DNA from: Macrotis lagotis
Taxonomy: Eukaryota > Chordata > Mammalia > Peramelemorphia > Peramelidae
Direction of reading: 5' to 3'
Length of the DNA stretch: 64,000 bases
NCBI RefSeq assembly: GCF_037893015.1
Contig: NC_133666.1
Span: forward strand, 160,786,490 to 160,850,489
The number at the start of each line of letters is the position of its first letter. Position 1 is the stretch's first letter. The position numbers and the translations under genes are program-made. Below, piece by piece: positions 1 through 64,000 of the stretch. The notes under the pieces are model-generated. The model ran no database searches. It was not told where the DNA came from and was given only the letters and a program-made list of their open reading frames with translations.

Positions 1-930
1 GAGATTAAATGATTTACGTCACTATTTGCTGGCAACCCTTCCTATTGTGGCATACACATACAAACACACACAAACACATGCACACACACATTTATCGCTT
101 CTCTATCCCCTCATTGTGAAAGCAATTTTACATATAATATCCATGTGTAGTCATGTAAAACATATTTCTATATTAGTAATAATGTGAAAGAAAATGGACC
201 TAAAAGCAAAAAGAAAAAGAAAAAATTTAAAATACACTTCAATCTGCAATTAGATTCCTTGCTTTGGAGATGTATTTTTAGTCTTAAGCCTAAGCAATTA
301 TCTGGACTTTTGTATTACTGACAACAACAAAGTAATTCATAGTTTGCCATCATATGGTATTACTGCTACATTGCACATTATTCTGGTTCTATTCACTTTT
401 CTTTGATTCAGTTAATGAATTGCAAGGTTTATCTGAAGAATTTGATTGTTATTTTTTAAAACATAGTAATATTCCATTCACAATCAAATACCACAACTTG
501 GTCAGCCTTTCCTCAACTGAATAACCTTAAATCTTTTCAACCACTAAAAGAGTTGCTATACTAATTTTATATATTATAGGGTCATTATTCTTTTTTTATT
601 TTCTTGACACTACTGTGTAAAAGATTTTATAGCACTTGGCTTTACAGTACTTCAGGTAGTTGCTAATTGTTCTTCAGTTTGGCAGAATCAATTCATAACT
701 CCAACAATGCATTCATGCTTCAATTCCCCACATAATCTTCAATATTTATAATTTTATTTTTTCTTTCACAAAAACTCTTCTGATAGGTGTGAGGTGGTAT
801 CTCAGATTTGTGTCAATTTTAATTTTTGTAATCAATAGTTATTAAGAGCATTTTATTCACGAGTATAAATAAGTTTAATTATTTTGACTGTAAAATTCCT
901 GCTCATAGACTGTTTATCATTTTGGGAATG
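1..930 (-). mobile_element. Old L1 fragment, ORF2 C-terminus and 3'UTR
   Basis: Read on the minus strand, this matches the 3' part of marsupial L1: the region around 330-900 aligns by eye with the L1 3' ends at 25.7-26.5 kb and 45.6-46.5 kb, including the stretches equivalent to 'caatgcattcatgc' and 'gtgaggtggtatctcag'. The distal 1-250 part is AT-rich L1 3'UTR with a short CA-rich run near 60-90. It is highly diverged and has no open frame. The element continues on the far side of the solo LTR at 931-1575. Confidence 0.7.
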
Positions 931-1575
931 TGTGGGATAAAAATCCATTTAAAATATGTAGAGATGCCTCTAAGCCAAAAAAAAGCAAACAAAAGTTTAT
1001 TTTGGCTTTTCTCAAGAAAAGGGTACACTCCAATTCTCATAAAGGTAGTGAAGATCAAGGAGCTGCCCTGAATTGACAATCAAGCAAGATTATTTGGCCT
1101 AACTCGATCCCCTCCTCCTTCCTATCGTCCCTCTGTGTCATTTCATTGGTTCGTATTCAGAGTTAAGTTCTATTTGTGAAAATCTACCCCAGCAACAAAG
1201 AAAAGAATGAAAAGTTTTTATAAAATATTGCATCACCATCCAGATGGTGAGAATAACCTTCAGGATTATAGCTGTTTTATTCAAGTTATGTAACTTGTCT
1301 TCGAATGCAAGGAACAGTCTACCAACCTCCCATTCAATATCTATCATCAAACAAGAGGATGTTATGAGCTTCTTTGGAATGCAAAGTTTTTCTCATGGGA
1401 AAAATTCTACTATCCTTCTACTAGTCAGTGAAAGCAGTCTTATCAAAAATTAAAAGAGTGAGCCACCTGTTTGGAATAAAAGGGTCTTTTTTCTAGAAAT
1501 ATTTTAAAATAATAGTTTGTTCTTTCTTTAATATTTCTTAATCCTGAGGGGACTTCACTAGGAATATTCCACTCA
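931..1575. mobile_element. Solo LTR of an endogenous retrovirus, 645 bp
   Basis: The segment begins TG (tgtggg) and ends CA (cactca), and is flanked by the 6-bp direct repeat GGAATG at 925-930 and 1576-1581. It interrupts an L1 whose sequence resumes directly after it. TG...CA ends with a 6-bp duplication are the hallmark of retroviral integration, and the absence of internal sequence makes it a solo LTR. Transcriptional orientation is undecided: possible AATAAA and TATA-like motifs occur on both strands (minus AATAAA near 998; TATAAA-like near 1220). It shows no similarity by eye to the LTRs at 54.0 and 57.1 kb. The short open frames inside it are not genes. Confidence 0.7.
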
Positions 1576-3800
1576 GGAATGCCTTGTATTTTTTAAATAA
1601 ATTTGACTGTTTTCCATAAATGAGAAATGAGACTTTTATTAGAGATACTTATAAATTATTTTTCAGTTTTATAAACTTTACATTTCCTTCCACTCTCTTC
1701 TTCCATCTGTTTATTATACTTTTTCTCTTCTTTCAATTTTTCCATACTCAAGCTTTGCTTCAGACTACAATTTCCTGTTTTGATTTTAATTTTTCTAATA
1801 AATAATGATTTAGATAACATTTTATATGAATATAGATTGCTTTAATTTCTTCATCTGAAGCTGTTCATGTTATTTTATTTTAGGTTTTTGTAAGACAACT
1901 GGGACACAGCTAAGTAAGTATTAAGTGTCTGAGAAGGGATTTGAACTTAAGTCCTCCTCACTCCAGGGTCAGTGCTCTATTCACTGCATAATCCAACTGC
2001 CCCTGTGCATATCTTTCAATTTTAACAGTTGGGGAATGAACTTATAAATTTGACCCATTTCTTTGTATATTTTATCAAAAACATTGTCTATAAAACTATT
2101 TCCCAACTTTCTGCTTTTCTTCTAATCTGGTTACATTGGTTCTGTTATTGCAGGAACTAAACAACGCAATCAAAATGATCCATTTTCTATTTTATAATGT
2201 TATCTATCTCTTGTTTGGTCATAAATTTTTCCCCTCTCTGTAGATAAAATTGATCTAGCAAACTGTCTCATTCTCCTAATTTGTTTAGGGTCTAAATTTA
2301 TATTTAAATCATGTACCCATTTCATCTTTATCTTAGTATACGGTGTGAGGTGTTGGTCCTTGCCATACTAGTTTACATTTTTTCTATCAATTTTTTTCTC
2401 AAATAGTGAGATTTTACCCCCAGAAGCTAGAGACCCTGAGTTTATCAAACTACAGCCATTTACTACTGTGTCTTGTATATCTAATCATTCCAGTGATCCT
2501 CCACTCTCTTACTTAGCCAGTATCAAATAATTTTGATGAGTTCTGCCTTCTGATATAGTTTTAGATGTGATATGTCTGGAACCTTCCTTTGCAATTTTTC
2601 ATTAATTCCCTTGATATTCTAGAAATTTTGTTGTACCACATTAATTTTGTTACAATCTCTTTTAGTTCCACAAACTAATGATTTGGTCTTTTGATTGGTA
2701 TGGCACTGAATAAGTAGATTAATTTAAGCAGAATCATCATTTTTCTTTTATGAGCTCAACCTAACCCATGAGAAATTGATAGTTTTACAGTTGTTTAAAT
2801 ATGAAATAATTTGTGTGAAAGGTCTTTGTAATTATGTTGATATAATTTGGGGGTTTGTCTTGGCAGGTATTTCATGTTATCTGCATTTAAATTAAATGAA
2901 ATTTATATTTCAAGCTCTTGTTGCTAGTTTTGGTTAGTAATATATAGAAATATCACATATAGAAATACTGATGATTTCTGTGGATTTATTTCATATTCTG
3001 TACCTTTGCTGAAGTCAGTAATTATTTCAATTAATTTTTTACTGAATTCTCAAGATTTCTCTAAGTATAACACTATATTTTCTGCAAAAAGTGAGTTGTT
3101 TCCTCATTACCTATTTTATTCTACTGATTTTATTAATATTAAAATATATTATTATTATTAATTATAATGATTATTTATTAGTTATGAAGATATTAAATTA
3201 TAATTGATTTATTAAGTTCTACTAATTTATTTTTGTTCTATTATTTCTATATTTTAAATTTTTGGCATAATATTGAATAGTAGTTCTAATTACTGGAATC
3301 CTTGTTTCCACACCGATCTTACTGGGAATGCTTCTAGGTTATCCTCATTACATACAGTACATGGGTACTATCTTTAGATAAGAACTGATTATCATTCAAA
3401 AAACTCCATTTATTCCTAGACACTTTATTGTTTTAAATAGGAATGGTTGTTATATTTTGACAAGAAATCTTTTCAGCATCAATGGACTAAACAAATTATT
3501 TCTCGTAGTTTTGTTATTGATATGGTCAATTATCTTGATTTTTTTTCTCTAATATTGAACCAGTCTTCCATTCCTGGTAGAAGTTCCACCTGGTTTATTT
3601 TATCCTGGTGATAATTTGCTATCATCTCTTTGTTGATATTTTATTTAAAATTTTTTCATCGATACTCATTAGGGAAATTTTTCTATAAATGTCTTTTTCT
3701 GATTTAACTATTCCTGGCTTAGATATCAGCACAATATTTGCATCATAAATGGAACATGGCAGCCCCCATTATTTAACTATTAATTTTTCTTAAAATGTTT
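1576..3800 (-). mobile_element. Old L1, ORF2 (RT region to C-terminus)
   Basis: This is the continuation of the minus-strand L1 broken by the solo LTR. The reverse-transcriptase active-site region is recognisable on the minus strand near 3070-3110, aligning with the FADD-coding region at 18.84 kb, and the segment around 2280-2400 matches the ORF2 thumb/C-terminal region. Around 1620-1870 the L1 sequence restarts at an earlier position, so two overlapping L1 3' pieces, or an internal duplication, are present. No frame remains open. Confidence 0.7.
1869..2006 (-). mobile_element. WSINE1-type tRNA-derived SINE, diverged
   Basis: On the minus strand the tRNA-like head, B-box region (ttcaaat) and 'cacttaat' tail motif are all present but diverged. 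The L1 sequence is continuous across it (ctgttcat before, ctgtgcatatc after), so the SINE inserted into the older L1. Confidence 0.8.
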
Positions 3801-4580
3801 TGTAGAATTTATGTGTAAAGAGAGGGCAGAGTCAAGATAGAGAAGAGAGACTGGAAACTTCCCTGGGCTGGCTACAGAAACAAGATTAATTAAGTTTCTA
3901 AATTGATTTTTCAGGGAAGGAATGCACAAAAAGACAATGTAAGACATTTTACAACTAATGATATCTTGAAAGGATTTCAGGAAAGATCTCTCTCATTCAG
4001 GTATAGATGACCTGGTGTAGGCAGGGGCAGGGAAACCAGTGGAAGACTCTCAGTCCCAATGTAGATCAAGAACAGAGGCATCAAGGTCACAGTTCAGTCT
4101 TCCAATGATACAATCGGTTCACTGACAAGCCTCCAGGCCTAGTGTAGGGAGTGAATTACAAAGCCTAGAACCTCAATGCACTGGATGAGACTAAGCCAGG
4201 AAACCAGAGTTCAGTAAGGTTAAAGAACACAAAGAGTTAGTGAATAAATCTCTGACCTCCAGTTTCAAGTAGTTTGGGACAGTGTGTAAAAAAGCACAAA
4301 TTAGGCTAAGCATGAGTAAAAGACAGAAAGTTGTTATGGCAATAAGGAAGATCAAAACAACATCTCAGAAAAGCATATTGGGAAATGGCTTATATATGAA
4401 GCCCCAGAGGGGTATATGAAATTGTCTCAAACCCAAAACATCCTCTTGGAGCAAAAGGGATTTTAAAAATCAAATAAAAAAATTTGGAAAAGAAATGAGA
4501 AGTATATAAGATAGGGGTGACAGCTTGGAAAAGGAAATACAAAAATTGATAGAAGAAATAACTCCTTTAAGAATACAATC

Positions 4581-4735
4581 GGGGCAGATAGATGGCACAG
4601 TGGATAGAGCACCGGCCTTGGAGTCAGGAGTACCTGATTTCAAATCTGAGACTCAGACACTTAATAATTACCTAGCCTGTGGCCTTGGGCAAGCCACTTA
4701 ACCCCATTTGCCTTGCAAAAACCTAAAAAAATATA
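4581..4735 (+). mobile_element. WSINE1-type SINE
   Basis: Near-complete tRNA-derived SINE: head 'ggggcagatagatggcacag', central 'gagtcaggagtacctg', tail 'cttaaccccatttgccttgc' followed by an A-rich end. It sits inside decayed L1 ORF1. Confidence 0.92.
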
Positions 4736-4849
4736 TAATCAGTCAAATGGACAAAGAGACAAACTCTTTTAAAAATAGAATTGCCCAAATGTAAAAGAGA
4801 AGCAAAAGGTAAATGAAGAAAACAATCTCTTAAAAATTAGAACAGTGTT

Positions 4850-5015
4850 GGGGCGGCTAGGTGGCACAGTGGATAAAGCACCGGTCCTGGAGTCAGGAGT
4901 CAGGTGTACCTGGGTTCAAATTCAGTCTCAGACACTTAATTACCTAGCTGTGTGGCCTTGGGCAAGTCACTTAACCCCATCTGCCTTGCAAAAAAAAACC
5001 CTAAAAAAAATTAAA
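4850..5015 (+). mobile_element. WSINE1-type SINE with a short internal duplication
   Basis: Complete SINE starting 'ggggcggctaggtggcacag' with an A-rich tail. It carries a local tandem duplication of 'gtcagga' (gagtcaggagtcaggtg) near 4893-4907. Imperfect flanking repeats, 'ttaaaaattagaacag' on the left and 'ttaaaacag' on the right, suggest the target duplication. Confidence 0.92.
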
Positions 5016-6901
5016 ACAGGGAAAAGGGAAGCTAAGAACTTTATGAGATACAAAGAATATTGTCAAACAAAATAGAAAATAAATTTAAAAAGAGGGGAAA
5101 AAGATCTAATTAAAAGAGGTAACGAAACTACATCTTCTTAAAAAGATGTCAATAGATAATGATATAATATAAAAATTAAACATATATGCACCAAATGGTA
5201 TGTTGTACAAATTCTTAGAGGAGAAACTGAATGAGTTATAGGAAGGCATGGGCAGCAAAACTGTCTCAATATTCTGCTTTCAAAATTAGATAAATATAAG
5301 CACAAAATAAACAATAAGGAAGTTGAGGTGAATAGAATTTTTAAAAAGTTATATATAATGGCCCTCTGGATAAAATTGAATGAGGAGAGAAGGATTGTTC
5401 TTTTTTTCTTCAGATCATGATGAATTAAAAAATTGATTAAAATTAATTAGAAACTAAAAACTGGTTTTAAAGAACCTTGTGGATTTGAAAAAATCATAGA
5501 AATAACCAAAATTTTAAGGAAACAAGGATTTCCTTTATCACCACTATTATTCAATATTGTATGAGGATTGCTAGCTTTAGCAATGAAATAGTGGCAATAA
5601 TTAGGCAAAATATCAAAACTGGAGGGATGCAACCCAAAGTAGTTATTAAGGGAAATTTTATAACTATAAATGCCTTTGTGAATGAAATAGAGAAAGAGGA
5701 GATCAATGAATTGGGCATGTGACTAAAAAGCTAGAAAAAGAACAAATTAAATATCTGCAAATAAATTTCAAATTAGAAATTCTGAAAATCAAAAGGGAGA
5801 TTAAAAAATTTGATGAAGACTACTGAATTAATAAAGAAAACATTGTAGATTTTATAAAATGTAGATTAAACATGGGTTAAATTGTTTTAAAAGAAAAGAA
5901 AACCAAATTACCAGTATCAAAAATAAACAAGTGGATTCACCACAAATAAGGAAGAAATTAAAGTTATAGTTCAGAGTTATTTTACCCAATTATATGCTAT
6001 TATATCTGAAAATATGAGTGAAATGGAAAAATATTTAGAAAAATATGAATTGTCAGATTAATAGAATAGGAAACTTAAATACTTGAATTACTCCAGTTTG
6101 GAAAAAGAAATTAAACAATTCATCAAAGAACTCCCTAAGAAAAAATCTTCAGGGTCAGATGTATTATCAGGTCAATTGCTCCAAACATTTAAAGAACAAT
6201 TATTTCCAAATCAATAAGAACTTTTTGAAAAAATAGGTGAAAGAGTTTTTGCAAATTCCTTTTATGACACCACCATGATGCTAATAACAAAATCAGTAAG
6301 AACCAAAACAAAGAAAGAAAATTATTGAACAACTTCCCTACTGAATATTGATGCAAAAAATTTAAAAATAATATTAGCAAAGAAACGACTATAATTTAAT
6401 CTTTAAGATAATACATTATGATGAATTAGGATTTATACCATTAATGCAAGGATAGTTCAATATTAAGGAAACAATCAGCATTAATTGACCATTTTAATAA
6501 AAAACATAACAGGAATCATATGATTGTCTCAATAAATGCTGGAAAAAACCTTTTCTCAAAATATTAAATATTTAAAATCTTTGAGATATTAAGAATAAAG
6601 GGAATTTTACGTAAAATAAATAGTATCTTTCTAAATGCATGTACAAGCATTATATGTGATGGGGACAAGGAAGAAACATTCCCAATAAGATCAGGGGTGA
6701 AATACGAATGCCTAGTATCACCATTCTTATTCAATATTGTCAAAAAATGTTGGCTACAGCAATAAGTGAAGAAAATGAAATGGAAGGTATTGGAATAATC
6801 TATGAAGAAACAAAATTCTCTCTCTTTACAGATGATATGACAGTATACTTAAAGAATACAAGAATATCAAGTAAAAATTACTTGAAACTAAATTAGAGAA
6901 G

Positions 6902-6958
6902 ATATATATATATATATATATATATGAGTATATATATATATATATACTCATATATATG
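6902..6958. repeat. (TA)n microsatellite with palindromic core
   Basis: Two TA runs flank 'gagtatatatatatatac' and 'tc', giving a nearly perfect self-complementary block able to form a hairpin. It lies within L1 ORF2. Confidence 0.95.
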
Positions 6959-7750
6959 TAACCACATAAATTATCAGCACTTCTATATTTTACAAACCAA
7001 ACCCAGCAGCAGGAGATAGAAAAAAATTTCCATTTAAAGTAGATGTAGAAAAAATAAAATACTTACTAGTCTATCTGCCAAGAGAAACCCAGAAACTACA
7101 TGAATACAATTACAAAACAATTTTCACACAAATAAAGTTAAATCTAAACAATTGCAAAACAATGTCAATTGCCCATTGGTTGGCCAACCATCTATAATAT
7201 AAAGAAAATTATATCTCAATTAAATTATGTATTTAATAGCATACCATTCATACTACAAAAAATTTAGTTTGGAGAGCTAGAAAAAAATTGTAACAAAATT
7301 CAGTTGGAGGGACAAAAAGTCAAGAATATCATTGGGATTAAATGAAAAAAATTAAAATAAAATGGCATAGCTGTCACCCATCTAAAACTGTATTACAGAA
7401 ATGTGCCATACCAATAATGAAATAGAGTAATGGATCAATGGATTAAAACATGAACAAAAGAAATAGTAGTACATAATTATAGTTATCTTATAAACTCCAA
7501 TTTATAGGATAATAATTCACTATTTAACAAAACTCCTGGGCAGAATATGGCAGAAACTAGATAAGGACTAACATCTTAGAACTTATATGAAGATAAAAGA
7601 TTAAAATGATTACATGGTTTATATTTGAAAGCTGATACGATGAGCCACTGAGGAGAATAAGAAATAAGGCTTTTAAAAAATATTTTTTTTTGCCAGATTT
7701 CTGGAATGGGGAGGAGTATATGACCAAATAAGATTAGAAAATATAATTTC

Positions 7751-7912
7751 AAGTGCGACTAGGTGGCATAGTGGATAAAGCACCGACCCTGAAGTCAGGA
7801 GTACCTGGGTTCAAATCCGGTCTCAGACACTTAATAATTACCTAGCTGTGTGGCCTTGGGCAAGCCAATTAACCCTGTTTGCCTTGAAAAAACCTTAAAA
7901 AAAAAGAAAGAA
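7751..7912 (+). mobile_element. WSINE1-type SINE
   Basis: Full SINE inside L1 ORF2. A 'tataatttc' repeat ends at 7750 and recurs at about 7917-7926, consistent with a target-site duplication. Confidence 0.9.
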
Positions 7913-7947
7913 AACATTATAATTTCGACTACATTAAATTAAAAACA

Positions 7948-7950
<3 letters not shown>

Positions 7951-8001
<51 letters not shown>

Positions 8002-8002
8002 C
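7951..8002. repeat. (CA)n microsatellite
   Basis: An uninterrupted CA dinucleotide run of about 26 units within L1 sequence. Confidence 0.98.
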
Positions 8003-8789
8003 AATGCAACAAAGATTAGAAGGAACTCAGAAAGCCGGGAAAAAATTTTTACAGTTAGTGTTTCTTATAAGGAATTCATTTCTAAAATATATAGTAACAA
8101 GTCAATTGAATAAAAATTGAAGTCATCCCCAAGTGATAAATGGTCAAATTATGTTTTCAGATTAAGAAATTAAAGTTATATATAGTCATATGAAAAAATT
8201 CTCTAGATCACTATTGATTACAGAATTGCATGTACTACTTCATACCTCAGATTGACTAAGATGACAAAAAAAGGAAAATGATCATTATTGGAGGGAATGA
8301 GAGAAAACTAGGACACTAATGAATTGCTAGTAGAGTTCTATTCTGTAGAGATATTTGGAACTTTACACAAAGGGAAATATAACTTTGCTTACACTTTGAT
8401 CCAGCATTAGCACTACTAGGGCTATATCCCAAAGAGATCATAGAAAAGGATCAAAGATCCACATGTAAAAAATCTTTATATCAGTTCTTTTTGAAGTGAC
8501 AAAGAATTGGAAAATGAGAGGATACCCATCAATTGGAAATTGACTGAACAAATTATTGTATATGACTGTGATGGAGTCTTATTGTTCTAAAATAAATCAC
8601 AATGGGCAGACTTCTGAAAAGCCTGGAAATATTACATGAACTGATGATGAGTGAAGTGAAAAGAAGCAAGAAAACTTTGCACAATAACAGCAGCATAGTG
8701 GAATGAGCAACTATGATTGACTCAAATCCGCTAAATAGTTCATTGATGAGGGAAAATTCCATAGATCTAACAGAGTATTTCTCTTAATT

Positions 8790-8875
8790 TATCTATAGTA
8801 GCACCATTTATGGCTAAATCCTGTACCCATTTTGACCTTATTTTCATAAAGGATATGAGATGTGAATTAGAATTG
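8790..8875 (-). mobile_element. Short L1 ORF2 fragment
   Basis: About 85 bp ('gtacccattttgacctt' and 'ggatatgagatgtg') match the minus-strand L1 segment seen at 2310-2350. It is a small piece wedged between two plus-strand L1 pieces. Confidence 0.55.
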
Positions 8876-9033
8876 AACAAACAGCAACCATTGAATGTAC
8901 AAGAAAACAAGATTCCATCAAACAAAATAAAAAGACTTAAAAATGAAGAAAATGCAAAGTACCTTTTAGGAAAAATAAATGATCCAAGAGAGATGATCTA
9001 TGAATCACTGGACTACCAGGATGACTAGATCCA

Positions 9034-9150
9034 AAAGAAGAAGGAGAAGAAGAAGAAGAAGAAGAAGAAGAAGAAGAAGAAGAAGAAGAAGAAGAAGAAG
9101 AAGAAGAAAATGAAAAAGAAGAAGAAGAAGAAGGAAGAAGAAGAAGAAGA

Positions 9151-9183
<33 letters not shown>

Positions 9184-9258
9184 GAAGGAAGGAAGGAAGG
9201 AAGGAAGGAAGGAAGGAAGGAAGGAAGGAAGGAAGGAAGGAAGGAAGGAAGGAAGGAA

Positions 9259-9322
<64 letters not shown>
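9034..9322. repeat. Composite purine microsatellite (GAA)n-(GAAA)n-(GGAA)n-(GAAA)n
   Basis: About 290 bp contain only purines on the plus strand apart from an isolated T near 9110. Blocks run in order: (GAA)n to about 9156, a short (GAAA)n, (GGAA)n at 9181-9261, then (GAAA)n to about 9320. Long homopurine mirror-repeat tracts of this kind can form triplex (H-) DNA and are length-unstable. It appears to have grown from an A/G-rich stretch of L1 ORF1. Confidence 0.97.
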
Positions 9323-9325
<3 letters not shown>

Positions 9326-9410
9326 CCTGGAAAACATGTTGCAGGAAATTATCAGGGAAAACTGTCTAAACCAGGTAGAACAAGATGATAATACAGTCAT
9401 TGAAAGAATA

Positions 9411-9564
9411 GAGGCGGCTAGGTGGCACAGTGGATAGAGCACCAGTCCTGGAGTCAGGAGTATCTGAGTTCAAATCTGGCCTCAAACACTTAATAATTAC
9501 CTAGCTGTGTGGCCCTGGGCAAGCCATTTAACCACACTGCCTAGCAAAAAGAACCTAAAAAAAA
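9411..9564 (+). mobile_element. WSINE1-type SINE with 9-bp duplication
   Basis: Complete SINE flanked by the direct repeat GAAAGAATA at 9402-9410 and 9565-9573, inserted in L1 ORF1. Confidence 0.93.
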
Positions 9565-10109
9565 GAAAGAATAAATAAAAAATTCTTCCAAAAAGAGACG
9601 ACAGAATAAAAAATGAAAGGGTTTTAATAGCCAAAAGTCCCAGAATTCTTAACTAAAGGAAAAAATACTGCAATCAACTAAAGGATAATAATTAAAAAAC
9701 AAAGGAAAGACAATCAGACTTACATAGATCCTTCACTATTGAAGGATCAGAGGACCTGGAACACCATATATTGGAGGGCAAAGGATCTGGGATTGCAACC
9801 AAGAATTTACTACCTGCAAAATTCATCACACACTGCCAGAGGGAAAGATAGATGTACAATGATATAGAAGACTTCCAAAATAATCTGACAAAAAATAGAG
9901 CTGAACAGAGAAGTCAATCACCAAATACACAACTCAAGAGATGCATAAAAAGTTAAATGAAAAGGGTAAGGCAAAAACAAAGCAGAACAAAACAAAGTTA
10001 GTCAAGACCATCAAATGATATTCAAATCTATAAAGGAAGCTATAACCCTTGCAGTTCTTGAGAATTATACTTCTCCTTGGATACTTAAAGGGTTGAATAT
10101 ATTTGGAGC

Positions 10110-10820
10110 TATTTGACTTAGATCCTATAGATATGGTTGAGTCTTATCTCTTCATTATAGTGGACCAAGATGACATCACTATGTTTGAGATAAAAGCCCT
10201 GATGAAAAGCAGAGTTGTTTACACTTGTGTCTCAGTTTCCTTTGATCTGCTTTAGTTCTGCTTTGCTCACAAAGATAATCACTCTTTCTGATGCAGGTAT
10301 CACAAGCTGGATGGTCCTGGGTCAATCTCTCCCATACCCTACAATCAATTGTAAAGTTATAAAAAGAGACCTTAAGACCTTCCCAGTACTTAAAGTACTT
10401 AAGACTCTATAGTTAATTAAATCAGGGTTGGATTTAATCCAAACTTTACTCAACAGGGGGTTAAATACTCCAGGTAGGGAGCTAAAGGGGGTAGTTTGGA
10501 AAACAGTATGCTTGGGTGGATGGGTACAAATGGTTGATGAAATGATTTGTCTTTGTATGATACTTTGGTTCATGAGGATTCTGTATCATTGGAAGGTATT
10601 TGAAAAGGGAGTAAGTTTTAAAATTCACCATAATTTGAGTAAATTCAAGACTCTTGAGAAATATAATTCTAATAAGACAGCAGAAGGAAGAGTACTTAGT
10701 GATTCTGAGGCAATGCTGCATATCCAACATTCAGTCTATCTATCAATCCCTGTTGTACTTTGATAGTACTGTAGAGCTTATCAAGCAATCAATTAGTCAA
10801 GGTGTGACTGACAGTACCTG
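10110..10820. other. Unclassified ~0.7 kb insertion within L1
   Basis: L1 ORF1/intergenic sequence stops near 10110 and L1 intergenic sequence resumes near 10830. The intervening 0.7 kb resembles none of the L1, SINE or LTR sequences elsewhere in the window. Its open frames (65-111 codons) overlap on both strands and show no recognisable protein. It could be a solo LTR or a DNA transposon, but I could not find clean termini. Confidence 0.35.
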
Positions 10821-10824
10821 ATTA

Positions 10825-11190
10825 ATAATACTTTATTGATAAATAACACCAGATGAAGAGATAAAAAATCTAGAACTTTAGAGGGAAAGAAGGGAGTGTG
10901 TGAACCCTGAGTAAATTCTATTCAATAGATTTGGCCCAGAGAGAGAATAGATTCATTCCCTCTTGGGTTTACAAATCTATCCTATTCTTCAAGGAAGGAG
11001 GGGTGGGGGAAGAAAAGATAAGGGAAGAAGGGAATTATAAAAGGAAAGCAAAGGTATAACTGAAAATAAACAAAGTTAATTTTTAAAAGAAAATTTAAAG
11101 AGAAAGGGGAGTAAAACTTTGGTGAGGAGGAATAAGGGTAAAGGGAAGGGAAAATATAAATGGGGGAGAATAACATGGTGGTAAAGTGGT
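10825..11190 (+). mobile_element. L1 inter-ORF fragment
   Basis: 'gagtaaattctattcaatag' at about 10909 is the reverse complement of the L1 inter-ORF sequence at about 21190. The following purine-rich 'aagggaagggaaaat' stretch is also typical of the L1 spacer between ORF1 and ORF2. It is probably the continuation of the L1 at 8.9-10.1 kb. Confidence 0.6.
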
Positions 11191-12747
11191 AACTCTAAGC
11201 TGTGAAGTATGCAAACTAACACTGCTGCCTCTGATTTAGTCACCAGGCAGGGTCATGGTTTGATTAATTTGGAGCTCTACACCAAACACTGCCTATATTG
11301 TGTTCCATCCTCTCCTTGGCACAACACAATTCCCATTATTTTGGCCTGGGAAATTTTTCCACTCCATCTATTTGAGAGTTTTTGCCTCTCTAGAATTTGT
11401 TTATATACATGAATTAAAAATATCTGGAGGAGTTTGGGTAAGAGCTCAGGCAAGTCCCTGCCTTTAATCTGATTGTCCTCATCTCAGTCAAACATTCTTG
11501 AAAATAATCTGGAAAGTGACTACAACGTTTGTATCTTTTCAAACAGATATCTTTCTTCAAGGCATAACAAAAGAGAAAAAATTCTAATATATACTCCAAA
11601 GTAGTTATACCATCACTTTTCATAGTACCAAATGAGAGAACAAAGTAAATTACCATTATTAGGTAATTGCTGAAAATTTGTGGAATATCAATAGAATACT
11701 AATGTGACTTCATGAGAAACAATAAACAGAAGATAATAGTAGGTTTTTAATTTTTTATGGATGTTTTTTGAAGGTTCATGTTTTATTTTACAGCTTGATT
11801 AATATGGAAATATGCATTCCATGACTATACATTGTAATCTATGTCAAATTCCTTGCATTCGCAATTGGCAGGGAAGGAAAGAAGAAAATGTGGAACTCAA
11901 TTTAAAAAATAGATGTTAAAATTGTTTTTATCTATAAATGGAGAAATATTATACTTTTTCTAAAGGAAAAAAGAGGGATGTGTGAGACTCATATGAAGTG
12001 AAACTTAGCAGAAGATATAATTCTTCAGGTCACTGTGGTTTTTTTTGATTGGAGAAACTATAAATTAAAGCTTTATGTGATGAAGATTTCCTTGTTGATT
12101 TATAATTATGAATTTAGGACTATTTATGCCCTAATTTGTTTACTATTAAGAGGTTGATATAGATAATCCCTGAAGTCTGTTAATGATTTCTAACTAGATA
12201 TAGAAATTTGTATCATCTCTAAATGCGATATTGGATTCAGATCACTGAACATGATCCTAGAAGGAGAAAAATGAAAATAGCATAGTTAATAGTTAATCAT
12301 TAGGTGGTTTTTGGTAAATAATTATGGGGAATTCTATACGGATTTGGAATGGGAAATTCTTTTCCTCCTGTTTTAGGATTATGAAGTCAGAATCTGAAAA
12401 ACTGGTCATTTTTCTTTAAATGGGTTATTCTTCCTACAAATTGTCAAAGTAATGATCAGTTGCAGTCTATGAATGGCAGTATACACTCTTAATAAATCCT
12501 CTTTTCTGTTATCCATATAAAATCATTTTCATATTTGGTAGGATGCTATGTAAACATTGATACATTGGATAATCCTATATTTGGCTTTTTTCATTCATTT
12601 ATGTCTGACTTCCTTGCTAAAAACACTTTTATCCAGTATTATATAATAAAACATCATAAATGTGTTTTGTTCCACTTGTTTTTTAGGATAAAATTTAGAA
12701 AAGTTTTAGAAGAATTAAAAAATAGTGTACTAAATTCTTGAAAGCTT
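11191..12747. other. Unclassified AT-rich intergenic DNA
   Basis: I see no repeat family or coding sequence that I can name. Short open frames here lack any recognisable motif. Confidence 0.6.
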
Positions 12748-12873
12748 CATGGGGAAGTTAAGTGGTAGAATGGATAGAAAACCAATCTTGGAATCAGGAG
12801 AACTTGAGTTCAAACCCAATGTCAGATACTGTGCCATCCCTTTAAGTCACTAAAACCTCATTGCCTACAAAAA
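12748..12873 (+). mobile_element. Old, diverged SINE
   Basis: The order of SINE landmarks is kept ('taagtggtagaatggatag', 'ggaatcaggagaactt', 'gagttcaaac', 'cctcattgcc'), but many substitutions and a deletion mark it as older than the WSINE1 copies nearby. Confidence 0.75.
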
Positions 12874-13998
12874 GATTAGTTTGCAGTTATATTCCATTTT
12901 CTACCATTCTACTTCCATGACAGAAAAAAGGAAAGGAACTCATAGTGCTTATCAATTCCACCAGATATGTGACCAAAGAATTTACCACCTTTATAACACA
13001 TGGGAGATTAGCTTTTTCCTACTTCACTAGGTTTTTCATAGGGGAGTCAAAGATAGTCTGTCATAGAAAGCAGACTAAAAGTCTTTCCAGCTTTGTAGAA
13101 CAGCCAAATTATTCATCTACTGGCAAAGTCCTCAAGTATCTAAGTAAGCTTATTTTCATTACACAGTGAGGTAATGGAGTCTTGACATATATTTTCCTGA
13201 TTATTATTCAGTGCCTGAGAGAACATAACTAATTCATTGGGTATGTAGAAAATTTTATAGGAAAAGAATAGTTTGGAACACTAAAGTACTTTTCTCATTC
13301 CTCAGACCCTCTGAGAAAACTATGCAATTTGCTTTCAAGTCTATTTAAATTTTTACTATGCTCTTATTATCATGGAAATATTTATACTCCAAGCCAAATC
13401 CATATTCAGTCTATTCACTGACTATAGAATAAAACTACTGGGGCCTCTGAATAGATAAAAAGTCATTTGAAAGGCAACTGTGGAGCATCCTCACTTCCAA
13501 GCTCCAAATCATGTATTACCAATTTGTAATTTTCCTGAAAATCTGTCATTAAATATTCAACATTTTTTCTCCAAAGCTTTAGAGATAGGTTAAACATAAA
13601 TTTAAAGTATAAAATTTTTGGGAGAGGTACAACTTTAATCTAAGTATGGATCATTTACCATCTTGTAAATATTATAAAGAAGAAATTCCTCTAGCCATCA
13701 GCTTAATTAATGACTGAAGGAGTCATTTGCAATCAAGTGTCCTGCTCTGAATATTAATTAGGCTTCCTACTATGTGGAGGACCTAAGGAGAAGCAAGTTC
13801 ATGTCTCTGAAACACCTCTATCTGTCAAATGAGTAGCTGAACTAAATAGTCTTTGAAGTTTCCAGTTATTTAGATTAGACATAATTGAGATAGGTTATGG
13901 GTAAGAGGATAAAGGAAAAAAGAGAATGGTGAGATAGCAAATAAAAGAGAGACCACAAAATATAGAAAAGCAGATATCACTTTTATAGTTTGCTGCTT
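12874..13998. other. Unclassified intergenic DNA
   Basis: No gene, RNA or named repeat was recognised in this stretch. Confidence 0.6.
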
Positions 13999-14262
13999 TT
14001 AATTATATCAAGCATTTATATAGTACTATATGTGGTAGAAACTATATAGTAAGTACTATACAAAAAATCTCATTTGATTTTTACAATATCCCTGGGATAA
14101 AAGTGCTATTTTTTATTCCAATTTTATAATTGAGGAAAATACAGCAAGTAGAGATTATTCAAATTTTTCAAGTTCACACAGCTAGAAAGTTTCTGAGTCA
14201 GATTTGAACTCAAGTTTTTCTGACTGTAAGCCCAATATGTTATCCACTCTGCCACCTAGAAC
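13999..14262 (-). mobile_element. CORE-SINE (MIR/MAR1-like)
   Basis: Minus-strand CORE-SINE. The plus strand shows 'aagcatttatatagtacta', 'ccctgggataaaagtgcta', 'ttataattgaggaaa', 'cacacagctaga' and 'gatttgaactcaag', in the order expected for the MIR/MAR1 superfamily. Confidence 0.8.
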
Positions 14263-15265
14263 TTCTTTAAGAAGGCAGTGTTTCTAGAGTAGAGAACATG
14301 AGGTTCCTGAGTGTCTGGTCCACAGGGATGAAGAGGATGCCATGAGGTAGGGAAAAGGTGCAAAAAGATAATGATGGATAAAATCAAAATAGTTCATTCT
14401 GGAATTATGCCCAAGGCTCATCTTAATAAATGGTGGAGAGCTCTCTGATTTTCTCTAATTTTACTTCAATAGTTTTCTTAGCATATTTATTCAAAATGCA
14501 CTATTTTATCTCTAACTTTGCTTTTATTCTGAGTTATTTGTAAAATATTTTGTACCTTAAACCATAAAACACTATATGAAGTTTGCTTTTATAATTATTA
14601 TTATTTTATTGTCCAATGACAACCTTTCATTGATTCAGAGAGCTCTTATGCATGTTTTCTGTCTTCCTTACTTGTGAGTTACTACCTCAATTCATCTGAG
14701 TAAATTCATTAGTTTATGCTTCTTCATACCATCACTTTGACCTCTAGTAGAAATTCAGTAATATTTCTTCCACTATATTTTCCTATAAGTACTACTTTGA
14801 AAATTAAAAATACTGCATGAAACAAGAATATATACAATACTGATAACTTTTTAGTCCAAGAGTGGGACATACAAAGGATTCAAATGCAAATTGAAAACAA
14901 AACAACAACTTGATTTTCAATATCAGCTATGCCTCCTGCCACTTATTTGAATTTGGGCTGTCAATTGATCCCTTGTGGATTCAAGTTTTCTCATTGGAAA
15001 AATGAAAATATAATAAAGAAATTCCAAGACATATTCGACATTCCTATGATTCCATGATCAGACAAATTATTACTGAGTTGATGCAAACAATAGTGACACC
15101 AGACAAAAATGTCATGTTTATAGGAGACCCTCCTATATTTCTGACTCATGAAAAAACCCAATAAAATCCATTAAATTCAAAATTGTCCTAAGAATTTCTT
15201 GATTGTGGTTTTGATTTATGAAGGAAATCATTATATACTTATTTACTTTTGTATATCAATGATAT
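14263..15265. other. Unclassified AT-rich intergenic DNA
   Basis: No coding or repeat signal that I can name. Confidence 0.6.
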
Positions 15266-15520
15266 AATAGTTAACATTTACATAGCACCAACTAAAAGTC
15301 AGGCACTGTGCTAAATTCTTCATATAAATTATTTCATTTGAACCTCATGGAAACTCTGCAGCATTCATGCTATTATTATTTCCATTTTACAGCTGAGGAA
15401 ACTGAGGCAAATAAAGGGTCAGTGACTAGTCTAGGGTCACAGAGGCAGTGTTTGAGTTCAAATTCGAACTCTGGTCTTCTGGATGCCCAGTCTGGTGTTC
15501 TATCAGTGATGCTACCTAGT
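15266..15520 (-). mobile_element. CORE-SINE (MIR/MAR1-like), well preserved
   Basis: The plus strand shows 'aggcactgtgctaaattctt', 'acagctgaggaaactgaggc' and 'gtcacagaggcag', then the tRNA-related head. The central GAGGAAACTGAGGC core is essentially intact. Confidence 0.88.
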
Positions 15521-15786
15521 TATGCAATATGGAAGCAGGGTCCATTTCAGGAAGTCTTTTGACATCTCTAACTCATGACAGAGGTTGAAACTGTTGTTCC
15601 AAATATCTGGGCAAAACAAACAAGGATTTGCCAAAATTCCATTCTTTATATAAAAGCAAAGTAAAACAGCAATGAAAGGAGAGTGAAAATGAGATGAGGA
15701 AGGAGTCTGTCTACAAATGAGCCTGAGGCTTATGCTGCTTCTTCTGATGAGCTCAACACCATCCTGGAAAGGGAGACTATCCACAG

Positions 15787-17035
15787 ATTTCTGTTTTTGT
15801 TTGTTTTAATTGATATTTTATTTTTCCAAATACATAGTATAAACATTTTTCAAAATTCATCCATATGTATATGTATAATTTTGAGTTACATAATTTCCTT
15901 TTACCCTCCTTTCCCACTCCTCCTCCCATCAGTAGCAAATAGTCAAGATAATATTGTACATAGTTTGTGTTAAGCATGTTTACAGATTAATCAGGTTAAT
16001 ATTATACATACATATTTCTGTTATATATTTACAGATTACCTATTTTAAGTATGAGGAATTAGGATTAAGGGAAAGAACTGCATAAGAGAATTTTTTTTCA
16101 AAAGTGAATATAATGTTCATCAGATTCTGAAGGGTCTTTTAGTTGGATTTTTTAGGTTGTTTGTTTTCTTTATCTGGATAGGGATAGCATTTTCCATAGC
16201 TGATCTAATAGGGTTGTCCTAGCTCTCTGAACTGCTAAGAGGAGTTGTATCCATCTATCCACAGTTTTAAGAAGAGATGAGAATTAGGTCCATCCTTTTT
16301 TCAGAGGTATGTAGGAAAAGTTGCAGAATTGACTAATATTACTTTACAATCCCACCTATATATATATATATGTTCAACAGATCTTTTTTGTAATTCACTT
16401 TTGCTCTCTTTTCAGTTATAAATTTTCTATTTCCCTTCTCCCTTTATTCTCAAAAAAGCAAGAAAAACAAAATCTATTACAAATATTTTAACCAAAGATA
16501 AATTCATGCATTAGAAATATCAAAACCAAATCAAATAAAAGTAAATACATTAATATGTACTCTGAGTTCTCTCTGTAAGTAATATGTTTCTTATTTGAAT
16601 GACAGTCCTCTGGATTTGTGTTTGGTTTATGGTGGTGATCAGTCTTCATAACTTATGTTCAAACATATATCTTTAGAGTATTGTTGTTGTACAAATTACT
16701 ATATGGCTTCTTCTCACTTCTCTTTTCATATAAATCTTCTAAGTTTTCTCTGAAAACAATTTTCATAATTTTTATAGTGCAATAGTATTTTATCACATTC
16801 ATATACCATAAGTAGTTCAGCCATTTTCTAAATAATAAGCACATTTTCAATTCCCATTTCTCTTATACCACAAATAAAGGTACTATGTATATACATTCTT
16901 TTCTTTTACATTTTCGAGTATGAATGTAGGAGCAGTATCTCAAGTTAAAAGACAAATAGAATTGGGAACAAAGTTCCAAATTGTTTTCCATAATTGCTAA
17001 TCCAGTTCACAATTCTAAAGAGCACATTAATACCT
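15787..17035 (-). mobile_element. Old L1 3' end
   Basis: The minus strand carries L1 3'UTR ('ccaaatacatagtataaac' on the plus strand) followed by ORF2 C-terminal sequence around 16650-17030, where the minus strand encodes a block equivalent to 'KWLNYLWYMNVIKYYCTIK', matching the tail of L1 ORF2 at 41.4 kb. It is 5'-truncated. Confidence 0.75.
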
Positions 17036-18257
17036 CATCAGTCTTCAGAAGAGGACAAAATGTAGGGAGAATGACGATTAATTTTCTGCCCCATTATCAT
17101 TTTGTCCTTGTTTCATTATGGAGGAAATGTAGGAGGAAAACTAGTATCCAGAATTAGGTAAAATGAAGATGCAAATATCACTAGTAGGTTATCATAGTAC
17201 TGATTAATAAACTCAGATTTGAATTTCTAATGACCTCTAGAATAGTGTCTGTCTGAGTCTCTCATTTCCATAACAGTGCAAACAAGTCCCACATTAAGGA
17301 ATATCTGTGTCCACATGCAACTATGTTCTCAGACAAACTGAATTACAGAAGGCATTTGATCACTTTTATCCTTGATTACCTATCAGGTAATTCAGAGAGT
17401 CTGGAGTTTCTAAAACTGTTGCCTTGAGATTCCATCCCATGTGCTTCCATGTATGATCAACCAGTTGGCAATTCTTACCATTATATATCTACTTGAGAAT
17501 GTATACAAAGACAAGCTCCAAAATCATCTTACCAAATGAGTGTATACTATCATCCTACACAACTTCAAAGTGGAAAGAGGCCTCAAAACTGAAAACCAAA
17601 AAAAGGTAGTGAGGTACACATTTAGAAACTTCAGGAGGTTGAGAGGTAGTTTCTAAATTCTGACCTTGGGAGTGCTTTTTTTTCCCTCTTGAAGAATCCC
17701 TTCTAAAGTCATTTTGGGATGATGTTTAGGCAAGTTAGTGAGTTTTTTTCCCCTTACTCAAATTTGCTAACTTTTCACTGGGCTCAGTTTTTTAGCTGAC
17801 AGGTCAATATACTTTTAGAGTCAAATAGGTTGCTCATTACTGAGCTCAGCTGCATCTACTACTGACACTGAAGGCATCTGCTGCTGATTCCCACTGGTGA
17901 GGGAACTTCTGATAAAGTTCACAATGCCTATTCCATTTTAGAATCATCTATCACTGTATAATAAACACAAAGTCTTTAGACATTCACAGACCCTTGATTT
18001 TGCCACTGCTTATCCCCTACCTGGGAGTTCACAATCACCTTTCTCAACTGAAATTGTTACTGGAAATGTCACCTACTAAATGTTTTGGCACATTTAGTTC
18101 CTGCTCAGTCTCCTGTGTAATCAATCCTTCTAGATCTTCAGCCAACCAGAAAACTTAATCATTTCATAGTACTAGCCTCTTAGTGATTCAGCAAAAATCC
18201 ATGAATTAGAATTAAACTACATTTGGTTTGCTCTGAAGTGGCATAAGGAAGGAGGGG
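17036..18257. other. Unclassified intergenic DNA
   Basis: No gene or repeat could be named here. Base composition is a little less AT-rich than the flanks. Confidence 0.6.
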
Positions 18258-18486
18258 AACAACCATTTATTTAGTGCTATATGATGGGAACCATGCTAGC
18301 GTTATAAATATATTCAATTATTTATCTTTCCAGCAACCCTGTGAAATAATATGATCCTCATTTTCAGATGTGAAAACTGAATCTGATGGAAGTTAAGTGA
18401 CTTGAATAGGGTTACATAAATATTAAGTGTATGAGACTGGATTTGACTCTACTTCTGTCCTAACCGAAGACCCACTTTGCTGTCTC
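18258..18486 (-). mobile_element. CORE-SINE (MIR/MAR1-like), old
   Basis: The order of motifs ('tttagtgctatatgatggga', 'agcaaccctgtgaaataat', 'gatgtgaaaactgaatctga', 'gttacataaatattaagtg') fits a diverged CORE-SINE on the minus strand. Confidence 0.75.
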
Positions 18487-18612
18487 AGAATGGTAATGTC
18501 CCATCAAACAGACTCAAAACCACAATTTCCATGTATTTACCCAGAAGGTTAACTGAATAAGTTCCAGTGTCAGGGAGGGTGCTACATATTTAAAATTATT
18601 GACAGGGAAACC

Positions 18613-21600
18613 TTATGAGTAAATCAGAGAACTACTTCCCAAGGGTTTAATGTTGTCTACAGTTATTTTAAATGGAATTTTTCTTTCTATATCTTGTTCT
18701 TGGGCTTTGCTGTTCATATATAGAAATGCTGATAATTTATGTGGGTTTATTTTACATCCTGCTACTTTGATTAAATTGTTAATTGTTTTAAGAAGCCTTT
18801 TACATGATTTTCTCAGGTTCTCTATGTATACCATCATATCATCTGCAAAGAGTGAAAGTTTTGATTCCTCATTGCCCTTTCTGATTCCTTCAATTTCTTT
18901 TTCTTCTGTTATTGCTATTGCTAGCATTTCCAACACTCTAATGAAATGTGATAATGGGTATCCTTGTTTCACCTCTGATTTTATTGGATATGCCCTGAGT
19001 TTATTTCCATGAAACATAATATTTTTGGTGGTTTTAGATAGTTATTATTTATTATTTTAAGGAAAACTCCATTTATCCCTAAACATTATATTGTTTTTAA
19101 TAGGAATGGATGTTGTATTTTATCAAAGGCTTTTTCAGCATCTATTGAGATAATCATATGATTTCTGTTGGTTTTACTATTGATATGTTAAATTTTATTG
19201 AGTGTTTTCCTAATGTTGAACTATCCTTGCTTGCCTGGTGAAAATACAACCTGATCATGGTGTATTTTACTGGTAATAACATGAAGTGGTCACACTGCTA
19301 AAATTTATTTAAGATTTTTGCATCAATATTCATTAGGAAGATTTGTCCATAATTTTCTTTGTCTGTTTTGGTTCTTCGTGGTTTAGGTGTCAGCACCATG
19401 ATGGAGTTGTAAAAGGAGTTTGGATGAAGTCCTTTCTCTCCTATTTTTTAAATAGTTTATGTAGAATAGGGAATTGTTCCTTAAATGTTTGTTAGAATTC
19501 ACTTGTAAATCCATCTGGATCTGGAGACTTTTACTTAGGGAGTTTATTGATGGTTTCTTCAATTTCTTTTTATGAAATGGGATTATTTAGGAATTTTATT
19601 TCCTCTTCTGTTAATCTGAGCAGTTTGTATTTTTGTAAATTTTCATCCATTTCACTCAAGTTATCCAATTTATTGTTAAATAGTTTGGCAAAGTAACTCC
19701 AAATTATCTCTTTAATTTCCTCCTCAGTGGTGGTTAGTTCACCCTTTTCATTTTCGATACTGGTAATTTGGTTATCTTCTATCTTTTTTTTCTAATCAGA
19801 TTAACCAGAAGTTTGTCTATTTTATTGGCTATTTTATAAAACCAAATCTTAGTTTTATTGATGAGATCAATGTTTTTTGCTTTCCATTTTATTATTCTCC
19901 CCCTTGATTTTCAGAATTTCTAATTTGGAATTTATTTGGAGTTGTTTAATTTGTTCTTTTTCTAGCTTTTTAGTTTCATAACCTATTCATTGATATCCTA
20001 TTTCTCTATCTTATTCATAAAGGCAATTAGAGATAGAAAGTTTCCCCTTAAAACTTCTTTTGCTGCATCCCATAAATTTTGGTATGATGTCTAATTATTA
20101 TCATTTTCTTGGATGTAATTATTGATTATTTCTGTTATTTGCTGTTTGACCTACCCATTATTTAAAATAAAATTATTTAATTTTCCATTAGTTCTTGGTT
20201 TATCTTTCCCTGACCCTGTATTACATGTAATTTTTATTGCACCATGGAGTGAGGACTATGAATTTATTATTTCTGTCTTTCTGCATTTGATTTTAAGGAT
20301 TTTGTGCCCTAGTACATAATCAGTTTTGGTGAAGATGCCATGTACTGCTGAGAAAAAGGACTGATTTTCTAACCCCATTAAGCTTTCTAAAGAGGTACAT
20401 CATGTCTAAATTTTCTAAGATTTCATTCAACTTCTTAACTTTTTTCCTGTTTATTTTGTTGTTAGATTTATCTAGTTCTGAGAGAAGGAGATTGAGGTCT
20501 CCCATTATTAAAATTGTGCTGACTATTTCTGCTTACAATTCACTCAAGATTTTCCCAAGGAAATTGGATGCTATACCACTAGGTGCATACATGTTTAATA
20601 ATGATATAGCTTCATTACTAATGGTGCCTTTTAAGAAGATGTAGTTTCCTTCCTTATCCCTTTAAATGAGATTGATTTTTGCTTTTATTTTGTCTGAGAT
20701 TAGGATCGCTACCCCAGATTTTTTTTTTGCTTCCACTGAGGCATAGTTTATTTTACTCCAATCTTTTACTTTTGCCCTGTGTGTGTATCTCTCTGCTTCA
20801 AATATGTTTCTTGTAAACAACATTGTAGGATTCTAGTTTTTAATCCATTCTGCTATCTGCTTCCATTTTATGGGACAGTTCATCCCATTTACATTTATAG
20901 TTAAGACAACTAATTCTGTATTTTCCTCCATGCTCTCTTTCTCCACTTATATTTACCTCTTTCCTTTTCTCTTATTCCTTCTCACCAAAATATTACGGTC
21001 TTTCCCCTTTGACTTTTCTTTTAGGAATTTAACTTTCAGGGTTATTTTTTTATTTATTATACCTTCCTGTCCCTTTTATCAATCCTTTCTTCTCTTATTT
21101 TTCCCATTCCCTGTACTCCTCTTCCATGTAGATTTTTAGATTTTTAAAGCCAAGTGGGAATGTATCTTATTTCCTCCTGGACTAAATCTATTGAATAGAA
21201 TTTACTCAGCATTCATAGTCTCCCTTCCTTCCCTCTAAAATTATAAATCTTTGTGCCTCTTCCCTTGGTGTTCTAATATTATAAATCAGTTATCATTATT
21301 CATAGTTTTATTATTTGATTACTACATAAGTTCCTATTGTAATCAAGATATCATCACACATTGTTTACTTGATTGCTTGATAAACAGAATTCTCAAATTG
21401 CATCCAATTGTAATTATAATAATTTTTTACCTTACCCCCTTTTCAAGTATGTTTCCAGTACACACAATCCTCTTCATGGGTATTATCCAAAAGCCATGTC
21501 ATTTCTGAATTATTTGTACCCCTCCCCCAGGCCTATTTTTTCTTTCACACTTTACCCCCCCACACACACACCCTTTGTACTTATTACCTTGTTAAGTGAA

Positions 21601-23700
21601 CAAAGGCCAATTGTCTTTCCCCCTTACCCCCTCCCCACCCAGGGCACTTCACCCCTTATTAAGTGAAGCACAAGAAGCTGATCTAATTAACTGTAAGAAT
21701 CTTGAAGATCTCTAGGTATTAGGAGACTCTGGCAGTCTCACTGACTACTTCACAAATGATTGTAAGTAACAGAGACATTTTCTAAGATATTCACAGCTTA
21801 GGATGCCCCCATTAGACAAGGTGTTTAGCATCTTGTGAATAAAGTAAGTCATGTTATAATGAGACACTTAAGATGAAGCTAACATCCCTGTTTTTATTTC
21901 AGGGCTTCTTGACTCAAATATAGTGGTCTGATCTTGGACCTCTTCAAGTGAGAGACAAGACCCAATTATATACCTATCCTTTAGGTCCATTCTCTTCAAT
22001 TCTGCCCTCTAATTTTCCTTAGAAAAGTAAGGTACTAAAGAATTTGAATTGTTATATCTTCCTTTTCAGAGACCAAAATTTGTATGAAACAATTTTGTTT
22101 TTTCAGTCCCCTTTTTCATTTATCTTTTTCTCATGTAACTCTTCAGTTGTGTATTTGGCTATTGAATTTTATTCAGTTCTGATCTTTTTGGCAGGAAGTT
22201 TTGGAAGCCCTGTATTTCATTGAACATCCATCTTTTTCTCTGACAGTACTTGCTGAATTTTGCAGCATAGTACATTCTGGGATGTAATTCCAGGTCCTTA
22301 GCTCTCTGAAAGATGTTATTCCAGTTCTCCTAATCCTTCATTGATGAGGCTGTGTTATCCTGCTTGTGTTCCCTTTGTACTTAAATTGTTTTCTTTTTTA
22401 CTGCTTGCAATATTCTGTTTTATTTGAGGGTTCTAGAATTTGGCTATTACAGCCCTTGGAGGTTTTATCCAGAGGTCTCTTTCTGGAGGGGTTTTGTAGA
22501 TTATATCAATTATTATATTGTTATCTTGTTCTAGCATATTGGGGCAGTTTTCCCTTATAATTTCCTGCATGGTATTTTCCAGGTTCTTCTGTTGGCCCAG
22601 GTATTCTAGCAGTCCAGTGATTTGTAGAATTTCTCTCCTGGATCTGTTTTCCAGGTCATTCATTTTCCCTACAATGTACTTTACATTTTCATCAATTTTT
22701 TCAGTTTTCTTATTTTTTTTTAATTGATGGAATTTTGTAGTCTCGTAGATTCATTTGATTCTAGCTATTTAATTCTATTTTTAACGATTTCATTTTCTTC
22801 AATTATCTTCATTGCTTCCTTTTCTAGTTGATCATTTTTCCTTTTAATGGAGTTGATTTCTTTGGTCAACATGTCACAATTTTCCTGCATGACTTTCATT
22901 TCTTTTTTCCATTTTTCTTCCTTTCTTCTTTGTTTTTTTTTAAATTCTTTTGTAAGCTCTTTGATGAGCTTTTGTATTTGAGTCCAATTTATAGACTGTT
23001 TTGATACTTCTTCTGTGAATAATTTTTTCCTGCTTTCTTCTTCAGAAATGGCACTACTGTCATTTTTATGCGCCTAGTAATTTTCTATTGTGAGTACTCT
23101 TACAGCTTTTTTTGTTCATTTTTGTTGTTGTAGTTCTGTTCCTGGGGCATATGGAGTATAGATCCAAGTTTTTTGTTTTGCTGGGGCTGGGGTCTGATCC
23201 CTGGCACTTTGTTGGCCAAGATGTTGCCTATGCAGTCCAGAACTTGCCTTTGCAGCTTTGCAGAGGTTTGTTTCCTCTTTTATGTCTAGGTTCTGACATA
23301 GCAGTAGTTTGTTCCAACCCAGTCCTGTCTTTTACTCAGGTGCTCTCAGGGTTTAGACTTTGTTTGGGGTTGGCATCTTCCATGCTGGCTTGCTATCTAG
23401 CTGCCAGGACCTCTCTTATTACTAAACTGTCAGGACCTGGATTGCTTGCAATGTGGCTAAAAGTCTCCTGCTGGCTTGTCCTGATCTCCCACCTCCTGGA
23501 CTTTACTTCCCCTTTTCCCCAAAAAAAGACAGAGCTTCACTGAAGATCCTTCATGATGCTCACAGTTGAAAAGTTCTTTGAATCTTCTCTTTTTCTTGAG
23601 GGATCTGTAGTGTGATTGTCAGAGTAGAGGCTTCATTTGTCTTTGGTAGAGAAAGGCTCCAGGAGCATGTTAGCTTCAGGCCACCATCTTGGATCTGCCC
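18613..23700 (-). mobile_element. L1 with intact 5' end, truncated inside RT
   Basis: Minus-strand L1 whose 5' end lies near 23700 ('gcagatccaagatggtggcc' on the minus strand). A GC-richer 5'UTR occupies about 23050-23700. ORF1 follows at about 22050-23050 with a recognisable RRM-like block (LENRSRREILQITGLLEY, 22433-22663). The inter-ORF spacer is at about 20900-22050. The ORF2 endonuclease region includes a MGDLN...LDKSNNKINRK block at 20320-20505. RT carries the SLFADDMMVYIEN catalytic block at 18613-19017. The element stops near 18613, just past the RT palm, so thumb, C-terminal domain and 3'UTR are missing. Multiple stops disable it. The stretch 21660-22020 fits L1 poorly and may be a small insertion. 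Confidence 0.85.
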
Positions 23701-23999
23701 AGGAAGTATCTTGAATTCTTTATAAGAGTTAAAAAATAATTGTTGTTCTTTTTAGTCACTATTTCATATAGGGATATTTACTCAATTAAAAAATTATGCA
23801 ATTGATCCAAAAGTAATCTTTATTTAACACATTAATATTATGAAACAATGGGAAATAATCTGAATACTCAGAAAATCACAAGAATTTAGCATATGTCCTT
23901 TAAACTAACCACATTTTATTGTGGACAAGAGTAACAGTGTTCTTCTTTTTAGTCTTTTGATCAATTCCTGGAATGAACATTCAAGTTATATTGCATATA
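23701..23999. other. Unclassified AT-rich DNA
   Basis: I see nothing recognisable in these 300 bases. Confidence 0.6.
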
Positions 24000-24238
24000 A
24001 TAATAACTAATATTTATATAATACTCTAAAATTTACAAAGTACATGTGTGATCAATTTGAGCTTCATAATTTATAAAAAAAAGATGCTATCATTAATCCC
24101 CTTTTAAAAGTGAGGGAATAGCTGGAAGAGATTTAGTAATTTGCATATCTCTAATAAGAGTTCAAAGCCAAATTAAAATTTTGCTTCCTGTCTCCTGATC
24201 CAATGAGCAACCCACTATGTCATCTACATACTCTACCT
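24000..24238 (-). mobile_element. CORE-SINE (MAR1-like), old
   Basis: Motif order ('taatatttatataatactc', 'aatccccttttaaaagtgag', 'gagttcaaagcc', 'caatgagcaacccactatgt') fits a diverged CORE-SINE on the minus strand. Confidence 0.65.
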
Positions 24239-24251
24239 TGGCTACAAATAA

Positions 24252-24413
24252 TTTTTTAAAATTATTTTTAGGTTTTTTGCAAGGCAATGAGGTTAAGTGG
24301 CTTGCCTAAGACCACACAGCTAGGTAATTATTAAGTGTCTGAGGCCAGATTTGAACTCAAGTACTACTGACTCCAGGGCCAGTGCTCTACCCACTGTGCA
24401 ACTTAGCTGCACC
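24252..24413 (-). mobile_element. WSINE1-type SINE
   Basis: Complete SINE on the minus strand. It lies immediately next to the CORE-SINE but is much less diverged. Confidence 0.92.
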
Positions 24414-24992
24414 TTGCTTACATATATTAAAAAAAATATTTTTTTTCAAGAAAACCTTTGACCTGTGTGTTATCCAAAACTCATATTATTAAAAACAGTT
24501 TTTCTTTCTTTTTCCAAATATGACACTTATTTATATTATAAATAAGTCCAATCTTTCAAAGAGTTCATACTTCATCTCCCTGTTTCAAAGAATTGGGTTT
24601 TTTATGCAAACAAAATGAAATAGATATAGATATAAAACTATATAATCACAAACCCCTCCTGAGAAAAGAACTTTAGCTATACAGTTCATCAATGCAAACA
24701 ATGGTGGGCAAAGACTTCAATTCTATTATACAAAGAAATGAACACATTAATTTCTGAATGAGAACACATATATTTTACACTCATTCCTCATCAGGTACAG
24801 CAGATTTTTAGTAATCAATTATTGCAAATTATAAGAATCTGTTGAATTACTATATAGGTAAATTGAATTCAATGGTGAGAATCTTGTTGGATTATTTTCA
24901 TTGTTATCTAGCTTGTTTGTTTTCAGTATTTGGGAATTTTCCACTTAGAATTTTAGTGGTTTTGATGTTGTAAGATAAAATACTGTCTTTTT

Positions 24993-25173
24993 AAATTATT
25001 TTAATTTTTTTAGGTTTGTTTTTTTTTTTTTTTTTTTGCAAGGCAAACGGGGTTAAGTGGCTTGCCCAAGGCCACACAGCTAGGTAATTATTAAGTGTCT
25101 GAGACCGGATTTAAAACCAGGTACTCCTGACTCCAGGGCTGGTGCTTTATTCATTATGCCACCTAGCCACCCC
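24993..25173 (-). mobile_element. WSINE1-type SINE with perfect 15-bp duplication
   Basis: Full-length SINE with a long poly(T) (poly(A) on its own strand), flanked by AAATACTGTCTTTTT at 24978-24992 and 25174-25188. The perfect duplication indicates a young insertion. Confidence 0.96.
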
Positions 25174-25189
25174 AAATACTGTCTTTTTT

Positions 25190-25690
25190 ATATCTTTGCC
25201 TTCTCTCACCTCATTTTTCATCCTTTGTCAAAGTCATTAATAAGAAATGTTATGATCCCTTAAGGATCAAAATTAGGTTTGCATAATTATAGACAATTAA
25301 CTCAAAGTAATGATAACTACAATTTAAAACTTGTTTATAGAGATAAATAGATTTAATAAATGAATACCACATTTAAGGGTTTAATAATGAGCTCAGTGTA
25401 ATGAAGTACAATAAAACCCCAGGTTCAAAATAAAAAGAATCAATTACTTTTAAAATTTAAGTCTTATGTGAAAGTATAGGTTTTTAGTCTAGGGTTCATA
25501 GGACACAATCAAGAAACCTAGAAAACTCTGTGTATGATATTCCATTCTGGATTCCATAACTGAAAACATTCAATTTATCATATCTATTTTAATTTTGGGT
25601 ACATCATTTGACATGTTTTAAACTCAGTCTTCTTTTCAGCAAAATATAGGAATTAGGTTACATGACTGTTTTTAAGTAGCACATAAGACA
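25190..25690. other. Unclassified AT-rich DNA
   Basis: No gene or named repeat was seen between the SINE and the L1 3' end. Confidence 0.6.
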
Positions 25691-26852
25691 ACTTTTTTAA
25701 AAAAATAAATGAAGGTTAATAGTCTTTGGTCTTTCCTTAAATTCCACAGTTCTTTCTCTGGATACAGATGGTATTCTCCATCACAGATGTCCTAAAATTG
25801 TCCCTGATTATTACACTGATGGAGTGAGCAAGTCCATTAAGTTTGATTATCACCTCCGCGTTGCTGTTAGGGTGTACAATGTTTTCTGGTTCTGCTCATG
25901 TCTCTCAGCATCAGTTGATACAAATGCTTCCAGGCTTCTGTGAAATCCCATCCCTCCAGGTTTCTAGTTGAGCAATAGTGTTCCATAATGTACATTTATT
26001 ACAATTTGTTCTGCCATTCCGCAGTTGATGGGCATCCCCTCAATTTCCAATTCATTGCTACCACAAACAGAGTTACACTAAATATTTTTGTACAAGTGCT
26101 GACCTCTTCAGGATACATACACAATACAATAAAGGTTGTGCTGGATCAAAAGGTATGCACATTTTTATTGCCCTTTGGGCATAATTCCAAATTGTTCTTC
26201 AGAAAGGCTGGATAAGTTCACAACTCCACTAACAATGAATTAGTGAACCAGATTTCCCATATGCCTTCCAACATTGATCATTGTCCTTTCTGGTCATATT
26301 GGCCAATCTGAGTGTGAAGTGATACCTGAGAGAAGTTTTAATTTGCATTTCTTTATTCAGTAATGATTTGGAGCAATTTTTCATATGATTATAGATAGAT
26401 TTGATTCCCTCATCGGCAAAATGCCTTTGCATATCTTTTGACAATTTGTCAATTGGGGAATAGCCTGTTTTTTTAAAATAAATTTGACTCATTTCTCCAT
26501 ATATATTTTAGAAATGAGACCTTTGTTAGATTCACTAGTTGTAAAAATTGTTTCCCAATTACTCCATTTCTTTTTATCTTAGAGTTTTGTTTATGCAAAA
26601 GTTTTTTTTAATTAATGTAATCACAATTAGCTAGTTTGAATTTATGATGTTCTCTTATCACTTCCTTGCTCATCAATTGTTCCTCTTTTCATAGATCTGA
26701 CAGGAAATCTATTCCTTGTTCTCCTAGTTGGCTTATAATATTGTATTTTATGTCTAAATGTCTAAATGCTGTACTCATGTTGATCTTAAATGTTGGTATG
26801 GGGTGAGAGATGTTGGTCTAATCCCACTTTTGCCATACTAGCATCCAATTTT

Positions 26853-27004
26853 ATTTTTTTTAGGTTTTTGCTAGGCAATGTAGTTAAGTGGCTTGCCCAA
26901 GGCCATACAGCCAGGTTATTATTAAATGCCTGAGGCCGGCTTTGAACTCAGGTATTCCTGACTCCAGGGCTGATTCTCTATCCACTGTGCCACCTAGCTG
27001 CCCT
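26853..27004 (-). mobile_element. WSINE1-type SINE with 10-bp duplication
   Basis: Flanked by ATCCAATTTT at 26843-26852 and 27005-27014, inserted in L1 ORF2 of the host element. Confidence 0.92.
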
Positions 27005-28364
27005 ATCCAATTTTTTTTTAAACTTATTATATAAGAGTGGGTTCTAATCTCAGAAGATGGGATCTTTGGATTTATCAAACAGCAGATTACAATAATCATT
27101 TCCTGCTCTCTCTTTTGCACCTAGTATATTCCACTGATCTACCAATCTATGTCTTAGCCAATACCAGACATTTTTGATGTTTGATGCTTTATAATATAAT
27201 TTGGTTTTCTCTTTTAATCAAATTAGCCAAAGGTTTATCTATTTTATTAGTTTTTTACTGAAACCATCTCTTGGTTTTCTTTATTAGTTCAACAGTTTTA
27301 TTGCTTTAAATTTTATTAATTTCTCCTTTAATTTTTTCAAATTTGTAACTTTATAGTTCACTGGGGTTTTTTAAAATTTGTTAATTTTTTAGTTATATTC
27401 TTAGTTCATTGATTTCCTGTTTCTTTATTCATGTAAGCTTTTAGAGATATAATATATCCCTAATAACTGCTTTGGCTGTATACCATAAGTTTTGGTATGT
27501 TGTCTCATTATTGCCATTGTCTTGAATGAAATTATTAATTCTATCTATAATTTTTATTTGATCCTCTCAGATTCCAGTTAGTTTTAGGTCTATCTCTCCA
27601 TGACCCATTAATGCACATTATTTTTATTTATAATGATTTGAAAAAGAAGTATTCATTATTTCTGCCATTCTGCATTTGATAATGAGGTTTTTATGTCCAA
27701 GGACATGGTCAATTTTTGAGTAGGTGTCATGTACTGCAGAAAAAAAGCTACATTCCTTTTAATCCCTATTTAATTTTCTCCAAAGGTCTATCATGTCTGA
27801 GTTTTCTAACATTCTACTTACCTCCTTAACTTCCTTCTTGTTTCTTTTATGAATAGATTTATGTAATTCTGATAGAGGGAAGTTGAGGTCTCCCAACAGT
27901 AGTATTTTGCTGTCTTTTGTCTTCCTGTTACTTATTCATCTTCTTCTCTAAGAATTTGGATGCTATGCAGCTTGGTACATACATATTTAGGATTTAAATT
28001 GCTTCATTGTGTATTGTACCTTTTAGGAGGATACAATTTCCTTCCTTATCTTTTTTAATGAGATCTCTTTTTGAAGCTGCTTTGTCTGAGATAAGGATTG
28101 TTATCCTTGTCTTTTGCATTTCAGTTGAAGCATAATTTATTCTGCTCCAACTTTTTACCTTTACTCTCTATGTATCTCTTTGCTTCAAATGAGTTTCTTG
28201 TAAATAGCAAATTGTAGCATTCTATTTTTTAATCTACTCTGTTCTCCACTTTCATTTTATGGGACAATTCATCCCATTCATGTACAAAGTTATAATCACT
28301 AACTCTTTATTGTCCTCCATGTTATCTTCCCTTTGATTCTATTTTTCTCCTGTTTTTCACTTCA

Positions 28365-28561
28365 AATGAGAGGCTATTGACTTTAATTTAGAAAAAAAAC
28401 ATCTTACTATGAAATTCTGCTATCTCTTATACTTTAATTTTATTTCTTAAGGATATGATTTCTCTCTCATCACATTCAACTTCGATCAATGTATACCATG
28501 GAGACATTGCAAAGACTAACAGACTGCCTTCTTTGTGTGTGTGTGTGTGTGTGGGGGGGGG
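28365..28561 (+). mobile_element. L1 3'UTR piece in reverse orientation, ending in (GT)n-(G)n
   Basis: 'ggatatgatttctctctcat' to 'actgccttctttgtgtgtg' matches the plus-strand L1 3'UTR at 41.70-41.85 kb, whereas the surrounding L1 is on the minus strand. It ends in (GT)n and a run of G at the position of the L1 G-rich tract, with no poly(A) tail. Confidence 0.65.
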
Positions 28562-28883
28562 TAATCCTTCTATGAGCCAAATCTGATGAGATTAACATTC
28601 AGGCAGTGTTCTCCTCCTTACATTTTCAGTGCTATTGCAATGGGTTCTTTGCACCTCTTCATGTGATGTAATTTAGCAAAGTCAATCAATGCCATTCTTT
28701 TTTTTTAATTTATTTTTTATTCTCATTTTGTACAAATGTTTTTCTTTACATTAATAAAATATACTTGTTTAAAAGTAAACAAAATACCCCTCTCCCATGA
28801 ATATAGATAGACGTGCTTGGGCAAAAAAGTAAAGGGGGGGAGAAAAAAATTAAAATTAAAACAACATAATAGTAATAATTGTA

Positions 28884-29045
28884 GGTATGGCCAGGTGGTA
28901 CAATGGATGAAGCATCAGCCCTGGATCCACGAGCATCCAATCCCATATCCAGCCTCGTAAACCCAATAATCACCAAGCCATGTGACATGCAAGCCACCTG
29001 ATCCCCACTGCCCTGCAAAAACCAAAAAGAAGAAAAAAAAAAGAC
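28884..29045 (+). mobile_element. SINE unit antisense in LINE 3'UTR
   Basis: A diverged WSINE1-like unit ('ggccaggtggtacaatggat', 'aagccacctgatccccactg') with an A-rich tail. Flanking 'atagtaataat' motifs recur before the next unit, so the two may be tandem duplicates or successive insertions. Confidence 0.75.
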
Positions 29046-29074
29046 CCAAAATAAAATAAAATAGTAATAATAGT

Positions 29075-29217
29075 AGGGGTGGCTGGGTGGCAGACAGAGC
29101 ATTGGCCCTTGAGCCAGGAGCACCTGGGTCCAAATCCTGCCCCAGACACCCAATGATCACCCTGCTATGTGGCCCCAGGCAGGCCACCCAACCCCACTTG
29201 CCCTGAACCCTCCCCCA
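29075..29217 (+). mobile_element. Second SINE unit, GC-rich variant
   Basis: WSINE1-like, unusually C-rich ('ggcaggccacccaacccca'), preceded by 'atagtaataatagtagg', a near copy of the flank of the previous unit. Confidence 0.78.
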
Positions 29218-29424
29218 AATAATAATAACAAAAAATGTGTTTCAGTCTTTGTTCCAACACCATCAACTCTGTCGTGAGTGGATCACATTCTTTATGATAA
29301 ATCCATCACAAACGTTAATTCCATATTTTTCCAATGTTGCCATTGCTGATCGCAACTCCCTTCTTTCTTATTTCTCCACTACCATGTACTATATTTTCTC
29401 TCTCCTTTCACTCTGACTCTGCTG

Positions 29425-29577
29425 TACGGTCGCTGAGTGGTACAGCAGACAGATCCCTGGTCCTGGGGCCAAGAAGCCCTGAGCCCCCATACCACCCCTT
29501 AGGCCCAGAATCCACCTGGCCCTATGGTCCTGGGCAGGTCATCCAATCCCAGCCCCTTGCAAGAAGTAAAAAAAGAA
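29425..29577 (+). mobile_element. Third SINE unit, shared with LINE copy 2
   Basis: A GC-rich WSINE1-like unit lying antisense in the 3'UTR. It sits at the position equivalent to the SINE at 60010-60155 in LINE copy 2: upstream both have 'actctg' followed by a 'gctgt' junction, and downstream both have 'aaaaaagaaaat'. LINE copy 3 lacks it at the equivalent place (about 34340). Confidence 0.78.
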
Positions 29578-30433
29578 AATGTGTTATATCTGACCACTGT
29601 CCCCCCATGGTCCATCCTCTTCTCCTTTATTCACATCCCCACCCCTCCCCCCTGCTCCCCCCTCCTTCTTGCTCCAGTTGTCTGTACCCCATTGAGAATA
29701 TTTGCTGTTTCCTCTCCTAGCCACCTCTGATGAGAGCAAAGTTTCCCTCATTCCCCCTTGCCTCCCCCCTTCCACATCATTGCAATAGCTCATTGTAATA
29801 AAACAAATCTTATTATGTGAAATAGCTTGGACTATTCCCCCTCTCCTTTTTCTTTCTTCCATTCCATCTCCCTTTTTTTCTTATTGACTCCATTTTTACA
29901 CCATATTTTATCTTCGAATTCAGCTTTCTCCTGTGCTTCAACTATAAAAGCTCCCTCTACCTGCTCTATTAACTGAGATGGTTCATATGAATATTATCAG
30001 TATCATTTTTCTATACATGCAGTTCATCCTCATTAAGTCCCTCATATTTCCCCCCTCTCCTCCAATCTCCATGCTTCACCTGAGTCCTGTATCTGAAGAT
30101 CAAACCTTCAGTTCAGCTCTGGCCATTCCAAAAGGAACCTTTGAAATTCCCCTGGATCATTGAAAGTCCATCTTTTCCCTGGAAGAGGACATTCAGCCTT
30201 GCTGGGTAGTTCATTCTTGGCTGCATTCTAAGCTCCTTTGCCTTCCGGTATATTGTATTCCAAGCCCTACGAGCTTCCAATGTAGCTGCTGCTAAGTCCT
30301 GTGTGATCCTGACTGCAGCTCCACGATATTTGAACTGTGTCTTTCTGGCTGCTTGTAATATTTTCTCTTTGACTTGGGAGTTCTGGAACTTGGCTATAAT
30401 ATTCCTAGGGGTTGGTTATTTGGGATCTCTTTC

Positions 30434-30634
30434 TCAGGGGGATCGGTGAATTCTCTCCATTTCTATTTTGCCCTCTGCTTCTAGAATATCAGGGCAATTT
30501 TCCTGCAGTAATTCTTTGAAAATGATGTCAAGGCTCTTTTCCTGATCATGACTTTCAGGTATTCCAATAATTTTCAAATTATCTTTCCTAAGTCTGTTTT
30601 CCATATCAGTTGTTTTTTCAATGAGATATTTCAC
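30434..30634 (-). pseudogene. LINE ORF1 RRM-like part, downstream of frameshift
   Basis: The 66-codon frame includes the conserved ENRLRKDNLKIIGIPESHDQ-type block and ELLQENCPDILE, characteristic of the L1 ORF1p RRM domain. It is the continuation of the 209-codon frame in a different phase. The copies at 61028-61219 and 34888-35115 align with it. Confidence 0.8.
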
Positions 30635-30650
30635 ATTTTCTTCTAATTTT

Positions 30651-31280
30651 TCATTTTTTTTGGTTTTGAAGTATTAATTCCTGGTTTCTGGTAAATTCAT
30701 CAATCTCCCTGAATTCTATTCTTTGTCTGAAGGATTTATTCTCCTCAGAGAGTTTTCTTATCTCTTTTTCCATCTGGCCAATTTTGCTTTTTAAAGCATT
30801 CTTCTCCTCAATAACTTTTTGAACTGTTTTATCCATTTGACCTAAGCTGGTTTTTAGCATGCTATTTCCTTCAGCATTTTTTTGGATTTCCTTGACTAAG
30901 CTGCTGACTTCATTTTCATGTTTTTCCTGCATCTCTCTCCTTTCTTTTCCCAGTTTTTCTTCCAACTCCCTCATTTGATTTTCAAAGTCTTTTTTGAGCT
31001 CTATCATAGCCTGAGCCCAATTTCTGTTTTTCTTGGAGTCTTTAGATGCAGGAGCTTGTGCTTCCTCATCTTCAGACTGAGTATTTTGATCCTTCTTGGG
31101 CTCATTTGCAAAATATTTCTCAATGGTCTTCCTCTTGTTTCTTTGTTCATTTTCCCAACCTAAGCCTGTTTTTTGGGGGTGCTTCCTGAGTTTTTGGGAC
31201 ACTCCCACAAGGGTCTCAGTGTGTGAGGTTCTGTCCTCCCTCCTGGTCTGTGAATGACCATAAGCACCCCCCTCTGCCAC
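30651..31280 (-). pseudogene. LINE ORF1 N-terminal half (disordered and coiled-coil), frameshifted
   Basis: A 209-codon open frame encodes an ORF1p-like RNA-binding chaperone of the LINE particle. The N-terminal 70 residues are polar and charged. Residues about 90-205 form a long heptad-rich coiled coil (KKDFENQMRELEEKLGKE, then VQKVIEEKNALKSKIGQM), as expected for the trimerising region of L1 ORF1p. The frame ends at TGA after an A8 run at about 30653-30661. One base shift there would enter the RRM-like block at 30434-30634 (NRLRKDNLKIIGIPESH), so a homopolymer indel has split the gene. The C-terminal domain can be traced to about 30100. Confidence 0.8.
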
Positions 31281-32270
31281 GGGGCTGAGGTGGGGGGGGC
31301 CCTGCTGTTCTATGGGGGAGCCTAGACTGCAATCAGGATTTGAATGTGGTCAGAGCTCCAGAGTCCTGTTCCAGGGACAGAGGACAGAGCTCTGCAGTCT
31401 CTCTTCACTCCCCTCCCCTCCCTCAGCTCAATGGGCTCATGCCCTGGGGGCTCCTGCTTACCAGCTCCACCTGCTTCTGTTTCTGGGTCTAGACTGCCAA
31501 AAGACCAGGCTGCTGGCTGTGTGCCCTGAGGGCTGGGCTCCACATTCTCACTCTGGCAGAGGTCCCCCGATGTTCCCCCACTTTGTGCCGGTGCTCCCCA
31601 GGGTACAACTCAGGAGACTCCCCCATTGCTGTGAGCCTCGGCTCCCAGCTCCCTGGGGCTGCCTCCTGGAGGTTGAAGTTCTTTGCTCTGGCGCCACCCT
31701 TTTGGCAGGCAGCCCCTCCAGCCCCGGGGAGCAGAGCCCTTCTGCTCTTCTCCAGGTTACCTTGAGTAGGAGAACTGCCTCACTGGGTCCCTTTGTGGGT
31801 TCTGTCTCTCGAAAGTTTAGTTAGAGTCCTTAGTTAATGAGTTTATATCAGAGAGCTCCTAAGACTCGATCCCTTCATGTGGTCCATCTTGGCTCCACCC
31901 TAATCAATGCCATTCTTCCATCTTTCTACTGTCCCTCCTTTTTAAGGAGAAATTATTTTTAAAACATTCTGAATCAAGGAAAAGTCTTAAGTGTCCATTA
32001 CTTCTAGCTAAGTATATTTTCTCAAATAGTGTTGCAATTCTCAAGAGTTATGAGAATCTTTCTCTCAGGTAGAGTTAGAGTCTCATCTTCTTGGATAACA
32101 TTTTTTCCTTTTCCTTTTTTTTACCTTTTCATGTATCTCTTGAATCTCCATTTTAAAGCCCATATTTTTATTTAACTTTGGTCTTTTCATGAGTAAACCT
32201 TGAAAATCTGCTATTTTGTTAAATGGTTATCTTTTCTCCTGGAAGAGCAGGCTCAGGTTTGCCAGATAGT

Positions 32271-33097
32271 AAATACTTTTTTTAAAAAGATTTTACTTAT
32301 TTTGAGTTCTAACATTTTCCTCCCAATCTTCTCCCCCCCCCCAATAGAAGGCAGTCTGTTAATCTTTACAATGTTTCCATGGAATACATTGATCGAAGTT
32401 GAATGTGATGAGAGAGAAATTATATTCTTAAGGAAGAAAATAGAGTATAACAGATAGCAGAATTACATAGTAAGATAACAGATTTTTTTTTCTATATTAA
32501 AAGTAAGTCTTTGGTCTTTGTTTATACTCCACAAATCTTTCTCTGGATACAGATGCTATTCTTCATCATTGATACCCCCAAATTTTCCATGATCATTGCA
32601 TGATCATGGAATGAGCAAGTCCATCAAGGTAGGTCATCACCCCCCATGTTGCTGTTAGGGTGTGCAATGTTTTTCTGGTTCTCCTCATCTTGCTCAGCAT
32701 CAGTTCATGCAAACCCTTCCAGGATTTCCTGAATTCCCATCTCTCCAATAATGTTCCAAAATATGCATATACCACAGTTTGTTAAACCATTCTCAAATTG
32801 AAGGACATTTTCTTAATTTCCAATTTATTTGCCACCACAAACAGGGCTGCTGTGAATATTTTTGTACAAGTGATGTTTTTTCCCTTTTTTTCATAATTTC
32901 CTCAAGGTATAGTCCCAGTAGTGGTATTGCTGGATCAAAGGGTATGCACATTTTTGCTACCCTTTGGGCAAAATTCCAAATTTCCTTCCAGAAAGTTTGA
33001 TGAGTTCACAGTTCCACCAACAATGTGTTAGTGACCCAGTTTTCCCACATCCCTTACAACACTGCATTGTCTTGTTGAGTCATATTGGCCAGTGTGA
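32271..33097 (-). mobile_element. 5'-truncated L1 3' end nested in older L1 ORF1
   Basis: L1 3'UTR and ORF2 C-terminal sequence, about 830 bp, interrupts ORF1 of the host L1, whose sequence continues on both sides. A short repeat, AGATAGT (32264-32270 and about 33098-33104), marks the junctions. Confidence 0.75.
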
Positions 33098-33628
33098 GAT
33101 AGTCATATAGTGAATTCTTGGCTGCAATCCAAGCTACCTTGCTGTTCAAAATATCATATTCCAGGGCCTTCAACCCTGTAATGTTGAGGAAATCAGTTCC
33201 TGTGTAATCCTTACTGTGGCTTCTTTATATTTAAATTGTTCCTTTCTGTTTGATTGCAGTATTTTTGCTTTCATCTGATATTTCTGGAATTTGGCCACAC
33301 ATTCCTTGGTGTTTTTGATTTGGGATCACTTGCAGTAGGGGATTGATGTTTTCTTTTATAACTATTTTGCCCCCTGGTTCCATGATAGCAGGACAATTCA
33401 CTTTCAATATATCCTGAAGTATAGAGTACAGACATTTGTTCTTTACTCTCCTCAATGTTTTCTAAAAGCCTAGTGATTCTTAAATTGTCTCTCCTGGATC
33501 TATTCTCCAGCTCCATTGTTTGCCATGAGGTATTTTACATTTTCCTCTATTTTTTAATATTTTTGTTTTTGTTTAACAAATTCTTGTTGTCTCATGAAGT
33601 CAGTAGCTTCTACAGATTCCAATCTTTT

Positions 33629-33635
33629 TTAATTT

Positions 33636-33670
<35 letters not shown>

Positions 33671-33827
33671 TTTTTGTAGGGGTTTTTTTTTTCAAGGAAA
33701 TGGGGTTAAGTGGCTTGTCCAAGGCCACACAGCTAGGTAATTATTAAGTGTCAGAGGCCGGATTTGAACTCAAGTACACCTGACTCCAAGGCCAGTGCTC
33801 TATCCACTGTGCCACCTAGCCTCCCCC
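33629..33827 (-). mobile_element. WSINE1-type SINE with (TTTA)n tail
   Basis: Complete minus-strand SINE. Its A-rich tail has become an eight- to nine-unit TTTA microsatellite at about 33637-33673. The host L1 ORF1 continues on both sides (atctttt junction repeat). Confidence 0.92.
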
Positions 33828-34089
33828 TATCTTTTGTTAGATAAGAATTTTCTCCATTTACCTTTTGAGACTCTTTTTACAGTGTATCAATTCTCTATTT
33901 GAAGTTTTCTTTTTGTCCAATTGTGGTTTTGAGAGAATTATTTTCTTTTTGCACTTCCCCAATTGTATTTTTGTTTTCTTCTTGTTTCAAGATGATTATT
34001 TTCTCTTGCAAACTGTTAAATGTCTCTTGTATTTTTCCCCAAATTTTCCAATTGATTTTTTCTAGTTTATTTATACAATAATCTTGTTA

Positions 34090-36394
34090 TGAGAATAAAT
34101 ATTTATCCCCCCCCCCAAAAAAAAATGATGAGAAATCTCAAAAATAGTGAGAGAGAAAAAATGTACTTCAGTCGGTGTTCAGATTCCAGTGGCTCTGCTT
34201 CTGGGATGAGTTGCCTTCTTTGATATAAATCCACCAAAAAAAGTAGCTTCAATATTTTTCCCACAGTTGCTATTACAAGCTATATTTTTTCCACTCTATT
34301 CCTTCATATTCTCTCTCCTTTTAACTTGTCCCTGTTCAAAATTATGCTGCATCTGAGTACCTTATTCTGCAATCATCCCTCTCTTCTATCACCTATTCCC
34401 CCCTTCCCTCCCTCATTTCCCCTTAATCCATCCCTTTCTCATTTTCTCTAGGGTAAGATAGATTTATGTATCTTATTAAGTAATGAGAAAGTTCATATGA
34501 GTTATCAGTATCTTCTTCCCATGCAAGAATCCAGTTTATCATCATTATGTTCCTCATACTTAGTTCTTCCCATCTGCCCTCTCTATGGTTCACCTGAGCC
34601 CTGTACTTTGAGATCAAACTTTCTGTTCAGCTCTGATTATTTCAATAGGTAAATTGGAAAGTCCTCTGTTTCAATGAAAGTCCATCATTTCGCCTGAAGG
34701 AGGATGCTCAGCTTCATTGAGCAGTTGATTCTCAGTTGTAAACCAAGATCTTTTGCCTTCCAGAATATCTTATTCCAAGACCTACTAGCCCTTAATGTAA
34801 TCCTGAGAATAGAGGCACAGTAGTTGAATTGTAAGTTTCTGGCTGTTTTTAGTATTTTCTAATTGACTTGTGAGTTTTGGAATTTGGCTATAATATTCCT
34901 GGTAGTTTTTCTTTTGGTATCTCTTTCAGGAAGTGATTGCTAATGCCTTCAATTTCTATTTTACCCTCTGCTTCTAGAATCTCAGGGCAATTTTGCTCTA
35001 TTATTTCCTGTAAAATGAAGTCTAGGCTCTTTTCCTGGTCATGATTTTCAAGTAGACCAATAATTTTAAAATTATCTCTCCTGTGTTTCTTTTCGTGTTC
35101 ATTTGTTTTGTTCAATCACATAATTTACATTTTCTTCTAAGTTTTGGTTCTTTTGGTATTGTTTTATTGTCTCATGATTCCTTGCAAAGTCATTGGCTTC
35201 CTTTAGTTCCATTCTGCATTTGAAGGAGATATTTTCTTCAGAGAGCGTTTTTATCTCTTTTTCCACCTAGTCAGTTCTGCTTTTTAAGCCCTTGTTTTCC
35301 TCATTTGCCTTTTGTGTTGCTTTTCCAATCTGGCCTAAACTGCTTATTAACATATTATTTTTTCAGTATTTTTTGTATGTCTTTCACTAAACTGCTGATG
35401 TGGTTTTTATGATGTATCTGCTTCACTCTGATTTCTCCCCCCCCACCAATTTTTCATCTACCTCCCTTAATTGCTTTTCAAAGTCTTTTTTTTTGAGCTC
35501 ATCCATAGCCTGAGCCCATTTTCTATTTCTCTTGGAGATTTGGGGTACAGAACCTTCAATTGTGTCATCTTCTGAATCTTCTATGGAGCCAAATTAATTT
35601 TCTATGATCAGCTTTTTATTTTTCTTTTTTTTTGCTCATTTCATCAACCTATGACTGATTTACCACACTTCAAAGGCTTTTCAGGGTGGGGGGAGGTTGG
35701 GGTCAATTCACAGGGCCCTTAATTCCCCCAAGAACTTATGAGAGGCTCTGATTGTTCTCTTTCCTGTGCTTTGGTATGTGGGTGACCACAGGCCCTCCCC
35801 TCTGCACTGGAGCTGTAAGGAAGGTCCTCTATGGTCATATGGGGGATTTGAGTGTGGACAAATAGCCAGGTCTTGCCCCAGGGAGAGCAGAGTGACCTTT
35901 GTAGTCTCCCATAACCCCCTTACTACCTATGGAATGCACACTGGAGTTATAGGTTGACTTCCCCAATTCCTGCTGCAGGTTCTCACCACAGGGAAAGTTT
36001 GAGGCTTGCACTTGCTCCACACTCACTTTGGTACAGGAGAGTTCTCTCACCATCCCTTCAAGCTGTTCCCGGTGATCCCTGGGCCAAGAAGACTGGAAAC
36101 TGCCCCCACGGTCATGGACCCAGGTGCCCCCAGAGATCTATAAACCTGGCTACTGTTTTGTGGCTGTGGCAGTGCTCACAACAACAACTTTTTCCAAACC
36201 CCAGTCCTGGTGAAACAGACCTTTTCTGTGGAACTTCTAAGTTTTCTTGGACTGGGAATTTGTATCACTCAGTCATTATGAGGGTTCTGACCCTCTACAT
36301 TTTGTCTAGAATCATATTTTGAAGTCTTTTGGAATTTTGGTGGGAATGAGTTTCCAGGAATTCCTTCCATCATGCAGCCATCCTGGCTCCCTCC
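34090..36394 (-). mobile_element. ORF1-only LINE (HAL1-like), copy 3
   Basis: On the minus strand, a 5' end near 36394 ('gggagccaggatggctgcat') is followed by a GC-rich 5'UTR, ORF1 with coiled coil and an RRM block (34888-35115, RRDNFKIIGLLENHDQ), then directly by a 3'UTR related to copies 1 and 2. No ORF2 sequence is present and the SINE seen in the other two copies is absent. The 3' boundary is not clean and no convincing target duplication was found. It is inserted in the 5' region of the older L1, which continues at 36395. Confidence 0.72.
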
Positions 36395-37432
36395 AAATGA
36401 TTTTTAAACTCCTTCCTGGTCTTTTCAAAATAGTCTTTCCAGACTGGAGACAAGTCATATTCTCCTCTGAAATTCTAGATCTCTCTGAGTTAGGATCCTT
36501 ATCTTCAAGCTAGCTTTTAAAGCACCCTGCTTTTCACTGGTCTTTCTTCATTTTCCTAGGATCTTGTGATGGGGAGGGGCTGGCTCACCGACCTTTGGTG
36601 TTGAGATCCCTAGAAGCTATGCTCACTGGGTTTAGGGACACTAAGTGTGTTGGCCAATAATGGATGTTAAACCCTTTTTCTGGATTGTCTGTGAACTTGA
36701 TTAGTGGCCCACTCCCTAGGCAGTGGGAGGGAAGGGGAATGGGGTGGGGGAACAGTAGGATCTGGGTTATCCTAGAGCAATGTGACTTGGGCCCTTGATC
36801 TATATAATTAATCTACTTAATCCTCATTCAGCACTGGGAGAAATATATCATCCATTCCTAAGGGGGGAAGGGGGCTGATTTTTGTTCTGGGAAGAGTCGC
36901 TTTCTAGCACAAGAATGTGGGAAGGGGACTCAACTGGTAATGTGTAGACTTTGCTGAAAACATAAGGGCTCATGGCCCTGGTCTTTCAGACCAGCCAAAC
37001 TGACTGGACTGATGTCTAGCTGCTGTCCTAGAACTCTTCTGCCCCACAAAATAAATTCTTGCATAATGCAGCTCTCCCTGCCACCACAGACACATAGCAA
37101 ATGCTTCTGCTGCTCTTCTCAGGTTAGTCCCTGGCTCTCACTCTGCTTCCCCTCCACTGGTTCTTTGCTCTCTGGGACAGACCTTGTTAGATGTTCTCCT
37201 CAGTTCTTCTTTGGGTTTTGTGGATCCAGATTCTGTTAAGAGGCTTGGTTCATGTTATTTCTAAGATAAAGCCAGGAGAGCTTAGGAAAATAGGGGCTTT
37301 TCTCTGCCATTATTGGCCAGAAGTGATTACTTAGCATATGCTGTCAGTACACCTATTTAATGACCCTAATGTTGTTGAAAATGCAGATTAAAAGGAGTAA
37401 AACAGATCTTCCATTTCTTGCCATCCTGGATT
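36395..37432 (-). mobile_element. 5'UTR of the older host L1
   Basis: Aligns by eye with the L1 5' region at 48.9-49.85 kb ('ctggtctttcttcattttcc', 'gattctagatctctctga'). The element starts near 37432 with 'caaatccaggatggcaagaa' on the minus strand. Confidence 0.7.
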
Positions 37433-37933
37433 TGAGAGGTTCCTTAATTTGTACTTCGTAATTCCCTAATCACCAACCTTTTATGGTCTCTTATTTTCTG
37501 CTAGATTTAGGAATTATGAAGTTGTGTCATCTTGTACCTCTCTCTCTAATTTCTTGACCTTTAATTTGATGTTTCTTATATCCATATCACCTCAAAATTA
37601 TTATGCCATTTTATATGCAAAGTAAAGATTAATTGTTGAAGTTTTTGAATTATTTTTACTCATAAAATGCCATTTTAACTTAGCAGCTTATCTAAGACTA
37701 TGTCTTTAAACAAATAGATTCTTACCATTATGGTCTAGTGGATAATATATTAAATTTTTGATCAAACATCACAATGCGAAGCCTGGCTCTGTTAACCTAT
37801 GTTAATTAAGTCACAGAACCTTTCTAAGTCTCAATTTCCTTATGTACATTCTAACAGTTTGGGTTAGATGATCTTAGAGACTGTATGACAGAGCTGGTAA
37901 GAAACTTGATATGAATTTAAGAAGATAGGTTCA
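37433..37933. other. Unclassified intergenic DNA
   Basis: No gene recognised. The stretch around 37730-37910 has weak, degraded similarity to the tail side of old SINEs, too diverged to call. Confidence 0.5.
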
Positions 37934-38085
37934 GGAGCAGCTAGGTGGCATAGTGGATAAAGAACCAGCCCTGGAATCAGTAGTACCTGGGTTCAAATCT
38001 AGTCTCAAACACTTAATACTTACCAAGCTGTGTGGCCTTGGGCAAGACACTTAACCCCATTTGCTTTGCAAAACCTTAATTTTTT
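37934..38085 (+). mobile_element. WSINE1-type SINE
   Basis: Complete plus-strand SINE ('gcagctaggtggcatagtgg' to 'ccccatttgctttgcaaaac'). Confidence 0.92.
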
Positions 38086-38089
38086 TTTA

Positions 38090-38991
38090 AACTAAGAATA
38101 GCAATAAAAATGTATTCATTGATAAGGACCACTTAATTTTAGAATTAAAAAAAAACTCATTAACTCACTATTTGATAAAGCCCAAAATAAAATTATTTAG
38201 GAAAAAAGTCCTTATTTGATTGGAATTATTAATAGAATTGAAAAAGTCAATTTCTGAAGCCAATAACTGTACATAAGGTAATACCTTTTTTCAATATACT
38301 AAAATAAATTGAAAATGAATTTGTGACCTGAATATTAAAGTTCTTATCATAAAAATAATGTGCAAAATAAATCATATACTTTTCAAAATTTTGCGCAAAT
38401 TTATTAACCGTATAGAATTTAGCGGCTATTGTAAAAAAAGATAAAAGATGATTTTGATTAAATTTAAATTGAAAAGTTTTTGCATGAATTGGATTAATGT
38501 ATGTAGAATAAGAAGTAGTCAGGAAAAAAAACATAATCTGATTTTTCAGATATAGATTAAATATCAAAAGTATCTAGACAACTAACATAAACATGTTTTA
38601 TAAATGTATCAAAAATTACTCAATGCACATGGTCCAATGATATGATCAAGTAATTATTAGAAAGAATAATTACAAATTAACAACCTCTTAATGAAGTTTA
38701 TAATTATTAATAAACAAAATTGTCAATTATATCAGGCCTGAGGTTCCAATTCACATCAAGAAACTTGCCAAAGCTAGAGGGATTATAGAAAGAAAGAAAT
38801 ACCCTATGCATTGATGATGGTATTATAAATTAGAACAACCATATTTGAAAGCAATTTATATATGCAAATAAAGTGATTAAAATATGCATATACTTTGAAT
38901 TAAAGAATATCTAAATAAATTGTGTTATACTAATCTAAAGGAATTTTCATCAACATTAAGTAGATCTTTAATTTAAATAGACTCTAGAAAA

Positions 38992-39029
<38 letters not shown>

Positions 39030-39212
39030 ACAATAATATAAATTTAAAAAATTAGAAATAAATATTGTAAAAGTGTAAAGAAAATAGCTCCAAACTAGAG
39101 ACTATCCCCTTACTTGGTACAGATGGGATATATATATATAATATTCAATATGTTTCCAATTTTGATTTGGGTTTTGCTGATTTTTTATAAACAATTTCTT
39201 AAGAAAATTCTT
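38090..39212. other. Unclassified very AT-rich DNA with (TA)n
   Basis: No gene or repeat family was recognised. A (TA)n run occupies 38994-39025. The 106-codon minus-strand open frame at 38247-38567 shows no known motif and is likely random in AT-rich sequence. Confidence 0.6.
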
Positions 39213-39226
39213 AAGAAAATTATTTT

Positions 39227-39905
39227 CTTTTTTTCTCTTCTCTCCTGGCCTAAAAAGGGTGCCAGCTCCACTGGGGTAGTATGGCAGTCCAGACTGTGAT
39301 CAAGGTTTGAATATGGATAAAGCACAAGTGTCCTGTCCCAGGGACAGAGGAGATACCTCAACAGTTCCCCCCACTGCCACCTTACCTTTAGTGGGCTGAG
39401 ACCTCTGTGTACAGCTGTCTGGTGGCTCTGTGGGCCTGCTTTTGTTTCCATGACTTGGGCAAAGCCAAGGGTCATGGCTGCAATGCGGACTGAGACTGTG
39501 CTGAGGGTCATACTGGCCTGGGCTCAGCACACAATAATGGAGGTCTCCCTGTTGATCTTCCAAGTTGTCCTTGGTGTTCCCTGGGTTGGCAAGTAAGAAA
39601 ATTGCTTCTGCTGCCACAAGCAGGCGCTTTCAGGGACCCAGGCATCCCACAGGCTCTTCTGGAAATGCTAGAGTTCCTTCACCCAGTGATACAGGCTTGC
39701 TTTGACACTCCCTTAAACCCCATGGAACAGAGCTTTCTTATGATCTTCCATGTTACCTTGGGCTGTAGAATTGTCTCACTGGAAATTTCTGTGGTTTCTG
39801 TCTCTTAAAATTTTAGTTAGAGTCATAATTTTAAGGTTTTTGTTATATTTTAGAAGAGAGTTCCTGGGAAATCTTATCCTCATGATGCCATATTGGCTCC
39901 CCCCC
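39227..39905 (-). mobile_element. Retrocopy of a LINE 5'UTR only
   Basis: About 680 bp match the 5'UTR of the ORF1-only LINEs, especially copy 2 ('tttagttagagtcataattt' at 39821 and 62441). The 5' end is near 39905 ('gggggagccaatatggcatc' on the minus strand). It is flanked by near-identical repeats AAGAAAATTATTTTC (39213-39227) and AAGAAAATTATTTCC (39906-39920), differing at one base, and ends on its own strand in an A-rich tail. So a short transcript containing just the 5'UTR was inserted as such. Confidence 0.75.
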
Positions 39906-39920
39906 AAGAAAATTATTTCC

Positions 39921-40316
39921 TTAATAAAAAATTAGATAAGTGATAGTGCAGAGGTGGAGAACAGATACAAGTAGACATTGAAGAAATATAGAAATAAAAA
40001 ACCATTAAATCATTTTAAAAGACAGAAATGTATTGAATATGACCTTGACTATGGCACCCTTGCTCAGTGTTTTGGTAGTCTACTTCACCTGATGATAACT
40101 CAAGTAGAAGTATCTGAGAAACCTTATTACAGAAAGATGGATAATATGCAATTAAAAAACCCTTAGTGCCAGATTCACAGAATGTGCAAGTATTCTATTT
40201 TGTGATTCATTTTCTCTCAAAAGAGGGACTTTTTCATTGTCTATTGAATTGGAACTGATAATGAATTCAAAAAACATTAAGGAGTTAAGGAATTTTCTAT
40301 TTCAATTTTTACTACA

Positions 40317-40359
<43 letters not shown>

Positions 40360-40969
40360 AGAGAGAGAGAGAGGTTTGAAGTTAGGTAGAGAGAACACTA
40401 TTTATTTTTGTACAGAGAATACAAATATAAAAAGTCACTACCTTGAAAGAGATCACATTTTAATAGGAAAAATTATAAATAAAAAAGACATGAAGTGGCA
40501 ATAGAAAGAGGACACATAGCCATTGGAGGTGAAGTGTAAAAGTACAAAGAGTTAAGATAGAACCTAGAAAAGAAATTGAGTATATTATGGTTATTGAACA
40601 CAATATTTTATTAGGAAGAACACTAAAATACCTTTTCAAACTAGGTAAAAGAAAATTTATTGATATACAACTTGACTTTATTTCCTAATTATTTTGCAAA
40701 TTGCTGGCATGATTTTTAATTAGTTACCAATTTAATTGTTCATTTTCTAAGCACTTTTTTGAAATATGTTGAAATGACCAAAAGTAAAATTTCCATTTTA
40801 TTCTTATATGGTTATAATTTATTTATGAAGGTGTCTATTCTATATAGGATACTTAAAATTCTAAATATATTATATAAATATCTTGATTCAAGCTTAATCA
40901 TTATTATGATTATATTCTTGATTCCCTCAAATCAAATTAGAATATGGAAGGTTAGAATGATTTGCTGTT
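39921..40969. other. Unclassified AT-rich DNA with (TA)n(GA)n
   Basis: No gene recognised. A (TA)n run lies at 40321-40357, followed by (GA)n to about 40373. The last ~70 bases may belong to the left arm of the inverted repeat described at 41.9/43.2 kb. Confidence 0.6.
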
Positions 40970-40981
40970 AAATTCAGTGAG

Positions 40982-41934
40982 GAGATCAAAGCAATCCATA
41001 GCCATATGATAAAATGCTCTAAAATCATTAATTATTAGAGAAATGCAAATTAAAGCTTCCCTGAGGTACCACCTCACACATCTCAGATTGGCCAATATGA
41101 CCAGGAAGGATAATGATCATTGTTGTAAGGGTTGTGGGAAATCTGGGACACTATTACATTGTTGGTGGAGCTGTGAACTCATCCAACCCTTCTGGAGAGC
41201 TATTTGAAACTAAACCAAAATGGCAACCAAAAATGTGCATACCCTTTGACCCAGCAATACCACTACTGGGTCTATACACTGAAGACATTATGAAAAAAGG
41301 TAAAAACATTACTTGTACAAAAATATTTATAGCAGCCCTGTTTGTAGTGGCAAAGAACTGGAAATCAAGTAAATGTCCTTCAATTGGGGAATGGCTTAGC
41401 AAACTGTGGTATATGTATGTCATGGAACACTATTGTTCTATTAAAAACCAGTAGGGATAGGATTTCAGGGAAACTTGGAGGGATTTGCATGAACTGATGC
41501 TGAGTGAAATGAGCAGAACTAGAAAAACACTGTACACGCTAACAACAACATGGGAATGATGTTCAACCTTGAAGGACTTGCTCATTCCATCGGTACAACA
41601 ATCGGGAACAATTTTGGGCTGTCTGCAAAGGAGAGTGCCATGTGTATCCAGATAAGGAGCTGTGGAGTTTGAACAAAGTTCAAGGAATATTCCATTTAAT
41701 TTAGAAAAAAACAGATATCTTATTATCTGATCTTGTTACCTCTTAGATTTCTCATCTCTTCTTTAAGGATATGATTTCTCTCTCATCACACCCAATTTGG
41801 ATCAAGGTACAACATGGAAACAAAGTAAAGACTGACAGATTGCTTTCTGTGGGGGAGGGGAGGGAAGTAAGATTGGGGGGAAATTGTAAAACTCAAATAA
41901 TATCTTTAATAAAAATAAATTTAAAAAAATAAAT
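40982..41934 (+). mobile_element. Young 5'-truncated L1, with 12-bp duplication
   Basis: Flanked by AAATTCAGTGAG at 40970-40981 and 41935-41946. It contains the last part of ORF2 (open frame 41113-41454: IPFDPAIPLLGLYTED, then FIAALFVVAKNWKSSKCPSI and KLWYMYVMEHYCSIKN, the conserved L1 ORF2p C-terminal block), a 3'UTR with a G-rich tract at 41851-41880, AATAAA and an A-rich tail. Its open ORF2 tail and perfect duplication make it one of the youngest L1 insertions here. Confidence 0.9.
41851..41880 (+). other. G-rich tract in L1 3'UTR, quadruplex-prone
   Basis: Runs of G5, G4, G3 and G6 separated by 1, 1 and about 9 bases satisfy a four-tract pattern for a G-quadruplex. L1 3'UTRs of placental mammals are known to carry a G-rich polypurine tract at the same position. 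Confidence 0.7.
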
Positions 41935-42140
41935 AAATTCAGTGAGAATATTTTGAGGTAATTCAGTGGGAAAAGACTCAAAGCTGTGTGAATAACCAGG
42001 GTCTATCTTTTTCCAATTGTGATTAGATTTAATTCATTTGAAATTCCTCAAAAGTTCAATGTGTATCTGCATTTTTTAAATGTGTGAATCCTTTTGATTA
42101 TACATTGCAAAATAACATCTACAAACTATCAAATCACACA
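41935..42140. repeat. Left arm of a long diverged inverted repeat
   Basis: 'ttcagtgggaaaagactc' through 'tccaattgtgattagattta' and 'attcatttgaaattcct' are the reverse complement, with scattered mismatches, of 43285 down to about 43090. Similarity fades beyond about 42060-42140. The arm extends leftward past the young L1, which split it ('tgctgttaaattcagtg' at 40964 also matches the other arm). Confidence 0.8.
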
Positions 42141-42998
42141 ATGTTGGGAGCAGGTTGACTAAAGCAAAATAAACACATAACCTTGGGTTATTAGATTAAT
42201 CTTTCATTAGCACATTAAATACAATATATTATATATTCTTTCTTTATGAAACAGCATGTAGACTTTTCCTTAATACAATAGAAGGTCTTCTCTGCTGACC
42301 AATAAAGAGTACATAATCAATAGCTGAACAAATGAAAATAGCTCATTTGTTAAATGAGTTATTAATGTCATAACATTGATACTATCAGTAATGTTTTCCA
42401 GTTGCAGATAACATCACCTATTTAAGACATTAAATATCTAAATCCTTGTAGGATGATTGCAACAAGTCATTTATATGAAAGTCTTGTTTTCTCAAGTAAA
42501 TGATTGCTCAATATTTCTATGATTCTTAATCTTTTTATTGCAAAATAATGTAGGTTTGTATTGTTTTTAATGTTTTTGTCTCCCAACCCCCAACTATTTT
42601 ATTACAGATAAGTTTTTAATTGAAATAAATTTCTAGTTCTTATTGTTTGGTATAATTTGTTTTCAGGATATTATGATATCCCTTGACACAGATCTTACAG
42701 TTATCAACATTTGGGAGTTTGAAACAAATGTTGTAATAATAATAATAATAATAAATTTAGTAAATAATATAAATACATTGAAAAGATAAGGTAGAAGTGG
42801 GTTCAGCTATCATCAGATCTCAGAATTAAAACTAACATTAGTAATTCCATCCCTTACTTAGACCTGAATATTAGATATATATTAATGATAGTATGAACCT
42901 TTTCACAAAGAAATCAAACTACAAAAACACACAGATGTGATAATCATTTTTGTATGTGAGAGTCTTTAGGCAAAATAAATGATCATGAGTTCCATTTG

Positions 42999-43016
42999 TC
43001 GCTATTTAAATAGCGA
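42999..43016. repeat. Perfect 18-bp palindrome
   Basis: TCGCTATTTAAATAGCGA reads the same on both strands. It lies about 80 bp inside the right inverted-repeat arm. Confidence 0.95.
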
Positions 43017-43089
43017 GAGGGTTCTCACTCTGTCTAGTTTACTCAGAGCACTGAGATAATTTTAATTCCCCAAACTAAAAACCATATTT

Positions 43090-43290
43090 ATAAACTCATT
43101 TTGGATAAAATGGTCAAATAAAACATCTACAAGTGGAAATTTTGTAGGAATTTCAAATGAATTAAATGTAATCACAATTGGAAAAATATAGTACCTGGTA
43201 ATTCACACAGCTTGAAGTCTTTCCCCACTGAATTAACTCAAAATACTCCCACTGAATTTAACAGCAATCCATATTTAATCCTATCTCCTC
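43090..43290. repeat. Right arm of the long diverged inverted repeat
   Basis: Reverse-complementary to the left arm at 41935-42140 plus 40940-40969. The arms are separated by about 1 kb in which no gene is recognised. The arrangement would fit an old DNA transposon with long terminal inverted repeats or two inverted copies of one repeat. Confidence 0.8.
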
Positions 43291-45360
43291 CATATTTTCA
43301 AACTTCGTGCATTTAAATAGTTTATTCAGTCTGTGGGGCTTTTTAGACTATGGGAAGAATAGAAGGATTGGCTGTCTTTCATTATATGTGACCCAAGGAT
43401 TGTTCTGTGTTAAATAAATGCTGAATGTTTTTAGTTGTTTGAATTTCCATCAAAAATATTCTTCTAATGATTTTACTTCACAACATACTCATCTCCATGT
43501 TCAATAGAATTTATTTGGTTGATAGATGAATAGGACATGCATGTATAAAGTAGAGCTAACAGCTTAGCTTAGAGGAAGTTAAAAACTAGTCTTTGGAAGT
43601 AGATAATGAGGTAAAAGGTTCTGATAATATAATTTTCCTCATCAGAAAAGACATGGTCCCTGAAATCCCTCTCTCTGGTTTTGACTAAAAATCTCAAACA
43701 GAGCAAACAGCTGGGTTAGACAAAATGCTAGTTGAGAAAAATCTGAGGACTAGGGCTCTTAAGCCTTAAGAAGACTAGGAATTACTTTGTCCATCTACAT
43801 CATGGTTCATTAAGTCCAGATCGAGTCTTAAGTTTTGGACAAGATGTCAAGTTGGTAAAGAGCAAGACCACATCCAGGAATGTTTCATATAAGCCACAGT
43901 GACTAATTTAATGCCATCATAGTTACATCAAATTTCGTTCAATGATCATTAAGTAGGGCATCTCAACATTCATGGAGAAACCCATTTCTTCTTATGATTG
44001 GTGAGGAACAGTTCAAAGTTTTTAATAATTTAACTTTCATTCCTATGATTTACTTCATATAACACAGGATAGTATTCTTACTAATCTCGTATGTGACTTC
44101 CTCACATTCAGATTACTAGCACTGCAATCATGTTTCAAAGCATAAAGATCAGGATCTCAGGTTTCTGGACTAGCAAAGAAGATTTGATGTCAAACTTGAT
44201 GAAAACTCTAAACTTTATTCTGTTTCACCTCCTACACCATGGGGATCACAAGATATGATAAGATGGATATCCCAGCAATTATGTGTCAAATCAGTCTGCT
44301 CTATTGAAAAAATAAACAAGAAAAAGAAGAAAAAAAACCTTTTAGCATCTATTGTTTAATGCTGATAAAACAGTTGCAATATCTTACTGCCTTTCTATTG
44401 ATCCATAAGAAACTATGATATCAGACACTTACAGCATATATGTCACAATGTTCTTTACATATGTGAAGAAACTACATGGTGGGGAAGTGGTATCCATTTG
44501 ATCCCCCCCCAAAAATTTATTGCATTTTGAAAACATTTGTTTCCTGACTTGGTTCCATGCTTGCCTAGTCTGGATACATTAATTATGCAATAGGGAATTT
44601 GCAGGAACTAATGCTTTTAAAAGCTTTAAAAGCAAAAATAGAACTTGGGTCATTCAGTCTTACTAGAAATAAATTTACTGGACAATCATTTGAGGGTTCT
44701 TCAAAATACTGTAATTTGAGTTCATTTTAACATTTTTCCATATCTAATATAATACATATAAAAGACATGTATACATATACAAATGTATGAGGGTCTTAAA
44801 ATACACTATTTGATATTAGACATTCCACAAACTGCATTACAACTATTCTGGTTACAATAATCATATATGTGAGTATACCTCTTATCAGGCTTTATTATTG
44901 CTTTGTGAAGAAAGCTCTATTTGTTATAATAGTATTGCTGTATCTTCAGTTTTTTCATTATGTGCTCTGAAAACATCTATTAGTCTTATAACTCTTTTTG
45001 ATGTTGAAATATTAATTGTTCTAGAATCAATTCATGTTATAACCCTAGTGTTACATTAACATTATATGTACTTTTGTTATATACATTCTTATTGTATAAA
45101 GTTAATAAATATGGATGTTTATTTTTCATTTTTCTATTGTAAGAATTACATCAATATATCTAGAGTTAACTTTACCTGCAAAGCTGCTATTATGGTAAAT
45201 TCTACTTGGTAGCTTTATTTTCAAAGGTGCTTATAGGTAGTAATCCAAGCAATCTGGAAACATTATTTTCATACATTGATTCAATTTGACCACTGATTTT
45301 AATTCAAAGTCTACCCCCTACACACACACTCTTAGTATCCATTAGGAATTTTAAACTTAT
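43291..45360. other. Unclassified AT-rich intergenic DNA
   Basis: About 2 kb without a gene or named repeat. Nothing coding is visible. A short (CA)-like run lies near 45320. Confidence 0.6.
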
Positions 45361-45860
45361 ATTTATTTTCTTTTTCTCTTTATTAAATTTTATTTATTTA
45401 TTTTTGAATTTTTACAATTTTCTCCATGATCTGGCTTCCCTCTCACCACCACCCCCACAGAAGGCAGTCTGTTAGACTTTATATGGTTTCCATAGCATGC
45501 ATTGATTTAAGTTGAATGTGATGAGAGAGAAATCATATACTAAAGGAAAAAAAAAACAAGTTTGAGATAGCAAATTACATAAAAAGGTAATGGCTTATTT
45601 TAAATTAAAGGTAATAGTCTTGAGTCTTTGTTCAAACTCCACAATTCTTTCCATGGATACAGATGTATTATCCATCACAGATAGCCCAAAATTGTCCCTG
45701 GTTGTCTCACTGATGTAATGAACAAGTCCATTAAGATGGATGATCACAACCATGTTGCTGTTAGGGTGTACAGTTTTATTCTGGCTCTCATCTCCCTCAG
45801 TGTCAGTTCATGCAAATCCTTCCAGACTTCCCTGAACTCCCATCCCTCCAAGTTTCTTTT

Positions 45861-46006
45861 CTTTTTTTTAAGTTTTTCCAAGGCAGTAGGGTTAAGTGGC
45901 TTGACCAAGGCCACACAGGTAATTATTAAGTGTTTGAGGCCATATTTGAACTCAAGTACTACTGATTCCATGGCTGGTGCACTATCCACTGTGCCACCTA
46001 GATGCC
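45861..46006 (-). mobile_element. WSINE1-type SINE
   Basis: Minus-strand SINE inserted in the L1 3' region; 'ccctccaagtttct' before and 'ctcctggtttct' after appear to be the decayed duplication. Confidence 0.9.
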
Positions 46007-47387
46007 TCTCTCCTGGTTTCTAATAGAACAGTAGTGTTCCATCACATGCATATACCACAGTTTATTAAGCCATTCCCCAATTGATGGACACTCACTCAAT
46101 TTCCAGTACTTTGCAACAACAAACAGGGCTGCTATGAAGATTTTTGTACAAGTGATGTTTCTAAATTTTTCATAATCTCTTCAGGGTATAGTCCCAGTAG
46201 TGGTATTGCTCGATCAAAGGGTATACACATTTTTTTGCTGTTTAGATGTAATTTCAAATTGCTCTTCAGAAAAGTTGAATGAGTTCAGAGCACAACCAAC
46301 AATGTATTATTGTCCCAGATTGCCCACATCCTTTCCAACATTGATCATTGTCCTTTCTGGATATATTGGCCAGTCTGAGAGGTTTGAGGTGATACTTCAG
46401 AGATGCTTTAATTTGTATTTCTCTAATAAGTAGTGATTTAGAGCAATTTTTCATGACTTTGATCATGAAATCACTTTGAGTTCCTCATCTGTAAATTGCC
46501 TTTTCATATCCTTTGACCAATTCTCAATTGGGTAATCACTTATTTTTTTTTTAATTTGACTCAGTTCTCTGTATATTTTAGAAATGAGTCCTTTGTTAGA
46601 CATACTAGTTCTAAAAATTGTTACGCAATTTACTACATTTCTTTTGATCTTTGTTACAGTGGGTTTTTCTGTGCAAAATTCTTTTAATTTAATGTAATAG
46701 AAATTATTTAGTTTGTTTTTAATTATGTTCTCCATTTCTTCCTTGGTCATAAACTGCTTGCCTTTCCAGAGATCTGACAGATAAACTATTCCTTGATCTC
46801 CTAGTTTCCTTATAGTATTGTTTTTAATGTTTAAATCCTATGTCCATTTGCATCTTTTCTTGGTGTAGGGTGTGATTTGTTGGTCTAATCCAATGTTCTA
46901 CCACTTCCAATTTTCCCAACAGTTTTTATCAAAGAGAGAGTTTTTATATTAATAGCTGGATTCCTTGGGCCTATCAAACAACAGATTACTATGATCATTT
47001 CCTGCTATTGCACCTAGTCTATTCCACTGATCCACCATTCTATTTCTTAGCCAATATCAGACAGTTTTTATAACTGATGTATAATCATATAATTTTATAT
47101 CTGGTAGGGTTAAACCATCTGCTTTTGCACTTTTTATTGAATCCCTTTATATTGTTAACTTTTTATTACTCCATATAAATTTACTTAACTTTTTTTTTCT
47201 AACTCATTAAAGTAATTCTTTGGAATTTTGGTGGTAGGGCACAAAATAAGTAGTTTAATTTAAGTAGAATTGTCATTTTTATTATATTAGCTTGACCTAT
47301 CCATGAGCAGTTGATATTTACACAGTTATTTAAATCTGATTTTGTTTGTGCAAGATGTGTTTTGTAATTGTTTTCAAAAAGTTTCTT

Positions 47388-47545
47388 GGGGCGGCTGGCT
47401 AGGTGGTACAGTTAATAGAGCCCCAGCCCTGAAGTCAGAATTACCTGAATTCAAATCTGGCCTCAGACACTTAATAATCACCTAGCTGTGTGGTCTTGGG
47501 TAAGCCACTTAACCCCATTTGCTTCGCAAAAACATAAAAAAAAAA
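47388..47545 (+). mobile_element. WSINE1-type SINE
   Basis: Complete plus-strand SINE; 'gtttctt' at 47381 and 'atttctg' after the A tail are a possible duplication. Confidence 0.9.
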
Positions 47546-47551
47546 TTTCTG

Positions 47552-47680
47552 AATTGACTTCAGACCAAGATGTTGAAGAGAAGACAGCCATAGTGCTTAT
47601 TTCCTGATCTTCCCTCACAAATTTTATGAAACAAACCTCTTAACAGAAATACAATCCATAAAACCCAGAAAGAGAAAGTG
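47552..47680 (+). mobile_element. Short piece resembling an L1 5' end, opposite orientation
   Basis: 'cagaccaagatgttgaagag' resembles the start of the plus-strand L1 at 3826. Only about 130 bp are present, ending exactly where minus-strand endonuclease sequence begins. Confidence 0.5.
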
Positions 47681-48107
47681 CCATGTACTGCAGGAAAAAA
47701 GTATATTCATTTCTATCCCCATTCAATTTCCTCCATAAGTCTATCATATCTAGGTTTTCGAACATTCTATTTAGATACTTAATTTCTTTTTTATTTATTG
47801 AATCTTTAGATTTATCTAAATTTGAGAGTGGGAAGCTGAGGTCTACCACCAGTAGAATTATGCTATGTGTGTCTTCCTCCAACTCCTTCAACTTCTCCTC
47901 TAAGAATTTGGGTGCTATATCATAAATATTTAGTATTGAAATTACTTTGTTGTCTATTATAACTTTTAGGAGGATATATTTTTCCTTTCTTATTTCTCTT
48001 AATGAGATCTATTTTTTACAGCTACTTTTCTGAGATAAGGATTGCTACCTCTGCTTTTTTAACTTCAGCTGATGCAAAATATATTTTGTTCCAATCTTTT
48101 ACATTTA

Positions 48108-48208
<101 letters not shown>

Positions 48209-48756
48209 TCTGCTTCAAATGAATTTCATATAAGCAGCATACCGCACAATTCTAGTTTTTAAGCCACTCTGCTATTCATTTACATTTTAAGGGTGAGTTC
48301 ATCACTTTCACATTCAAAGTTATAATTATTCTTTATTTCCCTCCATGCCATGGTTGCTCTGTTTGTCTTTTCCCCTTTTTTTCACTTTATCCATATTCCC
48401 CAGTATTTTGTTTCTGAAAACCACCACCTCCAACTTGTTTGTCCTCCTATATTAACTCCCTCCCCTTTCTTTCCCCTTTCCCTTTGCTCCTTCTTCCTTC
48501 CCTTCCTTCTTTCAGTTCCCTTTTTACTCCCCCTCCCCTTTGCCCCTTTTAATACTTGAAAATTAACATAAGATTCTTAACTTAATTGAGTGTATGTATG
48601 TTAACTTTAAGCTAAATCTGATGGGAGTAAGATTCAGGCAGTTCTCACCACCTTTCTTCCCCTCTATTGTAATAGTTCTTTTCTTCCTCTTAAATTAATG
48701 GGATTTACCTTATTCAGTCCCCCCCATCCTCCCCTCTCTTTACTGTTCCCCTTTTT

Positions 48757-48887
48757 AAGGAGCTGGGTTTAAGTGGCTTGCCTGAGACTACACAGCTTGG
48801 TAATTATTAAGTGGCTGAGGTCAGATTTGAACTCAGGTAATCCTGACTTCAGGGCCGGTGCTCTATCTACTGCACTGCTTAGCCTCT
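48757..48887 (-). mobile_element. WSINE1-type SINE
   Basis: Minus-strand SINE, slightly short on its tail side, lying where L1 ORF1 should be. Confidence 0.88.
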
Positions 48888-49864
48888 GAGAATTTTTTTT
48901 TATATATATCCAATTGTATTTTCCAAGGATTTATTTTCATGTTGTCTTTCTGGACTGCAGATAAAATCAGATTCTCCTCAGGGATTCTAGATCTCTCTCA
49001 GTGTGTGTCTTTACCTTCCAGGTAATTTTCTATGGACTCCCCCCCACCCTCACTGGACTTTCTTCATTTTGCTGAGATCTTGTGTTGGGGGGGGGGCAGT
49101 TCACAGAAGTTTTTTGTGCACCCTGGAGGGGTGCAAACCTGGAGGTTTTACTCACTGGGTTTAATAACTGCAAGTGGACAGGTGAGCAGAGAGTACTCAT
49201 TGTTTTCTCTGGAGTATCTGTGGCCTTGATTTGAGGCCCTTTCCCTTGGCCTGGAGCAGTTTGGGTGTTGCTGGATGCTTTTATCCTTGAACTATGTAGG
49301 CTATGCCCTGGGGCAAGTTAAATACTCTTCCCATTCAACTCAGGGAATTCTGCTGCCCAGGCCTAAGCCTGGGGGTTGTGGGCAGGGGTGGACTATTACT
49401 GTGATTGTTCTGGGAAGAGGACTCAACTGAAGTAAAGTAAGGCATCTGAGGTCATTCAGACCAGAGGAGCCTAGCAGATGGAAGTCTGCTACTTTCTGCA
49501 CTAGAACTCATCGTCCAGCCCTGCCAAATGCCCTAGACCATCCGTCTCACAGCCAAAGCCTCCAAGCCCCAGTTGGCTCTTTGGCAGGGCTCTCACAGTA
49601 AAAGCTTCCACAGCTAATCCTAGGTTCATCCTGCTCTCAGGCTCTCACCCTGTCCTAACTGGCTCTCTGCTCTCTGTCCCCAGCTCACCCATGATCCCCA
49701 AAGACAGACCTTGAGGTAGATGTACTTCTCCTACCTTCTTCTGTGTTTTGTTGGTTGAATTTCTAGAAAGATCTTTGTTTTATATTATATATGAGGTAAG
49801 ATCAGGAGACCTTAGCACAGTGCCTGTCTTCTCTCCACCATCTTGACCGAAAGTCTAAACTTAT

Positions 49865-50617
49865 TTTTTCTAATGACATTTTTTTATTATTGTACAAAGA
49901 AAAAATTGCACAAATTTAATTTTAAAAAAAGGTGTTTTATGTATTTGTCCCAGTGGTGTCATATAACTTTTGTCTGTCCATATATGTTGAGGCATATAAT
50001 GAAGTATTGGTAAGACATCTGTTGTTTGCAAGAATAAAACCTAAAATTTGAAGTAGTTTTAGAAAGAAATTTATTAGCTTACTTGGTAGAAGAGGATAAG
50101 TTAGAAAAGATATGAGGTTTCCTCTTACACAGACTGTACAGTATACCAAATACAGATTTTACACTAGAATAGTTGCACAAAAAGATAACTAGAAAGCAAG
50201 GTAGATTGAAATGAATATTAGTAAGTTTAATTCATCAATATTTTGACAAAGACAAGTAAAAAGGGTACACCAAAACACCAACTTGGGTGGACTAAAAACA
50301 AGATTAATGTTTGGAGACCCAAAACAGGAATGCTTTGGGTGAATCCATGGCCTGTGGGAACCCAAAATACTCTTAGCCATTTACAATCTTCCTTGAGAGT
50401 TACAGGGTTCAGGATATATCTAAGACACAGGGTGCACAAAGCTGAATTTAAACAGTAAAATAAAATTTCTGAATATAGTAGATGGTTTTTCTCAAATTTC
50501 ACCTTAAATTAATTGGAAATCATACTCAGTTCTATTTAGGAAAGATGATCATAAGTTTAAAACTAGAAAACCCAGCAAGAAATTAGACCATATTTAGAGA
50601 GAAAATGTGGTAAAGAA

Positions 50618-50666
<49 letters not shown>

Positions 50667-51220
50667 GTGTGTATATAGTTGCTTTATTATGTTATTTTTC
50701 CTTCATTTTGAAAAATTCAAAAAAGTTCTACCTTGATTCAATACAATTCCTAAGCATGAGATTTTTGTAGAGAGAGTGAATGTCTCCAGGTTTTCACTCC
50801 TTGGCTTTCAAACAGACATATCTATGATCAATTATGTGGAAACTGGTAACACTCTAAGGAAGGTAATAAAATGCCTAGATCTTTGAAATGAATGAGAAAC
50901 CCCTCTATTGAATGTTGAGATTGGAGGTGGAAGATCTTGATATGATTATCAAGGAAAAATATAAATAAAGAAAAGTAAACACAAAACATATACAAAAGAA
51001 TGGGAAATATTTTTGGAGGAGCACTAGCACTAAGAGATAACATGTGAATTGAACTTTGAGGGAGCTGTAACACTTTAAAAACTCAGATGAAGAGAAATGG
51101 AGAACTGTATTACAAAGGCATAGAGATGGGTAAAATGAATATCAGCCTGAGAGAGTAATAAGTCAGTTTGGTAGGAATATAGAGTATGTGAAGGAGAGCA
51201 AAGTGTACTTAGCTTAGGGC
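49865..51220. other. Unclassified intergenic DNA with (TA)n
   Basis: No gene recognised. A (TA)n run lies at 50621-50662. The more GC-balanced part at 50050-50460 has overlapping open frames on both strands without known motifs and could be an unrecognised LTR. Confidence 0.5.
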
Positions 51221-51224
51221 AGGA

Positions 51225-52735
51225 AAGCTACAAATTGAGAAGTACTTTAAAAATCAGGAAGGAAGGAAAGAGAAAAGTAAAAGTGGAAAGAGAGAATAAA
51301 ATGGAAGATGACTGATAGAAGATCAGGAAGACTGAGGGAAGTAATACTACAGTTTGTTGTTTGCAAAAATGATTTCTGAAGCAAAGAGATACACACAGAG
51401 TAAAGGTAACTGTAGCAGAATTTATTTTGTTTCTGTGGAAGTCAAAAAAGAGCAGTGAGAGCAATCCTGATCTCAAAAAAACAGCAAAACCAAAAATAGA
51501 TCTAATTAAAATGGATAAGGAAGGAAACTGCATTTTCTTAAAAGGTAACATAGGCAATAAAGTAATATCAGTATTAAAAATATTCATACCAAGTGTTGTG
51601 GCATCCAAGTGAATTTTACCAAACATTGAAAGAAGAATTAACTGAAATTTGATATAAATAATTTGATAAAAAAAAGATGAAGGAGTTTGGCCAAATTTCT
51701 TTTACGGTACTAATATGGTGCTGATGCCTAATCTGGAAAAATTGAAACAGACGAAGAAAAATGATAGGCTAATCTCCCTAATGATTATTGATGCAAGAAA
51801 TTGAAGCAAAATATTAACAGATTACAGCAAGTAATCACTATGTTAATACTCAAAGATTGGGAAGGAGTTGTACCAGATATGCAGAGATGGTCCAATATTA
51901 AGGAAAAATCATCATAATTCATTGTATCAATTACAGAACTAAGAGAAATCATTAGGATGCTGAAAAAGCCTTTGATGACATACAATACATATTCCTATTT
52001 AAAACATTAGAGAGCATAGGAATAAATGGAACCTTCTTTAAAATGATAATCAGTAACTGTCTAATACTATCAGAATGTATTATCTGTAATAGGGATCAGG
52101 TAGAAACATTCCCATTAAGATCAGGACTGAAAGAAGAATGCACAGTATCACAACTATTATTCTCCATCATATTAGAAATGTTAGCTTTAGCAAATAAGAA
52201 AAGAAAAAGAAATTAAATTCATGAGGAACAAAATTCTCCAAATTCCCTAGAAAATAAACTAAAAATTACTTGAAATAATTAAAAATTTTAGCAAAGTTAA
52301 GGAAATAAAATAAATCCACATAAATCATCAGCATTCTAGATATTATCAACAAAGCACAATAGCATTAGTAAGAAAGAGAAATTTCTGTCAAAGTTACTGT
52401 AGATTATAAAAAATTCTTGGGATTCTACTTGTCAAAACAAACCCAGAAACTATATGAACACAATTACAAAAAACTTTCACACAAATAATGTCAGAACTAA
52501 ACAAATGGAAGAATGTCAATTGTCCATGAATAGGTCAAAATAATGTAATAATTAAAAATGGCAATTTTGTCTACATTAAATTATTTATTCAATATCATAC
52601 CAAAGAATTACCAAAACTATTCTTCAGACATAGAAAAAATGGTAAAAACAAAATCACCTGCCAGAAAAAAAGGCAAGAATATCCAAGGAATTAATGAAAA
52701 ATAATTGTAAAGGTTGGTGGCCCAGACCTGCCAGA
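51225..52735 (+). mobile_element. L1 spacer and ORF2 fragment
   Basis: Plus-strand L1: purine-rich spacer (51240-51400), endonuclease-proximal block (KIDLIKMDKEGNCIFLKGNI at 51427-51612), then a decayed RT region to about 52735. Both ends are truncated and there are many stops. Confidence 0.75.
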
Positions 52736-53032
52736 CCAATAATCATACATTTCTCCCAACCCTGTAATTGTGCAGTTTTTTAGTGCAGCAATATTTTTCC
52801 ATCAATTTATTTTATGTAACTATTCTGTTATTAAATATTCTAATGACATACAATATCATTTTTGCATTTGAATCATTTTGTGGTTTTTATTGTAGTGGAC
52901 TTTTTATAACCATCTAGACAACTAGAAATTTTCATTGTTTCTTTAGGTGGAAGACTTGCTATCTCTTTTGATTTCTTTCTTGGAAAAACCTCTAAAGAAA
53001 ATTTTGATTGGTAATGAATTGTATCTTTTGAT

Positions 53033-53091
<59 letters not shown>

Positions 53092-54030
53092 ATTATATAG
53101 ATGCATTTGTATTTTGAATTCTATTCATGATATTTATTTTATGTTGCTTTAAATTAGAAGCAATGGTATTCAAAATTCTTAGTGTATTACTAACCAGATA
53201 TTGACAGTTTACTACTTTTTTCTTATTATTATTGTGTTCTCATCTTTTGGATGGAGTTCAAATAAAAATGGTTCTTGAATAATTCATTAACCTGATATTT
53301 TTTTACGTCTAATGTTCTGTGGTCTATTGAACATGTTAAAAATTGTTTTTCTTGTAATTGAATGAAGGCCTTGGGCATCAAACTTAATATTATATGAAAC
53401 TCTCTAGCTCATTTTTAATGGAGTTCAGATGAATGTGGTCCATGACAAGTTACTACCCACTGTTATTCTTTTGTATTTTATATTCTATAGATCATCACAA
53501 GACAGATAAAGTAGTTGCATATTGTCATTAAAAATAAGTATTAGGATATAAACTCATCTCCTTTATGCTTTCTAAAAACATCTCTGGTTCAACTGAAGCA
53601 GCAGACAGGATGAGGGAAATGGCAGGTTTTCGCCTTCATGTTTCTATACTTGTCATAGTTATGAATTCTCTATTAATATTGTATGTACTTTTTAAAGTTA
53701 TTTCCCCAAATGTGCTGTGGCCAATTTTCCAGTTAGAAAGAACTTTACTGAAATTGGTTTCTATAGATTTTAATTGATTTAAATGTTTTTCTCTCATTAA
53801 AATTTGATATTTTGTTGTCAATAAGATTTTTAATGTATATGGAAACAGCTTTTCCCCCCAGTAGTTTTATGCATATTTCTTATTTGAAGACTGTTAAGAC
53901 AATTTGAAGCATCACCACTGTGGCTGGGTTTAATTCGTTTTCCAAATTCAAGCTACATGTCTTTAATCAAGTTCTTTCTGTTGGCATAAGTTACAAATGT
54001 TACTATCTCAGAACACTTGAAGTTCTGGTA
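52736..54030. other. Unclassified AT-rich DNA with (TA)n
   Basis: No gene recognised. A (TA)n run with one interruption lies at 53039-53091. Confidence 0.6.
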
Positions 54031-54036
54031 TACAGT

Positions 54037-54496
54037 TGAAAAGTCCTTTGACTTTTCCTTTTGGGCAGCCAGATCATATCTTTCCAAGGTCTTCGAGGCA
54101 CTGCCAGACAGGACCAGCATGTTCAATAATGACAGTTCAAACCAGGAGAGAGGAGTAACAGGTTTTATAAACAAGCCACTTCATCTCTGGATTTGCAAGC
54201 AGACAGCCCTTTTTTATACATGTAAGACCACTCCTTCAGCCTCTTTTAGGTATGCAAAACAGTATAACTCAAAGATTGTTCCCAGGCTTCCTCTTTCACA
54301 CTAGATGTTCTCTCTTCTATCAACTTCAAAGGGTAAGATAATGGTTAAGTAAAGAAGGACCAGAGCTCCTCCCTGAGTACAGAGCACACTCAGATATTTG
54401 CTCTTATCAGAGAGTTCTGACCTTGTGTGAACATCTGGGTCTCATGTTTTCTCAAGAGAACTTTATGGCCAGCATTCTTAACTTTAACCCTTCACA
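54037..54496 (-). repeat. 3' LTR of the provirus
   Basis: Same family as the 5' LTR but about 30 bp longer because of an extra block at about 54313-54347, and with AATAAA changed in the corresponding position (54170s). Differences are spread along the whole length. Confidence 0.88.
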
Positions 54497-54510
54497 TTTC
54501 CCCTTTCCTA
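54497..54510 (-). other. Polypurine tract of the provirus
   Basis: TAGGAAAGGGGAAA on the minus strand directly abuts the 3' LTR, the position where plus-strand DNA synthesis is primed in retroviruses. Confidence 0.8.
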
Positions 54511-56771
54511 CTTAAGCTCAAAGCGCTCACAGATCTCATAGAAAGAGTTGCCTTGGTGGATTGACATATAGCTCAATCATTACTGTTTTGACCAAAAAAA
54601 ACATCAATGCCTTTATCAACAATGGCAAACAGATACAGAACATGGGAGTCAGGACAGACTTGTGAGTTATGTGTTCTTAAGCTTTAGAATAACTAAACAA
54701 GGGGAATTTTACACTGATTGGGATGTAGTTCATGTCTTTGGGAAAAACATGGAGTGAGTGAGCAATGATAAACAGTAAAGGTAAAGAATTAGTACTCCAA
54801 ATTTTTCCCATGACACTGGAGGGTACAAAAAACATTAGAATCCAAACTGAAACATATTCTTTATGAACCCCTTAATTCAATTTACCTGTATATTTAGAAT
54901 AGCACATTATAGGATCAATAATAACATAATAAACTTAATATTTACCTAGTAATTGCTTTCATATCAAACTTTTCACTTTATGGTGTTCAATATTTTTCTA
55001 ATCAATTCATTGCCAAGCACTGCAAAAGTACCAATTTATTGCAATTTTAAATCACCCCAGCCTCATATAAACACATATCTCCCTATAGACTTACAGTTCT
55101 ATACTTTATTCTGTTCTTATGATTTGTACACCATTTTCCAAAGTTCCCAAAATCCATCTTTTGTATACAAAGTCAACCCTGCTCAAACCTTCTGTCTACA
55201 TGCTTTTACCCATTTCCAAACTTAACAAATGGCTCAAGAGAAACCCCAGTTGTCTCTAAGTCTGGATTTTCTTTCCAGTACTTGCAGAATCTCTTACTCA
55301 AACTATACAACTCACATTTTCCACCATTTCTTTTCATTAGCTCTTTTTGACTTTAATTCATACTATTCCAAACTAGATTCACATAGCTTATACAGCTATA
55401 TAAACTACAGATATGATTCCACTTTTCACAATGCATTTTTCATCCAAGGTTTAAATATTTAACATTTCTTGATTACAACTGCAAAAATCCTGGAGAAGCT
55501 AGTCATTCAAAAATCCCTTAGCCTAATTAGAATATTCCCTGCCCTCCTTCTTCAAATAGAGTAAACTGAACAACTTTTATAGAGAGATACCATCCTAGAT
55601 TCTTTGGGGGGGTCTTCTATTCTTCAACCCTTACATGTCCCATAATTTTCTGTAATAACTAAGAATATCTGAATCTATATTGTTAAACTCCTGAAGCTCT
55701 AATGATGTCATATCATTCTGGAAAAAAGATTAATTATTTAGTTTCCCCTATATGGGCATTTTGGTAACCACATTATAGATTTTAGGATTAACCTGACTCT
55801 CTTGTCTTTCTGAAATCTATTTTCACTATTTTCAAATTAAAATAACATTTTGTTCTATGATTTCTTTGTTTAACATATTTGGTAATATTTGCTGTTTCTT
55901 TAACTTCAAATAAGGTCCTTTTTAACACTTACTTTACTAATTCTTCCTGAAGTAGCACTCCCTCCTGAAAGGGGGAGGGATTGGGAAACACTCTGGCAGC
56001 ACAGAATCAAGGAGAATGGGAAAGAGAAGGGAGCATAAACAAGGAATGGGGGGAGGGCCCTTCTCATAATAGTAAAATAACAAGGTGAGTAATTTGGCCT
56101 CAGTCAATTTAACAACAAAATCCATTCCTTTTTAAAAATAAAAACAAAAAAAAATATCCCACTTGGAAGTGCTCGAGACACTGTAGGGGTGAGGAGGGAG
56201 GGATCAGATTACTCACAGAAAGCAGGCTCAAGTGGAGAGCCAGTGAGGGCATTAGATGCCTAAAACTCTAGCTGCCTAAAATAACAAAGAGCAGCAATTT
56301 AAATGAGGTAATCCAAGGATAATTTTAGAGGAACTTTTCTCTCCATCTAGCAAATCAATAGAAGAACCCAAACGCACGCGTAAATAGACAATATAAATAC
56401 ATAAAGACAGTTGAGGCACAAGCACAGATCACACAAATGCAACAGAATTTTCCAAACTGACAATCTCAACACATATTCACAAACACAGACCAATGGCAAA
56501 TTACTGACATCTCAGGAATGCTGTGAGGGGAGATTCTCTCTTAAGCTAGTAAGATCTGGTTATAATGACCAAGAAGGAGCTGATGGGGCAGGAGGAGGCC
56601 AATTTTCATCCTCCTGTATAACTTTATTTCTTTTTTCTATTTCCTTTTTTGTCTTGTACAGCTTTATTGTCTGTTTGGCTTTCTATAGAGAAATGTCTTT
56701 TAGGTCACTCCATTCCCCCAAAAGCATTTTTCACTATACTAAATATCAAGAAATCTAGTTCTTTAAGATAA
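54511..56771 (-). other. Provirus interior without readable genes
   Basis: About 2.26 kb between the gag remnant and the polypurine tract. Stops are frequent in all minus-strand frames and no RT (YxDD), protease or envelope motif is visible. The 62-codon frame at 55937-56125 and the plus-strand frames are not recognisable. Confidence 0.6.
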
Positions 56772-56999
56772 TCAGAGCATACTTGTTTGTAGCAAGTCAT
56801 CTGTTCCTCCTACTATTTTCCATTTTTCAGGGGTTAATTCTATATCTGGAAGTCCTGGTGAAACAGTCTGAATTCTTTCTATGAAACTGTTTAAATCTGG
56901 AAGATTTATAGTTACTCCTGGTTTCTTTACAGTTTTATATATTTGTTGAGCCCAAACTATCTGCTCTTCTGGTTTAATTATGGGTAACAAATTTCCCAT
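56772..56999 (-). pseudogene. gag: Gag matrix remnant of the endogenous retrovirus
   Basis: A 75-codon frame starts Met-Gly, the usual N-myristoylation context of a retroviral matrix protein, about 108 bases inside the 5' LTR, the expected place for gag. A 'VSPGLP' block at residues 46-51 and 'WKIVG' at 60-64 resemble the conserved core of betaretroviral matrix domains. It then meets a TGA, far short of a full Gag. No further capsid or zinc-knuckle sequence is recognised downstream. The assignment rests on position plus these short motifs. Confidence 0.65.
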
Positions 57000-57085
57000 C
57001 CTCCCGACTTTTTTCTTGGGGTGCTCTCACTACTTCCTGTCTTTTTGTTTAGACAGGGTCCTGGTTCCTATCCTGCCCTATCCCT

Positions 57086-57104
57086 GTCCCTGTTCAGGGC
57101 ACCA
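57086..57104 (-). other. Primer-binding site, tRNA-Lys type
   Basis: On the minus strand, 2 bases inside the 5' LTR, lies TGGTGCCCTGAACAGGGAC. This resembles the complement of the 3' end of tRNA-Lys3 (TGGCGCCCGAACAGGGAC), with one C to T change and one extra T. Lys3 priming is typical of several betaretroviruses and of lentiviruses. Confidence 0.75.
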
Positions 57105-57106
57105 CT

Positions 57107-57535
57107 TGAAAAGTCCTTTGACTTTTCCTTTTGGGCAGCTGGGTCATACCTTTCCAAGGTATTTGGGGTACTGCCGGGCACAACCAGCATGTTCAATAAT
57201 GAGAGTTCAAGCCAGGAGAGAGGAGTAACAGATTTTATTAACAGGCTACTACATCTCTTCATTTGCAAGCAGACAGTCCTTTTTTTATACATGTAAGACC
57301 ACCCCCTTCAGCCTCTTTTAGTTATGCAAAACAGTATAACTCATAGATTGTTCCCAGGCTTCCTCTTTCACACTATATGTTCTCTTAACTAAAGAAGGAC
57401 CAGAGCTCCTCCCTGAGTACAGAGCACAATCAGATATTTGCTCTTTTCAGAGCGTTCTGACCTGTGTGAACATCTGGGTCTCATGTTTTCTCAAGAGAAC
57501 TTCATGGCCAGCATTCTTAAATTTAACCCTTTACA
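57107..57535 (-). repeat. 5' LTR of the provirus
   Basis: TG...CA ends in either direction. On the minus strand it holds a TATA-like box (reverse complement of 57280-57289) and a polyadenylation signal AATAAA (reverse complement of 57234-57239) about 45 bp downstream. The short distance implies a small R region. Confidence 0.88.
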
Positions 57536-57541
57536 TACAGT

Positions 57542-58026
57542 AACATGAGTGACACTGTACTATTAACAAATATTACCCTATGCAAATTTATTGGATTTTT
57601 GCAGGATTATTATTTCTTATGGCCTCAGTGAAGTGCAGAAATATCAGACCCAATTGAAACAAATTAGATGGCTATTTGAACCTCAAACAAGTGGTCAGCA
57701 ATTCAGTGCCATAAAAACATAGTGAAAGCCTGGGCTTACTGAAAATGAATTATGTGGACAACATAACATCTTTACTTTTTTTAAAAATTTGACTTTTTAT
57801 TTTGAACTTAAGAGATAAAACATTTCCATAACATAATAGAATAGGAAAAAATGATCATATATAAAATTGCAAATCTATTAGGTACAACTTGCTATTCCTT
57901 TAAAATACATAATAAAGCTCTCTTATAATTTCACTTTCTTTTTTTACCTCTCCTTACCCCTGCCTAGAGACAGCTACCATTATGCATGAATGTGTATGTA
58001 TGTATGTATGTATAAGTTTTTTCTCC
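57542..58026. other. Unclassified AT-rich DNA with (TATG)n
   Basis: No gene recognised. A short (TATG)n run lies at about 57991-58013. Confidence 0.6.
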
Positions 58027-58039
58027 AAATGAAGATTTT

Positions 58040-59597
58040 TTTTTTCTGGGTTTCTGGTCTAGTTTTATTAGAAGTAAGGAGTTTAAGAACTGGGTGAGGT
58101 ATAATGGGTATAATGGCAGAAGCAGCAGGCTGGAGTGGATTAAATAAGTCTAATTTTAATAGGGATAGGGTGGGAACAGTGGGAGGGGAGGGTGTGGGAG
58201 GGGGAGGTTATTCAATGCTGAAGTAGGGAAGGAGGGGAACAGGGGAAAAATGAGAGGGAAGAAAGGCAAGATAGGGTAAGTGTAAGGCAGTGAAGGGCTC
58301 AGAAAGGAGCTTCCCGGCAAGTGCAAGCAGCCATCAGGGCCCGTTTCAGTTGCTCGTAGGTGACCAACATCACTACATTCTAGGAGCCCAGATGGAGGAA
58401 GGAAGGCATGAAACCTTTGTAGAAGGCTTTGGGTCCTTCCTTCTGAAGCATGGTGAGGGCACAGTGGCCAGCACTGGCATACTGGTCTGCGGCAGAGTTC
58501 ATGTATCTCGTCTTGACGACATCCACGGGGGAGGCAATGATGGTGGTGCAAAAGCCAGCCCCAAAGGCTGAAGTGAAGTGGCATGGAAGGTCATCAGTCA
58601 TGAGGTGGGCCTTCAGGAGGGCATCTTTGATGAGATCATAGGTCACCAGTTCAGCACAGTTGACAATAGCATTGCGGGCAACATTGGGTGAAGTTCCTTT
58701 CCATAAGCCCCGAAGCCCCTCCTCTCGGGCAATAGTTTTATAAGCACCCACTGTGCCCTGGTATCTCCGATTGCCACCTGCCCGAGCCTGGGCCTGGAAA
58801 CAGACTTTCACCACATCTGTGGGTTGGGCAACAGCCACTGCCAGTGCTCCTGTGGTGCAGCCTGCCAAGAGACGGCTCCCAATACCTGCATGCTCAGATC
58901 CCTTGGTGTAGAACTGCTTGAAAGAGTCATAGAGGCCAATACGGACAGAGGCAAAACTCATCTGGTGCTGTAAGCCAGCCACTAGCCCATTGTACAGGCT
59001 ACCAGGGCCCTCAGTCTTCACCATAGTCAGAATGGTGCCCATGACACCCCGATACTGGGCAGTGGTAGAAGCTCGCATGGCCCCTTGGTTCTCTCCTTGA
59101 ATCTGTAGCTGGACTTTGGCTGTATCCAGGGGAAAGGTGATGAGGTCAGTGATGCAGGCAGCAGTGCCAGCCCCAAGGAACTTGACAGCAGCTGTTGGGG
59201 GTACATCTGTAGGCTTAAATCCAACCATGATGCTGGCTTTCAGCTCCTTCCCAGGAGGAAAAATGGAAGGATAACCTCCATTGATTGAGCAAGACGAGAT
59301 AGAGTAACTCTGCCGAGTCCTGACTTGGGGGGTCTCACGATGCCTGCACCTTGCTCAAGCTTCTCTAAAGGTGTCCCGTTCTTCAAAGGTGCTCACGGCG
59401 GCTATGGCCCACTCCCCTTGATGTTCCATAGACAGCCGTCAGGGCCCCGGACACCCCACGCTCATGCTACGTGCCGGGCCGTGGAGGAAAACGCGAGAGG
59501 CTGTGGCAGCGGGAGAGGCACCGGGAAGTCTGGGGGTCTAGGTGGTCCGGGGGGGTCCGCGAGGCAGGCGAGGCTGGAGGAGTAGAAGCACGCACTG
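58040..59597 (-). mobile_element. Processed cDNA insertion carrying the UCP2 retrocopy
   Basis: The inserted cDNA spans a CpG-rich 5'UTR (59229-59597), an intronless reading region and a 3'UTR with AATAAA (reverse complement of 58064-58069), followed about 18 bases later by a poly(A) tail (poly(T) ending at about 58045). It is flanked by AAATGAAGATTTT at 58027-58039 and 59598-59610, a 13-bp target duplication typical of L1-mediated retroposition. Confidence 0.95.
58299..59228 (-). pseudogene. UCP2: UCP2 processed retropseudogene, stop at codon 283
   Basis: The source gene encodes mitochondrial uncoupling protein 2, a six-helix inner-membrane carrier of the SLC25 family (SLC25A8) implicated in proton leak and metabolite export. 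From ATG at 59228 to TGA at 58299 there are 309 codons, the same length as human UCP2 as I recall it, without introns or frameshifts. The three carrier signatures are intact: PLDTAK at residues 33-38, PTDVVK at 136-141 and PVDVVK at 234-239. Codon 283, Trp in the family (LGSWNVVM), is TAG, leaving 282 residues and removing the final 27, which include the last part of the sixth helix and the C-terminal matrix tail with its nucleotide-binding region. Changes such as His at 88 and 279 and Cys at 143, where the family has Arg, look like CpG decay. It is otherwise almost undamaged, hence fairly young. I cannot exclude expression, but it is most likely a pseudogene. Confidence 0.95.
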
Positions 59598-59663
59598 AAA
59601 TGAAGATTTTCTAAAGGAAGACAAAGGTGCTTTATTTGTTTCTTCTACTCTCTAAACTTCCAT

Positions 59664-62528
59664 TTAAAAAAAAATTCTTTAATTTATTTACACATTGCTA
59701 AAATATTTTTCTTGCAAAAATAAATATAATACTATCCTCCCTCCACAAAAATACAAGAAAAACCTCATGATAAATAAAATGAAGGAAAGATAAAAAAAAG
59801 TGTATTTCAGTCTGTGTGTGTGCTCTGATAGCATCAGCTCTATTTCTGGGGTGGATCACATTCTTTAAGGTAAGTGCATAATAGAAGCCACTTCCATATT
59901 TTTTCATAGTTGCTGTTGCTGATTGTAATTCCCTCCATCCATTCCTCCCCATTACCATCTATTATATTTTATCTCTGTCTTTACTCTGTCCCTCTTCAAA
60001 AATGTGCTGTGGAGCAGCTCAGTGGCACAGCAGATGAGCCCCAGCCCTGGAGCCAAGAGGCCCTTAAGCCTACATCCCACCCCAGAGAACCAGCAACCAC
60101 CCAGCTCTGTGGTACAGGACAACCCCACCACCTTGCAAAAAATGAAAAAAGAAAATAAGTTAATATTGACTATGCTCTCCTATTATCTACCGTGTCCTCT
60201 CCTCAATCATACACATCTTCCTTCCTCTCCACCTGTCCCCTTTCTGTCTTTTTTCTTCTAGATTTGTATATGCTATTGAGTGTGTATGCTGTTTCCTCTC
60301 TGAGCCTTTTTCAGATGAGAATGAAGACTCCTTCATTCCCCTTCACATCCCCCCCCTTCCAAACATCATAAAAGTTATTTCTTGACATTTTTACATGTAA
60401 TATCTTAGTCCACTTTAGCTCTCCTTTCCTTTTTCCTTTTTCCCATTTCTTTTTCACCCACTGACTCCATTTTTACAATATATTATACCTTCAAATTCAT
60501 CTCCCTCCTGTGACTTGTCTATATAAGCTCCTTCTAATTGCTCTACAAAATGAGGAGGTTTTTATGAGTATTATCAGTATCATCATTCCATGCAGGAATA
60601 CAAACAGTTCAACATCCTTAAATCCATCATAATTTGCTCTTCCCATGCATCATCTCTTTGATTCACTGGAGTCTTGTACTTGAAGATCAAACTTTCTGTT
60701 CATGTCTGGTCATTTCAACAGGAACATTTGAAATTCCCCTGTTTCATTGAAAGTCCATCTTTTCCACTGGCAGAGGGTATTCAGGTTTGCTGGGCAGTTC
60801 ATTCTCAGTTGCATTCTAAGCTCTTTTGCCTTCTGCAATATTATATTTCAAGTACTATGAGCCTTAATGTGAATGCTGATAAATCCTGTGTGATCCTGAA
60901 TGTAGCTCCATGATATTTGAATTGTTTATTTCTGGGTGCTTGTAATATTTTTGCTTTGACTTGGGAGTTCTGGAACTTGGATATAATATTCCAGAGAGTT
61001 GATTTTTTAAACTCTTTCAGTAGGGCATCAGTGGATTCTCTCAATTTCTATATTGCCCTCTGCTTCTAGGATATCAGGGCAATTTTCCTGTAGAAATTCT
61101 TTAAAAATGAAGTCAAGGATCTTTTCATGATAATGAATTACAGGTAGCCCAATAATTTTTAAATTATCGCTTCCATATCTGTTTCTCGTATCAGTTGTTT
61201 TTTCAGTGAGATATTTCACAACTACTAGTTTTTAATTCTTTTGCTGTTGAATTATTATGTCATGATTTCTCACAAAGTCATCAGCTTCCTTTAGCTCCAT
61301 TATACATTTGAAGGATTTGTTTTTCAGTGAGCTTTCTTATCTCCTTTTCTATCTGGCAAATTCTGCTTTTTAAAACATTCCTCTCCTCAATAACTTTTTG
61401 AACTGTTTTATCCATTTGACCTAAACTGGTTTTTAATATGTGATTTTCTTCTGCAATTTTTTGGATCTCCTTGAGTAAACTGCTGACTTTGTTTTCATGT
61501 TTTTCCTGCATCTCCCTCATTTCTCTTCCCAATTTTTCTTGTACCTCCCTTACTTGATTTTCAAAATATTTTTTTGAACTTTGTCAGGGCATGAGCCCAA
61601 CTTCTATATTTCTTGGAGTCTTTAGATGAAGAAACGTGCATTTTCTCATCTTCTGATTGCGTGTTTTGGTACTCCATGAGACCAAGGTAATTGTCTATAG
61701 TCAGGTTCCTTTTTTTCTGTTTACTCATTTCCCCACACTGATTTGGGGTACTTCCTGAGCTTTTGCATACTATTGGGATACCCTGGCATGGACTTCAGTT
61801 CCCTCAAGTTCTTATGAGAAGCTCTGGCTCCTTTCCTGTCTGTTCTCTGCTCTGTAGGTGACCATAAGCTCACCCTTCTACCCTGGGGCTGTGAGGAAGG
61901 TACCTGCTCTATAATAGCATGAGGACCCCAGACTGTAACCAGGGTCTGAATATAATCAAAGTCCCAGTCTCCTTTCCCAGGGACAGAGGACCAACCTCGA
62001 TAGTCTCCCTCTACTCCCTTACTTCTGCAGGATGAGTGCTCAGAGAGAAGCTGCAGGGCAACTCCCTGCTGGATGGCTCCACAGATCTGCATCTGATTCC
62101 TGGGATCTGGGCTGTTCTGAGGGCCACAGTCTCATTAAGGAGGGCCATGCTGGATTGGTCTTCAGGCTCATTCTTGCAGAGGTTTCCCTGCTGATCTTCC
62201 AAGTTGTGCTTGGTGCTCCCTGGGGTAGCAGGCAAGGAAATGACTTCTATTTCCAGGAGCCAGAGCTTCCAGGGAGACAGGCTCTGTGAGGCTATTCCCA
62301 GAAGGCTGTAGCTCCTTTATTCAGGCTTGTTGCTGCCCCCTCCAACCTTGTGGAAAAGGACCTTCCTACTATTTTCCAGGTTACCTTGGACTGGACAATT
62401 GAATCACTGGATCTTTCTGTGGCTTCTTTCTCTTGGAAATTTAGTTAGAGTCATAATTTTAAAGCTTTTGAAATATTTTTTGAGAGCTCCTAGGAAAGAT
62501 TGTTCTCCTGCCACCATTTTGTCTCTGC
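59664..62528 (-). mobile_element. ORF1-only LINE (HAL1-like), copy 2
   Basis: The 5' end is near 62528 ('ggcagagacaaaatggtggc' on the minus strand). A GC-rich 5'UTR runs to about 61730. ORF1 is broken into frames at 61281-61532 (coiled coil: VSSLLKEIQKIAEENHILKT), 61028-61219 (RRM: NRYGSDNLKIIGLPVIHYH) and 60841-61044 (C-terminal: ILQAPRNKQFKYHGATFRIT). The 3'UTR follows directly and includes an antisense SINE. No ORF2 is present. Its 3' end aligns with that of copy 1 ('ttaatttattt', then 'aataaaatata'-like). It begins about 60 bases from the UCP2 retrocopy, on the same strand. No clear target duplication was found. Confidence 0.8.
60010..60155 (+). mobile_element. SINE unit antisense in LINE copy 2 3'UTR
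   Basis: WSINE1-like ('ggagcagctcagtggcacag' to 'accaccttgcaaaa') with an A-rich tail, at the same position in the LINE as the unit at 29425-29577. Confidence 0.82.
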
Positions 62529-62532
62529 CTTG

Positions 62533-62828
62533 TCCTTAACTCTTGAAGAAGACTACGACATCAGAAAGTGATACCACAGCAAGCACATGAATTGGGTTTG
62601 AGTGAAGGAATGCTGTTCTAAATCACCATTCTCACTTTCTCCTCCGCAGCCATCTGGGTCCAGTGGCCAGATATGAGTCAGGAGGACAGGAGATGGAAAT
62701 TAGGGTTAAGTGACTTGCCCAGTGTCACCCATATAGTAGTTCTCAAGTGTCTAGATGTTGGATTCAAGCTCTCCTCTTCTGATTCCAAGGCCAATGCTCT
62801 ATGCACTGTGCCATATAACTGCCCTTCA
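62533..62828 (-). mobile_element. Long SINE variant: extra 5'-side body plus WSINE-like head
   Basis: The right part (62690-62828) is a diverged tRNA-SINE on the minus strand ('taagtgacttgcccagtgtc', 'ctatgcactgtgcc'). The left part (62533-62690; 'gaagaagactacgacatcag', 'tctcctccgcagccatctgg') is a body I associate with a longer marsupial SINE. The exact family name is uncertain. Confidence 0.6.
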
Positions 62829-62849
62829 TATTCACAATTACACAGAATG

Positions 62850-64000
62850 AGATTGCATTAATATTAAAGAATTGAAGGGCCTGGGATTTGATATTCTGGA
62901 GGTCATGGGAGCCTGAATTCAAATAAAAAATCAACTACCCTGCAAAATTGAGCATACTTTTTCAGGGGTAAACAAAAATAGGTGACTTTCCAATTTTCTG
63001 ATGAAAATATCAGAGGTGAAAAGAAAATTTGTTCTTCAAACAGGGCATTAAAAGATACATGGAAAGATAAACAAGGGAAAAGAGAAAAGACTGCTATTCA
63101 ATAAGATCAAACTGGTTTCATCACTATCTGGGAGGAAAATTATCAAAACTCTTGAGAATATTAACTCTATTCAAGGGGGTATACCTAGGCTAAAGGTAAT
63201 GACTTAACTTGATTTTGATGGAATGAGTTTTTAAGAACTGAATTTAAAGAACTAAGACATTAAAAATGGGGTATTGTAATTAGATGGAGGGGAGCAGAAT
63301 GAGATGAATTGCATCACATGAAGAAGTGAAAAGACCTATTGCAGCAGAGGGAAAAATGGAGGAGGTGAGAACTATTTGATTCTTACTCTCATTGGATTGG
63401 GCATAAAGAGAGGAAAAATATACACTCAATTGTATTTAGAAATTTACCTTATCCTTCAAATACTGGTAAGGGAATGGAAGTAAGGGAAGGAGAGATTAAT
63501 AGAAGGGAGGAAAAGAAAAATGGGAAAATAGGAAGAAAGAAAAAAGAGAAAAAGTAGATGGGGACTGATAGGAGAAAGATTGAGGAAGCTGGTATTAGAA
63601 GTAAAACACTGATGAAGAGGGATAGGGTGAATGGAGGGGGCGGGAATAGTAAAAATGAAGGGTAGATAGCATGGACAATAATAAAGAATTAGTAAACTCC
63701 CCATAAAATGCAATTGGATAGTATAAAGGATTAAAAACCAGAATCCTACAATGTGCTACTTAAAAAAATAGATTTAAAACATAGAGATACAAGCAGAATA
63801 AAGGTCAAGGACTGAAGCAATATATGTTATTCTCCAACTGAAGTGAAAAAAGGAGGGGTAGCAATGCTTATTTCAGACAAAGGAATAGCAAAACTATATC
63901 TCATTAATAGTATAAGAGGGGAAATGGTATCTTCCTAAAAAGTATCATGGAAAATGAAGTAATTTTTTTACTAAACATGTATACACCAATAAGTATAGCA
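62850..64000 (+). mobile_element. L1 ORF1 C-terminus, spacer and start of ORF2, leaving the window
   Basis: Plus-strand L1: 'gaattgaagggcctgggatt' and 'aaaatcaactaccctgcaaa' belong to the ORF1 C-terminal domain. A purine-rich spacer runs at 63240-63720 and ORF2-proximal sequence from about 63770. The element runs past the right edge, so its 3' end is unknown. Open frames in the spacer are spurious. Confidence 0.78.

What the first reader, a model, noticed from the sequence alone, without database searches (positions are those of the whole stretch)
28700..62528. A family of LINEs with ORF1 but no ORF2 (HAL1-like), three copies in one window
Copies at 28700-31901, about 34090-36394 and about 59664-62528 share a GC-rich 5'UTR, ORF1 and then a 3'UTR with no endonuclease or RT. 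Copy 1 has a perfect 16-bp target duplication at its outer ends, so the ORF2-less form was itself the retroposed unit. Three copies with the same junction argue for an amplifying non-autonomous subfamily, comparable to HAL1 elements of placental mammals, rather than independent deletions.
Basis: partly seen in the sequence, partly recalled or inferred. Interest (0 to 1): 0.75.

Follow-up and report, generated by a model that had tools for sequence, protein, structure and literature searches.

The report
Half-L1 retrotransposons in the bilby genome
This stretch of what is almost certainly greater bilby DNA carries copies of a jumping element that kept only the first gene of the common LINE-1 element and spread in successive waves, presumably by borrowing another element's copying enzyme; such half-LINE-1 elements are known in other mammals, so this is a well-supported new example and not a new kind of thing.

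Summary
The finding holds. The host is almost certainly the greater bilby, Macrotis lagotis. All three elements lie on the minus strand. Copy 1 (3,202 bp) has a perfect 16-bp target duplication, copy 2 a 14-bp one with one mismatch, copy 3 none found. Copies 1 and 2 are nested in one old L1; their joined flanks align to L1 across the join.

None of 80 fetched relatives, taken from the best 40 hits of five queries, showed ORF2 in the stretch examined. Target duplications: 18 of 22 copies against 5 of 460 control pairings.

The copies are three successive subfamilies: copy-2 type (no internal SINE), copy-3 type (one antisense SINE), copy-1 type (three; 1.1% from its majority). Corrections: the first roughly 500 bp after ORF1 is homologous to the L1 inter-ORF spacer, and copy 2 has a private deletion of about 260 bp just after ORF1.

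ORF2-bearing L1s coexist, with a different ORF1. One open 370-aa HAL1-type ORF1 is annotated in bilby. HAL1s are a known kind with several origins (PMC5753468, passage); this is a young, SINE-accreting marsupial lineage.

The parts
28700..31901 (-). HAL1 copy 1 (young subfamily), full length, 3,202 bp
   Evidence: 17 of 20 relatives align to within 12 bases of both ends at 93.7-95.2%; inserted in the inter-ORF spacer of an old L1
31902..31917 (-). 5' target-site duplication of copy 1 (16 bp)
   Evidence: identical to 28684-28699
28684..28699 (-). 3' target-site duplication of copy 1 (16 bp)
31166..31901 (-). 5'UTR of copy 1, starts AGGGTGGAGCCAAGATGG
   Evidence: profile of this region also matches copies 2 and 3 and 39904-39269
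30042..31165 (-). ORF1 of copy 1 (L1 ORF1p-like, frameshifted)
   Evidence: domains from relative L016
29572..30041 (-). post-ORF1 region, homologous to the L1 inter-ORF spacer
   Evidence: matches the copy-2-type profile (E 4.5e-53), which matches the spacer of 5 of 5 autonomous L1s at E 8.3e-11 to 1.1e-3
29422..29571 (-). SINE-like module a, antisense; shared with copy 3
   Evidence: copy-3-type relatives carry it in 12 of 12
28797..29229 (-). two further antisense SINE modules (b, c), found only in the copy-1 subfamily
   Evidence: 66-75% to window SINEs; not seen at this place in 12 of 12 copy-3-type relatives
34061..36391 (-). HAL1 copy 2 (oldest subfamily), no SINE modules, private deletion of about 260 bp at 34481/34482
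36392..36405 (-). 5' target-site duplication of copy 2 (14 bp, 1 mismatch)
   Evidence: pairs with 34047-34060
34047..34060 (-). 3' target-site duplication of copy 2
34566..35651 (-). ORF1 of copy 2 (broken)
   Evidence: profile match E 4.9e-184
59665..62525 (-). HAL1 copy 3 (middle subfamily), one SINE module; no target duplication found
60627..61741 (-). ORF1 of copy 3 (broken)
   Evidence: profile match, E printed as 0; copy 3 itself was among the rows of that profile
39226..39905 (-). fourth HAL1 piece: 5'UTR only, ends in an A-run, flanked by a 13-bp duplication (39906-39918, 39213-39225)
25718..36589 (-). pieces, in order, of an old ORF2-bearing L1 that hosts copies 1 and 2 and a truncated L1 (32279-33099)
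   Evidence: map on L051; empty-site joins align across the join in 4 of 5 L1s

Best explanation
These are half-L1 (HAL1-type) elements: a non-autonomous lineage derived from a marsupial L1 by loss of ORF2. The unit is 5'UTR, ORF1, part of the old L1 inter-ORF spacer, and an L1-like 3' tail with SINE modules added later. Inferred mechanism: a promoter in the retained 5'UTR makes a polyadenylated RNA; the RNA encodes its own ORF1p, which binds it; and ORF2p from co-resident autonomous L1s nicks A-rich targets and copies the RNA by target-primed reverse transcription. Shown here: the anatomy, the shared structure in the sampled copies, target duplications and A-rich tails, coexistence of ORF2-bearing L1s of low divergence, and successive subfamilies. 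Inferred: transcription, translation, cis-binding and the ORF2p donor.
For: No ORF2 in any of 80 fetched relatives within the stretch examined. Target duplications in 18 of 22 copies vs 5 of 460 mismatched pairings. Empty-site joins of copies 1 and 2 align to L1 across the join in 4 of 5 L1s each. HAL1 ORF1 is 54% identical to a bilby L1 ORF1 over 236 columns. The post-ORF1 region matches the L1 inter-ORF spacer, E 8.3e-11 to 2.4e-9 in 4 of 5 L1s and 1.1e-3 in the fifth. Stepwise SINE gain fits one lineage; the ORF1 tree puts the HAL copies in one clade with modest support (81/99). An open 370-aa ORF1 is annotated in bilby. ORF1 diverges less than the post-ORF1 region between copies 1 and 3 (220/1111 vs 146/459, p 4e-7) but not within the young subfamily (p 0.27). 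Five ORF2-bearing L1s are 94-97% alike over their long shared stretches.
Against: Codon-based tests of selection were inconclusive: in-frame dN/dS 0.45-0.59 between subfamilies, but also 0.52 within the young subfamily, where none is expected. None of 18 copies checked has the full ORF1 open. Copy 3, L011, L016 and L019 show no target duplication in the scoring. The spacer and the post-ORF1 region are both purine-rich: nhmmer reports a composition bias (32 to 35 bits for the four best hits) as large as the scores, and an earlier, weaker form of the test was matched by 1, 2 and 4 of 200 shuffles. Homology of the 3' tail to L1 3'UTRs is weak (E 0.0012 in 2 of 5 targets; 0.0086 and 0.015; none for the tail regions against the young L1 3'UTR profile).
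Confidence: 0.93

Rival explanations
1. Independent ORF2 deletions after insertion of full L1s, so the three copies resemble each other by chance.
For: Private deletions do occur: copy 2 lacks about 260 bp that its relatives keep, L079 lost the stretch from the 5'UTR to the tail, and L027 lost part of its 5'UTR.
Against: Same structure in 80 fetched loci, with target duplications around the ORF2-less unit in 18 of 22 copies.
Confidence: 0.01
2. The ORF2-less units are by-products (spliced or internally deleted transcripts) thrown off repeatedly by an ordinary L1, with no HAL1 source lineage of their own.
For: ORF2-bearing elements are abundant: the reverse-transcriptase search gave 65,591 first-look candidates, L1 or other.
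Against: The co-resident young L1 has a different ORF1 (54% aa), and no convincing match to the HAL1 5'UTR was found in 4 of its copies. Successive HAL1 subfamilies share an ORF1 clade and nested SINE gains.
Confidence: 0.05
3. Processed copies of a domesticated ORF1-like host gene (an L1TD1-like case), not a mobile element family.
For: An open ORF1 is annotated as a bilby gene, LOC141499684.
Against: Copies begin at a constant 5' start and carry a non-coding 5'UTR, 3'UTR and SINE modules. The three subfamily queries had 7,787, 12,311 and 16,492 first-look candidates, which are not copy counts. L1TD1 itself is reported absent from marsupials (PMC4161310, passages).
Confidence: 0.01

Closest known systems
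HAL1 (half-L1) elements of placental mammals (Bao and Jurka 2010, not held here; described in passages of PMC5753468 and PMC5322556)
   Same: L1-derived, encodes only ORF1p, poly(A) or A-rich tail, target duplications, presumed dependence on L1 ORF2p.
   Different: Marsupial host; ORF1 best matched by marsupial proteins; long 3'UTR containing L1 inter-ORF spacer and up to three antisense SINEs. Whether placental HAL1s keep spacer sequence was not checked.
Autonomous L1 of the same genome (L049-L053)
   Same: Homologous ORF1 (best in its C-terminal half) and spacer; the 5' starts share a short CCAAGATGGCG string, read by eye.
   Different: Has ORF2; otherwise no convincing 5'UTR match; ORF1 protein only 54% identical.
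HAL1 of rat (PMC8535693, passage)
   Same: A HAL1 said to have become active in that lineage and to retain its internal promoter.
   Different: Different host lineage; no sequence comparison was made here.
SINEs and SVA-like composites (recalled)
   Same: Non-autonomous, use L1 machinery, accrete modules.
   Different: Those encode no protein; this element encodes an L1-type ORF1p.

Membership tests
HAL1 (half-L1) | L1-type ORF1 | tested here: met
   Transposase_22 E 1.3e-12, Tnp_22_dsRBD E 1.3e-5, PDB 2ldy/2yko, all on relative L016
HAL1 (half-L1) | no ORF2 in the mobile unit | tested here: met
   0 of 80 fetched relatives with ORF2 in the stretch examined
HAL1 (half-L1) | ORF2-less unit itself retroposed: A-rich tail and target duplications | tested here: met
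   18 of 22 copies vs 5 of 460 control pairings; empty sites
HAL1 (half-L1) | derived from L1 | tested here: met
   ORF1 54% aa to bilby L1; spacer homology, best E 8.3e-11; 3' tail homology weak
HAL1 (half-L1) | amplified as a family | tested here: met
   40 of 40 scored junction hits at 96-100%, from 7,787 first-look candidates (not a copy count)
HAL1 (half-L1) | some copies with an open ORF1 | tested here: met
   open 370-aa P0002 annotated in bilby; but 0 of 18 checked copies fully open and the genome-wide count did not complete
HAL1 (half-L1) | mobilised in trans by L1 ORF2p | not testable with these tools
   co-resident ORF2-bearing L1s exist; needs an assay
HAL1 (half-L1) | match to a named Repbase or Dfam HAL1 consensus | not tested
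   no such library on hand; Bao and Jurka 2010 not held
Autonomous L1 | ORF2 with endonuclease and reverse transcriptase | tested here: not met
   absent from the unit

The most novel reading that the evidence does not exclude
A single ORF1-only lineage has run beside L1 in the bilby's ancestry through at least three subfamily turnovers. It kept and evolved its own ORF1p under constraint after ORF2 was gone, and it took antisense SINEs into its 3'UTR step by step without losing mobility. It was active until recently and may still be. That would make it a long-lived parasite that packages its own RNA and borrows only L1's reverse transcriptase.
Probability: 0.55. Interest if true: 0.6.

Novelty: new member of a known kind. 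Interest (0 to 1): 0.45.

Why it matters
HAL1s bear on why a LINE parasite would keep ORF1 but not ORF2, that is, on whether ORF1p acts mainly on its own RNA while ORF2p can be shared. A young marsupial lineage with ordered subfamilies and an open ORF1 makes that testable outside placental mammals. The stepwise SINE gains mark the order of events and show that an L1-type 3'UTR tolerates large inserts.

Tried and rejected
dN/dS as proof of selection on ORF1: rejected as inconclusive, because the within-family control gave about the same ratio (0.52) as the between-family comparisons (0.45-0.59). Third-position transversions gave p 0.02 and all substitutions p 0.06.

Homology of the HAL1 5'UTR to the young L1 5'UTR: nothing convincing in 4 L1s (best E 0.02, opposite strand). 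Homology of the HAL1 tail to the young L1 3'UTR profile: not detected for the tail regions of copies 1-3.

First spacer test, using the young L1 spacer profile against single HAL1 copies: only suggestive (1, 2 and 4 of 200 shuffles reached the real score). It became firm only with the copy-2-type profile, which I did not test against shuffles.

A genome-wide count of open ORF1s (protein search with P0001) did not complete.

Protein relatives in wallaby, wombat, Tasmanian devil and opossum: whether they belong to HAL1 or to L1 could not be told, because I had no genomic context for them. The ORF1 tree leaves most of them unresolved (18 rows: 14 of the 32 hits, plus L016, copy 2, copy 3 and one bilby L1).

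First-look candidate counts are not copy numbers. In each DNA search 40 places were scored, so the sampled loci are those most similar to the query; I fetched 20, 20, 12, 12 and 16 of them. In some searches I listed only matches above 88% identity. L027 was dropped from the target-duplication count because it is rearranged.
Full report
Source. The window is G000:C9:160786490-160850489 of a 3,655,600,598-base assembly in 607 contigs. C1 is 934,355,481 and C2 343,853,051 bases. Passages of PMC11239497 give the greater bilby assembly as 3.66 Gb, 609 scaffolds, chromosome 1 of 934,426,298 bp and N50 343.85 Mb. A protein named LOC141499684 [Macrotis lagotis] lies on a contig of 704,739,007 bases, the length of C9. 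I therefore treat the host as the greater bilby.

Observation. Self-comparison shows the three elements sharing 70-73% identity over 1.1-2.3 kb. Reading the minus strand, copy 1 runs 31901 to 28700, copy 2 36391 to 34061 and copy 3 62525 to 59665. Copy 1 has a perfect 16-bp target duplication, copy 2 a 14-bp one with one mismatch, and copy 3 none that I could find. ORF1 of the best-preserved relative, L016 (324 aa open), matches Transposase_22 (E 1.3e-12), Tnp_22_dsRBD (E 1.3e-5) and LINE-1 ORF1p chains in the PDB (best E 5.2e-25). The 209-aa open piece of copy 1 has no Pfam match.

Insertion of the ORF2-less unit. Mapping the window on a nearly full-length bilby L1, L051, shows pieces of one old L1 in order on the minus strand from 36589 to 25718. 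Copy 2 interrupts it between L1 positions 291 and 312, and copy 1 between 1540 and 1558. When the flanks are joined with one duplication removed, the run aligns across the join in 4 of 5 L1s for each copy. In the fifth, L050, the long L1 match begins downstream of these places. So in both cases what jumped was the unit without ORF2.

The family in the genome. A query across the ORF1/3'UTR junction of copy 1 had 7,787 first-look candidates; of the 40 scored, the 39 other than the window copy are 96-97% identical. Twenty were fetched with 8-kb surroundings. Seventeen align to copy 1 to within 12 bases of both ends, L012 and L022 stop near element positions 2630-2670, and L027 lacks about positions 76-360; in all 20 the alignment runs unbroken from ORF1 into the 3' region. 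L012 and L022 end in A-runs followed by their own target duplications, so they look like insertions of prematurely polyadenylated RNA. An ORF1-only query gave 40 scored hits, the 39 others at 95-97%; of 20 chosen across that list, 20 run from ORF1 straight into the copy-1-type 3' region. A query with only the last 199 bases gave 40 scored hits; of 16 fetched upstream, 15 run back without ORF2 into ORF1 and one (L079) joins the 5'UTR to the tail by an internal deletion. Of 12 copy-3-type relatives fetched, 12 have the same order and no ORF2 inside the element; autonomous-L1 matches in L055, L060 and L061 lie at or beyond the element's end. Of 12 copy-2-type relatives fetched, 12 show no ORF2, sense strand searched; L1 matches there are to the end of ORF1 (L066, L070, L074) or to L1 3'UTR beyond the matched tail (L070, L071), and the tail of L072 was not matched. 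In total none of 80 fetched relatives shows ORF2 within the stretch examined. All were picked from the 40 best-scored places of each search, and L016 and L017 are one insertion duplicated.

Target duplications. Over 19 relatives (L027 left out) and the three window copies, 18 of 22 have a flanking match scoring at least 10, against 5 of 460 pairings of one copy's 5' flank with another's 3' flank. L011, L016, L019 and copy 3 fail in this scoring; L016's twin L017 passes. Ten of the 18 begin with three or more A's, as expected of L1 endonuclease sites (general knowledge), though some of these A's may belong to the tail.

Three subfamilies. Copy-2-type elements have no SINE module: in 11 of 12 the alignment to copy 2 runs on through the place, and L072 is not covered. 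Copy-3-type have one antisense module (a). Copy-1-type have a plus two more (b, c) at one place, element positions about 2673-3105. Modules b and c are 66-75% identical to SINEs in the window; module a is weaker (best E 4e-4 for copy 1, 6e-7 for copy 3). Scored members are 78-83% identical to copy 2 and 79-83% to copy 3, and 95-97% to copy 1. Mean non-CpG divergence of 18 copy-1-type elements from their majority over ORF1 and the post-ORF1 region is 1.1%; these were picked for similarity, so the family mean may be higher. The ORF1 tree places the HAL copies in one clade with modest support (81/99), copy 2 outermost, then copy 3, then the young pair. I read this as one lineage with successive source elements, not three independent deletions.

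Origin from L1. Five reverse-transcriptase-bearing L1s with long open frames were chosen from 150 scored RVT_1 hits (65,591 first-look candidates). They are 94-97% alike over the long shared stretches. Their layout, read from L051, is ORF1, a spacer of about 740 bp, ORF2, and a 3'UTR of about 375 bp. HAL1 ORF1 is 54% identical to this L1's ORF1 over 236 columns. A profile of the post-ORF1 region of 12 copy-2-type elements matches the L1 spacer collinearly: E 8.3e-11, 1.8e-10, 4.3e-10, 2.4e-9 and 1.1e-3 in the five L1s. Its best non-HAL1 hits in the window, all on the right strand, also fall in or beside L1 spacers: 63295-63636 E 1.9e-8, 10892-10989 E 2.6e-4, 48690-48566 E 1.3e-3, 28677-28562 E 0.023 (located; the second by its likeness to 21302-20921). 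Both sequences are purine-rich and the reported composition bias is large, so I rest more on collinearity and position than on the E-values. The HAL1 tail resembles 3'UTRs of old L1s in the window only weakly (E 0.0012 in two of five targets; 0.0086 and 0.015). The simplest reading is an ancestral L1 that lost the stretch from the spacer to the 3'UTR, removing ORF2. The exact breakpoint is not resolved.

Is ORF1 still doing something? For: a bilby protein of 370 aa, open throughout and 94% identical to L016 ORF1; and slower divergence of ORF1 than of the post-ORF1 region between copies 1 and 3 (220 of 1111 vs 146 of 459, p 4e-7), with no such difference within the young family (255 of 20201 vs 93 of 8470, p 0.27). 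Against: no copy among 18 is fully open, and dN/dS does not separate from its within-family control. I regard function as likely but not shown.

Known or new. PMC5753468 (passages) states that HAL1 is a non-autonomous L1 derivative encoding only ORF1p and that HAL1s originated independently several times in mammals, citing Bao and Jurka 2010, which is not held. PMC5322556 (passages) describes HAL1s as widespread in mammals with target duplications, and screened opossum, wallaby and Tasmanian devil RepeatMasker output for full-length L1 and HAL1 together, so marsupial HAL1s may already be named in that library. PMC8535693 (passages) mentions HAL1 activity in rat. Searches pairing HAL1 with marsupial terms listed 20 of 26, 20 of 154 and 12 of 140 papers; no listed title or abstract start is about marsupial HAL1s. 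Papers outside the library and Repbase were not searched. I file this as a new member of a known kind.

Noticed in passing
39213-39918 (minus): A HAL1 copy consisting only of the 5'UTR, ending in an A-run, flanked by a 13-bp duplication: apparently reverse-transcribed from a prematurely polyadenylated HAL1 RNA.
   Followed up: partly
58027-59612 (minus): A mitochondrial-carrier retrocopy (Pfam Mito_carr E 5.4e-60; UCP2-like and processed by recall) with an A-run and a 13-bp exact duplication (15 bp with one mismatch), inserted right next to the 3' end of HAL1 copy 3.
   Followed up: partly
L049-L053 (spacer in L051 about 1163-1900): Bilby L1s have an inter-ORF spacer of about 740 bp as read from L051, far longer than the few dozen bases I recall for human and mouse L1.
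   Followed up: no
L012 and L022: Young HAL1 copies that end early at an A-run yet have perfect target duplications, showing alternative 3' ends of the RNA.
   Followed up: yes
copy 1 and L009-L028, 5'UTR: Within the young subfamily the 5'UTR differs by 7% on average between pairs (0.1-11.6%), about three times ORF1 (2.4%) and the post-ORF1 region (2.1%); CpG decay or several 5'UTR variants could explain it.
   Followed up: no
L016 and L017 (C3 about 25.63 and 25.74 Mb): Two very similar HAL1 copies with nearly identical flanks about 113 kb apart: a local duplication, not two insertions.
   Followed up: no
54033-54497 and 57103-57536: An 85% identical direct repeat pair about 3 kb apart, possibly LTRs of an old retroelement.
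   Followed up: no
P0003, P0004, P0006-P0008: Wallaby and wombat proteins 56-65% identical to HAL1 ORF1; whether they belong to HAL1 or L1 is unknown.
   Followed up: no
P0011: An ORF1-like protein 48% identical to HAL1 ORF1, filed under a Bacteroidales metagenome bin on a 2,533-base contig: probably host contamination.
   Followed up: no
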